52,395 bases of DNA, from positions 1-52,395 of the forward strand of contig JACRLT010000019.1 of the NCBI GenBank assembly GCA_016235185.1. The letters are read 5' to 3'. Numbering within the stretch: the first letter of the stretch is position 1; the number at the start of each line of letters is the position of its first letter. The translations under genes and the position numbers were made by a program. Of the stretch, positions 1 through 52,395 are shown in pieces. Origin of the DNA: Candidatus Omnitrophota bacterium. Lineage in GTDB: Bacteria; Omnitrophota; Gorgyraeia; Velamenicoccales; Velamenicoccaceae. Below the pieces are notes generated by a model. It ran no database searches. It was not told the origin of the DNA and worked only from the letters and a program-made list of their open reading frames with translations.

Positions 1-141
1 GTTCCGGATTTAGTTAAAGCTATTACTCAATACATTGAAACAAACAATCAAAATCCGCATATTTTTGTTTGGACAGCGTCAGTCGAACGAATTATGACAA
101 AGATCGCCAAATGTAAAGAAGCGTTGGTAACACTACACTAG
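1..141 (+). CDS. IS630-type transposase, 3' fragment
   Basis: The frame is open from the first base and ends at TAG (139-141), giving 46 residues. The segment NPHIFVWTASVERIMTKIAK resembles the C-terminal tail of IS630-family DDE transposases, which commonly read N-P-x-x-F-x-W-T-A-x-x-x-x-I-x-x-K. The catalytic DDE residues would lie upstream of the window, so activity cannot be judged. It is oriented like the following genes but separated from them by 275 noncoding bases. The family is recognised from memory of the tail motif only; another rve-type transposase is possible. Confidence 0.6.
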   Translation, partial: VPDLVKAITQYIETNNQNPHIFVWTASVERIMTKIAKCKEALVTLH

Positions 142-346
142 AACATTGGCGAGGCGTCTCGCCTACGATTTGATGGCGGACGGGCATGGATCACCATATA
201 CTTTAAATCTGTGAGAGCGGGGCCAAAAACCGGAGCGCAGTTTTGACTCGCAGGGGCAAAACAAGCGTCCCTGAGGAAAACAAGCCAAACCAGGACCCCG
301 TTACAATAATATTGTCTGCGTACAGGAGCTTTCGTTGCGAAAAACC
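142..346. other. noncoding spacer downstream of the transposase fragment
   Basis: No gene was recognised. A short hairpin GGCGAG-gcgt-CTCGCC lies at 149-164, just after the transposase stop, and could be part of the insertion-sequence end. The minus-strand frame across this stretch encodes a peptide with no recognisable motif and is treated as a shadow. Confidence 0.4.
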
Positions 347-375
347 TTGAAAGGCCGCATAACTTAAGATACAAT
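347..375 (+). promoter_or_regulatory. sigma70-like promoter for the envelope block
   Basis: TTGAAA (347-352) and TACAAT (370-375) are separated by exactly 17 bases, matching a housekeeping -35/-10 pair at five of six positions each. The predicted start site near 382 gives a 5' leader of about 35 nt before the ROK gene, which has a weak CGGGG ribosome-binding site. Confidence 0.6.
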
Positions 376-416
376 AAGGACTTATTCGTTTAAAGAAATA
401 ACCTATTCGGGGTTTT

Positions 417-1346
417 ATGTCTCAAAGATTATTTTTCGGTGTGGATGTAGGTGGCACATTTACAAAGACCGCCTTGGTCAGTGACAAGAATCGCCTCTTA
501 GCCAAATCGAAGTTTTCTTCATTCGGGTTCTCGGATAAAGCCTTTTTTGCCAAAGCGCTTCAAGCCAACCTGTTATCTATCCTTTCGCAGAACAAGTTTA
601 CCCTGCGCCAGCTTAAGGGTATCGGCATAGGCCTGCCAGGCCCTGTTGATTTTCAGAGAGGCGTGGTTTTGAGCCTGACGAATATCAGGGGTTGGGACAG
701 GTTCCATCTCGCCGCTTATCTTAAAAAATATTTCTCTGTACCCGTCTTTATCGAGAATGATGCCAATTGCATGTGCCTTGCCGAATCGCGCCTCGGTGCG
801 GCCCGCGGAGCATCTTATGCGCTCTGCCTGACGCTGGGCACAGGTGTTGGCGGCGGCCTTATACTGGACAAAGAGCTCTACAGGAGCCCGTTCTTTTTAG
901 GAGCGGAGGTAGGGCATATACCTGTAACTTTAGACGGGCCGCGATGCTCTTGCGGCGGCAGGGGCTGCTTAGAGCGTTTTGTAGGGAACCGCAGTTTGTC
1001 TGCAAAGGCCAGAGGAATATTTAAGAAAAAGATATCATTGGAACAAGTCAGTTTGCTTGCCGCAAAAGGCGACCCTAGGGCTTTAAAGTTCTGGCAGGAA
1101 GCGGGCCGCACAATAGGCCTGGCGGTCAGCGCTATTGTCAATTGTTTCAATCCCGAAGTAGTTGTTGTCGGCGGCGGCGTGGCACAGGCAGGAAGCCCGC
1201 TTTTTGCCTCTATAAGAAAAACAGTCGTGCAACATTCGATGAAGCAGCTAAAGTCCCGCATCAAAGTCAAGAAGGCGGCCTTGGGCAATGACGCAGGCGT
1301 TTTAGGGGCTGCGTTATTGGCTAAGGAAAAAATAGAAGACAGATAA
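417..1346 (+). CDS. ROK-family sugar kinase (glucokinase-like)
   Basis: This 309-residue cytoplasmic protein is a ROK-family kinase, expected to phosphorylate glucose or an amino sugar with ATP. Visible motifs are the N-terminal phosphate-binding DVGGTFTK (10-17), the sugar-binding ENDAN (113-117) with catalytic Asp115, the glycine-rich GTGVGGG (141-147), and the zinc-binding ROK signature with His167, Cys177, Cys179 and Cys184 (CSCGGRGCLE). Length is typical for bacterial ROK kinases, and no HTH precedes the kinase domain, so it is an enzyme rather than a ROK repressor. The lptD-like gene starts 8 bp downstream, so the two are probably co-transcribed. Substrate cannot be fixed from sequence. 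Confidence 0.85.
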   Translation: MSQRLFFGVDVGGTFTKTALVSDKNRLLAKSKFSSFGFSDKAFFAKALQANLLSILSQNKFTLRQLKGIGIGLPGPVDFQRGVVLSLTNIRGWDRFHLAAYLKKYFSVPVFIENDANCMCLAESRLGAARGASYALCLTLGTGVGGGLILDKELYRSPFFLGAEVGHIPVTLDGPRCSCGGRGCLERFVGNRSLSAKARGIFKKKISLEQVSLLAAKGDPRALKFWQEAGRTIGLAVSAIVNCFNPEVVVVGGGVAQAGSPLFASIRKTVVQHSMKQLKSRIKVKKAALGNDAGVLGAALLAKEKIEDR

Positions 1347-1353
1347 AGGCATT

Positions 1354-3429
1354 GTGATCAATAAAAATATAATATTTTTCGGTATTTTATTCCTGCTAAC
1401 GACACAGAGCGGCTGGGCTTCGGTAGGCAAACAGCCTATCACTGTAAACGGTGATACTGTTGAATTCAAGTCCGAAGGCCGCGAGGTCTTAGCAGAAGGT
1501 AATGTAGAGATAATTTATCAGGAGTCTAAAATAACCTGTGATAAGATCCGGGTATTCATGGATGAGAAGATAGCCATTGCTGACGGCCACGTGAAGTTTA
1601 CCAAACAGACGGGTGAACAGCTTACGGGAGAGACGATCGTCTATGATTTCGGCGAGCAGTCAGGGACTCTCATTAATTCGAGCGTAGCCATGGCGCCATA
1701 CTATGGCAGGACCGATGTAATGGAGAAACTCTCTGATACGGAGTTTCTTTTGAACAATGCCGAGCTTTCTACCTGCGACTTGCCTCATCCGCACTATAAG
1801 TTAAAGGTCCGGGAGGCAGATATGAAGCCCGGTAAATCTTTGACGGCCAAAGGCATAAAGGTCTCTATACTGGATGTCCCTATCATGTATTTGCCCCAGT
1901 ATTCCCAGGAACTGACGGATAAGAGGCCGCGGCTGATGTTTACGCCGGGGCACCGCAAGAACCTGGGGACTTATGTTTTGGGTTCGTGGCGTTATTATCT
2001 TAATCAAAATGCCAGGGGCCTCTTGCATTTAGACTGGTATCAGGAGAAGGGCTGGGCCGAAGGGATAGACCTTAATTATAATACGAAGCTTTTCGGTGAA
2101 GGCAACGTCAAGTATTACCGCATAGACCAGGAAGACACGAGGGAGGAAGTTACGGAATCTTTGAGGGAACGCGATGAGCGCTCAAGGTTAGAACTAAGGC
2201 ACAGGTGGAATATCACTGACCGGGACCATGCGGTTTTGGAGTTCTTTAAGGCTTCCGACGTAGATTTCCGCAAGGACTACTTTTTCAGGGAATATGAGAA
2301 AGAGGTCGCTCCCAGGTCTTTCTTCCTTTATTCTCACGTTTACGAGAACGCTACGTTGAGTTTCTTGGGCCAGCCTCGCGTCAACGATTTTGAGTCTGTT
2401 GTGGAAAAGGTCCCGGAGTTAAAACTGGAAACAGTAAATCAGAAGATCGGGAGCGCGCCTCTGTATTATAAGAGCACGACAAGCATGGCGCATTTGATGA
2501 ATACCCCGGCCGGCAGCAGTGTGACAGCGGATATATCCCGCGCTGATACCTCTAACCAATTGACTTATCTTTTCAGGTTTTTTAGCGTTGATTTCAGCCC
2601 TTTTGTGGGGCATCGCGATACATTCTATACCCATGGCCTTGACAGCGATGAAGACCTTGTCCGCACCATGTTCTTCTCCGGGATCGACATGAGCACTAAA
2701 TTTTTCCGCCTCTTCGATTTCCAGACTGATTTTATGAACCTCGACATCCATAACATAAGGCATGTGGTAACGCCGTCTGTCCAATACCGTTACCAGCATG
2801 AACCGTCGGTCAATAAGTCCAGGTTGACGCAGCTTGATGAAGTGGATGCCTTGGACAGGCAGAATATGGTTACACTTTCATTGGAAAACAAGTTGCAGAC
2901 TAAACGAAGCGGCCAATCCGTTGACCTGGTGACACTCATATTGTCGTCTGATTACAATTTGAAGCATGCCGCAAGCCTCGATTCCGGTTTTCAGAATTTC
3001 AGATACGACCTTGAGTTCAAGCCTTACAGTTGGTGGGAATTAGATTCGGATGCCGAGTATGATACGCAGCTGCAATTTTTTAGGACCGTAAACGTAGATT
3101 ACTGGATGAATATCGGCAAGAGCGCGACGACGTTAGGGTATCGTTTTAAACATGATGAAAGCAGCCAGATGACCGCGGGCTTTACCTGCCCCTTGAACCC
3201 GTTCTGGAAAATAGGCATATATGAGCGGTTTGAATTCAAGACGGGAGAGCTTGTGGAGCATGAATATAGGCTCGAGCGCGACATGCATTGCTGGATTATG
3301 GAGTTTATTATCAATCAGCGCGAAACAGAGGGGATAACGTTCATGTTGGCCTTTAAGCTTAAGGCCTTCCCGGATATCGGTATTAATGCGGAAAAGACTT
3401 TCGCGCCGCCAAGAACTGAATTGAGGTGA
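1354..3429 (+). CDS. lptD: LPS-assembly protein LptD / OstA-like outer-membrane protein
   Basis: This 691-residue protein starts at GTG with AAAGG four bases upstream. The N-terminus (about residues 1-23) is a signal peptide with a hydrophobic stretch after two lysines. Residues about 30-110 form an OstA/LptA-type domain (VNGDTVEFKSEGREVLAEGN, then repeated beta strands). The rest is rich in alternating aromatic strands typical of an outer-membrane beta barrel, with the LptD-like segment YLPQYSQELTDKRPRLMFTP following the N-terminal domain. In the known system LptD inserts lipopolysaccharide into the outer leaflet, so the gene indicates a diderm envelope. It overlaps the spacer before ugd by 4 bases of alternative start. 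Confidence 0.85.
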   Translation: MINKNIIFFGILFLLTTQSGWASVGKQPITVNGDTVEFKSEGREVLAEGNVEIIYQESKITCDKIRVFMDEKIAIADGHVKFTKQTGEQLTGETIVYDFGEQSGTLINSSVAMAPYYGRTDVMEKLSDTEFLLNNAELSTCDLPHPHYKLKVREADMKPGKSLTAKGIKVSILDVPIMYLPQYSQELTDKRPRLMFTPGHRKNLGTYVLGSWRYYLNQNARGLLHLDWYQEKGWAEGIDLNYNTKLFGEGNVKYYRIDQEDTREEVTESLRERDERSRLELRHRWNITDRDHAVLEFFKASDVDFRKDYFFREYEKEVAPRSFFLYSHVYENATLSFLGQPRVNDFESVVEKVPELKLETVNQKIGSAPLYYKSTTSMAHLMNTPAGSSVTADISRADTSNQLTYLFRFFSVDFSPFVGHRDTFYTHGLDSDEDLVRTMFFSGIDMSTKFFRLFDFQTDFMNLDIHNIRHVVTPSVQYRYQHEPSVNKSRLTQLDEVDALDRQNMVTLSLENKLQTKRSGQSVDLVTLILSSDYNLKHAASLDSGFQNFRYDLEFKPYSWWELDSDAEYDTQLQFFRTVNVDYWMNIGKSATTLGYRFKHDESSQMTAGFTCPLNPFWKIGIYERFEFKTGELVEHEYRLERDMHCWIMEFIINQRETEGITFMLAFKLKAFPDIGINAEKTFAPPRTELR

Positions 3430-3431
3430 AT

Positions 3432-4739
3432 ATGAATTTAACGATCGTCGGAGCCGGATATGTCGGATTAGTCACAGGCGCCTGTTTTGCACAACTCGGG
3501 CACAACGTTATCTGCGTCGATAATGACAGTGACAAGATCAAGGCCCTAAAAAAATTAAAGATCCCGATCTATGAACCCGGCCTTGATGACCTTGTCAAAA
3601 AGAATTTTCGTGAAGGCAGGATCTCTTTTACTACAGATATCGCAGGGGCCGTTAAGAAATCCCTGGTTATCTTTATCGCCATAGGTACACCGCCTAAAGA
3701 GAACGGAGAGGCAGACCTGACCGGTATAGAGAAGGTGGCTTTCACCATTGCACGCGCCATGACGGATTACCGTCTTATCGTTGAAAAATCAACGGTCCCG
3801 GTTGAAACCGGCAGGTGGGTCAAACACACCATAGAGATCAATAAAAAGAAGAAGGTTGGTTTTGATGTGGCTTCAAATCCTGAATTTCTGCGTGAGGGTC
3901 GGGCTATCCGCGATTTTATGCATCCTGACAGAATAGTCCTCGGAGTCGAATCCAAAAAAGCAGAAGGCATTTTAAGGGAACTCTACGGACGCATTGATGC
4001 CTCTGTGCTGGTCACGGATATCAGGTCTGCCGAGCTTATCAAGCACGCTTCAAATTCTTTTTTGGCGCTAAAAATATCTTATATCAACGCAGTTGCCAAG
4101 GTCTGCGAATTGTCAGGTGCGGATATCGAGCAGGTGGCAGAAGGCATGGGGATGGACAAAAGGGTGGGCCGCGCGTTTCTTGATGCCGGTATTGGCTTCG
4201 GAGGTTTCTGCCTGCCAAAAGACCTGGATGCTTTTATCACGATATCCCAGAAGCTGGGGTATGATTTTGGCCTTTTGAAAGAAGTCAAAAAAACCAACGA
4301 ATTCCAAAAAGATGACTTTATCAGGAAGATAGAGTCCAGCCTGTGGAATATTAAGGATAAGACCATCGCTGTCCTGGGCCTTGCGTTTAAGCCGGACACC
4401 GACGATATGCGTTTTGCCCCATCCATAGATATTATCCAGGTCTTGCAGCGTCATGGCGCCGTTATCCGCGCATACGACCCCAAAGCAATGCATAAGGCTA
4501 AAAAAATATTCAAAGGCGTTAAATTCTGCCGCGATGCTTATGAAGCGGCCTCCTCCAGTGACTGCCTTATCATTTTGACGGAATGGCAGGAATTTAAAGA
4601 GCTGGATTTTAAAAAAATGAAGAGGTTGTTGAAACAGCCTCTGATATTTGACGGAAGGAATATATTCGCACCCGAGGTGCTCAAAGGCCTTGGTTTTAAA
4701 TATGTGTGTATTGGCAAAGGGGCAGGAATCAAGGAATAA
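3432..4739 (+). CDS. UDP-glucose/GDP-mannose 6-dehydrogenase
   Basis: A 435-residue nucleotide-sugar dehydrogenase that oxidises the C6 hydroxyl of UDP-glucose (or a related sugar) to a carboxylate using two NAD+. The N-terminal Rossmann motif is VGAGYVGLVTG, the binding motif EKSTVPV and the conserved NPEFLREG follow, and the catalytic cysteine sits in GFGGFCLPKDLDA (family form GGSCFPKD). A second Rossmann half follows (LGLAFKPDTDDMRFAPS). ATG 3432 is preferred over GTG 3426 because GAGGTG (3423-3428) is then at normal spacing. The following gene is a UDP-glucuronate decarboxylase type, so UDP-glucose to UDP-xylose is the likely path. Confidence 0.9.
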   Translation: MNLTIVGAGYVGLVTGACFAQLGHNVICVDNDSDKIKALKKLKIPIYEPGLDDLVKKNFREGRISFTTDIAGAVKKSLVIFIAIGTPPKENGEADLTGIEKVAFTIARAMTDYRLIVEKSTVPVETGRWVKHTIEINKKKKVGFDVASNPEFLREGRAIRDFMHPDRIVLGVESKKAEGILRELYGRIDASVLVTDIRSAELIKHASNSFLALKISYINAVAKVCELSGADIEQVAEGMGMDKRVGRAFLDAGIGFGGFCLPKDLDAFITISQKLGYDFGLLKEVKKTNEFQKDDFIRKIESSLWNIKDKTIAVLGLAFKPDTDDMRFAPSIDIIQVLQRHGAVIRAYDPKAMHKAKKIFKGVKFCRDAYEAASSSDCLIILTEWQEFKELDFKKMKRLLKQPLIFDGRNIFAPEVLKGLGFKYVCIGKGAGIKE

Positions 4740-4841
4740 CAACTTATCCCTTGCTTAAACGTTCCAAAATTTTCTTACGATAATTTTGGAACAAGCTGCG
4801 GGATTGATTTTGAGAGGAAAAAACCTACAATGGCAAAATCA
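4740..4841 (+). promoter_or_regulatory. class I stop-to-start RNA element before the UXS gene
   Basis: Structure by inspection: P1 ATCCC (4746-4750)/GGGAT (4800-4804); internal loop TT/TGC; P2 GCTT (4753-4756)/AAGC (4793-4796); 5' bulge AAAC; P3 GTTCCAAAATT (4761-4771)/AATTTTGGAAC (4782-4792). Segment B, TTGATTTTG (4804-4812), is perfectly complementary to segment C, CAAAATCAA (4834-4842), whose last base is the A of the start codon. The same layout occurs before rpsN, rplF, rplQ and mdh. Regulatory role is inferred. Confidence 0.65.
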
Positions 4842-5780
4842 ATGAAGACAGTGCTTATTACGGGCGGGGCGGGTTTTATCGGCTCGCATCTGTGTGACTT
4901 ATTCTTAAAAAACGGTTATAGGGTTTTGTGCGTGGATAATTTTATTACAGGCACAAAGGAAAATATCCGGCACCATATTTCAGATAAGAATTTCGCTTTG
5001 ATAGAGCACAATATCACTATCCCCATCTATTTAAAGGAAGACGTGGATATTGTCCTTCATTTTGCATCGCCTGCGAGCCCTGTTGATTATTTAAATTATC
5101 CTATCCAGACGCTTAAAGTCGGGTCTTTGGGCACGCACAATTCTTTGGGATTGGCCAAGGCAAAGGGAGCAACGTTCCTATTGGCCTCGACATCGGAAGT
5201 TTACGGCGACCCGCTGGTACATCCGCAGACAGAGGAGTATTGGGGTAATGTCAATCCGGTTGGGCCACGCGGTGTCTATGATGAAGCAAAGCGTTTTGCA
5301 GAGGCTATGACCATGGCTTATCACAGGGTCCATAAGGTGGATACGAAGATCGTGCGTATTTTTAATACCTATGGCCCGCGCATGAGGATGATGGACGGCA
5401 GGGTGGTCCCTAATTTTATTACGCAGGCCTTAAAAAATGAGCCAATTACGATTTATGGCGACGGTTCACAGACGCGCTCTTTCTGTTATGTTTCCGATCT
5501 TGTCGATGGGTTATACCGTCTGGTTAATTCCGGCCTGCACGACCCGGTTAACATCGGTAATCCGCATGAGATGAGTTTGAATGAACTTGCGGAATATATC
5601 AAGAAATTGACCGGCAGCAGGAGTAAGATAGTGTTCAAGCCCTTGCCCGAGGATGACCCGCGTCAGAGGCAGCCGGATATCGCGCGCGCCCGAGAAAAAC
5701 TCAAGTGGCTTCCCAAAGTGTCGCTCCAGGAAGGTTTGGTTGCGACCATTGCGTGGTTTAATAAGAATATCTCCCCGTAG
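4842..5780 (+). CDS. UDP-glucuronate decarboxylase-type NAD-dependent epimerase/dehydratase
   Basis: An extended short-chain dehydrogenase of 312 residues, expected to bind NAD+ and convert UDP-glucuronate to UDP-xylose. The glycine-rich [10 protein letters not shown] (residues 7-16) binds the cofactor, and the catalytic Ser/Thr (ASTSEVYG), Tyr146 and Lys150 (YDEAK) are in place. The segments [10 protein letters not shown] and DLVDGL are typical of this group, and the length matches bacterial UXS. An upstream in-frame ATG (4830) would add four residues. ATG 4842 is preferred because in the sister elements before rplQ and mdh the start codon sits at exactly this point of the repeated leader. 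Close relatives include dTDP-glucose dehydratases, so exact substrate is inferred from the adjacent dehydrogenase. Confidence 0.85.
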
Positions 5781-5854
5781 GTTTACCAGTTGGCCGGTTG
5801 GCCGGTCAACCGGTAAACCGGAAAACAGGCTAACAGGCAAACAGGCAAACCATC
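5780..5854 (+). repeat. CCGG-rich palindromic spacer with AACAGGC tandem repeats
   Basis: GGTTTACC (5780-5787, beginning on the last base of the stop codon) pairs with GGTAAACC (5812-5819), and inside it GTTGGCC (5789-5795) pairs with GGTCAAC (5804-5810). Three tandem AACAGGCW octamers follow (5824-5847), and GGCAAACC ends 4 bp before the next ATG. The AACC/GGTT vocabulary resembles the spacer before rpsM. No strong ribosome-binding site is visible. Confidence 0.6.
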
Positions 5855-6517
5855 ATGGTTATCGATTTTCATATTCATTCCAAGTATTCCTTTGATTGTT
5901 TCCTGGAGCCTGCGAAGATCATTGAACTCGCCAGACAAAACGGCATCGACGGGCTTGCTATAACAGACCACGATACCATGGCGGGAGTTGATGAGTTTAG
6001 GTCGCTGGCGCCGGATCTTTATATTATCGCCGGGCAAGAAATATCTACTAAAGACGGCGATATTTTAGGGCTTTTTCTAAAAACGGAAATAAAAAATTGC
6101 GAGGTCGCAAAAGAGGCTATCACAGAGATCAGGGCCCAGGGTGGACTGGCTGTTTTGGCGCATCCTTTTAAATGGCCCTTTCTTATGCGCTCGCCGGAAT
6201 TGTTAAAAAAATTCGACTGCATAGAGGTTTTTAATGCCAGGAATAATATTCCGTCGCCGTTCTTGGAAAATTTTCTTGCAAAAAGGGCCGTCTTTTGTAT
6301 GAACCTTGCGGGTATTGCCGGAAGCGATACGCATGAGGGTTTTGAATTGGGCAATGCGTATACTATTTTTGATTTTTCATCCGCGCAGGCAGATGACGAA
6401 GCGATAAAAAAAGCGATCCTGTCTAAACAAGTGCGAATCGCGGGGCAAGAGGTTTCTTTGGCCCTGGAAATCGTAAGCCATTTTTCCAGGTGTTTCAAGA
6501 GTTGGCGCAATAAATGA
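5855..6517 (+). CDS. PHP-domain metal-dependent phosphoesterase
   Basis: A 220-residue PHP-domain protein, cytoplasmic, related to the stand-alone PHP enzymes that hydrolyse nucleotide or histidinol-type phosphates. Metal-binding motifs in order are HIH (6-8), TDHD (37-40), the GQE segment, AHPF and GSDTH. All are intact, so it is probably active. It lies 74 bp after the UXS gene and overlaps the deacetylase gene by 4 bp (ATGA), which suggests coupling with the latter. The substrate is unknown; the sugar-nucleotide neighbours hint at a role in envelope carbohydrate metabolism, but this is only context. Confidence 0.8.
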   Translation: MVIDFHIHSKYSFDCFLEPAKIIELARQNGIDGLAITDHDTMAGVDEFRSLAPDLYIIAGQEISTKDGDILGLFLKTEIKNCEVAKEAITEIRAQGGLAVLAHPFKWPFLMRSPELLKKFDCIEVFNARNNIPSPFLENFLAKRAVFCMNLAGIAGSDTHEGFELGNAYTIFDFSSAQADDEAIKKAILSKQVRIAGQEVSLALEIVSHFSRCFKSWRNK

Positions 6518-7590
6518 GGAATATAGACAAAATAAATATCCTTCTTCGGCTGGGATTTAATTCAAAAACCCCTAAAATTTTTTCTTTCCACGATTCCCTT
6601 CCGGATGTTTTTTCAAGCTACATCGAGCTCCTCGCATATAAGCGTTACAACATCCTTGGCGGACAGGAATTGTTGGAACGCTTAAGCCTGCGAAGCAGCG
6701 AACCGAGGCGCGGGGCCAGGGAGGCAGTCCTTACCTTTGACGATGGGCGCCGTAACTGCTGGACAGTTATTTTCCCTCTTTTAAAAAAGTATAAAGTAAA
6801 GGCTATTTTTTTTATTATTCCGTCCCGCATAAGGGACACCGATGAGTATTGCCCTAATTTGGAAGATTATTGGAAAGGCCGCGTCTCCTGGGAGAATCTT
6901 TATTTAAGCCATCGCCGAGCGCCCTACCTTAGTTGGAAAGAGCTCCAGATCATGCAGGAGAGCGGCTTAGTCGAGATCCATTCGCATGGTTTGAGGCATG
7001 ATGTTGTCCGTGTAACATCGCGCGTAATGGATTTTCAGCATCCCGGCGTATACGAGATGCCTGTTTATTTTGATGAGTGGTTTGACGCAGGTCTGCCGCT
7101 TTTGGATTACCAGTGGGGGGCGCCGATATACGAACGTAGCTGGGCGCCTTTTGCATCAAATGTTTTTGTGCCTGACAGGCGCGCTGACACCGTGATGAAT
7201 GAGTTTGTGAAGAACAATGGCGGCTTCCTTTTTTTTAAAAACAAAAACTGGCGTAAGAAACTTTTTGAATATTACGGTTCGCAGAAAAAAAATTTCGGCA
7301 GAGGGCATTTTAAAAAAATGGAGAATAGGGAAGACGCGCGTACTTCTATTATGCAATCGAAAAGCCTGATAGAAAAAAGGATGAAGGACAAAAGCCTTTT
7401 TTTCTCCGTGCCGCTCTACCAGGGCAGCCCAGAGGTCTTAAGGATAGCGCAAGAGGCAGGTTATAAAGCTGTTTTTACAGGATATCAAGGCCTGCAGCAG
7501 GAACATAACTCTTTGTCCCCCAAGGCAGATAGATTATTTATTTTGACCCGCATTCCCAGCTTCTGGATAAAATTTTTGACTTACCTTTAG
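6514..7590 (+). CDS. polysaccharide deacetylase (NodB-homology) family protein
   Basis: A 358-residue protein with the NodB fold signature LTFDDG (73-78), which provides the catalytic base and a metal ligand, and the second metal motif HSHGLRH near residue 157, matching the H-S-H-x-x-x-H form. An insert of about 150 residues separates this from the C-terminal part (PLYQGSPEVLRIAQEAGYKAVF). No signal peptide is apparent, so it may act on lipid-linked or cytoplasmic precursors. The start overlaps the PHP gene stop (ATGA). No terminator was found between this gene and the strong promoter that follows. Confidence 0.8.
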   Translation: MRNIDKINILLRLGFNSKTPKIFSFHDSLPDVFSSYIELLAYKRYNILGGQELLERLSLRSSEPRRGAREAVLTFDDGRRNCWTVIFPLLKKYKVKAIFFIIPSRIRDTDEYCPNLEDYWKGRVSWENLYLSHRRAPYLSWKELQIMQESGLVEIHSHGLRHDVVRVTSRVMDFQHPGVYEMPVYFDEWFDAGLPLLDYQWGAPIYERSWAPFASNVFVPDRRADTVMNEFVKNNGGFLFFKNKNWRKKLFEYYGSQKKNFGRGHFKKMENREDARTSIMQSKSLIEKRMKDKSLFFSVPLYQGSPEVLRIAQEAGYKAVFTGYQGLQQEHNSLSPKADRLFILTRIPSFWIKFLTYL

Positions 7591-7613
7591 GGAAAAAATA
7601 ATTAAAAAAACTC

Positions 7614-7642
7614 TTGACAGAAAGCATTAATTTTAATAGAAT
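7614..7642 (+). promoter_or_regulatory. strong sigma70-like promoter for the tRNA/ribosomal superoperon
   Basis: A perfect -35 TTGACA (7614-7619) and TAGAAT (7637-7642) are 17 bases apart. The expected start near 7649 is about 11 bases upstream of tRNA-Thr. No other equally good promoter or any U-tract terminator was seen between here and rplQ, so this may drive the whole block. Confidence 0.75.
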
Positions 7643-7659
7643 TAACGCTTTACGAGTAC

Positions 7660-7732
7660 GCCCCTGTAGCTCAGCAGGTAGAGCACGTCCTTGGTAAGGA
7701 CGGGGTCACCGGTTCAATCCCGGTCGGGGGCT
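7660..7732 (+). tRNA. tRNA-Thr(GGT)
   Basis: Full cloverleaf: acceptor GCCCCTG/CGGGGGC with one G-U pair, anticodon arm CGTCC-TTGGTAA-GGACG with anticodon GGT, T arm ACCGG-TTCAATC-CCGGT, discriminator T. CCA is not encoded (the discriminator is followed by TAA), so the CCA must be added enzymatically. It is first in the superoperon. Confidence 0.95.
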
Positions 7733-7752
7733 TAAAGATAAGCTGAAAGAAA

Positions 7753-7902
7753 ATGAGAGAACACATATTGTTGGAATGTCCGGTTTGTAAGTCCAGGCTG
7801 TATTCTTATACGAAGAACAAGAAGAAGCATACAGAGCGCCTGGAGCTGAAGAAATTCTGCAAGATTTGCCGCCGGCACGAACCGCATAAAGAAGTCAAGT
7901 GA
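7753..7902 (+). CDS. rpmG: 50S ribosomal protein L33
   Basis: A 49-residue protein, MREHILLECPVCKSRLYSYT onward, with two CxxC pairs (Cys9/Cys12 and Cys36/Cys39), so it is the zinc-binding form of L33. The L33 hallmark of basic residues after the first pair (TKNKKKHTERLELKKFC) is clear. It sits between tRNA-Thr and tRNA-Trp just upstream of secE, the classical position of rpmG in many bacteria. The ribosome-binding site is weak (GAAAG 7745-7749). Confidence 0.95.
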   Translation: MREHILLECPVCKSRLYSYTKNKKKHTERLELKKFCKICRRHEPHKEVK

Positions 7903-7964
7903 GGCTTGTAAGACGAACTTAACCCATAGACAAAAGATGTCGGAGGGAGAAAGAATTGAAGGTT

Positions 7965-8038
7965 AGGAGCGTCGGTTAGTGGTAAACCACCGGTCTCCAA
8001 AACCGGAACTGCAGGTTCGATTCCTGCCGCTCCTGCCA
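7965..8038 (+). tRNA. tRNA-Trp(CCA)
   Basis: Acceptor AGGAGCG/CGCTCCT, anticodon arm CCGGT-CTCCAAA-ACCGG with anticodon CCA, T arm GCAGG-TTCGATT-CCTGC, discriminator G, and an encoded 3' CCA (8036-8038). In contrast, the tRNA-Thr upstream lacks an encoded CCA. It immediately precedes secE, a widely conserved arrangement. Confidence 0.95.
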
Positions 8039-8052
8039 GAATATCAAAGACA

Positions 8053-8247
8053 ATGGTTAATGTTTTCACAAAAATACCGGTTTTTGTAAGAGAAGTCAAG
8101 ATCGAGTTGGCCAAGGTTTCCTGGACGTCCAGGAAGGATCTTTTTGGCGCAACATGGATCGTGATGATGGTAACCGCGATCCTTACCGCGTATATCGGCG
8201 TTTTGGATTTTTTTCTCTCTAAGGCCGTAAGCCTCGTCCTAAAATAA
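8053..8247 (+). CDS. secE: preprotein translocase subunit SecE
   Basis: A 64-residue inner-membrane protein of the short, single-span SecE type. The conserved amphipathic segment VREVKIELAKVSWTSRKDLFG (about residues 11-32) is followed by one transmembrane helix (about 33-58). It forms the SecYEG channel with SecY, encoded 24 kb downstream in the same block. Its stop codon overlaps the nusG start (TAATG), so the two are translationally coupled. No good ribosome-binding site precedes the ATG. Confidence 0.93.
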   Translation: MVNVFTKIPVFVREVKIELAKVSWTSRKDLFGATWIVMMVTAILTAYIGVLDFFLSKAVSLVLK

Positions 8248-8774
8248 TGAAGAAGTGGTATGTTGTCCATACGCAGACGGGTTCGGAAGATAAAGTTAAA
8301 AAGAGCTTGGACGGACGTATTTCGACAAGCGGCTTGAAGGACTTTATGGGCCAGATACTGATACCGACAGAGCAGGTTTCAGAAGTCAGGTCCGGCAAAA
8401 AAAAGGTTACCGAACGCAAGTTCTTTCCTGGCTATATATTAGTTGAGATGGAGTTGAACGAAAATACGTGGCTTCTGGTGCGTACCACTCCGGGCGCTAC
8501 GGGTTTTATCGGGATGGGAAAGCAGCCTTCGTCTTTGACCCAGGATGAAGTAGATAACATCATGAAGCGCACGGTCGAGACAAAAGCTAAGCCCAGCCCC
8601 AAGGTCCATTTTGAAAAAGGAGAAGCGGTCCGCATCATAGAGGGCCCATTTTTTTTTTTTTTTTTCAGTATCGAGGAAGTAAACCCGGAGAAGCAAAAGA
8701 TAAAAGTCAGTGTTTCCATATTTGGAAGGTCAACGCCCGTAGAATTAGAATTTTGGCAAGTGGAGAAAGTATAA
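8247..8774 (+). CDS. nusG: transcription termination/antitermination factor NusG
   Basis: A 175-residue NusG with an N-terminal NGN domain ([25 protein letters not shown]) and a C-terminal KOW domain (about 122-175; [12 protein letters not shown] ... [20 protein letters not shown]). It binds RNA polymerase and links it to Rho or ribosomal S10. The oddity is in the KOW domain: where families have GPF-A-[DN]-F-x-G-x-[IV]EE, this gene reads GPF followed by F136-F140 and Ser, encoded by 17 consecutive T residues (8649-8665). The length is unchanged relative to the family pattern but the conserved glycine and acidic/polar residue are lost. Either a real variant or a sequence/assembly artefact. Confidence 0.93.
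8649..8665 (+). repeat. 17-T homopolymer inside nusG
   Basis: Seventeen consecutive T bases encode five TTT codons and the first two bases of TTC. On the RNA they follow a short potential hairpin GGTCC (8629-8633)/GGGCC (8643-8647), so the region also resembles an intrinsic terminator or a slippage site. Confidence 0.9.
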
Positions 8775-8775
8775 T

Positions 8776-9201
8776 ATGGCGAAAAAAGTTGTTGCTAAGA
8801 TAAAGTTGTACGTCCCGGCAGGCGCGGCAAACCCGGCCCCTCCGGTAGGCCCGGCTTTAGGCCAGCACGGCGTTAACATCATGCAGTTCTGCAAGTCTTT
8901 TAACGAGCAGACAAAGGATAGGGACGGTATTATCCTGCCGGTCGTCATCAGTGTTTACGAAGACAAGAAATTTGATTTTATCATTAAGACCCCGCCATGT
9001 TCGGTCCTTTTAAAGCGCGCCGCTAATCTTGCCAAGGCTTCAGGAACAGCCGGTAAAGAAAAAATAGGAACGGTAACCATGAAGCAGGTCGAAGAGATCG
9101 CCAAACAGAAGCTGGGGGATTTAAATACAGTTGATCAGGAAGTTGCCAAAAAAACAGTAATGGGTACTGCCCGCAGTATGGGCATTGATGTGGTTCTTTA
9201 G
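8776..9201 (+). CDS. rplK: 50S ribosomal protein L11
   Basis: A 141-residue L11, the normal length. The N-terminal [22 protein letters not shown] motif and the RNA-binding C-terminal segment ([10 protein letters not shown] ... ARSMGIDV) are intact. It forms the base of the GTPase-associated centre with the L10-L12 stalk. The start is one base after the nusG stop. Confidence 0.97.
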
Positions 9202-9216
9202 TAAGAGGAGCTAGCT

Positions 9217-9900
9217 ATGGAGAGAGCCCAAAGTAAAAGATACAAAGAATGCGCCAAGGCCGTTGATAAGTCAAAGGCCTATGGCTTAAAAGACGCCATA
9301 CGCATTTTAAAGTCGATCCCTAAGACAAAATTTGATCAATCTCTTGAGTTGGCTTTTGATCTAGGCATAGACACCAAGAAATCTGAACATATGGTCCGTG
9401 GGACCGTAGTCCTTCCGCATGGTACCGGCAAAAAGGTGCGCGTGGCTGTTTTCTGTAGGGGCGATGCCGAGAAACAAGCTTTGGATGCAGGAGCTGATTT
9501 TGTAGGCGCCCAGGAGTTGATCGATAAGGTTACCGGAGGCTGGATGGATTTTGATTGTGTGGTAGCTACTCCTGACATGATGAAAGATCTAAGCAAATTA
9601 GGAAAGGTTCTTGGGCCCAGAGGGCTTATGCCCAGCCCCAAGACAGGCACCGTTACTCAAAATGTAGCCCAGGCCATCAAGGATGTAAAAGCAGGGAAGG
9701 TGGAATTTAAGGCGGATAAGCAGGGCGGCATACATGTGGCAGTCGGCAAGCTTTCCTTCGGAGAAGATCAGCTTTATGAGAACGCATCGCTTTTGATCGA
9801 GTCTTTAAAGGTAGCAAGGCCCGCCTCTTTAAAAGGCGATTTTATCAAGTCTATTTATATATCTTCCACTATGGGGCCGGGATTAAAGGTGGCAGCATGA
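9217..9900 (+). CDS. rplA: 50S ribosomal protein L1
   Basis: A 227-residue L1, the normal length, with the hallmark motif MKDLSKLGKVLGPRGLMPSP and the downstream GTVTQNV. It builds the L1 stalk at the E site. GAGGAG lies upstream at good spacing. In E. coli L1 represses rplKA by binding the leader mRNA. Here the gap before rplK is one base, so no separate L1 leader is visible. Its stop overlaps the rplJ start by 4 bp. Confidence 0.97.
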   Translation: MERAQSKRYKECAKAVDKSKAYGLKDAIRILKSIPKTKFDQSLELAFDLGIDTKKSEHMVRGTVVLPHGTGKKVRVAVFCRGDAEKQALDAGADFVGAQELIDKVTGGWMDFDCVVATPDMMKDLSKLGKVLGPRGLMPSPKTGTVTQNVAQAIKDVKAGKVEFKADKQGGIHVAVGKLSFGEDQLYENASLLIESLKVARPASLKGDFIKSIYISSTMGPGLKVAA

Positions 9901-10436
9901 GCGTAATAACAAAAAAGATAGGCGAATTATTCAGAGATTTAGTTTCCAGGGAACTCAAGCACAGATTAGACGGCTCATCCGATCTCTTCTTGTTTAATTA
10001 TCATAAGCTAAAATCTTCCGAGATGACCAGCTTAAGGAAGAATTTAAAAACAGCCGGCGCAAGTATCCTGGTCACAAAGAACAGTTTTATTAAAAAAGCT
10101 TTTGAGGCCGCGGGTAAGCCGTCAGAGTCTTTCGGCTTGGTTGATGGCCCCATGGCCATGGTATTCGTAAAGGATGATCCTGTCGGCGTTTCCAAAGTCC
10201 TTATGAATTTTGTCAAAGAGCACGAGGCTTTGAGCGTCCGCGGCGGCTTTTTAGCAGAACGCGTGCTTTCAGCCGAGGATATTAAAAAGATATCGAAGCT
10301 GCCGTCCAGGCAGGCGCTTTATGGCCAGGTAGCATCGGCGTTAAATGCCCCTATAGGTAAATTAGCCTCAAGCTTAAATCAGATAATCGTGAAGTTGGCA
10401 TACGCGCTCAACGCGCTTAAAAATAAAAAGAGCTAA
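9897..10436 (+). CDS. rplJ: 50S ribosomal protein L10
   Basis: A 179-residue L10. The N-terminal RNA-binding domain carries LRKNLKTAGASILVTKNSFIKKA, and the C-terminal helix that recruits L7/L12 dimers is at 145-179. It overlaps rplA by 4 bp (ATGA), so the usual L10 leader that controls rplJL in other bacteria cannot be present in its classical position. The spacer between rplJ and rplL holds a strong structured element instead. Confidence 0.96.
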   Translation: MSVITKKIGELFRDLVSRELKHRLDGSSDLFLFNYHKLKSSEMTSLRKNLKTAGASILVTKNSFIKKAFEAAGKPSESFGLVDGPMAMVFVKDDPVGVSKVLMNFVKEHEALSVRGGFLAERVLSAEDIKKISKLPSRQALYGQVASALNAPIGKLASSLNQIIVKLAYALNALKNKKS

Positions 10437-10504
10437 ATTTGACCCCGCCGCTTTGCAAAGCGGCGGGGTAATTTACAGACGAAAAAATAAGGAGGGTAAA
10501 TTAA
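10434..10504 (+). promoter_or_regulatory. stop-to-start RNA element before rplL
   Basis: A perfect palindrome folds as ACCCCGCCGCTTTG (10442-10455)/CAAAGCGGCGGGGT (10456-10469). Segment A, TAAATT (10434-10439), contains the rplJ stop codon and pairs with AATTTA (10470-10475). Segment B, TAATTTAC (10469-10476), is perfectly complementary to segment C, GTAAATTA (10496-10503), just before the ATG. A and C compete for B. The Shine-Dalgarno GGAGGG (10491-10496) lies in the B-C loop. No U run follows the hairpin, so it is not a classical terminator. Confidence 0.65.
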
Positions 10505-10885
10505 ATGGCGAAGATTGAAGAAATGATCAAAGAAATCGAATCGATGACAGTCCTTGAATTATCCGATCTGGTCAAGGCGATCGAGGAAAAGTTCGGCGTT
10601 ACAGCTGCAGCACCAGTCATGGCGGTTTCTGCCGGAGCAGCAGGAGCAGCCGCTGCCGCACCTGTTGAGGAAAAGACCGTTTTTACGGTGGTCCTGACAA
10701 GCGCCGGAGCCAACAAGATCAATGTCATCAAGGAAGTCCGTACTATCACGAGTCTCGGATTAAAAGAAGCCAAGGATCTAGTCGATGGTGCACCAAAGCC
10801 GGTCAAAGAAAGTGTTCCGAAGGCTGAAGCCGAGGAATTAAAGAAGAAGCTCGAATCCGCAGGCGCGACAGTAGAGTTAAAGTGA
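10505..10885 (+). CDS. rplL: 50S ribosomal protein L7/L12
   Basis: A 126-residue stalk protein with the N-terminal dimerisation domain ([19 protein letters not shown]), an alanine-rich hinge (about 36-54) and the C-terminal factor-binding domain ([20 protein letters not shown] ... [18 protein letters not shown]). Length is normal. Being present in several copies per ribosome, it needs more synthesis than its neighbours, which fits its own leader element with a strong GGAGGG ribosome-binding site. Confidence 0.97.
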
Positions 10886-10996
10886 CGCAGAAAGCGTCAC
10901 ACCCGCGCAATACCCTATAAGCGCGGGGTGTGAGTGCAGTATAAGTATATATAGGTAAGTAACCGGCCCATAATCGAGCATTATGGAGACAAATAG
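10886..10996 (+). promoter_or_regulatory. structured spacer before rpoB
   Basis: Hairpin 1: GTGACGC (10882-10888, containing the rplL stop) with GCGTCAC (10894-10900). Hairpin 2: CACACCCGCGC (10898-10908) with GCGCGGGGTGTG (10921-10932), one G bulged. These two share CAC and exclude each other. Hairpin 3: CCATAAT (10968-10974)/ATTATGG (10980-10986), which takes in the first bases of the GGAG ribosome-binding site (10985-10988). Confidence 0.55.
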
Positions 10997-13900
10997 ATGA
11001 TAAAGAGAAGAAGTTTCGCAAAGCTTAAAGAAGTTTATCCAATGCCCCATCTTCTGGATATTCAACTTAAGTCGTTTGAGGAGTTTTTGCAGCGCGATAT
11101 CCAGCAAACAGAGAGGGCTTCGGTAGGCTTGCAGGAGGCGTTCCAGGAGATCTTTCCTATAGAGAGCTTCGATAAACGTTTCCGTTTAGAGTTTGTCAGC
11201 TATACTCTTGGAAAACCTAAATATTCCATCGAAGAGTGCAGGCGCCGCGGCATGACGTACGCCTCGCCTCTACGTGCCAACCTCCGCCTTATTACCCCGA
11301 CCGATATAAAAGTCCAGGAAGTATATTTCGGCGAATTGCCTTTGATGACCCCGACCGCCAGTTTTATAATTAACGGAGATGAGCGCGTAGTAGTCAGCCA
11401 ACTGCAGCGTTCTCCCGGCGTCTGCTTTGAAGAAGAGCAACACCCTACCGGAAAAAAGATATTTTATGCGCGCATTATCCCATACCGAGGCGCATGGCTT
11501 GAATTTAAATATGATTTGAATGAAGTCCTTTTGGCTTATGTTGACCGCCGCAGAAGTTTCCCCGCAACGCAGATACTTCGCATCATAGGTTTTTCTACCG
11601 ACGAGGATATTAAAAAGGCCTTTGGCGGAGCCGAGATCCCGGAGGTCGCAAATACGCTAAAGAAAGATTTCACTAAGAATAAGGAAGAGGCTTTAATAGA
11701 TTTTTATAGAAAGATGCGGCCTACCGAACCTGTCACATTGGAAGCAGCCGAAGAACTTTTTTATCGCCTGTTCTTTGACCCGAAGCGCTATGACCTTTCA
11801 CGCGCCGGAAGGTTTATTTTGAACAGGAAGCTGGTAATGGATGTGCCTCTTGAAAAGAGGATCGTTGATGCCGATATGATCACAAAAGTCATCCGGTATC
11901 TTGTTGGCTTAAAGAACGGCGAGGGCGAAATAGACGATATCGATCACCTTGGCAACCGCCGCATTAAGAGCGTCGGCGAACTTATCCAGAACCAGGCTCG
12001 TATCGGCCTGGCGCGCTTGGAGCGTTCCATACGCGAGAGGCTGGCTATATTGACGGATGCTGATGCAGTGATGGTGTATCACCTGATAAATTCTAAGTTA
12101 TTTTCAAGCCAGATAAGGGATTTTTTTGCACGCAGCCAACTGTCGCAGTTTATGGACCAGGTAAATCCTTTGGCAGAGCTGACTCATAAAAGGCGCTTGA
12201 GCGCTTTGGGGCCGGGAGGTTTATCGAGGGAAAGGGCTGGTTTTGAAGTCCGCGATATCCATCAGTCCCATTACGGCCGCATTTGTCCTATTGAAACGCC
12301 TGAAGGCCCTAATATCGGTTTGATAGCTTCGCTGACAACGTACGCCCGTGTCAATACGTTGGGATATCTTGAGAGCCCTTACAGAAAGGTCGACGAAGGG
12401 CGAGTCACGAAACGCATCGATTACGTTACAGCTGATTTTGAGCAGAATAAGACCGTTGCGCAGGCCAACAGCCCGTTAGCCGACGACGGTTACTTCCAGG
12501 AAAAAGACGTCACCTGCCGTTTCAGAGGCGATTTCCCGAAACTCCAGCCCAAAAAAGTAGATTACATGGATGTTTCGCCCAAGCAGCTTGTTTCCTTGGC
12601 CGCATCCCTTATCCCTTTCTTGGAGCATGATGATGCTAACAGAGCCTTGATGGGTTCTAACATGCAGCGCCAGGCAGTTCCTTTGATGAATGCGGAAAGG
12701 CCCCTGGTAGGTACGGATATGGAGCAAAAGGCAGCTATTGATTCAGGTGCTGTTGTTGTGTCGGAAGAAGACGGTACAGTTAAGGCCGTTGATGCAAAGC
12801 AGGTCACCATTAATAATAAAGTTTATGAGTTGAGGAAGTTTAAGCGTTCCAATGCTAATACATGCGTTAACCAGAAACCCATAGTCAAGTTGGGCCAGAA
12901 GGTTAAGGCCGGAGAGGTTATAGCTGATGGCATCGGCACCAAGGAAGGCGAACTGGCCCTGGGGAGGAATCTTCTGGCCGGGTTTATGCCGTGGAGAGGG
13001 TTTAACTTTGAAGACGCTATCCTGATCAGTGAGAAGGTGGTCAAGGAAGATGCTTATACCTCGATACACATCGAGGAGTTTGAAGTAGAGGCACGGGAGA
13101 CGCGCTTGGGGAACGAGGAAGTGACGCGTGATATCCCCAATGTTTCCGAAGAAGCTTTGAAGAATCTGGATGAGAACGGCATCATTAGGCTCGGGGCAGA
13201 AGTTGAAGCCGGCGATATTCTGGTAGGTAAAGTTACGCCGAAGACCGAGTCCGAGTTATCTCCGGAGGAGAGGCTGTTACGGGCTATCTTCGGCGAAAAG
13301 GCCGGAGATGTGCGTGATACGTCTTTAACGCTGCCCCCGGGCATAGAAGGCGTTATAATCGACATCCAGGTTTTTTCCAGGAAAGAACGCGGAAGAAAAT
13401 CAAAGGATGACAAGAAGAAAGAGCTCGGCGCGATCAAGGAGATCAAGAGCTATTATGCGCAGGAGATCGAATACATACAGGAAGAAAAGATCAATAGGCT
13501 GGCTTCTGTTTTAGGCATAGCTAAAGCTAGGGTATTGAGCGTTGATCTGGAAGGCAAGGAAGAAGCCAAGCATATCGCCAAGTTTTTTGATGACCAGATA
13601 CGCGAGCTCGCCCAGGAAGAGGCGCAAGAAGTCGAGAAAGTAAAACGCGGGGATGAATTGGCCCCGGGAGTTTTAAAGAAGGTCGTAGTGTATGTCGCTA
13701 CAAAGCGCAAACTTGCCGTGGGCGATAAGATGGCAGGGCGCCACGGTAACAAAGGCGTAATAGCAAAGATCCTTCCGGAAGAAGATATGCCGTTCTTGGC
13801 AGATGGGACCCCTGTTGAGTTGGTGCTTAACCCTCTGGGTGTTCCTTCGCGTATGAACGTCGGGCAGATCTTAGAGACGCACTTAGGTTGGGCAGCCAAA

Positions 13901-14404
13901 CTTTTAGGGTTCCATGTGGCAACACCAGTTTTTGACGGCGCTTCTGAAGCAGAGGTCAAAGAGATGCTCAAAAAGGCCGGCCTGCCCGAAGACGGAAAAG
14001 TGGATGTCTATGACGGCTATAGCGGCGAGAAGTTCGATCAGAAGGTGACCGTAGGTTATATCTATATGCTTAAACTTATCCACTTGGTCGATGAAAAGAT
14101 CCATGCGCGTTCAATAGGCCCGTATTCATTGGTTACACAGCAGCCGCTGGGCGGAAAGGCCCAGTTCGGTGGCCAGAGATTCGGTGAAATGGAAGTATGG
14201 GCATTAGAGGCGTATGGCGCTGCGTTCGCACTACAGGAGATGTTGACGGTCAAGAGCGACGATGTCGCCGGCCGTACAAGAATATATGAAGCTATCGTAA
14301 AAGGTGAGCAACGTCTGACTCCCGGAACCCCGGAATCCTTTAATGTCCTTATAAAGGAGCTCCAGGGCCTAGGGCTGGATGTTAAAATGGAAAAGCAAAA
14401 ATGA
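10997..14404 (+). CDS. rpoB: DNA-directed RNA polymerase subunit beta
   Basis: An 1135-residue beta subunit, shorter than E. coli's because lineage inserts are absent. The rifampicin-region sequence [20 protein letters not shown] and the following LSALGPGG keep the residues usual in sensitive enzymes. [19 protein letters not shown], the [12 protein letters not shown] motif and the C-terminal [20 protein letters not shown] are all present. A charged insert at about 795-860 ([14 protein letters not shown]) replaces part of the flexible lineage-variable region. The stop codon is part of the hairpin before rpoC. Confidence 0.98.
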
Positions 14405-14456
14405 CACGTTCGACTTCGCTCAGTGTCATCCTGAGTGACGAAAGAGGAATCGAAGG
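14402..14456 (+). promoter_or_regulatory. stop-to-start RNA element before rpoC
   Basis: TGACAC (14402-14407), beginning with the rpoB stop, pairs with GTGTCA (14423-14428). TCATCC (14426-14431) pairs with GGATGA (14455-14460), which contains the rpoC start codon. The two pairings share TCA and compete. CTCAG/CTGAG (14419-14423/14431-14435) is a third option. The sequence resembles, from memory, the CTTCGCTCAG/CTGAGxGA palindromic repeat seen in many unrelated genomes. AGAGG (14443-14447) is the likely ribosome-binding site. Confidence 0.55.
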
Positions 14457-17400
14457 ATGAGAAAAGATATTCTGCAGCAAAAACAAACAGAAGAAGTTTC
14501 CCAGTTTGATAGCATTTCTATACGCATCGCTTCACCTGTTACGATCCGTTCCTGGTCAAAAGGAGAGGTCAGGAAGGCCGAGACGATCAATTACAGGACG
14601 TTGAAGCCCGAGAAAGACGGGCTTTTCTGCGAGAAGATATTCGGGCCGGTAAAAGATTGGGAGTGTAATTGCGGAAAATACAAGGGTAACAAGTTCCGTA
14701 ATATAGTCTGCGACAGATGCGGCGTTGAAGTGACGCGTTCCAGCGTGCGGCGCGAGCGCATGGGTACCATCGAGCTTGCATGTCCTGTGACCCATATCTG
14801 GTTCTTTAAGGCTGTACCATCTAGGATATCGGCGCTTTTGGATATCGGTTTAAGGGATTTAGAGAAAATAATCTATTACGAAGAGTATATCGTTGTTGAT
14901 CCGGGAGATACGGGTTTAAAGAAGGGCGAGCTTTTATCCGAAGACCAGCATCAGGAATTGCTTGAAAAATACGGGACTAGTTTCAAGGCTAAGATAGGCG
15001 CAGAGGCTGTCCTTGATCTTTTAAAAGAGATAGACCTGGACATGCTCTCCAAGAAGTGCCACAAGCAGCTGGAAACCGTTAAGGAAGGGACCGCTGCCCG
15101 CAGGATATTAAAGACCTTAAAGATAGTCGAGGATTTTAAGAAGTCCGAGAATAAGCCGGAGTGGATGGTTTTGGAAGTCATCCCGGTCATTCCGCCGGAC
15201 CTAAGGCCTCTGGTCCCGCTCGACGGAGGGCGTTTTGCCACGTCAGACTTAAACGATCTTTACCGGCGCGTCATAAACCGCAATAACCGTTTGAAAAAAC
15301 TTTTGGATTTGAATGCTCCGGAGATCATCATCCGTAACGAAAAGAGGATGCTCCAGGAGGCGGTGGATGCGCTTTTGGATAACGGCCGCCACGGAAGGCC
15401 TGTTTTGGGTTCCAGCAATAGGCCGCTGAAGTCTTTGTCCGATATGCTCAAAGGCAAACAGGGCCGTTTCAGGCAGAATTTGTTAGGAAAACGCGTGGAT
15501 TACTCCGGGCGTTCTGTCATTGTCGTCGGGCCTGAATTAAAGCTTCATCAGTGCGGCCTGCCTAAGCGCATGGCGCTTGAGTTATTTGAGCCGTTTATCA
15601 TCAAGAAACTAAGAGAACGAGGATTTGTCCATACGATCAAGCGCGCCAAGAGAATGGTAGAGCGCGCCAAGATCGAGGTGTGGGATATTTTAGACGAGGT
15701 CATCCAGGACCATCCTGTCATGCTTAACCGCGCCCCGACGCTGCATCGCTTGAGCGTCCAGGCCTTTGAGCCTATTTTGATCGAGGGAAAGGCAATACGC
15801 ATCCATCCTTTGGTCTGCGCTGCGTTTAACGCTGACTTTGACGGCGACCAGATGGCTGTGCATGTGCCGCTTTCTTTGGAAGCTCAAATGGAAGCGCGCC
15901 TCATGATGCTTTCCATTAATAATATTTTTTCTCCTTCTGACGGCCGTCCGATCACTACACCTACGCAGGATATCATCTTAGGCCTTTGTTATTTGACAAA
16001 GATCAAACCTAAGGCTAAGGGTGAGGGAAGGATGATGTCCGGCGTACAGGAAGTCATGTCTGCTTATGACGACGGCACTATTACGCTGCACACAAAGATA
16101 AAGATGAGAGTTGGCGACCAATATGACTTGGCTGAAGGTGTTTATAGCGGCCAAAAGGCCGTTATAGAAACTACCGTTGGCCGCGTGAAATTCAATGAAA
16201 GGCTTCCAAAGAGTTTTGGTTTCGTCAATCTTGAACTCAACAAAAAGAATGTCGGCCAGATCGTTACGTGCTGTTACAAGCGTTTCGGGCATGATACTAC
16301 GATCAAGCTTCTGGATAGTTTAAAAGAGCTTGGGTTTGAATACGCCACTTTGGGAGGCATATCCATTTCTATCGATGACTTGGAGATCCCGGAAGAAAAG
16401 AAAGAGTGTATTGCCGAGGCAAAAGCTGAAGTAGCCAAGGTAGAGGACCAGTATCGCAAAGGTATCATTACCGACGGTGAGCGTTATAACAAGGTCATAG
16501 ATATCTGGACGCATACGACGGATAAGGTCTCTGAACTTGTGTTTAAGAAGATGGATTCCTTTAATCCTATTTTTATGATGGCGGATTCCGGTGCGCGCGG
16601 TTCGCGCTTACAGGTCCGTCAGCTTGCTGGTATGAGAGGCCTCATGGCCAAGCCTTCCGGTGAGATCATCGAGAACCCTATTACTGCCAGTTTCCGCGAA
16701 GGCCTGACTGTCTTGGAGTATTTTATCTCTACTCACGGCGCAAGGAAGGGTTTGGCAGATACAGCTTTAAAGACTGCGGATGCAGGTTACTTGACGCGCC
16801 GCCTTGTTGACGTGGCACAGGAAGTCATAATCACCGAGACTGATTGTGGCACGCTTAACGGCATTTCGCTTTCTTCGCTTATTGAAGGCGATGAAGTCGT
16901 TGTCCCCTTAAAGGACAGGATCGCCGGCCGCGTGACCCTTGATAACGTAGTAGACGTTATAACGGATGAGATCGTTGTGGCATCGGGCGAACTGATCACC
17001 GAAGAAAAGTCCGAGATCTTAGAAAAGATGGGCATTGAGAAGATACGTATACGCAGCGTCCTTACCTGTGAATCAGACCGCGGCATATGCGCCAAGTGTT
17101 ATGGTAAAGACCTTGCCCGTGACGGCCTAGTCGAGATCGGCACGGCTGTTGGCGTTATTGCAGCCCAGAGCATCGGCGAACCCGGCACCCAGCTGACCAT
17201 GAGGACGTTCCACATCGGCGGTACGGCGTCGCGCATCGTAGAGCAGTCTTTTATCAAGGCCAAGAACAAGGGCGCTTTGAAGTACCATTCTTTGAGGATA
17301 GTCCATAAAGGCAAAGATTTTATTGTTTTGAACAGGAACGGTTCTGTTACCGTCAATGATCCTCAAGGGCGCGAATTAGAGCGCTATACGATCCCGCAGG

Positions 17401-18539
17401 GTAGTGTTATTTCCGTGGCCGAGGGCGATGAAGTCGTCAAAGGTGCGGTTTTTGTCCGCTGGGACCCATATACTTCGCCTATTCTTACGGAAGTCGCAGG
17501 CCTAGTGCGTTTTGAAGACATTAAAGAAAATATAACGATGCGCGAAGAGATGAATCCGACAACCGGGATATCAGAGCGCGTGATCGTAGAGCATAAGATA
17601 GAGTATCATCCGCAGATCATCATCTTAGATGAGAAGGGTGAGGTCGTAGGTATTTATCCTATTCCGATAGGCGCTCACATCTTAGTCAAGGATGGACAAA
17701 AAGTAGGCGGCGGTGAGCTTATAGCTAAGATACCGCGCGTCTCGGGCAAAACCCGCGATATCACGGGCGGCCTGCCGCGCGTGGCGGAATTATTCGAAGC
17801 CCGTCGTCCTAAAGACCCGGCCATAATCTCGGAGATCGACGGGTTCGTCGAATTTGCCGAAAATAAAAAAGGCCAGCGCCAGATCATCGTGACGTCTCCT
17901 ACCGGTATGAAGAGAGAATATACGATCCCGCACGGCAAGCATCCTAATGTTTACCGCGGCGATCGCGTTACTGCGGGCCAGCAGTTGACGGACGGCCCGG
18001 TGGTTCTGCAGGATATTTTAAGGGTCTGCGGGGATAAGATCCTGCAGGAGTATCTTGTTAATGAAGTGCAGGAAGTCTATCGCCTTCAGGGTGTGCGTAT
18101 TAATGATAAACACATCGAGGTCATAATTCGCCAGATGCTCAAAAAAGTCAAGATAGAGGATTCGGGAGATACGGATTTCCTCTCTGCCCAGCAGATAGAC
18201 CGTTGGAGATTCCAGAAGGAAAATCAAAAGGTCATAAAGCGCGGCGGAAAACCCGCATCAGCGACCCCGTTGCTATTGGGTATCACCAAGGCGTCGTTGA
18301 CCACCGAAAGCTTCATCTCTGCTGCAAGTTTCCAGGAGACAACTAAGGTCCTGACCGATGCAGCTGCCTCGGGCAAGAGAGATGAGCTTTTCGGCTTAAA
18401 GGAAAATGTTATCGTGGGCCATCTTATCCCTGCGGGTACGGGATTGAAGGTCCATCGCGATATAATTATGGCTAAAGTAAAGACACAAGAAGCACAAAAG
18501 GAGACGGTGCATGCCGACGATTCAGCAGCTAATTCGTAA
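14457..18539 (+). CDS. rpoC: DNA-directed RNA polymerase subunit beta'
   Basis: A 1360-residue beta' subunit. The N-terminal zinc ribbon has [20 protein letters not shown]. The active-site loop [14 protein letters not shown] binds catalytic magnesium. The bridge helix/trigger loop region contains [24 protein letters not shown], and the second zinc site is [13 protein letters not shown]. Length is close to the usual 1200-1400 residues without large inserts. The last 29 bases overlap rpsL in another frame, an unusual amount, so the C-terminal tail and the S12 start are shared sequence. Confidence 0.98.
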
Positions 18540-18894
18540 CGATCGGATTTTAAAACACATAAAGTCTAAGTCACCGGCTTTGAAAGGTTGTCCCCAGCGC
18601 CGCGGCGTATGCCTGCAGGTCAAGACTATGACACCGAAGAAGCCGAATTCGGCTCTGCGAAAGATCGCCAGAGTCCGTCTGACAACCGGCATTGAAGTGA
18701 CATCATACATACCGGGTGAAGGGCATAATTTACAGGAACATTCCATTGTATTGGTCAGGGGCGGGCGTGTTAAGGATCTGCCCGGTGTGCGTTATCACAT
18801 CGTACGCGGTACGCTTGACACCGCCGGTGTAGCTAACCGTAAGAGGTCCCGTTCAAAATACGGCGCCAAAAAACCTAAAGCAGGAAAGAAATAA
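18511..18894 (+). CDS. rpsL: 30S ribosomal protein S12
   Basis: A 127-residue S12 starting with the canonical MPTIQQLIR, so the ATG inside the rpoC 3' end is firmly chosen. It carries the decoding-centre loops [17 protein letters not shown] and [12 protein letters not shown], where streptomycin-resistance changes occur in other bacteria; the lysines there are wild type. The ribosome-binding site AGGAGA lies within rpoC (18498-18503). It probably depends on rpoC translation. Confidence 0.97.
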
Positions 18895-18968
18895 GAGCAC
18901 AAGTTGATCCCTCTCCGCTTTTGGCGGATCGGGATGAATTAACAGATAGATAAAAAGAGGGTTAATTC
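18895..18968 (+). promoter_or_regulatory. stop-to-start RNA element before rpsG
   Basis: Hairpin ATCCC (18907-18911)/GGGAT (18931-18935) with inner TCCGC (18914-18918)/GCGGA (18924-18928). Segment B, ATGAATTAAC (18934-18943), is a perfect 10-bp complement of segment C, GTTAATTCAT (18961-18970), which includes the AT of the rpsG start codon. The ribosome-binding site AGAGG (18956-18960) abuts the helix. B also overlaps the hairpin's 3' arm. Confidence 0.65.
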
Positions 18969-19439
18969 ATGAGAAGAAGACAGGCGGTTAAAAGACAGAT
19001 TCTAGCGGATCCGAAATATAATTCAAAGATCGTTGCCAAATTCATAAACATAATTATGATCAAGGGCAAGAAGTCGCTGGCTGAAAATATCGTTTACGGA
19101 GCTTTTGATATTATCAAACAGAAGTCCGGCGAAGATGACGCATTGAAGGTTTTCAACAAGGCGCTGGAGAACATCCGCCCGCGGCTTGAAGTTAAGCCCA
19201 GGCGTGTGGGCGGTGCAACATATCAGGTGCCGATAGAAGTAAACCAGGAGAGGGGCGTGTCTTTGGCCCTCCGGTGGCTCAAGGATTTTTCAAGAGGGAA
19301 AAAAGGAAAACCTATGATGGATCGCCTGGCCGATGAGATCCTGGCCGGTTATAAAGGTGAGGGCGCCGCCATCAAGAAAAGAGACGATACGCATAAGATG
19401 GCAGAGGCCAATAAGGCCTTCGCCCATTTCAGGTGGTAA
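18969..19439 (+). CDS. rpsG: 30S ribosomal protein S7
   Basis: A 156-residue S7, the standard length, starting [20 protein letters not shown]. It nucleates assembly of the 3' major domain of 16S rRNA. The central [24 protein letters not shown] segment and the C-terminal [14 protein letters not shown] are typical. The stop overlaps the fusA start in TAATG. In E. coli S7 controls the str operon at the S12-S7 spacer, so the start-codon-occluding element here sits at the same location. Confidence 0.97.
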
Positions 19440-21520
19440 TGCAAACTTCGGTTAAAGATATGGATCTTGAAAAAATACGCAATATTGGAGTAATAGCGCA
19501 CATAGACGCCGGTAAGACCACGACTACGGAGCGCATGCTTTTCTATACCAAGAAAATACATAAGGTCGGAGAGGTGCACGACGGTACGGCGACCATGGAT
19601 TGGATGGTCCAGGAGCAGGAGCGCGGCATAACGATCACGTCGGCGAGCACAACTTGTTACTGGAATGATATCCAGATCAATATTATCGATACGCCGGGCC
19701 ACGTAGATTTTACCGTAGAAGTTGAGCGTTCGCTGAAAGTCCTGGACGGCGCGGTCGTTGTCTTCTGCGCGGTTGCTGGCGTTCAGCCCCAGTCGGAGAC
19801 TGTATGGCGGCAGGCAGATAAATATGTAGTCCCGCGCGTGGCTTTTGTCAACAAGATGGACAGGGTCGGAGCCGATTTTAATAATGTTTTGGCCGAAATG
19901 CACCAGAAGTTAGGCTCTAACGCCGCAGCCATCCAGCTTCCCGTCGGTGCCGAAGAAAACTTTAGCGGTATAATAGATATTTTGGAAGAAGAGATCGTTA
20001 CTTTCGAGGGTGAAAAAGGCGATCAGATCGTGCGTAAGCCCTTGCCCGAAGAATATAAGGATCAAGTGGCGCAGGCCAGGCATGACCTGATAGAAAGAGT
20101 TGCCGAAGGCGATGACAACATAATGGAGCTCTATATTCACAATAAGCCGGTTTCAAAAGAAGATTTGAAAAAAGGCATCCGCGCAGCTGTCATAGCCAGT
20201 AAATTCGTTCCGGTATTATGCGGCACGTCGCTGAAGAATAAAGGTATACAGTTGGTCCTCGACGCGGCATGCGATTACCTGCCTTCTCCTGCAGATCTTC
20301 CGGCGGTTAAGGGTTTTGAACCGGAAAGCGGCGAATACGAGGAGAGGAAGATATCAGAGGAAGCTCCTTTCTGCGGTTTTTGTTTTAAGGTCATGAGCGA
20401 TCCTTATGTCGGCCGCCTAAATTTTGTGCGAATATATTCAGGCAAAGTCCGCGCAGGTGAGACTATCTACAATTCAACCAAAAGAGAAGATGAGCGGCTC
20501 TCCAAGATCGTGCGTATGCATGCCAATAAGCAGGAAATGATCGAAGAGGCGACGGCAGGCGACATCGTGGCCTTTGTCGGGATGAAAGAGACAAAGACAG
20601 GCGACACATTATGCAAGGAAGACCAGCCTATAGTGCTTGAGGCCATAAAATTTCCTGAACCAGTCGTGGATCTAGCCATCGAGACAAAATCAAAAGCAGA
20701 CCAGGAAAAACTGGCGTTTGCATTAAGGAAGCTTCAGGATGAAGATCCGTCTTTTCGGGTCGCATATAATACGGAGACTGCGCAGACCATAATTTCCGGT
20801 ATGGGCCAATTGCATCTGGAGATCGCGGTAGACCGGATCTTGCGCGAGTTCAACGTAGAGGCGCAGGTAGGCCGGCCTCAAGTCGCTTACAGGGAATCTA
20901 TCCGTAACAAGATCAATGTTACTGGCAAGTTCATCCAGCAGTCCGGAGGCCGCGGCCAATACGGCCATGTAGTTTTGGTCATGGAGCCGCAGGAAGTCCC
21001 TGGGACAGGTATTACTTTTGAAGAGACATTAAAGGGCGGAGTCATACCCCGCGAATTCATCCCATCGGTCAAGAACGGTATTATCTTGGCTGCAAAGAGC
21101 GGCATTATGGGAAGCTATCCGGTTACCGACGTTGCCGTTACACTTGTCGACGGTTCATATCATGAAGTCGATTCATCCGAGATCGCCTTTCAGATGGCCG
21201 CATCCATTGCTTTCCAGGACGGTTTAAGGAAAGGTATTTCGTTTTTGCTCGAGCCGATCATGGACATAGAGATTGTTGTGCCCGAAGAGTTCATGGGCAC
21301 GGTCATCGGCGATTTTAACTCTCGTCGAGGCAAGTTAGTTTCAATGGGCCAGAGGGGCAATGTCCGCGTCCTGCGGGGACATGTTCCGCTTGCAGAAGTT
21401 TTTGATTATGCTAATATAATACGTTCGTTAACACAAGGTAGAGCGTCTTTCACAATGGAGCCCTTCTGTTATCAGGAAGTGCCTAGAGATATAGCAAGTA
21501 AAATATTAGGATTAAAATAA
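19439..21520 (+). CDS. fusA: elongation factor G
   Basis: A 693-residue translocase GTPase. G1 AHIDAGKTTTTER, G3 DTPGHVDF and G4 NKMD are intact, followed by domains II-V with GGRGQYGHVVLVMEP in domain IV and the C-terminal FMGTVIGDFNSRRGKL. ATG 19439 (in TAATG with the rpsG stop) is preferred over GTG 19433 because AGGTGG then acts as ribosome-binding site, although the spacing is short. Single copy in this window; it is followed 12 bp later by tuf. Confidence 0.96.
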   Translation: MQTSVKDMDLEKIRNIGVIAHIDAGKTTTTERMLFYTKKIHKVGEVHDGTATMDWMVQEQERGITITSASTTCYWNDIQINIIDTPGHVDFTVEVERSLKVLDGAVVVFCAVAGVQPQSETVWRQADKYVVPRVAFVNKMDRVGADFNNVLAEMHQKLGSNAAAIQLPVGAEENFSGIIDILEEEIVTFEGEKGDQIVRKPLPEEYKDQVAQARHDLIERVAEGDDNIMELYIHNKPVSKEDLKKGIRAAVIASKFVPVLCGTSLKNKGIQLVLDAACDYLPSPADLPAVKGFEPESGEYEERKISEEAPFCGFCFKVMSDPYVGRLNFVRIYSGKVRAGETIYNSTKREDERLSKIVRMHANKQEMIEEATAGDIVAFVGMKETKTGDTLCKEDQPIVLEAIKFPEPVVDLAIETKSKADQEKLAFALRKLQDEDPSFRVAYNTETAQTIISGMGQLHLEIAVDRILREFNVEAQVGRPQVAYRESIRNKINVTGKFIQQSGGRGQYGHVVLVMEPQEVPGTGITFEETLKGGVIPREFIPSVKNGIILAAKSGIMGSYPVTDVAVTLVDGSYHEVDSSEIAFQMAASIAFQDGLRKGISFLLEPIMDIEIVVPEEFMGTVIGDFNSRRGKLVSMGQRGNVRVLRGHVPLAEVFDYANIIRSLTQGRASFTMEPFCYQEVPRDIASKILGLK

Positions 21521-21532
21521 CGGAGGTGACGC

Positions 21533-22735
21533 ATGTCTAAAGAAAAGTTCGTAAGGACTAAGCCGCACGTTAATATCGGGACCATAGGCCACGTTGATCA
21601 CGGCAAAACCAGTTTAACGAGCGCGATTACATCTGTTTTGGCAAAAAGAGGTTTGGCGGAAGCCAGATCATATGAATCGATCGATAACGCTCCGGAAGAG
21701 AGAGAGCGCGGCGTTACCATCAATATCTCTCACGTCGAGTATCAGACACAGACGCGTCACTACGCGCATATCGACTGCCCGGGCCACGCCGATTACATCA
21801 AGAACATGATCACCGGCGCAGCGCAAATGGACGGCGCGATCCTGGTCGTGTCTGCCGCAGACGGCCCTATGCCCCAAACAAGAGAACATATTCTCTTGGC
21901 TCGTCAGGTCAACGTTCCGGCCATCGTAGTTTTCTTGAATAAAGTCGACATGGTGCAGGACAAAGAACTTATTGAGTTGGTTGAGATGGAAGTCAGGGAT
22001 CTTTTGACGAAATATAATTTTCCTGGCGACAAGACCCCGATAATCAAAGGGAGCGCGACCGAGGCTGTTTCTTGCGTTTGTGGCAAGGATGAATGCCCCA
22101 AGTGCGGCCCGATAATCCAGCTTATGCAGGCTGTCGATGATTTTATTCCGATGCCAAAGCGTGACCTTGATAAACCGTTTTTGATGGCAGTTGAAGACGT
22201 GTTTACGATCTCGGGCCGCGGTACAGTCGGCACCGGCAGGATCGAAAGAGGCAAGGTCAAGATCAATGAAAACGTCGATATCGTGGGCATGAGAGATGCG
22301 GTCGGCAAGACAGTTGTGACCGGCATTGAAATGTTCCGCAAACTCTTAGATGAGGGGCAGGCTGGCGATAACGTAGGCTTGTTGCTTAGGGGCGTAGATA
22401 AGGATTCTTTGGAGCGCGGCATGGTCCTGGCAGCCCCAGGTTCCATCACGCCACACAAGAAGTTTAAGGGCCAGGTTTATATCCTGACAAAAGAAGAGGG
22501 CGGGCGTCATACTCCGTTCTTTACAGGGTATAGGCCGCAGTTTTATTTCAGGACGACTGATGTGACCGGTACGGTCCATCTTCCTCAAGGTGTAGAAATG
22601 ATCATGCCCGGGGATAATATAAGTGTTGAGGCTGAATTGATCATTCCTATCGCTATGGAAAAAGAGTTACGCTTTGCTATCCGTGAAGGCGGACATACGG
22701 TTGGCGCAGGCGTTGTCTCGGAGATCATTGAGTAA
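21533..22735 (+). CDS. tuf: elongation factor Tu
   Basis: A 400-residue EF-Tu with an ideal GGAGGTGA ribosome-binding site. G1 GHVDHGKT (19-26), G3 DCPGHADY, G4 NKVD (136-139) and G5 GSA are present, and domains II/III are normal. After G5 the family usually has a short loop before the AVDxFIP helix. Here the loop contains four cysteines, Cys181, Cys183, Cys188 and Cys191 (C-x-C-x4-C-x2-C in [17 protein letters not shown]), a pattern that looks like a small metal-binding knuckle. I do not recall this in model EF-Tu proteins. Confidence 0.97.
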
Positions 22736-22739
22736 TAAA

Positions 22740-23042
22740 ATGGCACAAAAAATACGCATACGACTGAAAGCTTACGATCATCGCCTTTTGGATCAATCAA
22801 CGCGGGAAATCGTGGAGACGGCCAAGAGAAGCGGGGCAAAAGTATCCGGCCCTATTCCTTTGCCGACCAAGAAAGAGCTCTATACGGTTAACCGTTCTGT
22901 TGTCATTGACAAAAAGTCCAGGGAGCAGTTTATGCTGGCGACCCACAAGAGGTTGCTGGAGCTCCATGAGCCTACGGCCAAGACAATTGATGCCCTTCGG
23001 AAGCTTAATCTTCCGGCAGGTGTTGATGTTGAGATAAGGTAG
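22740..23042 (+). CDS. rpsJ: 30S ribosomal protein S10
   Basis: A 100-residue S10 beginning [20 protein letters not shown], the canonical start. A longer upstream frame is ignored because it runs through the tuf coding end. It contains [18 protein letters not shown] and [13 protein letters not shown]10 (NusE) also contacts the NusG KOW domain, which is relevant because that domain is altered here. It opens the S10 block 4 bp after tuf. Confidence 0.97.
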
Positions 23043-23087
23043 TTTTTTGAAAGCTTCTTAGCGCGTAGCTAAAACAAGAGTGAGACT

Positions 23088-23726
23088 ATGGGTGTTTTGA
23101 ATACCACAATAAAAATATTAGGCAAGAAGATCGGCATGACGCGTGTTTTTTCCGAGGATGGAAAGGTCGTGCCGGTGACCGTGCTTGAGGCAGGGCCTTG
23201 TGTCGTAATGGGGACCAACGATAAGAATGTCAAGGTTGGTTTCGAAGACGTCAAGGAAAACAAGAAGAAAAAGCCCCAGTTGGGGGAGTTTAAGAAGTTG
23301 AACCTTGCGGCCAAGAGATATGTCCGCGAATTAAGGGTTGCCGATCGCGCCAATTATAAGACTGGCGACGAGATCAAGGTCGATATTTTTAAAGAGGGGG
23401 ATTTTGTGGACGTCACCGGCATGTCCATCGGAAAGGGTTTTCAGGGCGGCATGAAGCGCTGGCACTGGATGGGGACACCCATGACGCACGGCTCGATGTC
23501 TCATCGCCGCGTTGGTTCCATAGGAGCCAGTTCCGACCCGTCGCGCGTCTTCAAGGGCAAGACCATGGCAGGGCATATGGGATACGATAAGACGACCGTG
23601 CAGAACTTGAAAGTAGTCAAGGTGGATCTAGCTAACAATATATTGGTCGTACGCGGCGCTGTACCCGGCCCGAATAAAGCACTCCTTGAGATCAGAAAAT
23701 CAATCAAGAAACAAAAAGCAGCTTAA
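23088..23726 (+). CDS. rplC: 50S ribosomal protein L3
   Basis: A 212-residue L3 with KKIGMTRVFSEDGKVVPVTV at the N-terminus and the peptidyl-transferase-proximal loop KGFQGGMKRWHW ... MTHGSMSHRRVGSIGASSDPSRVFKGKTMAGHMG. Length is normal. The ribosome-binding site is weak (GAG). The 45-nt gap after rpsJ holds a small TTAGC/GCTAA hairpin (23058-23062/23068-23072). Confidence 0.97.
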   Translation: MGVLNTTIKILGKKIGMTRVFSEDGKVVPVTVLEAGPCVVMGTNDKNVKVGFEDVKENKKKKPQLGEFKKLNLAAKRYVRELRVADRANYKTGDEIKVDIFKEGDFVDVTGMSIGKGFQGGMKRWHWMGTPMTHGSMSHRRVGSIGASSDPSRVFKGKTMAGHMGYDKTTVQNLKVVKVDLANNILVVRGAVPGPNKALLEIRKSIKKQKAA

Positions 23727-23734
23727 AAAAGATC

Positions 23735-24382
23735 ATGGAAAAGAAAAACAGAATCGTTATGCCTGTCTATGACATGGGCGCAAAAGTGGTGGAAGAGTTA
23801 GAGCTTGATGCGCATGTTTTTGACGGCGTTATCAAGAAGAAGACGCTTTATCAGGCTATCGTGGGTTATCGATCCAACCAGCGTTTAGGCCTTGCCTCAA
23901 CCAAGACGAGGGGCGAGGTTTCCGGCGGTGGAAAAAAGCCGTGGAGACAAAAGGGTACAGGCAGGGCCCGCCATGGTTCCATACGTTCTCCTTTGTGGCG
24001 GCATGGCGGCGTGGTTTTCGGGCCGCATCCGCGTGATTTCAGCGTTGCGATACCGCAGGGTATACGTACGGAAGCTCTTCGTTCCAGCCTGAATGCCAAG
24101 ATCAAAAGCGGCGATCTTATTTTGGCTGAAAAGATCCATATATTGCATCCTAAGACACGCGATTTTGTAAAGTTCCTGGATGCTTTAAAGATAGAAGGCA
24201 CAAGTATTTTGTGCGTGGTGGACAGCGTGACCGAGAATATCAAGCGTTCAACAAGGAATATCCCGCGCCTGGATATCGTCGATTCGCACTCCCTTAACGC
24301 CTACGATGTGATCAATAAAAAAAAAATATTAATCACAAGAGATTCATTAAAAAATTTAACAAAACGCTTGAAAAATGTATAG
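23735..24382 (+). CDS. rplD: 50S ribosomal protein L4
   Basis: A 215-residue L4. The extended loop lining the exit tunnel is recognisable (TRGEVSGGGKKPWRQKGTGRARHGSIRSP), where macrolide-resistance changes occur elsewhere. The C-terminal domain ends [11 protein letters not shown]. It overlaps rplW by 8 bp. Confidence 0.96.
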   Translation: MEKKNRIVMPVYDMGAKVVEELELDAHVFDGVIKKKTLYQAIVGYRSNQRLGLASTKTRGEVSGGGKKPWRQKGTGRARHGSIRSPLWRHGGVVFGPHPRDFSVAIPQGIRTEALRSSLNAKIKSGDLILAEKIHILHPKTRDFVKFLDALKIEGTSILCVVDSVTENIKRSTRNIPRLDIVDSHSLNAYDVINKKKILITRDSLKNLTKRLKNV

Positions 24383-24653
24383 CCCATACGATATAATTAA
24401 AACTTTAATTCATTCGGAAAAAGGCGCGCGCCTCGAGAATGATGGATGTTATCAATTCTTGGTCGCAAAAAACTCGACGAAGGTCGATATAAGGCGCGCG
24501 GTTGAAAAGATCTATAAGGTGAAGGTAACAGATGTCAATACGGTCATTACGCACGGCAAGATGAAGAGGGTGCGTACGCAACTGGGCAAACAGCCGGATT
24601 GGAAGAAGGCGTATGTCAAGTTGGCCAAAGGACACAAGATAGAGGTCAAGTAA
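24375..24653 (+). CDS. rplW: 50S ribosomal protein L23
   Basis: A 92-residue L23, the docking site for trigger factor and SRP at the tunnel exit. It has the typical [14 protein letters not shown] opening, the central [20 protein letters not shown] segment and the C-terminal basic strand. Its stop codon shares a base with the rplB start (TAATG). Confidence 0.95.
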
Positions 24654-25489
24654 TGGGTATTAAAAAATTTAAGCCGACAACACCTGGAAAGCGATGGGCA
24701 AACCTGCCTGATTTCGCCGAGATCACCAAATCGTATCCGGAGAAGTCTTTGGTCGAGACATTGCATAAGACCGGCGGCCGTAATAACAATGGGCGTATCA
24801 CGACGCGCCATGTGGGCGGCGGCCACAAGCGCCTTTACAGGATAATTGATTTTCGCAGGGATAAATTTGACGCGCCAGCCAAAGTGATGTCTATCGAATA
24901 TGACCCAAATAGGTCTTGCCGCATAGCCCTCCTGAATTATAAAGACGGAGAAAAGCGCTACATACTCGCACCTCTCGGGTTGAATGTGGGAGAGGAAGTC
25001 ATCAGCTCGACATCTCCGGATCTTGAGGTCAAGTGCGGTAATGCGATGCCTTTGCGCTACATTCCGTTAGGGACCTTCATACATAACGTCGAATTGACAA
25101 AAGGTAAAGGCGGCCAGATCGCCCGCAGCGCAGGCAATACTGCGCAGATCACGGCTAAAGAAGGCGATTTTGCGCACTTGAAGCTTCCTTCAGGCGAAGT
25201 CAGGCTTATCAGCTTGGATTGCATGGCTTCAATAGGCCAGGTAGGTAATGTGGAGCATGAGACGCTTACGCACGGGAAAGCCGGCCGCAAACGTTGGCTG
25301 GGTATCCGTCCTACGGTCAGAGGTTCTGCAATGAATCCGATCGATCATCCGCACGGCGGCGGCGAAGGAAAGGCCGGCCAGGGTAATCCGCATCCTGTCT
25401 CCCCGTGGGGCCAGAAGTGCAAAGGTCTAAAAACTAGAAGGCACAAAAGATATTCGAGTAAATACATTGTCAAGGGAAGGAATCAATAA
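24653..25489 (+). CDS. rplB: 50S ribosomal protein L2
   Basis: A 278-residue L2 starting [20 protein letters not shown]; an upstream in-frame start inside rplW is rejected because it precedes the canonical N-terminus. The conserved C-terminal loop [20 protein letters not shown] containing the key histidine near the peptidyl-transferase centre is intact. GAGGTCAAG inside the rplW end acts as ribosome-binding site. Confidence 0.97.
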
Positions 25490-25776
25490 TGCCACGGTCT
25501 TTAAAAAAAGGTCCTTTCGTCGAAGAGAAATTATTAAAGAAGGCGGATAACGCCAGAAAGTCCGGCTCAAGGCAGCCTATTAAAACCTGGTCGCGCGCTT
25601 CTACGATCATACCTGATTTTGTCGGAATGACCATCGCTGTCCACGACGGCCGTAAACACGTCCCTGTTTTTATAACCGAGAACATGGTAGGGCATAAATT
25701 GGGAGAGTTCGCGCCAACCAGGACTTTCAGGAAACACGGCGGCGTGAAGGCTAAAAAAGGCGTCGAATTAACTTAA
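25489..25776 (+). CDS. rpsS: 30S ribosomal protein S19
   Basis: A 95-residue S19 with the typical [20 protein letters not shown] opening and [18 protein letters not shown] at the C-terminus. It overlaps the rplB stop in TAATG. Confidence 0.97.
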
Positions 25777-25785
25777 AAGGTAAAT

Positions 25786-26121
25786 ATGTTAGCATCTGCA
25801 AAAGGTAAATTTTTAAGAGGTTCGGGCAAGAAGGTCAGGCAGGTAGTGGACCTTATCCGCGGGATGAAGGCCGGCGAGGCTTTGACTTTTTTAAAGTTCG
25901 TAGATAAGAGGCCGACGTATTATATCGGTAAGGTTTTGCAATCGGCCATAGCGAATGCGAAGACAAAAGGTTTAAATGTAGATGAGCTGGTTATTTCCAA
26001 GATCTGTGCTGATGACGGCCCGCGATGGAAAAGGTTCCGTGCTTCAGCTTTCGGCAGGGCAAGCGAGATCCTGAAAAGAACTAGCCATATCAGTATCGAG
26101 CTCGACTTAAAGAAGAAATAG
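25786..26121 (+). CDS. rplV: 50S ribosomal protein L22
   Basis: A 111-residue L22. The N-terminal globular part has KVRQVVDLIRGMKAGEALTFLKF, and the tunnel loop with GPRWKRFRASAFGRASEILKRTSHI follows. Length is normal. It is the last gene before the first of three identical 54-nt repeat elements. Confidence 0.96.
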   Translation: MLASAKGKFLRGSGKKVRQVVDLIRGMKAGEALTFLKFVDKRPTYYIGKVLQSAIANAKTKGLNVDELVISKICADDGPRWKRFRASAFGRASEILKRTSHISIELDLKKK

Positions 26122-26213
26122 GAAAGGTTAAATTAAGGAATTAAGATCTATCCCGTTTTTGCAAGCAAAAGCCGGGATAATTTGCGGACAAAAATAATCC
26201 AGAGGTCAAATTT
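26122..26213 (+). promoter_or_regulatory. class II stop-to-start RNA element before rpsC
   Basis: P1 TATCCCG (26149-26155)/CGGGATA (26173-26179) with inner TTTTG/CAAAA. Segment B, AATTTG (26179-26184), is complementary to C, CAAATT (26207-26212), two bases before the ATG. Segment A, AAATTA (26130-26135), is complementary to TAATTT (26178-26183). It contains copy 1 of the exact 54-nt repeat. GAGG (26202-26205) would be held in the B-C loop. Confidence 0.6.
26130..26183 (+). repeat. exact 54-nt repeat, copy 1 of 3
   Basis: Identical at all 54 positions to 35755-35808 and 36241-36294. It runs from AAATTAAGGAATTAAG through the ATCCCG hairpin to GGGATAATTT. Outside these 54 bases the three elements diverge, but the bases that pair with the downstream segment change together. 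Confidence 0.9.
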
Positions 26214-26909
26214 ATGGGACAAAAGGTACATCCATTAGCGGTCAGGTTGGGATTCATCAAGGATTCGTCTTCCCGGTGGTTTGCGCGTCACGGAGATTTC
26301 GGCCTATTTATCGAAGAAGATTATAAGATCCGCAAACATATCAAGAAACAGCTGCGCCAGGCTGCGGTTTCGAAAGTGGTCATAGACCGTGTGGCTGGAA
26401 AAGTTAAGATCAGGATACATTCCGCAAGGCCTGGTGTTATTATCGGCAGGCACGGTGCCGATATAGAGAGGCTGACCGGTGAATTAAAGGATATAGTCAA
26501 GAATAAGGAGATCGTTATTGATATTGAAGAGATCAAGAATCCCTCGCTTGACGCGCAGCTTATTTCGGAAAATATAGCACTCCAGCTGGAAAAGCGCATA
26601 GCTTTCCGTCGCGCCATCAAGAGATCCATGGATCAGGCAATATCCAGCGGCGCCAAGGGTGTAAAGGTTGCTGTGGCCGGGCGTCTTGGCGGAGCGGAGA
26701 TCGCGCGCGAACAGGGTTATATGTGGGGAAGTGTTCCCTTGCAGACTTTCCGCGCGGATATCGATTACGGTTTTAATGAAGCGCACACCCGTTATGGCCT
26801 TATCGGCGTAAAGGTTTGGGTCTATAAGGGGGATGCGCTTTTTGAAAAATTGAGAGAAGAAAAGAAGAAGAGGGAAGAAGCAGTTGTAGCCAAGAAAGAA
26901 GGGGAATAG
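26214..26909 (+). CDS. rpsC: 30S ribosomal protein S3
   Basis: A 231-residue S3 with the N-terminal MGQKVHPLAVRLGFI, a type II KH domain containing GVIIGRHGADIERL, and the C-terminal domain (AKGVKVAVAGRLGGAEIAR ... GLIGVKVWVYKGD). The K/E-rich tail is short. It forms part of the mRNA entry helicase site. Translation probably depends on the upstream element, since it opens a new cistron after a 92-nt gap. Confidence 0.97.
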   Translation: MGQKVHPLAVRLGFIKDSSSRWFARHGDFGLFIEEDYKIRKHIKKQLRQAAVSKVVIDRVAGKVKIRIHSARPGVIIGRHGADIERLTGELKDIVKNKEIVIDIEEIKNPSLDAQLISENIALQLEKRIAFRRAIKRSMDQAISSGAKGVKVAVAGRLGGAEIAREQGYMWGSVPLQTFRADIDYGFNEAHTRYGLIGVKVWVYKGDALFEKLREEKKKREEAVVAKKEGE

Positions 26910-26912
26910 TCT

Positions 26913-27332
26913 ATGCCCTTGATGCCCAAGAGAGTAAAATACAGAAAATTTCAACGCGGCAAGAACCGCGGCATAGCTGTCAAAGGCTCGCAATTGTGCT
27001 TTGGCGAATTTGGCCTCAAGGCTTTGAATAACAGTGCGATAAAGAATACACAGATCGAGGCGGTCCGTGTCCTTTTGGCCCGTCAGCTTCGTGGTAGCGG
27101 CAAAGTGTGGATCAGGATTTTCCCCCATAAGTCTGTGACCAAGAAACCCGCGGAAACCCGCATGGGAAAAGGCAAGGGAGATCTGGCCTATTGGGTGGCT
27201 ATGGTAAAGCGCGGAGCTATCCTATTTGAATTAGGCGGTATCCCGGAGGGATTGGCGCGGACTGCTCTTCGTTTGGCTGCTTTCAAACTACCGCTTCGCA
27301 CCAAATTTATCACCCGTGCGTCAACGATTTAG
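26913..27332 (+). CDS. rplP: 50S ribosomal protein L16
   Basis: A 139-residue L16 beginning [20 protein letters not shown]; contacts the A-site tRNA elbow. The segment [24 protein letters not shown] is diagnostic. Start is 3 bp after rpsC. Confidence 0.97.
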
Positions 27333-27341
27333 GAGCACAAA

Positions 27342-27527
27342 ATGAAGGTCGCTGAATTAAAAAATTTAAGCAAGGAAGATCTGTCTGTCAAGCTCGCAGG
27401 TTTGAAGGAAGAATTAAGCAAGCTGAATTATTCAAAGGGCATCGGACAGGTCCAGAAGCCTCATCAGTTCAAGTCAATACGCAGGACGATAGCCCAGATC
27501 AAGACGCTTTTAACCCAGATAGGGTAG
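27342..27527 (+). CDS. rpmC: 50S ribosomal protein L29
   Basis: A 61-residue two-helix L29 with LKNLSKEDLSVKLAGLKEEL and the C-terminal RRTIAQIKTLL. AGGAG lies upstream (27331-27335). Its stop codon forms part of the hairpin before rpsQ. Confidence 0.94.
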   Translation: MKVAELKNLSKEDLSVKLAGLKEELSKLNYSKGIGQVQKPHQFKSIRRTIAQIKTLLTQIG

Positions 27528-27593
27528 ACCTTCCTAATTCCGAATAAAGGAAGGGTCTAAGACAAGAGGAACTTGCAAAAAAGGGATAATCTT
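27526..27593 (+). promoter_or_regulatory. stop-to-start RNA element before rpsQ
   Basis: Hairpin AGACCTTCCT (27526-27535, including part of the rpmC stop) with AGGAAGGGTCT (27548-27558), one G bulged. Segment B, TAAGA (27558-27562), is complementary to C, TCTTA (27590-27594), ending on the A of the start codon. A second small hairpin CAAG/CTTG (27563-27566/27572-27575) exposes AGGAA in its loop. The pairing is shorter than in the sister elements. Confidence 0.5.
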
Positions 27594-27890
27594 ATGAGTC
27601 AGGAAGAGTCCGTTAAAACCGGGAAAAGAAAAGAATTCGTGGGGAATGTGGTCAGCGACAAAATGCAGAAGACGATCGTCGTTGAAGTCAACCGCCTGGT
27701 AAGCCATGCGAAATACGGCAAGACGATGAAGTCAAAAGCCAGGTTCAAGGCTCACGATGAGAAGAATGAGGCGCATGTCGGGGATAAAGTGCGCATTGTA
27801 GAGACCAGGCCATTATCGAAAGATAAGCGATGGAGACTCGCGGAAATTATTTTAAAAGCAAAGATTGTGGAGAGCCCAAATGATATATAA
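27594..27890 (+). CDS. rpsQ: 30S ribosomal protein S17
   Basis: A 98-residue S17. The conserved [20 protein letters not shown] and the [29 protein letters not shown] stretch identify it. ATG 27594 with AAGGG upstream is chosen over a TTG at 27573 that would place the start inside the leader hairpin. It is about ten residues longer at the N-terminus than the family minimum. It overlaps rplN by 11 bp. Confidence 0.95.
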
Positions 27891-28248
27891 GCGCACGCTT
27901 TTAACAGTGGCCGATAATACAGGCGCCAAAGTGGCCTCGTGCATCGGAGTCATCGGCAAGAAGGGCAAATTGGACGCTACCATTGGCGATATCATCGTGG
28001 TCAATATCAAGTCTTCTACTCCGGATGCGGCTATAAAAAAAGGCGAAGTTGCTAAGGGCGTGATCGTGAGGATGAGAAATCCTCTGCGCCGGTCTGATGG
28101 TTCCTATATACGGTTTGATTCTAACGCAGTTGTCATGATCGATAAAGATTCTAATCCTAGAGGCACGCGCGTATTTGGGCCGGTAGCCCGTGAGCTTAGA
28201 GATAAGAATTTTATGAAGATCGTCTCTTTGGCTCCGGAGGTCGTTTAA
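27880..28248 (+). CDS. rplN: 50S ribosomal protein L14
   Basis: A 122-residue L14, standard length, with [19 protein letters not shown] and the C-terminal [30 protein letters not shown] 27880 with GGAG nine bases upstream gives the canonical N-terminus; the longer frame adds five unlikely residues. The 11-bp overlap with rpsQ suggests coupling. Confidence 0.97.
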
Positions 28249-28249
28249 G

Positions 28250-28564
28250 ATGTTTAAGATAAGAAAAGGCGATACAGTAGCTGTCCTTACGGGTAAAGAT
28301 AAAGGCAAGCAGGGTAAGGTCATGTATGTTCTGCCGGAGAAGCACAAGGCGCTTGTCGAGGGCATTAACTATGTAAAAAAAGCAAAAAGGCGCACATCGC
28401 AGGAGCAGCAGCATAGCGGTATTGTGCAGATGGAAAAGCCGGTGGCGATCTCTAACCTTGCGGTTATCTGTAAAAGCTGCAATGTCCCTGCCAAAACCGG
28501 TATCTCGGTCCTAAAAGATAAAACAAAAGCACGCATCTGCAAGAAATGCAATGAGGCAATATAA
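28250..28564 (+). CDS. rplX: 50S ribosomal protein L24
   Basis: A 104-residue L24 with an N-terminal KOW motif ([23 protein letters not shown]) and a C-terminal C-x2-C ... C-x2-C pair (CKSC and CKKC), i.e. the zinc-ribbon variant. GGAGG lies 8 bases upstream inside rplN. Stop overlaps rplE (TAATG). Confidence 0.96.
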
Positions 28565-29115
28565 TGATCCCGCGTTTACTTGAAAAGTACAGAAAAGAAG
28601 TAGTCCCCGAGATGGTAAAGACCATGGGGTACAAGAGTTCCATGCAGGCCCCGCGTTTGAAAAAAGTGGTCATTAACATGGGAGTCGGCGAAGCCCTGCA
28701 GGACACTAAATTTTTAGATAAGTCTGTTGAAGAATTGGCTATCATCGCCGGCCAGAAACCCGTTATTACCCGGTCCAAAAAGGCGATCGCTAACTTTAAG
28801 ATCAAAGAAAACCAGGCCATAGGTTGTAAAGTGACGTTACGCCGCACCAAGATGTATGAGTTCTTAGACAGATTTATAAGCGTAGCTCTTCCCAGGATAA
28901 GGGATTTCCGCGGGCTAAACCCAGATTCTTTTGACGCTAACGGAAATTACACCATGGGCATAACAGAGCAGGCAATATTTCCTGAAATTGATTTTGATAA
29001 AGTGACCAGGGTGCAGGGCATGGATATAACCATTGCCATCGATTCCTGTTCGAAAAAAGAATCTTATGAGCTGTTACGACTTTTGGGTATGCCTTTCAAA
29101 ACTGCGAAGGAATGA
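28564..29115 (+). CDS. rplE: 50S ribosomal protein L5
   Basis: A 183-residue L5 that binds 5S rRNA. The opening [23 protein letters not shown], the central [21 protein letters not shown] and the C-terminal GMDITI are diagnostic. Length is normal. Its stop is the first codon of a class I leader element. Confidence 0.97.
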
Positions 29116-29228
29116 TTGACTCCTTGTCTAAATGCTTCAAAATTTTCTAGCGATAATTTTGAAGCAGACTACGGAGTTGATTTTGCAAGGAAAATACCTG
29201 AAATATACAAAATCAAGAAAGGATAGCT
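29116..29228 (+). promoter_or_regulatory. class I stop-to-start RNA element before rpsN
   Basis: P1 GACTCC (29118-29123)/GGAGTT (29173-29178); internal loop TT/TAC; P2 GTCT (29126-29129)/AGAC (29166-29169); bulge AAAT; P3 GCTTCAAAATT (29134-29144)/AATTTTGAAGC (29155-29165). Segment B, TTGATTTTG (29177-29185), is a perfect complement of C, CAAAATCAA (29208-29216), adjacent to the AAAGGA ribosome-binding site. P3 differs from that of the uxs element by paired compensatory changes. Confidence 0.65.
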
Positions 29229-29414
29229 GTGGCAAAAAAATCTCAAATCAACCGCTGGAAAAGGACCCCGAAGTTTTCTACCAGGAAGTATAATCGTTGC
29301 CGTCTGTGCGGCCGTTCGGGTGGATATTACAGAAGATTTCAGCTTTGCCGTATATGCTTCAGAGAATTGGCATGGAAGGGCGAGATCCCGGGCGTGAAGA
29401 AAGCTAGCTGGTGA
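29229..29414 (+). CDS. rpsN: 30S ribosomal protein S14, zinc-binding (type Z)
   Basis: A 61-residue short S14 starting at GTG. Cys24, Cys27, Cys40 and Cys43 (CRLC and CRIC) form the zinc ribbon, and the C-terminal [18 protein letters not shown] is canonical. AAAGGA (29218-29223) is the ribosome-binding site. Unlike in the sister class I elements, the start lies 13 nt beyond segment C. Confidence 0.96.
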
Positions 29415-29585
29415 TTTTAGCCGACTACGTCGGACTAAAATCATCTCGAGCCTCTTTTGAGATTGATCTTCAGGCGAGAGATAAAAGAGATGAGAAGAGA
29501 CCCCTCGTCTTGAGGGATGTGTAGCAAGAAAGACTCGGGGTTAATTTACATAAATAGAGCAGAACGTAAATTAAGGAGTAATTAA
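29413..29585 (+). promoter_or_regulatory. double-hairpin stop-to-start RNA element before rpsH
   Basis: Hairpin 1 begins in the rpsN stop: GATTTTAG (29413-29420)/CTAAAATC (29435-29442) with inner CCGAC/GTCGG. Hairpin 2: GACCCC (29499-29504)/GGGGTT (29537-29542), internal loop TC/TC, GTCTT (29507-29511)/AAGAC (29530-29534). Segment B, TTAATTTAC (29541-29549), is a perfect complement of C, GTAAATTAA (29566-29574), which abuts the GGAG ribosome-binding site (29575-29578). Confidence 0.6.
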
Positions 29586-29981
29586 ATGTCTTTAAGTGAT
29601 CCGATAGCAAATATGTTGACGCTCGTGCGCAATGCGTCGCGTGCAAAGAAAGAAAAAGTTGATATCCCGCATTCAAACATGCTGACCGATATCGCCGGTA
29701 TTTTAAAGCAGGAAGGTTACATCGATAATTTTCGCGTCATCAAGGATTCAAAACAAGGGGTTTTAAGGGTCTATCTAAAATACATAAACAAGAAATCCGT
29801 TATCATCAATTTAAAGAGGGTTTCAAGGCCTGGCTTGCGTGTTTATGCGGCTGCAAGAAAGGTCCCGCAGGTCCTGCGCGGCAAGGGCACGGCGATCTTG
29901 ACAACCTCACACGGATTGATGACTGACGCTCAAGCAAAGAACGCAAAAGTCGGCGGAGAAGTCCTCTGCTATATATGGTAG
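29586..29981 (+). CDS. rpsH: 30S ribosomal protein S8
   Basis: A 131-residue S8 with the opening SLSDPIANMLTLVRNA and the C-terminal RGKGTAILTTSHGLMTDAQA ... GGEVLCYIW. Length is normal. In E. coli S8 represses the spc operon at L5. The leader before rpsH here does not obviously mimic the 16S S8 site by eye. Confidence 0.97.
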   Translation: MSLSDPIANMLTLVRNASRAKKEKVDIPHSNMLTDIAGILKQEGYIDNFRVIKDSKQGVLRVYLKYINKKSVIINLKRVSRPGLRVYAAARKVPQVLRGKGTAILTTSHGLMTDAQAKNAKVGGEVLCYIW

Positions 29982-30108
29982 GTATTGACTCCTTGTTTAA
30001 GCGCTCGTAAATTTTTCCCAGGTTTGCCGGGCAAAATTTATTTCGCAAACTGCGGAGTTAATTTTTAGATGAACAGAAACTTTTGATAATACAAAATTAA
30101 GGTGCTCT
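29982..30108 (+). promoter_or_regulatory. class I stop-to-start RNA element before rplF
   Basis: P1 ATTGACTCC (29984-29992)/GGAGTTAAT (30054-30062), one G-U; internal loop TT/TGC; P2 GTTT (29995-29998)/AAAC (30047-30050), a covarying version of the GTCT/AGAC helix; P3 starts GCG/CGC and continues TAAATTTT (30008-30015)/AAAATTTA (30033-30040). Segment B, TTAATTTT (30058-30065), complements C, AAAATTAA (30093-30100), just before GGTG and the ATG. Confidence 0.65.
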
Positions 30109-30648
30109 ATGTCAAGAATAGGAAAGAAACCGGTTGAGATACCCAGTGGTGTCAAGGCGGAAGTAAAAGACAGCATTTTGGCGGTCGAAGGGCCAAAGGG
30201 TAAATTGTCTATGCAGTTGCCGTCCAAAGTAAGCTGTGAATTAAAAGATAATGCGCTTTTATTCACTACGAATGAGCAATCGAAGACCGCGAGCGCTTTG
30301 CACGGTACCATGCGGGCCTTGGCTCGCAATATGGTCATGGGAGTTACCAGTGGTTTTTCTAAAAAGCTATTGATCGAAGGCGTAGGTTACAAGGCCCAGG
30401 TCCAGGGCAAGAATCTTAAGCTTAATGTCGGTTTTAGCCATCCGGTGGAATATGTTATACCGGAAGGTATCAAGATAGACGCGTCTAAACAGGTTGAAAT
30501 AGCAATTTCAGGGACAGATAAAACCAAGGTGGGCCAGGTGGCTGCAGAGATCCGCCGCATTTGTCCGCCCGAACCGTATAAAGGCAAAGGCATCCGCTAT
30601 AGCGATGAACGTATTCGCAGAAAAGTCGGCAAGGCCGTAACGAAATAA
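30109..30648 (+). CDS. rplF: 50S ribosomal protein L6
   Basis: A 179-residue two-domain L6 with MSRIGKKPVEIPSGVKAEVK and the C-terminal diagnostic RRICPPEPYKGKGIRYSDER. Length is normal. It opens a cistron behind a class I element and is followed 12 bp later by rplR. Confidence 0.97.
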   Translation: MSRIGKKPVEIPSGVKAEVKDSILAVEGPKGKLSMQLPSKVSCELKDNALLFTTNEQSKTASALHGTMRALARNMVMGVTSGFSKKLLIEGVGYKAQVQGKNLKLNVGFSHPVEYVIPEGIKIDASKQVEIAISGTDKTKVGQVAAEIRRICPPEPYKGKGIRYSDERIRRKVGKAVTK

Positions 30649-30660
30649 GAGCGTGAAAAA

Positions 30661-31020
30661 ATGACAATAAAAATTTCTGGAAGGGAAAAGAGGCATTTGA
30701 GGTTAAGAAAACGCGTCATCGGCAGTTCAGAGAAGCCGCGCTTGAGCGTGCGCCGTAGCTTGAAGAACCTTTTTGTCCAGGTTGTAGACGACAGTAAAGG
30801 GGTCACACTTTTGAACGCATCGACCACGGATAAGGATATAAGAGGTAAGATCGGTTACTGCGGCAATATTAAGGCTGCAGTCTTGTTAGGGGAAGCAGTT
30901 GCCCAAAAAGCAAAAGAAAAAAAGATAATCCGCGTCGTTTTTGATAGAGGCGGTTATGATTATCATGGCCGCATAAAGGCTTTTGCGGAAGCAGCAAGAA
31001 AAGGCGGCTTAGAATTTTAG
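30661..31020 (+). CDS. rplR: 50S ribosomal protein L18
   Basis: A 119-residue L18, the 5S rRNA-binding partner of L5, with RLRKRVIGSSEKPRLSVRRS and the C-terminal VVFDRGGYDYHGRIKAFAEAARKGGLEF. Length is normal. Confidence 0.97.
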   Translation: MTIKISGREKRHLRLRKRVIGSSEKPRLSVRRSLKNLFVQVVDDSKGVTLLNASTTDKDIRGKIGYCGNIKAAVLLGEAVAQKAKEKKIIRVVFDRGGYDYHGRIKAFAEAARKGGLEF

Positions 31021-31138
31021 GGCGCTGGTCGGACGGATAAGTCCGACCGTTTAGCGCGGCCGCGAGTAGGTGAGCGGCCCGATGGCGCTGAAAGCGCCGA
31101 AGTCAAAGTTTTGGTGTCGAGAATATAGGAGTTCTCAT
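31021..31138 (+). promoter_or_regulatory. multi-hairpin leader before rpsE
   Basis: Four hairpins in a row: GCGCT with inner GGTCGGAC/GTCCGACC closing on AGCGC (31022-31056); GGCCGC/GCGGCC (31058-31063/31074-31079); GGCGCT/AGCGCC (31084-31089/31093-31098); and GAGAA/TTCTC around the AGGAG ribosome-binding site (about 31119-31136). The last places the ribosome-binding site in its loop, directly before ATG 31139. The B-C rule seen elsewhere is replaced by this local hairpin. Confidence 0.5.
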
Positions 31139-31660
31139 ATGGTTGAACCTATTGGTGTAGGTGAATCGAAAGAAGCTATAGAAAAAGTAGTAAAGATCAG
31201 CCGCGTGGCCAAGGTGACCAAGGGCGGCAAGAAGATGTCTTTCAGCGCCCTGGTAGTGGTAGGCAATACCAAAGGCCGTGTGGGCATTGCATTAGGCAAG
31301 GCAAACGAAGTTTCGGATGCTATACGTAAGGGTATTTCCCAGGCGAAACGTGTGATGATGAGCGTGCCTATGCATGGCACTACCATACCGCACGATGTTG
31401 TCGGCCAGTTTGGTTCCGCACGCGTTATGCTTAAGCCGGCTGTCGAAGGTACCGGGATCATCGCATCAGGGCCTGTACGCGCTGTCTGTGAAGCCGCGGG
31501 TATCAAGGACATTCTGACAAAATGCATCACAAGTAATAATCCTTTGAATGTTATCCACGCGACAATGCAGGGTTTTAAGCAATTGAACAGAGATCTGGAG
31601 ATTTTTTCCCTAAGGCGGCAATCATCCGGAAATGAGGAAAGGGACGATGCAAATAACTGA
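31139..31660 (+). CDS. rpsE: 30S ribosomal protein S5
   Basis: A 173-residue S5 with the RNA-binding [26 protein letters not shown] and the [23 protein letters not shown]-like core. ATG 31139 with AGGAG upstream is chosen; a longer frame reads through the leader hairpins. rpmD (L30) normally follows S5 but is absent; rplO overlaps the 3' end by 14 bp. Confidence 0.97.
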
Positions 31661-32099
31661 TTTAAAGGCTCCTCGCGGAGCGAATAAAAGAAAAAGGGCC
31701 GTAGGGCGTGGTGTAGGGAGCGGCCGAGGCAAGACTTGCGGGCGCGGCAACAAAGGCCAGGGTTCCAGGGCCGGGCGTCATTTCAGGCTGGGTTTTGAAG
31801 GCGGCCAAATGATGCTTTTCAGGCGCCTGCCCAAGAGGGGATTTACAAGCCGGGCTCAAAATCCATATCAGATCATAAATGTCGGCGATTTGGACAGGTT
31901 CTCCAAAGGCACGATAGTTTTGCCGGATAATCTATTTGACGAGGGCCTGATAAAAAATAAGGAAGGCCTTGTAAAATTATTGGGCGACGGCATTATCAAA
32001 AAAGCTATCACAGTCAAGGTCCACAAGGCCACAGACTCTGCTGTAAAAAAGATCCATGAAGCAAACGGCGCGGTTGAAATCCTGACGGCTCAAAAATGA
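31647..32099 (+). CDS. rplO: 50S ribosomal protein L15
   Basis: A 150-residue L15 with the basic glycine-rich N-terminus ([20 protein letters not shown]) and the RLPKRGF motif. ATG 31647 is chosen because [14 protein letters not shown] is canonical and AAAGGG precedes it; ATG 31632 would add five residues. The stop overlaps the secY start by 4 bp. Confidence 0.96.
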
Positions 32100-33442
32100 T
32101 ATCAGCCCTGCTTAATTCTTTTAAGATTCCTGAATTAAAGAACAGAATCTTAATAGCGCTTGCGCTATTGGCCGTTTATCGCGTCGGCTGCTATATCCCT
32201 ACTCCTGGCATAGACGGTGCGGCATTAGGCGAGTTGTTCAGAAGGATCTCCGCTACAGAAGGCGGAGCGCTCTTTGGCATCATGAACATGTTTTCCGGCG
32301 GCGCGATGAGCAGGATGACGATCTTTGCTTTAGGGATAATGCCCTATATATCGTGCTCCATCATCATGCAGCTTCTGACTGCTGTTGTGCCGGCTTTCGA
32401 AAAATTGGCAAAGGAAGGCAAGGCCGGGCACCAGAAGATCAACCAGTATACGCGCTATGGCACCGTGGTTTTGTCCCTCATACAGTCCTATTTTATAGCT
32501 CTTTGGGTTGAAAGCCTGGGCCGTTCCGAAGGATTAGGTATTGTCATGGTCCCGGGTTGGGGCTTTCGTGTCCTGACCATGTTTACCCTGACAACAGGGA
32601 CTATCTTTATCATGTGGCTGGGCGAGCAGATCCAGGAGAGAGGCATCGGTAACGGTATTTCTCTGGTGATAACAGCAGGCATCATATCAAGGATACCTTC
32701 GGCAGGATATCAATTGTGGGTTTTGTTCTCTCCGTATTCTCCTTCCAAGAGGACACTTGAGCCGTATGTTTTTCTTATAATGGCTGTGTTGTTGGTAGGG
32801 GTTATCCTTGCCATAACTATGGTGATCCAGGCCCAGCGCCGCATACCAGTGCAATATGCCAGGCGCGTTGTGGGGCGCAAGGTCTACGGCGGACAGAGCA
32901 CATATATTCCTTTAAAGATAGACCAGTCAGGTATCATCGCCATTATCTTTGCGCAGTCGATCATCTTGTTTCCGGCGACTATAGCCTCTTTCATACCGAG
33001 CCAGGCTTTTCAGAATTTTGCGCAGAGCTTAGTACGGGGCCACTGGCTCTATACAGTTGTCTATTCCTTATTGATCATATTTTTCTGTTATTTTTATACG
33101 GCGATCGTTTTTAATCCTCTTGATATTTCGGAGAACATGAAGAAGTACGGCGGCTTTGTTCCCGGGATCCGTCCGGGCAAACCAACAGCCGAGTATCTTG
33201 ATTATGTAATGACACGTATTACGCTTGCCGGCGCCGTTTTTATGGCATTTATAGCTATTTTTCCTGATGTTATCATGGCGTGGCTTAAGATCCCGTATCT
33301 GGTCGCATCTTTCTTTGGCGGCACCGGCCTTTTGATCACGATAGGCGTTATGCTCGATACGATAAAGCAGATCGAGTCGCATTTATTGATGAGGAATTAC
33401 GAAGGCTTTTTGAAGTCCGCGAAGCTAAAGGGCAGGAGATAG
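32096..33442 (+). CDS. secY: preprotein translocase subunit SecY
   Basis: A 448-residue inner-membrane channel protein with about ten hydrophobic helices. The opening KIPELKNRILIALALLAVYRVG, the plug-region GGAMSRMTIFALGIMPYISCSI, the basic cytoplasmic loop IPVQYARRVVGRKVYGGQST and the C-terminal ENMKKYGGFVPGIRPGKPTAEYL are typical. It pairs with SecE encoded at the head of the block. Confidence 0.97.
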   Translation: MISALLNSFKIPELKNRILIALALLAVYRVGCYIPTPGIDGAALGELFRRISATEGGALFGIMNMFSGGAMSRMTIFALGIMPYISCSIIMQLLTAVVPAFEKLAKEGKAGHQKINQYTRYGTVVLSLIQSYFIALWVESLGRSEGLGIVMVPGWGFRVLTMFTLTTGTIFIMWLGEQIQERGIGNGISLVITAGIISRIPSAGYQLWVLFSPYSPSKRTLEPYVFLIMAVLLVGVILAITMVIQAQRRIPVQYARRVVGRKVYGGQSTYIPLKIDQSGIIAIIFAQSIILFPATIASFIPSQAFQNFAQSLVRGHWLYTVVYSLLIIFFCYFYTAIVFNPLDISENMKKYGGFVPGIRPGKPTAEYLDYVMTRITLAGAVFMAFIAIFPDVIMAWLKIPYLVASFFGGTGLLITIGVMLDTIKQIESHLLMRNYEGFLKSAKLKGRR

Positions 33443-33444
33443 AT

Positions 33445-34083
33445 TTGAAACTGATCTTATTCGGTCCTCCGGGGGCAGGCAAAGGGACGCAAGCAAAACT
33501 CTTGATAGAAAAGCTCAAGTTGCCGCATATTTCAACCGGAGATATCCTTCGCAGCGAGGTCAAAAATAATACCGGCCTTGGGAAACAGGCAAAAGGTTTC
33601 ATGGATGCCGGCAAGCTTGTTCCGGATGCACTTGTGACGGAGATGGTCAGGAAACGCATGCAGGAACCTGATCTAAAAAATGGATTTATCTTAGACGGTT
33701 ATCCTAGGACAGAGGCGCAGGCAAAGGCGCTTGACGATATTTTAAAAGGCGGCATTGACAAGGCGATCTATTTGTCCACTTCAGAGCGTGTTGTGGTGCA
33801 GCGCCTGACAGGCAGGCGGGTTTGCCCTAAGTGCGGCACTAATTACCACCTGACGAATATGCCGCCAAAAAAAGATATGCTTTGTGATAAGTGCCAGGTG
33901 GGTTTGTTCCAGAGGCCTGACGATAACGAGGCAACGGTCAAGAACAGGCTAAGTGTTTACCTTAAAGAATGCAGCGCTGTGCTCGACTTTTATAAAAAGC
34001 AGGGTAAGCTCGAAGACGTTTCCGGTGATCTTGATTCCGGAGAAGTTTTTAAGATCATTTCAGAAAAAATATTAGCTCTTTAA
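33445..34083 (+). CDS. adk: adenylate kinase
   Basis: A 212-residue long-form adenylate kinase (ATP + AMP to 2 ADP). The P-loop GPPGAGKGTQAK is near residue 7, AMP-binding residues are in STGDILR and LDGYPRTEAQA, and the lid carries CPKC ... CDKC, a zinc-binding lid. It starts at TTG with AGGAG 6 bases upstream. The secY-adk-map-infA order is common in bacteria. Confidence 0.96.
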   Translation: MKLILFGPPGAGKGTQAKLLIEKLKLPHISTGDILRSEVKNNTGLGKQAKGFMDAGKLVPDALVTEMVRKRMQEPDLKNGFILDGYPRTEAQAKALDDILKGGIDKAIYLSTSERVVVQRLTGRRVCPKCGTNYHLTNMPPKKDMLCDKCQVGLFQRPDDNEATVKNRLSVYLKECSAVLDFYKKQGKLEDVSGDLDSGEVFKIISEKILAL

Positions 34084-34097
34084 AAAACGTATTTTAA

Positions 34098-34841
34098 ATG
34101 ATCCCGATAAAGACTTGTCAGGAAATAGACAAGATGCGTAAAGCCGGACGGATCCTGGCTCAAATTATGGATCAGCTGGAAAAAGCCGTGAGGCCCGGCA
34201 GGAGTACGCAGGAATTAGATGAGGCCGCAGCAGCCGCAATTGCTCAAGCAGGCGTGCATTCGGCGTTCAAAGGATATCATGGATATCCGGCGAATATCTG
34301 CGTTTCTGTCAATGATGAGGTTGTTCACGGCATCCCGGGGCGAAGGCCGCTTGTAGAAGGGGACATCGTCAGCATAGATATCGGTATCGAGATGGCCGGA
34401 TACTTCGTGGATATGGCCAAGACTTTTGCGGTCGGAAAGATCTCGGCGCAGAAACAAAAGCTCCTTGAGGTCACGCGCGAATCGCTTGAGAAAGCGATCC
34501 AGTTGATGAAAGCCGGGAATAAGCTTTCTGATGTATCCTGCGCAGTGCAGGATTATGTTGAAGGGCGCGGATTTTCAGTGGTGCGGGATTTTGTAGGGCA
34601 TGGCATAGGAAAAGAGCTGCATGAGGAGCCGCAGGTACCTAATTTCGGCACTCCCGGAAGCGGCCCGGTATTAAAAGAAGGCATGGTCTTATGCATAGAG
34701 CCTATGATCAACTCCGGCACCTGGGAAGTGGAGATCTTGCAGGATGGCTGGACGGCGGTTACAGCGGATAAAAAACCGTCGGCTCACTTCGAACATACGG
34801 TAGCTATCTGTAACGGTGTGCCAGTTGTATTGACGCAGTAA
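34098..34841 (+). CDS. map: type I methionine aminopeptidase
   Basis: A 247-residue dinuclear metalloprotease that removes initiator methionine. His77 (substrate side), Asp94, Asp105, His168, Glu201 and Glu232 supply the catalytic and metal-binding set ([38 protein letters not shown]). No N-terminal zinc finger is present. Length is typical. Confidence 0.97.
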
Positions 34842-34902
34842 GATAAAATCATCCGCCGAAGGCGAAAGTCACTGGATGCCTTGCGGCATAAATAGGTTTT
34901 CC

Positions 34903-35121
34903 ATGGCCAAAGAAGAAGCGATCGAAGTTGAAGGCGTAATAACAGAATCTTTACCGAACGCGATGTTTCGGGTTGAGCTGGAAAACGGCCATAAGATCCT
35001 GGCCCATGTTTCAGGAAAAATACGGATGAATTTTATAAGGATCCTGCCGGGAGATAAGGTAAAGATCGAGCTTTCGCCATATGATCTGTCCCGTGGCAGG
35101 ATCACTTTCAGATGCAAATAA
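34903..35121 (+). CDS. infA: translation initiation factor IF-1
   Basis: A 72-residue OB-fold protein beginning [20 protein letters not shown], the standard length and start. A longer upstream frame beginning at 34876 is rejected because it adds residues outside the family. The ribosome-binding site is weak (TAGG). The 61-nt gap after map shows no convincing long pairing to the start. Confidence 0.97.
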
Positions 35122-35131
35122 GAGGTGAAGC

Positions 35132-35245
35132 GTGAAAGTCAAAGCGTCCATTAGAAAACTTTGTAACAACTGCAAGATCATAAAGAGAAGCGGCATTTTG
35201 CGCGTGATCTGCATTAATCCTAAGCATAAACAGAGACAGGGATAA
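35132..35245 (+). CDS. rpmJ: 50S ribosomal protein L36
   Basis: A 37-residue protein starting at GTG with AGAGGTG upstream; [20 protein letters not shown] then a C-terminal half ending PKHKQRQG. Cys11, Cys14, Cys27 and His32 form the zinc ribbon typical of L36. It lies between infA and rpsM, the usual place. Confidence 0.97.
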
Positions 35246-35323
35246 ATCAGTTTTTTGGTTGACTTGTTAACCGGTTAACCGGTTAACCGGTTAACCGGCA
35301 ACGGGTTAACAAACGGAGTTGAT
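35246..35323 (+). repeat. tandem TTAACCGG palindromic repeat before rpsM
   Basis: Four exact tandem copies of the octamer TTAACCGG occupy 35267-35298. The outer helix TTGTTAACC (35264-35272)/GGTTAACAA (35304-35312) encloses them. GGAG (35315-35318) is the ribosome-binding site five bases before the ATG. The array can fold in several registers, so its length may vary by slippage. It replaces the hairpin found in other spacers. Confidence 0.75.
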
Positions 35324-35734
35324 ATGCCAAGAATCATAGGTGTAGATATACCCAAAGAGAAAAGAATAGATGTGTCGCTGCGTTATCTTTACGGCATTGG
35401 CGAAACTACGTCAGCTGAACTTTTGAAAGAAGCCGGTATAGACGCGGCTAAGAGGGCAAAGGACCTGACTGAAGAAGAGATCTCCCGGATCACTGCGGTT
35501 ATCCAGAAGACTTATCGCGTCGAAGGTGACCTGCGCCGCGAGATCTCCCAGAATATCAAGCGCCTTATGGACATTGGGTCCTATCGCGGTTTCAGGCATA
35601 AAAAATCTTTGCCTGTCAGAGGCCAGAGGACAAAGACAAATGCGCGAACGCGTAAAGGCCCGCGCAAGAACGTCGGTATCATCAGGGTGGCCGAGGCGCC
35701 AAAGAAAGCCGCCGCGCCCGCACCTAAAAAATAA
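35324..35734 (+). CDS. rpsM: 30S ribosomal protein S13
   Basis: A 136-residue S13 with [20 protein letters not shown], the helix-two-turn-helix ([18 protein letters not shown]) and the basic [31 protein letters not shown]. The C-terminus is extended by an Ala/Pro/Lys tail ([12 protein letters not shown]) of about 14 residues. Confidence 0.97.
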
Positions 35735-35839
35735 AAGAAGTAATTTGAGGGGGTAAATTAAGGAATTAAGATCTATCCCGTTTTTGCAAGCAAAAGCCGG
35801 GATAATTTACAGACAAAGTAATACAGGGGGTAAATTAGA
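35735..35839 (+). promoter_or_regulatory. class II stop-to-start RNA element before rpsK
   Basis: P1 TATCCCG (35774-35780)/CGGGATA (35798-35804). Segment B, TAATTTAC (35803-35810), is a perfect complement of both A, GTAAATTA (35753-35760), upstream of the hairpin and C, GTAAATTA (35830-35837), just before ATG 35840. A fourth segment, TAATTT (35741-35746), can pair with A. It contains copy 2 of the 54-nt repeat. AGGGGG (35825-35830) is the ribosome-binding site. Confidence 0.7.
35755..35808 (+). repeat. exact 54-nt repeat, copy 2 of 3
   Basis: Identical to 26130-26183 and 36241-36294. The flanking bases that extend segment B (AC here, GC in copy 1, CC in copy 3) match the local A and C segments rather than each other in copies 2 and 3. 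Confidence 0.9.
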
Positions 35840-36226
35840 ATGGCCCAGAAAGCTAAGAAAAAGAGCAAAAAGGTTTTAACGTCGACGAGCGGTATCGCCC
35901 ATATCCAGGCGAGTTTTAATAATACCATAGTCACCATTACCGACCGCCAGGGAAATGTTATTTCTTGGTCGAGCCCGGGGGTCGTCGGTTTTAAAGGTTC
36001 TAAAAAATCTACTCCATTTGCCGCGCAGGTTGCTGCCGGTGACGCCGCAAAAAAGGCAAAAGATGTTGGTTTGGTTGAGGTAGAGGTCTACGTTAACGGC
36101 CCAGGTTCAGGCCGCGAATCCGCGATCCGCGCTTTGGCTGCAGCCGGACTTACTATAAGGCTGATCAAAGACGTGACTCCGGTGCCTCATAATGGATGCA
36201 GGCCGCCCAAGAGAAGAAGAGTCTAA
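35840..36226 (+). CDS. rpsK: 30S ribosomal protein S11
   Basis: A 128-residue S11 with the [22 protein letters not shown] core and the C-terminal [17 protein letters not shown], which lies on the platform near the E site. Length is normal. Confidence 0.97.
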
Positions 36227-36324
36227 AATAAGCAAAGGGGAAATTAAGGAATTAAGATCTATCCCGTTTTTGCAAGCAAAAGCCGGGATAATTTCCAAAC
36301 GAGAGAGAAACAGAGGGGAAATTT
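36227..36324 (+). promoter_or_regulatory. class II stop-to-start RNA element before rpsD
   Basis: The same hairpin as before rpsK, P1 TATCCCG/CGGGATA (36260-36266/36284-36290). Segment B, TAATTTCC (36289-36296), pairs perfectly with A, GGAAATTA (36239-36246), and over seven bases with C, GGAAATT (36317-36323), just before the ATG. Relative to the rpsK copy, the terminal bases changed in all three segments together (AC to CC; GT to GG). It contains copy 3 of the 54-nt repeat. Confidence 0.7.
36241..36294 (+). repeat. exact 54-nt repeat, copy 3 of 3
   Basis: Identical to 26130-26183 and 35755-35808; copies 2 and 3 are separated by a single gene, rpsK. Confidence 0.9.
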
Positions 36325-36954
36325 ATGGGAAAATATTTAGGTCCGAGTTGCCGGTTGTGCCGCAGGGAAGCGATGAAACTATTCCTGAAAGGCACTCGGT
36401 GTTATACGGAAAAATGCGGCGTTGCGCGCCGTGCTTTTCCGCCAGGCCAACATGGCCAGATGCGCGCAGGCAAGCTTTCTAACTACGGCCTGCAGCTTCG
36501 CGAGAAACAGAAGGTAAAAAGGATCTATGGCGTTATGGAGAAACAATTCCGAAGATATTTTGGCATCGCTTCAAAATCAAAGGGCGTTACAGGCAAAGTC
36601 CTTTTGCAGGAATTGGAAAGAAGGCTGGACAATGTACTCTTTCGGCTTATGTTTGCTACATCGCATATGCAGGCCCGCCAGATCGCGCGTCACGGTTCCG
36701 TTTACGTCAATAGCCGCCGTGTCGATATCCCTTCTTTTGCAGTCAAGCAAGGCGATGTGATCGAAATAAAAGGCAAGGATGGGGTAAAGAAAGCCATCCG
36801 GGCCAATATCGAGCTTTCCAAGGATAGAGGGCTTCCGGCTTGGTTGGAGGCTGATTTCGATAATTTAAAGGCCAGGGTTTTGAGGCTGCCGGATAGAGAC
36901 GATATCCAGATGCCTATCCACGAACAGCTTATCGTCGAATTGTATTCTAAATGA
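36325..36954 (+). CDS. rpsD: 30S ribosomal protein S4
   Basis: A 209-residue S4 of the zinc-binding type with Cys9, Cys12, Cys26 and Cys31 (C-x2-C-x13-C-x4-C). The S4 RNA-binding domain is at about 98-160 (ERRLDNVLFRLMFATSHMQARQIARHGSVYVN). The C-terminus LIVELYSK is canonical. In E. coli S4 represses the alpha operon; here it sits downstream of a class II element. Confidence 0.97.
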   Translation: MGKYLGPSCRLCRREAMKLFLKGTRCYTEKCGVARRAFPPGQHGQMRAGKLSNYGLQLREKQKVKRIYGVMEKQFRRYFGIASKSKGVTGKVLLQELERRLDNVLFRLMFATSHMQARQIARHGSVYVNSRRVDIPSFAVKQGDVIEIKGKDGVKKAIRANIELSKDRGLPAWLEADFDNLKARVLRLPDRDDIQMPIHEQLIVELYSK

Positions 36955-37173
36955 GGACAGCTTCTTTCAAGCTGGATTATGTGTCCGAATTTATCCCGAG
37001 CGGCTATGGTAAAGACATGGGCAGCGAGGGAGAAGTAATATAGATAGACAAATAAGTAGTCGGCTATAGCAGTAAGGTTATTGATCCCTCGCTCCAACAA
37101 GCTTAAAAACAAAAAAGCTCGGGATTAATTTGCAACATCGTAAGCACTGTAAGCAAATTAAGGAGGAAGCAAG
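36955..37173 (+). promoter_or_regulatory. 219-nt nested-hairpin leader before rpoA
   Basis: Hairpin 1: CAGCTT/AAGCTG (36958-36963/36969-36974). Outer helix: ATCCCGAGC (36993-37001)/GCTCGGGAT (37117-37125). Nested helix: AGCGAGGGA (37023-37031)/TCCCTCGCT (37085-37093). Segment B, TTAATTTGC (37125-37133), is a perfect complement of C, GCAAATTAA (37153-37161), adjacent to the GGAGG ribosome-binding site (37162-37166). No ORF was recognised in it. It is the longest member of the family. Confidence 0.6.
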
Positions 37174-38166
37174 ATGGGAATTAAGTGGAAAGATTTTCAA
37201 CTGCCAAAATTTTTAGAGATAGATGAGGCTACGCATACGCCGACATATGCTAAGTTTACGGCAGAGCCTTTTGAGCGGGGCTTTGGCGTGACGCTGGGTA
37301 ATTCTCTGCGGCGCGTGCTTTTGTCTTCCATAGAAGGCAGCGCGGCGACAAGCGTTAAGATCAACGGTGTTTTACATGAATTCGGGACAGTTGACGGAGT
37401 TATGGAAGATGTTACAGACATCATCCAGAACATAAAAAACCTGATCCTGCGCTCTCACTCCAGGGCCGCAAAGACGATCTATATCAAAAAGGATAAAGCC
37501 GGCGAGGTAACAGGCCGCGATATCATCAGTGACGGGACAGTGGAGGTCTTAAATCCTGACCTGCATATAGCCACATTGACAAAAGACGTCAAATTCCATA
37601 TGGATATTGAGGTCGGCCGCGGCCGCGGTTATGTGGCTTCGGAAACCAATAAGAAGGAAGAACAGGCCATAGGCATGATACCGGTTGATTCCGTGTTTTC
37701 TCCGGTCAGGAAGGTTTCTTACCGCGTGGAAAATACCAGGGTTGGCCAGAAGACCGACTATGACCGTTTGATAGTAGAGGTATTTACCAATGGAAGCATC
37801 GATCCCAAGGAAGCCATGTTATATGGCGCCAATATATTAAGAGGGCATTTGGATGTTTTTATGAATTTGGGCTCGATCCCCGAAGAGATGGAAGAAGAAG
37901 AATCAATGTCTCCCGAGGAAGCCCAGAGGTATGACAAGCTTCGGCTCCCGATCTCGGAGTTAGAGCTTTCCGTCAGGAGTTCCAATTGTTTACGTGAGGC
38001 CAATATCAAGTCGATAGCTGATCTTGTCAGGAGGTCTGAAAGCGAACTTTTGGGGTTCAGGAACTTCGGTAAAAAATCGCTTACCGAGGTAAAAGAACTT
38101 ATTGTGGCGATGGGTTTGAATTTAGGCATGCAGATCGACGACAAAAAATTAAAGAAAGAAAAATAA
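37174..38166 (+). CDS. rpoA: DNA-directed RNA polymerase subunit alpha
   Basis: A 330-residue alpha subunit. The N-terminal assembly domain (about 1-235) has EPFERGFGVTLGNSLRRVLLSSIEG, an acidic linker follows (EEMEEEESMSPEEAQRY), and the C-terminal DNA/activator-binding domain carries SVRSSNCLREANIKSIADLV and GFRNFGKKSLTEVKELI. Length and both domains are normal. Confidence 0.98.
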   Translation: MGIKWKDFQLPKFLEIDEATHTPTYAKFTAEPFERGFGVTLGNSLRRVLLSSIEGSAATSVKINGVLHEFGTVDGVMEDVTDIIQNIKNLILRSHSRAAKTIYIKKDKAGEVTGRDIISDGTVEVLNPDLHIATLTKDVKFHMDIEVGRGRGYVASETNKKEEQAIGMIPVDSVFSPVRKVSYRVENTRVGQKTDYDRLIVEVFTNGSIDPKEAMLYGANILRGHLDVFMNLGSIPEEMEEEESMSPEEAQRYDKLRLPISELELSVRSSNCLREANIKSIADLVRRSESELLGFRNFGKKSLTEVKELIVAMGLNLGMQIDDKKLKKEK

Positions 38167-38264
38167 ATAGACCCCTCGCATTAGCGCTTGAAAATTGTCT
38201 GCGATAATTTTCAAGCATGCTTCGGGGTTAATTTTGTAAGGAAAAACTAAAAGAGGCAAAATTA
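38167..38264 (+). promoter_or_regulatory. class I stop-to-start RNA element before rplQ
   Basis: P1 GACCCC (38170-38175)/GGGGTT (38224-38229); internal loop TC/TTC; P2 GCAT (38178-38181)/ATGC (38217-38220); bulge TAGC; P3 GCTTGAAAATT (38186-38196)/AATTTTCAAGC (38206-38216). Segment B, TTAATTTTG (38228-38236), complements C, CAAAATTAA (38257-38265), which ends on the A of the ATG. AGAGG (38252-38256) is the likely ribosome-binding site. Confidence 0.68.
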
Positions 38265-38843
38265 ATGAGACATAAAAGAAATACGCAGAATCTTTCCCGT
38301 TTCAGCTCTTATTTCAAGGCGACTGTAAGGTCGCTTGCCCGCGCGGTCCTGATCAATAACAGGATAATCACTACCAAGGTAAGGGCTAAGGTTGCCAGGC
38401 CGTTGGTGGAAAAGCTTGTTTCGCTTGGCAAGGATATCGATTCTCTGGCAGCGCGACGCAGGGCATATTCCATATTGAGCGACCACCAGCTTGTCCATAA
38501 GTTATTCTCCGATATTGGCCCGCTTTTTGCCCAGAAGAATGGCGGATATACCAGGATCATACCCTATAAACGCAGGCGCGGAGATAATGCCGAATTGGTT
38601 GTTTTGGAGCTTTCTTTGCAGAAGGCTTTACCCAAAGAGAAGCTGGAAAAACATGCGGCCAAGAAGACGCAAGACAAAGAGATAAAGGCAATGGCTGCGG
38701 AGTCGACAAGAGAACATAAGGCCCAACATAAGGATGTGGCTCCTCCGGAAAAAGGTAAACACAAGAAAGATAAAGAAAAACCTGCTAAAAGATCGTTGGG
38801 CGGTTTAGGAAAAATGTTCAAGTCAGAACGGGATTCGTTGTAG
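38265..38843 (+). CDS. rplQ: 50S ribosomal protein L17 with charged C-terminal extension
   Basis: The first 120 residues are L17: MRHKRNTQNLSRFSSYFKAT, TTKVRAKVARPLVEKLVSLG, then the C-terminal GGYTRIIPYKRRRGDNAELVVLEL. The protein continues for about 65 extra residues rich in Lys, Glu, Ala and His (KKTQDKEIKAMAAESTREHK ... KGKHKKDKEKPAK), probably disordered. It ends the superoperon's ribosomal genes. Confidence 0.95.
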   Translation: MRHKRNTQNLSRFSSYFKATVRSLARAVLINNRIITTKVRAKVARPLVEKLVSLGKDIDSLAARRRAYSILSDHQLVHKLFSDIGPLFAQKNGGYTRIIPYKRRRGDNAELVVLELSLQKALPKEKLEKHAAKKTQDKEIKAMAAESTREHKAQHKDVAPPEKGKHKKDKEKPAKRSLGGLGKMFKSERDSL

Positions 38844-38912
38844 TTTCGCCCCGTTAGAAACGTTCAATAAAAGTTTATGTAGGTTTCTAACGGGGTTAAT
38901 TGCCTTACATAA
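38844..38912 (+). promoter_or_regulatory. hairpin/pseudoknot element before the aminotransferase
   Basis: A perfect 13-bp helix CCCCGTTAGAAAC (38849-38861)/GTTTCTAACGGGG (38883-38895) encloses a 21-nt loop. Loop bases TTTATGTA (38874-38881) are a perfect 8-bp complement of TACATAAA (38906-38913), which ends on the A of the start codon, so a pseudoknot could cover the start. No Shine-Dalgarno is visible. No U run follows the hairpin. Confidence 0.55.
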
Positions 38913-40076
38913 ATGCTTTCCAAAAGAGCCAAAGAGGTCAGTCCTTCTGCAACTCTCCAGATCACGGCAAGCGCGTCTCGTATGGTCAAGGAGGGTAAGG
39001 ATGTTGTCGCTTTTGGCGCCGGAGAGCCGGACTTTGATACGCCTGTTGTCATAAAGGAAGCGGGCATAAAGGCCATCCAGGCAGGATTTACCAAGTATAC
39101 CCCCACATCAGGCATCCCTGAATTAAAAGAGGCTATTGTTAAAAAGCTAAAAGACGACAATAGCCTCGCCTATACATCTTCCAATATTATCGTATCCTGC
39201 GGCGCCAAGCACTCTATCTATAATGCTATACAGGTTTTGATCGACGACGGTGATGAAGTCTTGATCCCTGTCCCATTTTGGGTAAGTTATCCCGAGATGG
39301 TAAAACTCGCAGGAGGAAAACCGGTCTTCGTCCCTACATCATCAAAAGAAGATTTTAAAGTCAATCCCGCCATCCTTGAGCGCCATCTTACCAAAAAAAC
39401 AAAGGTCCTTGTCTTAAACAGCCCGTCTAACCCATGCGGCGTAGTTTACAGGGCCAATGAGCTTTCCGCGATCGCGGATCTCTGCGTCAAACATAATATT
39501 TATTGCATAAGCGACGAGATCTATGAGAAGATAATCTTTGATGGTTTAAAGCATGTGTCCATCGCGTCTTTTTCCGATGCCATAAAGAAATTGACTGTTA
39601 CGGTCAATGGTTTTTCTAAATCTTATTCCATGACAGGATGGAGGCTGGGGTATTTGGCTGCAGAGCCCGAGATAGCCGCAGCAATTTCTAATTTGCAGGA
39701 CCATTCTACGTCAAACCCGAGCTCCATAACTCAAAGGGCTGCTTTAGCCGCATTTTCTCTGGATGAAAAGTTTTTTAGCGATATAAGGAATATCTTCCAG
39801 GAGAGGCGCGATTATATCATTTCCCGCCTGGATAAGATGAAGGGAAAAATAGGCTACAAAAAACCAGAAGGCGCCTTTTATATATTTTGCGATATATCCG
39901 GGACGAAGATGGATTCTTTTACATTCGCCAAACGCCTGTTGGAAGAGAAACTTGTGGCTTTGATCCCCGGAGAACCGTTTGGCTGTGATGATTATGTGCG
40001 CTTGAGTTTCGCCACAAGCATGGAAAAGATTAAGAAGGGTTTAGACAGGATAGAGGAGTGGCTGGTTAAATTGTAG
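38913..40076 (+). CDS. aspartate aminotransferase-type class I PLP enzyme
   Basis: A 387-residue fold-type I aminotransferase, probably aspartate:2-oxoglutarate. Visible features are the GAGEPDFDTP opening, substrate-side SPSNPCG, the DEIYEK motif and the PLP-lysine motif NGFSKSYSMTGWRLGY. The C-terminal RLSFATSMEKI includes the carboxylate-binding arginine. It heads the metabolic block and would link oxaloacetate and 2-oxoglutarate, products of its malate and isocitrate dehydrogenase neighbours, to amino-acid synthesis. Other class I substrates are possible. Confidence 0.88.
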   Translation: MLSKRAKEVSPSATLQITASASRMVKEGKDVVAFGAGEPDFDTPVVIKEAGIKAIQAGFTKYTPTSGIPELKEAIVKKLKDDNSLAYTSSNIIVSCGAKHSIYNAIQVLIDDGDEVLIPVPFWVSYPEMVKLAGGKPVFVPTSSKEDFKVNPAILERHLTKKTKVLVLNSPSNPCGVVYRANELSAIADLCVKHNIYCISDEIYEKIIFDGLKHVSIASFSDAIKKLTVTVNGFSKSYSMTGWRLGYLAAEPEIAAAISNLQDHSTSNPSSITQRAALAAFSLDEKFFSDIRNIFQERRDYIISRLDKMKGKIGYKKPEGAFYIFCDISGTKMDSFTFAKRLLEEKLVALIPGEPFGCDDYVRLSFATSMEKIKKGLDRIEEWLVKL

Positions 40077-40088
40077 GTGCAGAAAAAT

Positions 40089-41345
40089 ATGGGCAAGACA
40101 ATAGCGGAAAAAATATTAAGCAGCCACTCCGGCCAGGACCTAAAGGCAGGGGATTTTGCCGTCTGCGATATAGATTTTTGTTTTGGCCAGGACGGCACTA
40201 GCGGTATTATTGTAGACAGGTTCAAGGCCTTAGGGATAAAAGGGGCATTTGACCGTAATAAGTTCGCAATAGTGATAGACCACAGCGCGCCGTCGCCGAG
40301 CATGGGCGTATCGGCTGTGCATAAGAAACTAAGGGAATTTGCTAAAGAAAAGGGATTGCTGTTATATGATATAGGCTGCGGGGTCTGCCATCAGGTCATC
40401 CCGGAGATGGGCCATGTGTTGCCAGGAGAACTGGTCTTGGGCGCTGATTCTCATACCTGTACCTACGGCGCATTAGGAGCTTTGTCGACCGGCGTAGGCT
40501 CTACTGACCTGGCCATAAGTTTGGCCAGCGGAAAGAACTGGTTCAAGGTCCCTGAATCTGTTAAGATCATAGTCCGCGGCAGATTGCCTAAAGGTGTATA
40601 TTCAAAAGATATCGTTTTAAAGGTCATAGGCGATCTTGGCGCGGACGGCGCAACATATAAATCCGTTGAATTTTACGGTTCTGTAATCGAGCGTTTAAGC
40701 ATTGATGCCCGTTTTACCATCTGCAATATGGGGGTGGAGATGGGCGCAAAGTTCTGTGTTATTCCTGCTGATGAGGTTACTTTTAGCTGGCTTAAAAGCC
40801 GGGGTATAAAAAGAGGGTACAACGCGCAATACGCAGACAAAGACGCCGTTTATAGCCTGGTTAAGGAATATGATATTTCTAAGCTTGTCCCTCAACTGGC
40901 GAAACCGCATACGGTAGACAATAACGCGAGTATCGACGAGCTTGAAGGCACTCATATAGATGAGGCATATCTGGGCACATGCACCAACGGCAGGCTCGAA
41001 GATCTAGATATCGCAGTCAAGGTCTTAAAAAATAAAAAAGTCTGTAAAGATGTGCGTTTTATCGTTGCCCCGGCATCGCGCTCTATTTATCTTGAAGCGG
41101 TAAAGAAGGGGTTGATCAGCGCGCTTATCGAGTCCGGCGCAAGCGTAGTGACACCGGGCTGCGGCCCTTGCGTCGGGACGCATAACGGCGTTCCTTCGGT
41201 CGGCGAGGCAGTGATATCGAGCGCGAACAGGAATTTTAAGGGCAGGATGGGTAACCCAGAGGCTTTTATTTATCTGGCTTCGCCGGCGACTGTTGTAGCG
41301 TCTGCCTTAGAAGGCCGGATCGCAGATCCAAGGAAATACCTATAA
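40089..41345 (+). CDS. leuC: aconitase-superfamily hydratase, large subunit (LeuC-type)
   Basis: A 418-residue iron-sulfur hydratase large subunit. The motif GADSHTCTYGALGALSTGVGSTD and the cluster cysteines in GTCTNGR and PGCGPCVG are intact. The family covers 3-isopropylmalate dehydratase, homoaconitase and prokaryotic aconitases. With isocitrate and malate dehydrogenases nearby and no leuA or leuB-type neighbour, use as an aconitase (citrate to isocitrate) is likely here; this is inference. ATG 40089 is preferred to GTG 40077 since TAGGTG (40074-40079) then lies at a plausible distance. The small subunit is encoded beyond pilT. Confidence 0.85.
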   Translation: MGKTIAEKILSSHSGQDLKAGDFAVCDIDFCFGQDGTSGIIVDRFKALGIKGAFDRNKFAIVIDHSAPSPSMGVSAVHKKLREFAKEKGLLLYDIGCGVCHQVIPEMGHVLPGELVLGADSHTCTYGALGALSTGVGSTDLAISLASGKNWFKVPESVKIIVRGRLPKGVYSKDIVLKVIGDLGADGATYKSVEFYGSVIERLSIDARFTICNMGVEMGAKFCVIPADEVTFSWLKSRGIKRGYNAQYADKDAVYSLVKEYDISKLVPQLAKPHTVDNNASIDELEGTHIDEAYLGTCTNGRLEDLDIAVKVLKNKKVCKDVRFIVAPASRSIYLEAVKKGLISALIESGASVVTPGCGPCVGTHNGVPSVGEAVISSANRNFKGRMGNPEAFIYLASPATVVASALEGRIADPRKYL

Positions 41346-41356
41346 AAGGAGTTTCT

Positions 41357-42406
41357 ATGGTTGAATTAAAAGAATTATTGATGTTGACTATCGAGAAGAA
41401 GGCTTCGGACCTGCATTTGACGGAGAACGCGCCGCCTATCTTAAGGATCGACGGCCGCCTGATCTTGACCGAGCTTCCGAAGTTGGCACGTGAAGATACC
41501 AAGCGTTTGATCTACAGCGTCTTGACTAACGAACAAAAAGAGATCTTTGAGAAGAATTGGGAATTAGACCTTTCTGTTGCCATGCATGGGATGGACAGGT
41601 TCAGGGTCAATGTCCATATCCAGAGAGGCTCGGTGGAAGCCGCGTTCCGAAGGATCCCTCTTATTATTCCCCGCATGGAAGACTTGGGATTGCCTGCGAT
41701 AGTTTCGGATCTCGCCAAAAAACCAAACGGTTTAGTCTTGGTCACAGGCCCTACGGGTGTTGGCAAGACAACTACCATGGCCGCGATGATCGACCTTATA
41801 AATACCGAAAGACAGGACATGATCGTCTCTATTGAGGACCCGATAGAATTTTTGCACTTGAATAAGAAAAGTATTATCAAGCAAAGAGAGGTCTTCGCTG
41901 ATACAAAATCATTTGCAGAGGCGCTGCGGCATGCCTTACGGCAGGACCCGGATGTCATCTTCGTAGGTGAGATGAGAGACTTGGAGACCATATCGACGGC
42001 TTTAACCGCTGCCGAAACCGGGCACTTGGTTTTGGCAACTTTGCACACGCCGGATGCGCCGCAGACCGTTGAAAGGATCATCGACGTTTTTCCGCCTTTC
42101 CAGCAGCAACAGGTAAAACTCCAGCTGGCAGACTGCCTGCAGGGAGTCGTTTCCCAGTTGCTTTTGCCCAGAATTAGCGGAGTCGGCCGCGTTGTGTCGA
42201 CCGAGATCATGATCGGCACTCCTGCTATCCGCAATCTTATACGCGAGCAGGAGATCGAGCAGATGCCTACGCTTATCCAGACAGGGCATCAGTACGGAAT
42301 GCGCACCATGGATAAATCTTTGAAAGAGCTTTACAAGGCCGGCGTGATCTCTTACGAGGTCGCTTTGTCTAAAGCCAAGCACGTCGAGGAGTTCAAAAGT
42401 TTATGA
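41357..42406 (+). CDS. pilT: type IV pilus retraction ATPase PilT
   Basis: A 349-residue secretion-family ATPase. The PAS-like N-terminal domain (SDLHLTENAPPILRIDGRL) is followed by Walker A GPTGVGKT (131-138), Asp box, Walker B (PDVIFVGEMRDLET) and the His box (TGHLVLATLHT). It powers pilus retraction in the inner membrane. AGGAG lies upstream and the stop overlaps the next gene by 4 bp. Its position between the two subunits of one enzyme is strange; no other pilus gene is in the window. Confidence 0.95.
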   Translation: MVELKELLMLTIEKKASDLHLTENAPPILRIDGRLILTELPKLAREDTKRLIYSVLTNEQKEIFEKNWELDLSVAMHGMDRFRVNVHIQRGSVEAAFRRIPLIIPRMEDLGLPAIVSDLAKKPNGLVLVTGPTGVGKTTTMAAMIDLINTERQDMIVSIEDPIEFLHLNKKSIIKQREVFADTKSFAEALRHALRQDPDVIFVGEMRDLETISTALTAAETGHLVLATLHTPDAPQTVERIIDVFPPFQQQQVKLQLADCLQGVVSQLLLPRISGVGRVVSTEIMIGTPAIRNLIREQEIEQMPTLIQTGHQYGMRTMDKSLKELYKAGVISYEVALSKAKHVEEFKSL

Positions 42407-42903
42407 TCTTAAAGGGGTTTTCTTATAAGGTCGGCGACGATGTCAATACCGATTACATTATTTCGGGCCGATATAAGTTTTCCATCAGCGATATAAAGGA
42501 ATTGGCCCGCCATATAATGGAGGATATCGATCCTACGTTTTACTCAAGGTTAAAACCGGGAGAATCATTTTTGGTAGCAGGTAAAAATTTCGGTATGGGC
42601 TCATCGCGTGAGCAGGCGCCCTTGGTGATCAAGGAGGCAGGGATCGTCGGCGTGGTCGCCAAAAGTTTTGCCAGGATCTTTTACCGTAATGCCATTAATA
42701 TCGGCCTCCCGCTGATAGAAGCTGATACCGATAAGATAATGGAGAACGATAGCCTGCAGATCGATCTGGAGAACGGTACTTTAAAAAACCTCACCAAAAA
42801 TACTGTGAACAACATCTCGCCTTTACCGTCTGTCATGCGTAAGTTGTTGGCTGACGGCGGCCTGGTGGAACACTTTAAGTCGCACGGCGCGATCAAGCTA
42901 TGA
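42403..42903 (+). CDS. leuD: aconitase-superfamily hydratase, small subunit (LeuD-type)
   Basis: A 166-residue swivel-domain protein with [14 protein letters not shown] and the substrate-binding [18 protein letters not shown], then [21 protein letters not shown]. It should assemble with the large subunit encoded on the other side of pilT. It is translationally coupled at both ends (ATGA overlaps with pilT and the dehydrogenase gene). Confidence 0.88.
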
Positions 42904-43985
42904 AACATACTATTACTTTGATCCCGGGGGACGGTATAGGGCCGGAAGTCAGCCTTGCTACCAAGCGTTGCATTGAAGCGGCCGGGGTCGACATCAAATG
43001 GGAAGAGTTTATCGCCGGGGAAGTTGCTATAAAGCGTTTCGGCACGCCCTTGCCGGATAATATCATTGATTCCGTTAAAAAGAATAAGGTCGCTATCAAA
43101 GGGCCCATAGTGACGCCTATTGGAAGCGGATTTCGTTCGGTAAATGTGCAATTGAGGCATGCATTGGACCTGTATGTGTGCCTGCGGCCCGTGAAGTCAA
43201 TAGAGGGCGTGCATACGCCGTATAAAAATGTTGATATAGTAATTGTCAGGGAAAACAGCGAGGACCTTTATTTAGGAGTGGAATTTCAGGAGGGTACTCC
43301 CGAGTGCAAGAAGATCATCGATACGATCAATTCTTTGAGCCCTAAAAAAGTCAGGCCCGATTCCGGTATCTCCATTAAGCCCATTTCAAGGTTTGCCACA
43401 ACGCGAATTGTAAAATTTGCCTTCGAATATGCCGTAAAGAATAACCGAAAAAAAGTAACGGCAGTACACAAGGCCAATATCATGAAGCATACCGACGGGC
43501 TTTTCTTGTCAATAGCCCGCGAGGTAGCTAAAGAATATGCCGGCCGCGTTGAATTTAACGACGCCATTGTGGATAATTTGAGCATGCAGCTTGTGACCAG
43601 GCCGCAGAATTTCGATGTACTGGTATTGCCGAATCTCTATGGCGATATTATTTCTGACCTGTGCGCAGGGCTTATCGGCGGCCTAGGAGTTGCGCCCGGA
43701 GCCAATATAGGCGACGAGATAGCGCTTTTTGAGCCTGTGCATGGTTCTGCGCCGAAATATACAGGCCAAAACAAGGTCAATCCTGTTGCCATGATATTAT
43801 CCGGTGTCATGATGCTTAAATATATTGGCGAGGAAAAAGCGGCTTTGAAGCTGGAGCGCGCAGTCTTTGATGTCATAAAAGCCGGCAAGTCAGTTACCTA
43901 CGATCTCAAAAAGGACAGGAACGACCCTGCGGCAGTTTCGACGAGCGCAATGGCGGATGAGATCATACGCAGTATGAAGGCTTGA
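42900..43985 (+). CDS. NAD-type isocitrate/isopropylmalate-family dehydrogenase
   Basis: A 361-residue beta-decarboxylating dehydrogenase. GDGIGPE opens the fold; [12 protein letters not shown] is the substrate loop, with a serine at the position used by isocitrate dehydrogenases (isopropylmalate enzymes have a different, more hydrophobic loop). [23 protein letters not shown] and [15 protein letters not shown] complete the active site and cofactor region. Lysine/tyrosine catalytic segments (VHKANIMK) are present. NAD-dependent isocitrate dehydrogenase is the best call; homoisocitrate is an alternative. Confidence 0.82.
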
Positions 43986-44079
43986 TTGACTCCTTGTCTA
44001 ACCGTCCGCCATTGATTCATTGGCGGACAGACTGCGGAGTTAATTTTGTGAAGAAAAATACCTTAGGTAGGCAAAATTA
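43986..44079 (+). promoter_or_regulatory. class I stop-to-start RNA element before mdh
   Basis: P1 ATTGACTCC (43985-43993, first base in the upstream stop)/GGAGTTAAT (44036-44044); internal loop TT/TGC; P2 GTCT (43996-43999)/AGAC (44029-44032); bulge AACC; P3 GTCCGCCA (44004-44011)/TGGCGGAC (44021-44028). Segment B, TTAATTTTG (44040-44048), complements C, CAAAATTAA (44072-44080), ending on the A of the ATG. It is outside the ribosomal operon, so the element is not tied to ribosomal proteins. Confidence 0.68.
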
Positions 44080-45027
44080 ATGAAAAAAGTTGCGATCATA
44101 GGCGCAGGCAATGTAGGCGGGACAACCGCTATGAGGATCGCCGAGACCGGCTTAGCCTGCGTTGTTTTGATCGACGTTGCAGAAAATGTTGCCCGCGCCA
44201 AGGCATTTGACCTTGAAGATGCCAGGTATAGTTTAGGCAGGGATACGCGCGTAGAGGGCTCCAGCGAGATAAGCCGTATTAGCGGTTCTGATATTGTTGT
44301 TATGACCGCAGGCCTCCCCAGAAAACCGGGAATGACACGGGAGGACCTGCTTGCCAAGAACGCTTCGATAATGAAAGATGTTTGCAGCGGCATTGCTCAA
44401 TACGCAAAGGATGCCATCCTTATCGTGGTCAGCAATCCTTTGGATGTCATGACGTATCTGGCATATAAAACAACAGGGTTTGAGCGCCATAAAGTTTTAG
44501 GCATGGGCGTGAACCTTGATACCTCACGATTTGCCAACCTGATCTCTAAAAAATTATTTATCGGCACCGAGCATATCAAGGCTTTAGTCATAGGCAGCCA
44601 CGGCGAGACTATGCTGCCTTTGCCTCGCCTGACCAAGGTCAGGGGCAAGGCCTTGATAGATCTATTGGAAAAGAAAGAAGTAGAAAGACTCGTGATAGAT
44701 ACGAGGGCAAGAGGCGCAGAGATCGTGTCTTTATACGGCTCGGGAAGCGCCTACATGGCCCCATCGGCTGCGATATACGAACTCGTTGAAACCATCCTTA
44801 CCGGCCACTCCAAAGAACTTCCTGTAAGCGCTGTTTTAGACGGTGAATACGGCCTTTATGATGTTTCTATAGGCGTACCTGCAATTATAGGTCCAGAAGG
44901 CATAGAAAGGATCTTGGAAGCTGATCTGACCAGCGAAGAGAAAGAGGCTTTTCTGCAATCCGCCCAATCTATCAAGAATTCGATCAATAGTTTAAATATC
45001 TGGCCTTTGGAAGAACATGGACTATGA
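44080..45027 (+). CDS. mdh: malate dehydrogenase
   Basis: A 315-residue LDH-like malate dehydrogenase. The Rossmann motif GAGNVGG (8-14), Arg81 and Arg87 in GLPRKPGMTR (malate-type, with arginine where lactate enzymes have glutamine), Arg150 and catalytic His174 in GSHGETM are all present. It interconverts malate and oxaloacetate with NAD. It overlaps the lipoamide dehydrogenase gene by 11 bp. Confidence 0.93.
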   Translation: MKKVAIIGAGNVGGTTAMRIAETGLACVVLIDVAENVARAKAFDLEDARYSLGRDTRVEGSSEISRISGSDIVVMTAGLPRKPGMTREDLLAKNASIMKDVCSGIAQYAKDAILIVVSNPLDVMTYLAYKTTGFERHKVLGMGVNLDTSRFANLISKKLFIGTEHIKALVIGSHGETMLPLPRLTKVRGKALIDLLEKKEVERLVIDTRARGAEIVSLYGSGSAYMAPSAAIYELVETILTGHSKELPVSAVLDGEYGLYDVSIGVPAIIGPEGIERILEADLTSEEKEAFLQSAQSIKNSINSLNIWPLEEHGL

Positions 45028-46267
45028 TGTTTGCATAATCGGCGCAGGCTGGGCAGGTTTTAATGCGGCACGAGCCGCAGCTAAACTCGGCAAAAAGGCC
45101 TGTATCGCAGAATACCGCGAGATCGGCGGCACATGCTTAAACCGCGGTTGTATCCCCACCAAAGCTTTTGTCCACTATTCAAAAATAGGCTTTTCCTTAG
45201 GCGACATCCGGAAAAAGAAGGACGAGGTAGTCGGTCGTTTGAGGGACGGCATGTCCTATCTGGTAAAATCGAACAAAATAGATTATTTTAAGGGTAGGGC
45301 CTTAGTCAAGAAAGACGGCAGCGTTTCTATCGGCACGGATAATATCAAACCAAAATATATCCTGTTAGCCGCTGGTTCCTCGCCAAAAGACCTCCCCAAT
45401 ATTAAAATAGACCACAAAAAGATCATCTCAAGCGACGACATGCTGTCTTTAGACGCAGTTCCAAAAAAGCTTTTGGTCGTCGGAGGCGGTGTCATCGGCT
45501 GTGAGTTTGCCTCTATATTTGCGCGGCTTGGCTCTGATGTAACCATTGTTGAGATAACCGGTCAGTTATTACCGGGCGTGGATAGCCAGGTAAGCAAAAA
45601 ACTATTATCAGCTTTTCAAAAAACCGGAATAACAGTCTTATTGGGCAAAGGGGCGCAAGATCTTGATCTCAATAGTTTTGATAAAGTCCTTTTGAGCGTG
45701 GGCCGGGGCGCTGTTATCGACGGCCTATGGGAGGACGGCGTTGGTATAAAAGTGGATAAAGGGTTTATTGCGGTTGACAGAGGCCTAAAGACTGCCATTC
45801 CCAATATTTTTGCTGCCGGTGATTGCATAGGCGGTTATATGCTGGCGCATGTTGCAAGTTACGAAGGGGAGCTCGCAGTCAACAATATGTTTGAAAAACA
45901 GGAAAAAAGGGATTATTCAGTTATACCAAGCAGCGTTTTTACAGCGCCGGAGATCGGCTCTGTGGGTTTGAGCGAGGAGGAGGCAAAACACTTTGGCGCC
46001 TCTTACAAAGCCTCGAGTGTGCATTTTTTGTCCGTAGGCATGAGCCATATTTTCGGAGATACCCAGGGCTTTGCCAAAGTTATAGTGGATACGAAAAGCG
46101 GCAAAATTTTGGGAGCCACTATTATTGGCCTGCAGGCCACGGAACTCGTGAATATATTTTCTGTCTTGATAAAAAACAATATAACTATTTTTGAATTGAA
46201 AAAAACAATATTCGCTCATCCCAGTGTTTCCGAGATAGTGGCCGAAGTAGCTAAACAAGCACTTTAG
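45017..46267 (+). CDS. lpd: dihydrolipoamide dehydrogenase-like flavoprotein
   Basis: A 416-residue FAD-dependent disulfide reductase. The FAD motif GAGWAG starts at residue 9, the redox-active pair is Cys40/Cys45 in GTCLNRGCIPTK, and the NAD motif VGGGVIGCEFA follows. The second FAD motif is FAAGDCIGG, and the C-terminal dimer domain keeps AHPSVSE. It is about 40 residues shorter than usual. With LipB and a lipoyl domain encoded next, it is probably a true Lpd. Confidence 0.9.
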   Translation: MDYDVCIIGAGWAGFNAARAAAKLGKKACIAEYREIGGTCLNRGCIPTKAFVHYSKIGFSLGDIRKKKDEVVGRLRDGMSYLVKSNKIDYFKGRALVKKDGSVSIGTDNIKPKYILLAAGSSPKDLPNIKIDHKKIISSDDMLSLDAVPKKLLVVGGGVIGCEFASIFARLGSDVTIVEITGQLLPGVDSQVSKKLLSAFQKTGITVLLGKGAQDLDLNSFDKVLLSVGRGAVIDGLWEDGVGIKVDKGFIAVDRGLKTAIPNIFAAGDCIGGYMLAHVASYEGELAVNNMFEKQEKRDYSVIPSSVFTAPEIGSVGLSEEEAKHFGASYKASSVHFLSVGMSHIFGDTQGFAKVIVDTKSGKILGATIIGLQATELVNIFSVLIKNNITIFELKKTIFAHPSVSEIVAEVAKQAL

Positions 46268-46334
46268 TGTGCGCCAAAGGCGCATTTAGCGCAGTCCTTG
46301 TGAGTTTTTGCGAACAAGGAAACATTTTGAAACT
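46268..46334 (+). other. spacer with two small hairpins before lipB
   Basis: GCGCC/GGCGC (46271-46275/46279-46283) and CCTTGT/ACAAGG (46296-46301/46314-46319). The second would sequester AAGG, the only candidate ribosome-binding site for lipB, which lies at a long spacing from the ATG. Confidence 0.4.
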
Positions 46335-46994
46335 ATGTATACTTTACATGAATGCAGATATTTGGATGCCGGTTTTCTCGATTACCCGCAAGCCTTGTCT
46401 TTGCAGAAGAGGATATTAAACAGCGTTATCGACGGCGAGGCATCGCATACGCTGATCTCCTGCCAGCATCCGCATATCATCACCTTGAGCCGCAGGACCC
46501 GTAAAGAAAGCATTTTGGCTGGGCAGCAGGAGCTTGAAAAATGCAACGTGGGCATTTATTGCGCGGACAGGGGCGGGGATGCCACATATCACGGGCCAGG
46601 GCAGATCGTCCTGTATCCGATCTTTGACCTGCGAAAGAAAGAGAAAGACCTGCATTTGTACCTAAGAAGATTAGAAGAGACAGTAATTTGCGCCCTTCGC
46701 GATAACTTTGGCCTCAATGCCTACAGAAAGAGCGGCTTTACCGGTGTATGGGTGGGCCCTTACAAGGTGGTATCCATCGGTATAGGCGTGCGGCACTGGG
46801 TAACCTATCACGGGCTTGCCTTAAATGTCAAGACGGACAAAAGTTTTTTTTCTCTGATCAAGCCATGCGGCCTGGATGTCAAGATGGCATCCATCAATGA
46901 TTTTTTTGACGACGATGTTTCTATCGAGAGCGTGCGCGATATGCTGGTAAAAAGTTTCTGCGAGGTTTTTGAGCTTAGGATGACGGAGGTTTAA
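46335..46994 (+). CDS. lipB: octanoyl-[acyl carrier protein]:protein octanoyltransferase LipB
   Basis: A 219-residue LipB that transfers octanoate from ACP to lipoyl domains. RGGDATYHGPGQ (79-90), Lys144 in the VGPYKVVSIG stretch and the catalytic Cys178 (KPCGL) are present, as is the TYHGLALNV strand. ATG 46335 is chosen over TTG 46308, which would add nine residues with no better ribosome-binding site. It is followed one base after its stop by the lipoyl-domain gene, an obvious substrate. No lipA (lipoyl synthase) is in the window. Confidence 0.94.
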   Translation: MYTLHECRYLDAGFLDYPQALSLQKRILNSVIDGEASHTLISCQHPHIITLSRRTRKESILAGQQELEKCNVGIYCADRGGDATYHGPGQIVLYPIFDLRKKEKDLHLYLRRLEETVICALRDNFGLNAYRKSGFTGVWVGPYKVVSIGIGVRHWVTYHGLALNVKTDKSFFSLIKPCGLDVKMASINDFFDDDVSIESVRDMLVKSFCEVFELRMTEV

Positions 46995-46995
46995 A

Positions 46996-47265
46996 ATGAT
47001 CAAAGTATATTTGCCGGAGTTGGGAGAGAACATCACAAAGGCGACGATCTCTTACTGGTATCAGGATGAGGGCGCAAGCGTCATCGAAGGCAATGACCTG
47101 GTAGAGGTGGCGACTGACAAGGCGACGTTCAACGTGCCTGCGCCATGCTCGGGCACCCTTGTTGAGATACTCGCCCATGAAGCCGACACCGTCCACCCGG
47201 GCGACGTATTAGCGGTTATTGAAGAAGACACGGTTACCGGAGAAGGAGACGAGCCGGAAGTTTGA
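46996..47265 (+). CDS. free-standing lipoyl-domain protein
   Basis: An 89-residue protein consisting only of a lipoyl/biotinyl domain, beginning MIKVYLPELGENITKATISY. Lys42 in VEVATDKATF is the expected lipoylation site, and the E2-type VYLPELGENI opening is unlike glycine-cleavage H protein. There is no subunit-binding or catalytic E2 domain. GGAGG lies upstream. Either a split E2, a lipoyl carrier protein, or a remnant; the adjacent lipB and lpd argue it is used. Confidence 0.85.
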   Translation: MIKVYLPELGENITKATISYWYQDEGASVIEGNDLVEVATDKATFNVPAPCSGTLVEILAHEADTVHPGDVLAVIEEDTVTGEGDEPEV

Positions 47266-47305
47266 CCAAATTCTATATCAAAAGTGAAATAGTTCATTAT
47301 ATTAT

Positions 47306-47371
47306 CTTAGTAATATAATATTATAGTAAGATTGACACCAGTAAGGAAATATGCTATTCTTACTATAAGAA
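47306..47371 (+). promoter_or_regulatory. promoter and operator of the toxin-antitoxin pair
   Basis: TTGACA (47332-47337) and TATTCT (47355-47360) are 17 bases apart, with an extended TGC before the -10. A 15-nt palindrome, TTCTTA-CTA-TAAGAA (47357-47371), overlaps the -10 and start site. Its octamer CTTACTAT recurs inverted as ATAGTAAG (47323-47330) just upstream of the -35, with a looser copy at 47306-47314. This fits repression by the antitoxin encoded next. Confidence 0.7.
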
Positions 47372-47386
47372 AGAGAGGTGGAGAAG

Positions 47387-47668
47387 ATGGTTACTAAAAT
47401 GACTGTAAAAAATCAAATCACTATCCCTAAAAGGATTTTAGAGGCCGTAGGACTCGCTAATCTTAAAAAAGATGAGATGTATTTTGATATCGAAGCCAAA
47501 AATCATGGGATTTTTTTAAAACCAATGACGGTTACCGTAGAAGAAAGAATACCGCAAGAGCAGTGGCAAAAATTCGAAACTCGCGCCGCAAAGATCGATA
47601 AAGGTGACGAGGTTTTTGATTCTCCTGAAAAGGCAGCCGAATTTTTGAAAAAAAGGGTTAAAAAATGA
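47387..47668 (+). CDS. AbrB/MazE-type antitoxin
   Basis: A 93-residue protein with an N-terminal SpoVT/AbrB-like DNA-binding swapped-hairpin (VTKMTVKNQITIPKRILEAVGL) and a C-terminal tail rich in charge that would wrap the toxin. ATG 47387 with GAGGTGG at 6-base spacing is chosen over GTG 47378. It overlaps the toxin gene by 4 bp. The palindromes in its promoter are the probable operator. Confidence 0.82.
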   Translation: MVTKMTVKNQITIPKRILEAVGLANLKKDEMYFDIEAKNHGIFLKPMTVTVEERIPQEQWQKFETRAAKIDKGDEVFDSPEKAAEFLKKRVKK

Positions 47669-47946
47669 AGATAGTCTACAAAAAGGACTTCCTTAAATCC
47701 TTTTCTTCTTATACGCGGCAAGAACAGGAATTGATTTTAGAGGCCGACAAACAGATAAAGCTATTTCTTGAAGCAAAGTTTGAGGACGTTCCATACGGAG
47801 TAAGGATAAAAAAGATAGGCCCAAATACATTTGAGGCAAGGGTCAATGATAAAATACGCATAATTTGGGTAAAAACTGATAAGGTTGCCTATTTTGTTTT
47901 AATAGGCAACCATGAGGACGTTCGCCGCTATATTAAACATTCTTAG
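47665..47946 (+). CDS. RelE/ParE-superfamily toxin
   Basis: A 93-residue basic protein with the RelE-like layout: MKIVYKKDFLKSFSSY opening, central YGVRIKKIGPNTFEARVNDKIRIIW and closing VLIGNHEDVRRYIK. The family usually cleaves mRNA on the ribosome or inhibits gyrase; which applies is not clear from sequence. It is coupled to the antitoxin gene (ATGA). Confidence 0.8.
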   Translation: MKIVYKKDFLKSFSSYTRQEQELILEADKQIKLFLEAKFEDVPYGVRIKKIGPNTFEARVNDKIRIIWVKTDKVAYFVLIGNHEDVRRYIKHS

Positions 47947-48011
47947 GGAACCAAGTGTCAAAAGAATATAATTTATCTTAACAACTCCAAAAATATATGT
48001 AAAATGGAACC

Positions 48012-48219
48012 ATGTATACCAGATTAATAGAACCTCCTAAAGATAAAAGTTTCTTTTTGTTCGGCCCTCGCGGCACAGGGAAAAACGACGTGGGTGAAAT
48101 TGAAGTTTACAGGTGCTATTTATTATGGAGGGGAACGCCGTCTGCGCTACGGTAATATTGAGGTCATCCCTGCGCAAGAAGCTTTGAAAGGGCTTGCGGC
48201 AATTTTGTCTGGTCATTGA
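48012..48219 (+). pseudogene. remnant of AAA-ATPase (DUF4143-type) gene
   Basis: From ATG 48012 the frame reads MYTRLIEPPKDKSFFLFGPR and then GTGK, a Walker A start typical of the ATPases with a C-terminal DUF4143 domain. One extra A near 48084 shifts the frame; removing it restores GKTTWVK. The text then jumps to YYGGERRLRYGNIEVIPAQE, which looks like the extreme C-terminus of the same family, and ends at TGA 48217. So about 300 internal residues are missing and a frameshift is present. It is non-functional. Confidence 0.65.
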
Positions 48220-48237
48220 AGGATTTTTGCAACTGTA

Positions 48238-48266
48238 TTGACATATTTGGTATTTTGCGCTACATT
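48238..48266 (+). promoter_or_regulatory. sigma70-like promoter for the HTH gene
   Basis: A perfect TTGACA (48238-48243) and TACATT (48261-48266) with 17-base spacing; predicted start near 48273, about 45 bases before the HTH start codon. Confidence 0.65.
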
Positions 48267-48317
48267 ATCTCTAGTTGTGTTTAGTTAGTCATAATTGTTC
48301 TCAAAATAGTGGGGGCT

Positions 48318-48527
48318 ATGAGAGAAAAAGATATAATGGAGGCCAGGGAGGTCGCAGAGTATTTGCATCTGCATCCTTTTACAGTACACAAGCTTGCGCG
48401 CGAAACAAGATTGCCGGGTTTTAAAATAGGCAATGATTGGAGATTCAGGAGATCCGCTATTGAGAAGTGGGTAAAGCTTCAGGAAAAATTGAACCATAAT
48501 AAGAATAGCGCAAGGCACAAGCTCTAA
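48318..48527 (+). CDS. excisionase-type helix-turn-helix protein
   Basis: A 69-residue protein with a MerR-like/excisionase HTH (EAREVAEYLHLHPFTVHKLARETRLPGFKIGNDWRFRRSAIEKWVK). Such proteins bind DNA, either as recombination directionality factors or small regulators. ATG 48318 is used; GTG 48309 adds three residues without support. It has its own promoter and a perfect terminator at its stop, so it is a single-gene unit. No integrase is in the window. Confidence 0.8.
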   Translation: MREKDIMEAREVAEYLHLHPFTVHKLARETRLPGFKIGNDWRFRRSAIEKWVKLQEKLNHNKNSARHKL

Positions 48528-48550
48528 GTCAAAGACTTAGAGCTTTTTTT
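48519..48550 (+). terminator. rho-independent terminator after the HTH gene
   Basis: AAGCTCTAAGTC (48519-48530)/GACTTAGAGCTT (48534-48545) with an AAA loop, followed by a run of seven T (48544-48550). The stem begins inside the HTH coding end and includes its stop codon. This is the only classical terminator seen in the window. Confidence 0.9.
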
Positions 48551-48608
48551 GCCGCAGAAAGCGGCACACCGGCCATACCGATTAGGCCGGGTGACAGTGG
48601 TATATATC
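48551..48608 (+). promoter_or_regulatory. structured leader before the ketosynthase homologue
   Basis: Hairpins GCCGC/GCGGC (48551-48555/48561-48565) and CCGGCC/GGCCGG (48569-48574/48585-48590). Loop bases ATACC (48575-48579) can pair with GGTAT (48599-48603), close to the ATG, a weak version of the loop-to-start pairing seen before the aminotransferase. No clear promoter was recognised here although the preceding gene is terminated. Confidence 0.35.
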
Positions 48609-49847
48609 ATGAAAAATAAACGGATAGTCATAACGGGGGTCGGGGTCGTAGCTTCAAACGGCATAGGCAAAGATGCCTTTTGGAGCGCTTTGGAAAAAGG
48701 CGAGTCCGGCATAAAAGAAGTCTCGCTTTTTGATACATCGACCATGAGATCGAAGTTAGCCGGCGAGATCAAGGATTTTGACGCTAAGGTTTATCTCGGC
48801 GAAAAAGGCTTAAGGCTCCTTGACCGCAGCACCAAACTTGTGAATGTTGCGGCAAAGCTGGCATTAGAAGATGCTAAATTCACCGTTACAAAAGAAAATA
48901 CGGATGATGTGGGCGTAGTATTGGGCACGACGCTGGGCAGCGTATGGTCTATTAGTGAATTCGATAAGACCGCGCTTCGCGAAGGCCCGCGCTATGTGAA
49001 CCCTGCGCTTTTTCCCAATACAGTCATCAATTCGCCGGCAAGCCAGATCTCAATACGTTTCGGCATAGAAGGGTTTAATACTACCATTGCCACCGGTTTT
49101 ACTTCAAGCCTCGATGCGCTTATGTATGCGCGTGATTTCATTAACCTTGACCGCGCCAAGGCTGTTTTGGTGGGTGGAGTAGAAGAGCTGTGCCTGCAGA
49201 CATATTTAGGATTCTATAAGTTGAACTTTTTGTCAGGTTCCAAGGATGACAGCGGCGAGTTGTCATGTCCATTCGACAAGCGGCGAAACGGCATCGTATT
49301 CGGCGAGGGGGCTGTACTTGTCTTGATCGAGGACTTAGAGAGCGCCAAAGCGCGAGGCGCAAATATCTATGCGGAGATAAGATCAATAGGTTATGCCTTT
49401 GACCCTTTCCGCGTTAATAAGTATAACCGCCAGGGGCCAGGCATACGCAAAGCATTGGCAGAGGCTTTGAAAGATGCGCAATTAAAGGCCGGCGACATAG
49501 ATTACATCAGCGCCAACGCTAATTCCACCAAGGAGGCTGACCAGATAGAGGTTGAGGCCATTAAAGATGTATTCGGCGAGTATGCCCAGAAGATCCCTGC
49601 CAGCTCCATTAAATCTCAAGTGGGCGAGACGTTCAGCGCCTCGGGTGCCATGCAGCTGGCAGCGGGAGTGGGTTCTATGTCGCGGCAATTTATCCCCGCC
49701 ACACTGAATTATAAAGAAAAAGATGTTAATTGCGACCTTGATTGTGTGCCGAATAAGTCGAGGAAGGCAGAATTAAATAATATACTTTTGAGTTGTTTCG
49801 GGCCCAGCGGCGTCTCTAACTGCGTTGTGCTTTCTAAAATAAGTTGA
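48609..49847 (+). CDS. ketosynthase-fold protein lacking the catalytic triad (KS-beta/CLF-like)
   Basis: A 412-residue FabF-fold protein (MKNKRIVITGVGVVASNGIG; CPFDKRRNGIVFGEGAVLVLIEDL). In FabF the active site is Cys in ATAC[TS]SG, His in NAHGTST and His in KSMTGH. Here these positions are Phe164 (IATGFTSSLDAL), Asn303 (SANANST) and Glu340 (KSQVGE); Lys335 is kept. All three catalytic residues are therefore replaced while the fold is intact, as in chain-length factors of type II polyketide systems, although those typically have other substitutions. It is followed by a reductase and an ACP, so it probably partners an active ketosynthase encoded elsewhere. ATG 48609 gives the canonical N-terminus. 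Confidence 0.85.
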   Translation: MKNKRIVITGVGVVASNGIGKDAFWSALEKGESGIKEVSLFDTSTMRSKLAGEIKDFDAKVYLGEKGLRLLDRSTKLVNVAAKLALEDAKFTVTKENTDDVGVVLGTTLGSVWSISEFDKTALREGPRYVNPALFPNTVINSPASQISIRFGIEGFNTTIATGFTSSLDALMYARDFINLDRAKAVLVGGVEELCLQTYLGFYKLNFLSGSKDDSGELSCPFDKRRNGIVFGEGAVLVLIEDLESAKARGANIYAEIRSIGYAFDPFRVNKYNRQGPGIRKALAEALKDAQLKAGDIDYISANANSTKEADQIEVEAIKDVFGEYAQKIPASSIKSQVGETFSASGAMQLAAGVGSMSRQFIPATLNYKEKDVNCDLDCVPNKSRKAELNNILLSCFGPSGVSNCVVLSKIS

Positions 49848-49858
49848 AAAGTTTTTAC

Positions 49859-49887
49859 TTGTGACTTGTGACATGTGACCTTGTGAC
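49859..49887 (+). repeat. four degenerate TTGTGAC repeats before fabG
   Basis: TTGTGAC (49859-49865), TTGTGAC (49866-49872), ATGTGAC (49873-49879) and TTGTGAC (49881-49887) lie in a row, ending three bases before the fabG ATG. No Shine-Dalgarno sequence is visible in this 43-nt gap. Confidence 0.75.
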
Positions 49888-49890
49888 CAT

Positions 49891-50649
49891 ATGGCTGAAT
49901 TAATTTTCAAAAATAAGGTGGCGATAGTGACAGGTGCAGCAAGGGGCATAGGCCGAGCTATCGCATTAGGCTTGGCCCGCGAAGGCGCTAAAATAGCTTT
50001 TAACTATCAGAAGAGCGATGTTGAAGCCAAGTCGCTTTTGGAAGAAATAGAAAAGATCGGTTCCCAGGGCTTGAGTTTTAAGGGTGATGTCCGGGACCTT
50101 GATCTAGCCAAAGAATTCGTAGAGCAGGTGAAGTCTTTTTTTGGCCAATTGGATTTTTTGGTCAACAATGCCGGCATTACGCGCGACAAGGCATTGATGA
50201 ATATGGAAAAACTTGAGTGGCAAGAGGTCATAGATACTAACCTGACAGGTTATTTTAACATGAGCCGTTCTGTCATCGTAACGTTACTTAAGCAAAAAAG
50301 CGGTGGGATAGTTAATATTTCGTCTATCAGCGGCATAAGCGGCATTGCGCGCCAGGTCAATTATTCTGCCTCAAAAGCCGGCATCATCGGCATGACAAAA
50401 GCTTTGGCAAAGGAAGTCGCGCCTTACAACATAAGGGTTAACTGTGTCGCTCCTGGTTTTATTGAAACGGATATGACAGGCGCCATGAAGGATGAAGTGA
50501 AAGAGAAGTCAAAAGGCGCCATCCCTGTTGGCCGCTTTGGCAAAGCAGAAGAAATCGCTAATGTCGTATCTTTTTTATTGAGTGATAAGTCAAATTACAT
50601 CACAGGACAAGTCATCAAAGTCGACGGCGGACTCCACACAGCGTATTGA
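49891..50649 (+). CDS. fabG: 3-oxoacyl-[acyl carrier protein] reductase
   Basis: A 252-residue short-chain dehydrogenase using NADPH to reduce 3-oxoacyl-ACP. TGAARGIG (14-21), NNAG (92-95), Asn117, Ser145, Tyr158 and Lys162 (YSASK) give the full catalytic tetrad, and the C-terminus SNYITGQVIKVDGGLH is canonical. It sits between the degenerate ketosynthase and an ACP, so it may serve a dedicated lipid or polyketide-like pathway rather than housekeeping synthesis. Confidence 0.93.
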   Translation: MAELIFKNKVAIVTGAARGIGRAIALGLAREGAKIAFNYQKSDVEAKSLLEEIEKIGSQGLSFKGDVRDLDLAKEFVEQVKSFFGQLDFLVNNAGITRDKALMNMEKLEWQEVIDTNLTGYFNMSRSVIVTLLKQKSGGIVNISSISGISGIARQVNYSASKAGIIGMTKALAKEVAPYNIRVNCVAPGFIETDMTGAMKDEVKEKSKGAIPVGRFGKAEEIANVVSFLLSDKSNYITGQVIKVDGGLHTAY

Positions 50650-50658
50650 CGGAGGCTT

Positions 50659-50898
50659 ATGGCAGATATTAAAAAAGAGGTGCTTGAGATCGTTTCCATG
50701 GTCATAGAAAAAGAGCCGAAGGATATACCCTTAGATGCCCATCTTGTGCAGGATATCGGGGCAGATTCTATGATGGCGCTTGAGATCCTGGCTGCGCTTG
50801 AAAAAAAATACCGCATAGTCATCCCCGAAGACAAGCTAAAAGAAATGACCACGGTCAATAAGATAATCAGCATGGTTGAAATAGCGAAGAAAAGATGA
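50659..50898 (+). CDS. acpP: acyl carrier protein
   Basis: A 79-residue four-helix ACP with GADSMMALE, where Ser37 is the expected 4'-phosphopantetheine site. The usual DSL is DSM here. Other helices (VQDIGADSMMALEILAALEK; EDKLKEMTTVNKIISMV) are normal. GGAGG lies upstream. It may be a specialised carrier for the adjacent proteins, since general acpP genes usually keep DSL. Confidence 0.92.
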   Translation: MADIKKEVLEIVSMVIEKEPKDIPLDAHLVQDIGADSMMALEILAALEKKYRIVIPEDKLKEMTTVNKIISMVEIAKKR

Positions 50899-50918
50899 GA
50901 GCCGTATAATTGGTACCT

Positions 50919-51623
50919 ATGTCAGAAAAATCCAACGTTGACACCTGGCTGGAAAGGGAAACCGGACATAAGCGCAAAGCCCTCGAAAATGCATCACGCT
51001 ATTTTGATAGAAATGATAATTTAACCGTGAATACATTGGAAGCGATGTATGGCCAAGAAAGCAGTTTCGGCACTCTTTTGGGAGAGCGCGGCGCAAAAGG
51101 AGCGGCAGGCCACTTTCAATTGGAAAAAGCTACTGCAGAGCGCTATGGATTGATCGTTTCGAAAAAGAACGACCAACGTTTTGATATTGATTATGCATCT
51201 TCGGCAGCAGCTCGATACCTGAAAGATCTAGATACCATGTTTAGCAAAAAGGCCATTTTGTCAAAGGGTGTTGCGACGATTCCTGTTAAAAGCAAAGCAG
51301 AGCGCACGAAGTTAGCTTTGGCTGCGTATAATGGCGGAGAGGGCCGCATTGCGCTGGCTCAATATCTTGCCCAAAAAGCTGGAAAAGATCCGCAGATATG
51401 GAATGATGTAGCTAAGTTCCTTGAGGGGGCCCGTGCTACTAAAGTCAAAGCCGAGGAAATCAGGCGCTATATAGAAGATATTTTTGCTTATGTAATTGAA
51501 TTCGCAAAGAAATCAGCCGCAGATAAAAACGTAAAAGATAAAGAGGGAAAGAAGCCGGGATATAGCTGTACAGAAGGGCATTGGGTTACTATTGATGATA
51601 GGCCGGTATTTATATGCGATTAG
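50919..51623 (+). CDS. lytic transglycosylase (SLT-domain)-like protein
   Basis: A 234-residue protein with an SLT/lysozyme-like domain: LEAMYGQESSFG with the probable catalytic Glu, GAKGAAGHFQLEKATAERYG, and LAAYNGGEGRI. It would cleave peptidoglycan. No signal peptide is seen, so export is unclear. The C-terminus (GHWVTIDDRPVFI) resembles the end motif of phage head/morphogenesis proteins, suggesting a phage-derived gene; this is from memory. ATG 50919 is used in place of TTG 50910. It overlaps the next frame by 10 bp. Confidence 0.7.
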   Translation: MSEKSNVDTWLERETGHKRKALENASRYFDRNDNLTVNTLEAMYGQESSFGTLLGERGAKGAAGHFQLEKATAERYGLIVSKKNDQRFDIDYASSAAARYLKDLDTMFSKKAILSKGVATIPVKSKAERTKLALAAYNGGEGRIALAQYLAQKAGKDPQIWNDVAKFLEGARATKVKAEEIRRYIEDIFAYVIEFAKKSAADKNVKDKEGKKPGYSCTEGHWVTIDDRPVFICD

Positions 51624-52252
51624 ACGGCAATATAAGAAGAACCGGTATTTTTATACATCCGCGGCCTAAAACCGCGCCCTTTAAGGGCGCGGATGGTTGT
51701 GGCCGCTTGAGTATTCCGCCCAAAGCTTGCCCTCCGAAAGGAGTGGAACCCGGGGCTTTAGCCCTGGTGGGCTCCATTTGTTTTCTTTTATTAAGTATTT
51801 TTGTTTCGAGATGTTATGCCGCTGCTCCAGCGGAAATCTTCGGCAATATTACTTACGTGATTTATTACGGGCCTTACGAAGAAAAGGTTAAGTTGATAGA
51901 CGGCAAATATGAGATGCCGGGTTATATCTACATATATTACAAAGACAAATATGTTTATGGAGATTTTAATAATGACGGGCTTCGAGATGCAGCTGTGCTT
52001 TTTTCTGAGAGCGGCGGAGGCAGCGGTACATTCTACCGGTTGGCATTCTTGATAAACGACGGTCAACAGCTGGTTCATAAAGACACCTGTTACCTGGGAG
52101 ATAGAGTTGTAATTTATTCATTAAAAGAGAGGCAGGGTAAAGTATTTATTGATATGCTTACTCATGCTGATGGAGATTGTATGGCTGGTCCAAGTAAGCG
52201 GGTGACGAATATTTATGAATATGCAGGTATATCCGATTCAACCTCAACCTAA
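51614..52252 (+). CDS. secreted protein of unknown function
   Basis: The longest frame has 212 residues, but residues about 15-51 are encoded by a cluster of GC palindromes and look non-native. The hydrophobic GSICFLLLSIFVSRCYAAAPA (53-72) resembles a signal peptide, so the working start may be GTG 51767, although no ribosome-binding site precedes it. The mature part contains YIYIYYKDKYVYGDFNNDGL and RDAAVLFSESGGGSG, a D-x-N-x-D-G calcium-loop-like motif also found in FG-GAP/VCBS-type repeats. Two cysteines may form a disulfide. Function not recognised. Confidence 0.55.
   Translation: MRLDGNIRRTGIFIHPRPKTAPFKGADGCGRLSIPPKACPPKGVEPGALALVGSICFLLLSIFVSRCYAAAPAEIFGNITYVIYYGPYEEKVKLIDGKYEMPGYIYIYYKDKYVYGDFNNDGLRDAAVLFSESGGGSGTFYRLAFLINDGQQLVHKDTCYLGDRVVIYSLKERQGKVFIDMLTHADGDCMAGPSKRVTNIYEYAGISDSTST
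51657..51780. repeat. cluster of GC-rich palindromes
   Basis: CCGCGCCCTT (51672-51681)/AAGGGCGCGG (51683-51692), ATCCGCG (51657-51663)/CGCGGAT (51688-51694), GCGGCC/GGCCGC (51661-51666/51701-51706) and a GGGCT-tt-AGCCC hairpin near 51753-51764. Such combinations recur as intergenic repeats in many genomes. It lies over the N-terminal coding part of the last gene and may be an insertion. Confidence 0.55.
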
Positions 52253-52270
52253 AAATCATAGCTGTCCAAA

Positions 52271-52393
52271 TTAGCCAAAAGATAGCAAAAGTTGGTGTTG
52301 GTTAACGGATTTATCGCTTTTTTCATGGAATGGCGCATTAAGCCAATCCCAAAGATTACGTTTGGAAAAAAGGTTCGTAGGTAATATAGCGCA
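52271..52393 (-). CDS. possible C-terminal fragment of a transposase
   Basis: The complementary strand is open from the window edge to a stop at 52271-52273, giving 40 residues including LFSKRNLWDWLNAPFHEKSD. The F-x-K-R-N-L-W-x-W-L pattern recalls the C-terminus of some IS4-like transposases, but this is from memory and the fragment is short. A second minus-strand frame is also open here, so coding is uncertain. Confidence 0.3.
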   Translation of the reverse strand, partial: CAILPTNLFSKRNLWDWLNAPFHEKSDKSVNQHQLLLSFG

Positions 52394-52395
52394 CA

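Follow-up and report, generated by a model that had tools for sequence, protein, structure and literature searches.

Results

Complementary segments in the spacers of the window

The window, the whole stretch of 52,395 nucleotides analysed here, belongs to a 1.8-Mb genome (G000) and carries uxs, mdh and a series of ribosomal-protein and RNA polymerase genes separated by structured spacers. A sequence-only reading had described, before fourteen of these genes, a hairpin after the upstream stop codon followed by a segment (B) complementary to a segment (C) at the downstream ribosome-binding site or start codon, with a competing upstream segment (A) at some loci. The complementarity was scored in 20 window spacers as the longest Watson-Crick run between an upstream segment and the last 28 nt including the start codon, a hairpin before B not being a condition, and was compared with 100 dinucleotide shuffles per spacer. 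The summed runs reached 147 and exceeded all 100 shuffles (mean 108.9, maximum 118), and runs of at least 8 bp occurred in 11 of the 20 spacers compared to 0.8 in shuffles (maximum 3). The B-C complementarity is therefore real, and the shuffled spacers did not reach an equal number of matches.

Nine of the fourteen described loci reached at least 8 bp (rplL, rpsG, rpsN, rpsH, rplF, rpsK, rpoA, rplQ, and mdh), with p values from 0/100 shuffles up to 0.08 for rplF, the weakest. The uxs locus is a tenth (9 bp, TTGATTTTG/CAAAATCAA) only with the ATG at 4842 as start, as implied by the family alignment, and not with that at 4830, which gave 6 bp (p 0.51). Taken alone, the 6 bp of rpsC (p 0.45) and the 7 bp of rpsD (p 0.19) were weak, but both spacers carry the same inserted module as rpsK, and the shuffle test gave no support for rpoC (6 bp, p 0.28) or rpsQ (5 bp, p 0.65). 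The rpoC spacer holds a different repeat, which occurs at the same junction in G003 and in a longer form in G005 and G006. Matches were likewise scored in two spacers outside the original fourteen, 9 bp in rpsM (p 0.05) and 8 bp in aspC (p 0.04).

The primary sequences had been taken to differ mostly, which was half right, as five spacers form one sequence and structure family and three others share an inserted module. The family members lie before uxs (4745..4842, +; B 4804-4812, C 4834-4842; 98.6 bits with the family model CM R1, and a stem-pattern match), rpsN (29118..29216, +; B 29177-29185, C 29208-29216; 107 bits, the best match of the genome), rplF (29987..30100, +; 59.2 bits; 8 bp), rplQ (38170..38265, +; B 38228-38236, C 38257-38265; 97.1 bits), and mdh (43988..44080, +; B 44040-44048, C 44072-44080; 85.7 bits). 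Weak matches to the model were found at rpsH (29499..29574, +; 25.8 bits, E 0.0071), rpoA (37083..37161, +; 21.2 bits, E 0.053), and rpsK (35735..35839, +; match at 35775-35838, 15.5 bits, E 0.61). Both rpsH (B TTAATTTAC, C GTAAATTAA adjoining GGAG) and rpoA (B TTAATTTGC, C GCAAATTAA adjoining GGAGG) have 9 bp, reached in 0/100 shuffles.

The common module extends from AAGGAATTAAGATCTATCCCG to CGGGATAATTT in rpsC (26122..26213, +) and recurs in rpsK (8 bp, p 0.03) and rpsD (36227..36324, +; B TAATTTCC, C GGAAATT). In rpsK, A and C form a 12-nt direct repeat, GGGGGTAAATTA, and B is TAATTTAC. Segment A can be seen in these three spacers, yet the family as a whole does not conserve it. Two further spacers gave no CM R1 match: rplL (10437..10504, +; 8 bp, p 0.03), with a hairpin directly after the stop codon, B at 10469-10476 (TAATTTAC), C at 10496-10503 (GTAAATTA), and GGAGG in the loop, and rpsG (18895..18970, +; 10 bp, 0/100 shuffles), with B at 18934-18943 (ATGAATTAAC) and C at 18961-18970 (GTTAATTCAT), which includes the AT of the start codon.

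A family of folded elements in one bacterial class

The family element is about 110 bases long (model matches of 52-189 nt, median 112). At least 91 matches were counted in G000, a lower bound as 104 of 1155 candidates were scored by the model, and the exact stem pattern matched 54 times while its reversed control matched 0 times. Among 285 sampled Omnitrophota genomes, 39 carried the family, all from a single class, including the complete genome of Candidatus Velamenicoccus archaeovorus (G006) with 57 model matches. At gathering score, Rfam (release 15) matched two tRNAs alone in the window, and a search of 11 copy-bearing loci with an E limit of 1 gave five matches, all far under gathering scores.

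The architecture opens with P1 (CUCC/GGAG or UCCC/GGGA), followed by a UUG/UUC-type internal loop and P2 (GCUU/AAGC type). A bulge of roughly AAAC then leads to hairpin P3, which is highly variable, and finally to P4, which corresponds to the B-C pairing. In the families of G022 and G031, P4 is UUAAU/AUUAA and encloses a second variable hairpin. All four helices covary, and the B-C claim also withstood this check among family copies. Pairing was present in 93.7% of 891 cells, and the covariation score was 0.394 versus 0.159 for shuffled and at most 0.162 for slid controls. P1-P4 pairs ranked among the highest in unsupervised mutual information. In 80 rows, the P4 pair 61-98 occurred as AT 43, GC 29, AC 4, and CG 3 times, and the pair 63-96 as TA 67, CG 11, and CA 1 times. 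One 30-base P3 arm was found in 21 places, 19 of them identical and 20 of them within the matches listed, with differing P1, P2, and P4 around it.

Gain and probable replacement of copies

Genome G001, of the same genus, lacks all five strong window members and contains 6 copies against 91 in G000. Judged from this comparison, the window copies are recent gains. The rpoA-rplQ spacer measures 1 nt in G001 and 98 in G000, and the leuB-mdh spacer 4 and 94; the rplQ junction reads TAAT directly followed by ATG in both G001 and G002. Four other spacers of G001 are likewise reduced: the rplL hairpin is absent with AATTTACAGAC retained, rpsG has only 12 nt, rpsC has 15 nt, and rpoA reads AAATTAAGGAGG without the insert. 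Copies are thus present or absent at orthologous sites, as in MITEs or classical transposon derivatives.

Shared gene positions numbered 12 versus 0.7 by chance between G005 and G006, 5 versus 0.95 between G000 and G003, and 2 versus 1.26 between G000 and G005, the chance figure being rough and assuming 1,700 genes. At 5 of the 12 positions shared by G005 and G006, the two elements were no more alike than random pairs (0.55-0.68, median 0.72). Tandem copies were separated by linkers of 11-12 nt. No general target-site duplication was found, as the longest shared flank string averaged 4.61 compared to 4.57 in shuffled pairs; direct repeats at rpsC, rpsK, and rpsD are exceptions.

No enzyme that could mobilise the family was identified. 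Among 39 genomes, 31 contain Y1 transposases, with no evident relation to copy number (Y1 genes/copies of 3/64 in G003, 8/0 in G024, and 0/12 in G007). G000 has nine Y1_Tnp matches, and by their coordinates two of these lie within about 0.8 kb of an element; no CM R1 match was detected in the eight Y1 loci searched. At least seven matches in G021 form overlapping inverted (+/-) pairs, so the one-way layout is not universal; among G000 copies at E 0.01 no such pairs occurred.

Position at gene and tRNA starts

The end of the element lies at most 3 nt from a Shine-Dalgarno-like sequence, a start codon, or the first base of a tRNA in 188 of the 246 copies, with the reservation that the junction statistics depend on where the model ends, and these ends are unreliable for G021 and G022. 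The 3' end is followed by a Shine-Dalgarno-like sequence and then a start in 141 copies, by a start codon in 41, by a tRNA 5' end in 6, by a tandem copy in 20, by IS110 in 5, by the locus end in 1, and by other sequence in 32. All six tRNA-adjacent copies adjoin or overlap the first tRNA base. An ATG frame lies 3' on the same strand in 181 copies and 5' on the opposite strand in 19. The downstream genes look unrelated by eye from their translations (RibH, ParA, SMC, CspA, PilB, L25, YajC, and others), and the suggestion that the elements extend beyond ribosomal genes holds for a general structured element with a covarying B-C helix at the downstream start region.

As the Shine-Dalgarno-like sequence lies 3' of the stem end in 141 copies, P4 does not bury it there. 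On the 3' side of the P4 loop, AGG or GGG is present in 18 of 25 AUG-type copies, compared to 33 of the 93 other copies whose right flank is G-rich (p 0.0014), a comparison set that contains some tandem, IS110, and tRNA copies.

An upstream frame (at least 70 codons, or open for 60 to the locus end) stops within 20 nt of 102 copies, and for another 102, some of which follow a tandem copy, no such frame ends within 60 nt. Under a laxer rule (50 codons, or 30 if off the locus), a frame ends within 160 nt for 118 of 123 copies. Promoter-like sites (at least 9/12 matches) precede 12 of the 25 far copies, where shuffles gave 21.6%, and 9 of the 69 near copies, where shuffles gave 9.3%.

Strand bias and possible selection on the fold

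P1-P3 fold better on the antisense strand (156 vs 35, by a mean of 2.3 kcal/mol), whereas random windows of the + strand show the opposite bias (143 vs 55). P4 leans slightly to the sense strand (102 vs 64, p 0.03). Antisense GNA/GNNA loops closed by C-G made up 22 of 53 loops in G000, 5 of 6 in G021, and 3 of 7 in G031, but were rare in G003 (2/17), G005 (6/39), and G006 (1/41). Such loops are described as extraordinarily stable in DNA in the part of the literature consulted (PMC4686876). G.U pairs numbered 22 versus 20 A.C in P1, P2, and P4, and 395 versus 352 over all predicted helices; G.U is hardly above A.C, which is not the usual mark of RNA under selection.

Covariation between orthologous spacers proper could be followed in five closely similar pairs and gave weak results. 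Under a sense-biased consensus fold, changes affected 15 of 380 paired and 26 of 188 unpaired columns (p 4e-5); when both strands were used to predict the helices, the counts were 25 of 391 and 16 of 177. The vertical pairs give weak evidence for selection on the fold in place.

Discussion

The spacers probably hold members of a family of small, structured, spreading, and position-locked interspersed elements of the Omnitrophia that would act as leaders. On the alignments and genome comparisons, the element is a predicted folded family without an Rfam match that has spread and probably been swapped between sites. It would spread as a non-autonomous mobile or gene-converting repeat, since close relatives differ in which copies they have, and copies also occur in tandem stacks and at times give way to another member.

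The closest alternative, a real contender though short of likely, is a single-stranded DNA element whose bottom-strand hairpins serve as substrates like REP, attC, or IS200/IS605 ends, with B-C as guide-to-cleavage-site pairing and the gene-start position reflecting insertion specificity instead of function. The antisense fold of P1-P3, the C-G closed loops of G000, G021, and G031, the near-equal G.U and A.C counts, the A=C direct repeat in rpsK, and the Y1_Tnp matches of G000, two of them near a copy, agree with it, and six of six tRNA copies at or over the first base are hard to explain as function. REP pairs consist of hairpins in inverted arrangement, as do the overlapping pairs of G021. 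The rarity of these loops in G003, G005, and G006, the slight sense preference of P4, the lack of an evident relation between Y1 genes and copy number, the absence of family matches from the eight Y1 loci searched, and the right-flank specificity, which IS200/IS605 insertion does not predict, speak against it.

REP/BIME elements with RAYT (Y1) transposases are imperfect hairpins in many intergenic copies. The Omnitrophota family resembles them in this, in the Y1_Tnp genes of the genome (putative as RAYT), and in the inverted pairs of G021, and differs in that each element combines two unlike hairpins, fixed in the window family at the point where the following gene begins, and in a copy number that does not evidently follow Y1 genes. 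The attC sites often lie from stop to start, with an unpaired stem centre, a variable tip, and a better bottom-strand fold. These traits are shared, but RYYYAAC/GTTRRRY boxes are lacking by eye and the copies lie outside cassette arrays; the best integron integrase match in G000 scored 81.3 bits against a cut-off of 265, passed only by G021 and not by G000 or its family. IS200/IS605 ends have subterminal hairpins and guide pairing to the cleavage site, which the P4 geometry could fit; no autonomous copy or cognate enzyme of this type was identified among the Y1 matches and loci searched. Structured leaders before ribosomal-protein genes are known from ribosomal-protein leaders and other Rfam cis-regulators, from which the family differs by its lack of an Rfam match, its many other genes, and its high copy number. 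REPs are landing sites of insertion sequences according to the portion of PMC1525189 consulted, as the present copies are for IS110.

An RNA 5'-processing element, cut at or near the junction of AA and G to free tRNAs already mature at the 5' end and mRNAs whose first bases are the Shine-Dalgarno sequence or AUG, is unlikely. One junction rule would fit all three kinds of start, and other hairpins or inverted repeats adjoin, by eye, this tRNA-Tyr in three further genomes (G001, G003, and, less perfectly, G007), but the tRNA-Tyr of G004 has no hairpin in front, AUG-type copies tend to hold their own Shine-Dalgarno sequence inside, where it would be useless once cut off, and tandem copies would be cut twice. 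We consider it quite unlikely that the element is a vertically kept cis-regulatory RNA, riboswitch-like or protein-binding, without mobility. Its conserved unpaired bases, covarying helices, shared positions above the rough chance figure, and orthologous pairs would suit such a leader, but the unrelated target genes, the 91 versus 6 copies within one genus, the swapped members, and the tandem arrays do not.

The switch originally proposed, a choice between A-B and B-C pairing that the ribosome would make on finishing the upstream gene and that would tune reinitiation, appears improbable. A-B runs of at least 4 bp exceed expectation in G000 (20/74 parsed copies, 2.0 expected) and somewhat in G006 (6/42, 1.4), G003 (3/22, 0.6), and G005 (4/43, 1.4), and many copies begin close to an upstream stop. 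Segment A, however, is absent from most copies (0/8 in G007 and G001, 0/27 in three other families), and the copies without a nearby long upstream frame, the promoter-led leaders, the tRNA-adjacent and tandem copies, and the Shine-Dalgarno-like sequences outside P4 oppose it. Chance complementarity of AT-rich spacers, with which rpoC, rpsQ, rpsC, and rpsD taken alone would agree, has practically no probability and is refuted for the family by the stem-pattern control, covariation, mutual information, and shuffles.

For the mobile leader family favoured here, a putative enzyme recognising the hairpins would place the element, and the transcribed copy would form the folded 5' boundary of the next gene. 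In most copies, P4 ends at a Shine-Dalgarno-like sequence, the A of AUG, or the first tRNA base, and the element and the gene it precedes share a strand. In AUG-abutting copies, the P4 loop would tend to supply Shine-Dalgarno bases with the first AUG base tied into the stem, and P4 probably damps initiation for this reason. In GGAG-abutting copies, the ribosome site stays outside the stem, and the role of the element is probably closer to that of a spacer, an insulator, or a stability element than to that of an on-off switch. A broader and more tentative possibility is a portable, self-spreading 5'-boundary element that stops exactly where a functional RNA starts (Shine-Dalgarno, AUG, or tRNA +1) and installs and re-installs interchangeable folded leaders before essential genes throughout a bacterial class. 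Its hairpins would then have two roles, one in DNA as signals for mobility and one in RNA as a means of tuning initiation.

Small bacterial repeats mostly accumulate at sites of little harm. BOX, RUP, and SPRITE of Streptococcus pneumoniae, likewise small, interspersed, folded, present in dozens of copies, and transcribable as operon extensions, were argued in the consulted part of PMC3049150 to accumulate where harm is small, and are over-represented between convergent genes (16, 23, and 15 such places, p at most 0.0017). The Omnitrophota family instead mostly ends where the next gene or a tRNA begins, ribosomal-protein operons included, and its members are replaced while the boundary stays put. 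The complete G006 genome and a published metatranscriptome of the Candidatus Velamenicoccus archaeovorus culture, as described in the part of PMC13153191 consulted, make the element directly testable. Behind the family would stand either an undescribed mechanism of insertion that detects where functional RNAs begin or a regulatory layer, quickly exchanged, that acts on translation in an uncultured bacterial class.

Spacer complementarity and a structured repeat family

The window is contig C3 of a 55-contig, 1.79-Mb assembly, and the relatives retrieved with RpoA were Omnitrophota, including Candidatus Velamenicoccus archaeovorus LiM. Names of ribosomal and polymerase genes came from the sequence-only reading and frame inspection, and synteny with the relatives agrees with them. 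The nusG frame carries a 17-T run (8649-8665), perhaps a slippage site or an assembly error.

A segment following a spacer hairpin (B) had been proposed to pair with the downstream start region (C). Complementarity at the start region was indeed above chance, with a summed best Watson-Crick run over 20 spacers of 147, compared with a mean of 108.9 and a maximum of 118 in 100 dinucleotide shuffles. Runs of at least 8 bp occurred in 11 of the 20 spacers (shuffle mean 0.8, maximum 3). Nine of the loci originally claimed reached this length, with uxs as the tenth if its start is placed at 4842, rpsC and rpsD were weak, and rpoC and rpsQ failed; rpsM and aspC, outside the claim, reached it as well. 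Chance complementarity is ruled out by the shuffles and by the existence of a sequence family.

The spacers before uxs, rpsN, rplF, rplQ and mdh can be aligned with one another. The stem pattern TTRATTTTG-N14-40-CAAAATYAA matched 54 times in the genome and its reversed form not once. Oriented copies have helices P1, P2 and P4 and a variable hairpin P3 in common, P4 being the B-C helix. At stem position 3 of P4, the 48 oriented copies carry G-C (25), A-T (21) or A.C (2). Covariation, which the sequence-only reading had proposed as a check, was found among the copies of alignment A2, comprising 32 of these 48 (16 with a long P3, an odd P1 or no clear P1 partner were omitted), with a score of 0.394 vs. 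0.159 when shuffled. Paired cells in A2 amounted to 93.7%; shuffling gave 80.4%, and sliding no more than 53.3%. Only the R/Y pair of P4 is informative in A2, because the stem pattern preselected this helix. In the wider set collected with a covariance model (CM), mutual information calculated with no structure supplied ranked pairs from all four helices highly, including two from P4 (pair 61-98 was fifth), in CM alignments that lean towards the model structure. The P1-P3 plan is similar in G022 and G031, two other Omnitrophota genomes where P4 is TTAATTCG-hairpin-CTCATTAA, and in the LiM genus, where it is often TTAATTCCGCC-AGA-GGCGGAATTAA. A known Rfam RNA was rejected, as neither the window nor 11 copy-bearing loci gave an Rfam match to the family at gathering score.

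Other fillers also occur. The rpoB-rpoC spacer (14405-14456) holds a different repeat, of the CTTCGCTCAGTGTCATCCTGAG type, found in four genomes including G003, G005 and G006, and the spacers 5781-5854, before the gene at 5855, and 35246-35323, before rpsM, consist of short GGTTAACC-like repeated units.

Occurrence among genomes

The CM recovered at least 91 copies in the genome of the window (G000), 6 in G001 of the same genus, 0 in G002, 64 in G003, 62 in G004, 42 in G005, 53 in G006 (taken to be LiM), 12 in G007 and, in another family, 53 in G021. When more candidates were scored, G005 and G006 reached 45 and 57 matches. Matches were present in 18 of 39 genomes. In a phylum sample of 285 genomes, 39 were positive at E 1e-4, every one in the same class; at most 14 candidates per genome were scored there with stricter filters, so this sample reports presence only. 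No such element was described for Omnitrophota in the titles and abstract openings of a literature scope that took in PMC13153191, PMC10066038, PMC3049150 and PMC4686876 and left most subscription papers outside.

Position at gene starts and tRNAs

Genomic context was assigned to 246 distinct copies, identical ones being counted once (e.g., 127 matches became 123). These came from G000 (80 copies of 91 matches), G006 (51 of 57), G005 (45 of 45), G003 (25 of 64), G021 (11 of 47 at E 0.001), G007 (10 of 12), G022 (10 of 13), G031 (8 of 12) and G001 (6 of 6), while for G004 (62 matches) ribosomal junctions alone were examined. A Shine-Dalgarno-like (SD) sequence within 3 nt, followed by a start, was found at 141 copies (SD-type), and 41 touched or overlapped the start codon (AUG-type). 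A further six touched the 5' end of a tRNA or overlapped it by one base. On the 3' side of the remainder were the next copy (20), an IS110 left end (5) or the locus end (1), and 32 were unclassified, some owing to a short gene or an early model stop. Of the 246, 181 had an ATG frame 3' of the element on its own strand, and 19 had one 5' of it on the other strand.

Within a set of 123 copies, the P4 loop had AGG or GGG on its 3' side in 18 of 25 AUG-type copies vs. 33 of 93 others (p 0.0014), so the element there tends to provide the ribosome-binding bases. Switching of CUCC between GGAG-1 and the real SD was rejected, since P1 was CTCC in 65 of 93 SD-type copies vs. 14 of 25 (p 0.23).

The six tRNAs abutted were Tyr (3), Ser (2) and Leu (1), at loci L086 and L123 (G000), L155 (G003), L196 (G005), L258 (G006) and L285 (G021); these are the three class II tRNAs. 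By eye, other hairpins or inverted repeats end at the first base of tRNA-Tyr in G001 (L309), G003 (L308) and G007 (L307), which suggests that more than one element family follows this boundary rule; no hairpin preceded tRNA-Tyr in G004 (L311). A similar sequence, GGAACGAGC..., adjoins a copy 3' in two genera (L127 in G000, L162 in G006). It has no obvious open frame and no Rfam match at gathering score, and is perhaps an unannotated RNA gene.

Gain, stacking and probable replacement of copies

Orthologous spacers of G001 lack the members seen in the window and are shorter at rpoA-rplQ (1 vs. 98 nt), leuB-mdh (4 vs. 94), ugd-uxs (20 vs. 90), rplE-rpsN (35 vs. 113) and rpsH-rplF (69 vs. 127), and likewise short at rplV-rpsC, rpmC-rpsQ and rpsD-rpoA. 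Some G001 spacers match or exceed the window's length, e.g., rplL-rpoB (126 vs. 111 nt) and rpmJ-rpsM (103 vs. 78 nt). Other relatives carry members at different junctions. Common gene positions exceeded a rough chance figure, which assumes 1,700 genes, in most genome pairs, with 12 vs. 0.7 for G005-G006, 5 vs. 0.95 for G000-G003 and 2 vs. 1.26 for G000-G005. At the 12 positions of G005-G006 the flanking proteins are 76-98% identical; three elements are near-identical (0.91-0.95), four fairly similar (0.79-0.85), and five have a likeness of 0.55-0.68, not above random pairs (median 0.72, 95% point 0.82). Tandem pairs and triples are joined by linkers of 11-12 nt, such as GGAATAAACGTT. The absences in G001, the dissimilar elements at common positions and the tandems together indicate that copies spread and stack and that some positions were refilled. 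One 30-base arm of P3 was found at 21 places, 19 of them identical, flanked by P1, P2 and P4 that differ.

The family is also the landing site of an IS110-family element, since the IS110 left end directly follows the ..AAGGAG end of a member in 6 of 6 places in G000, all at contig ends: C6 (L058), C9 (L212), C16 (L128), C28 (L140), C34 (L083) and C46 (L092). The repeat 3' of several G000 copies is this left end, and the homologous place in G028 has an IS110-type transposase (Pfam PF01548, PF02371). The left end is common to G000, G028 and G035, and in G028 also comes after AATAAGGAG.

Transcription, folding strand and mode of action

The elements are likely transcribed, as promoter-like sites are commoner before copies without a near upstream stop. 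The mean promoter-like score there was 8.72 of 12 vs. 7.51 for others (p 3e-5), and scores of at least 9 were reached by 12 of 25 such copies (shuffles 21.6%) vs. 9 of 69 others (shuffles 9.3%).

The acting molecule may be RNA or single-stranded DNA. The strongest alternative to a leader element, a single-stranded DNA element whose hairpins act as DNA substrates, is rather unlikely, its standing having been raised slightly by inverted pairs in G021. At least seven matches there lie in overlapping inverted pairs (+/- CM matches at, e.g., L300, L305, C82:113643-113788, C81:62980-63125 and C67:73711-73874), with a shared middle flanked by two inverted P1-P3 hairpins, recalling paired REPs; only 5 of 11 examined G021 copies conform to the positional rule above. 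For P1-P3 the antisense strand folds better, and antisense loops of C-GNA-G or C-GNNA-G are many in G000 and G021 and rare in G003, G005 and G006. In five vertical pairs, changed columns numbered 15 of 380 helical vs. 26 of 188 others under the sense consensus fold, a test leaning to the sense strand, and 25 of 391 vs. 16 of 177, no clear difference, with helices predicted on both strands. In the latter helices, one-sided changes gave G.U (9), A.C (3) and other mismatches (5), and three two-sided changes were compensated and two not. Strict RNA selection was not seen as a G.U excess, G.U being barely above A.C.

The element itself being a promoter was rejected, as by eye its junction has no consistent -10 box and leader copies have promoter-like sites in front of them. 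REP/RAYT gained no support from co-occurrence, which showed no evident relation. Target-site duplication was rejected because none was found as a general feature, and integron attC because G000 has no integron integrase above cut-off. An integron integrase family match occurs in one Omnitrophota genome, at G021:C97:7680-8639 (413.6 bits vs. a cut-off of 265).

A switch had been proposed in which the ribosome ending the upstream gene chooses between B-C pairing and pairing of B with a further upstream segment A, for which 216 of the 246 copies were parsed. This re-initiation switch is not supported, given that A is not a conserved part of the family, the promoter-like sites favoured by copies without a near upstream stop and the SD-like sequence 3' of so many elements. 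The family is most likely a spreading leader element with its 3' boundary locked. Where P4 ties up the AUG, it would damp initiation, and where the SD stays outside P4, the element may mainly space or shield.
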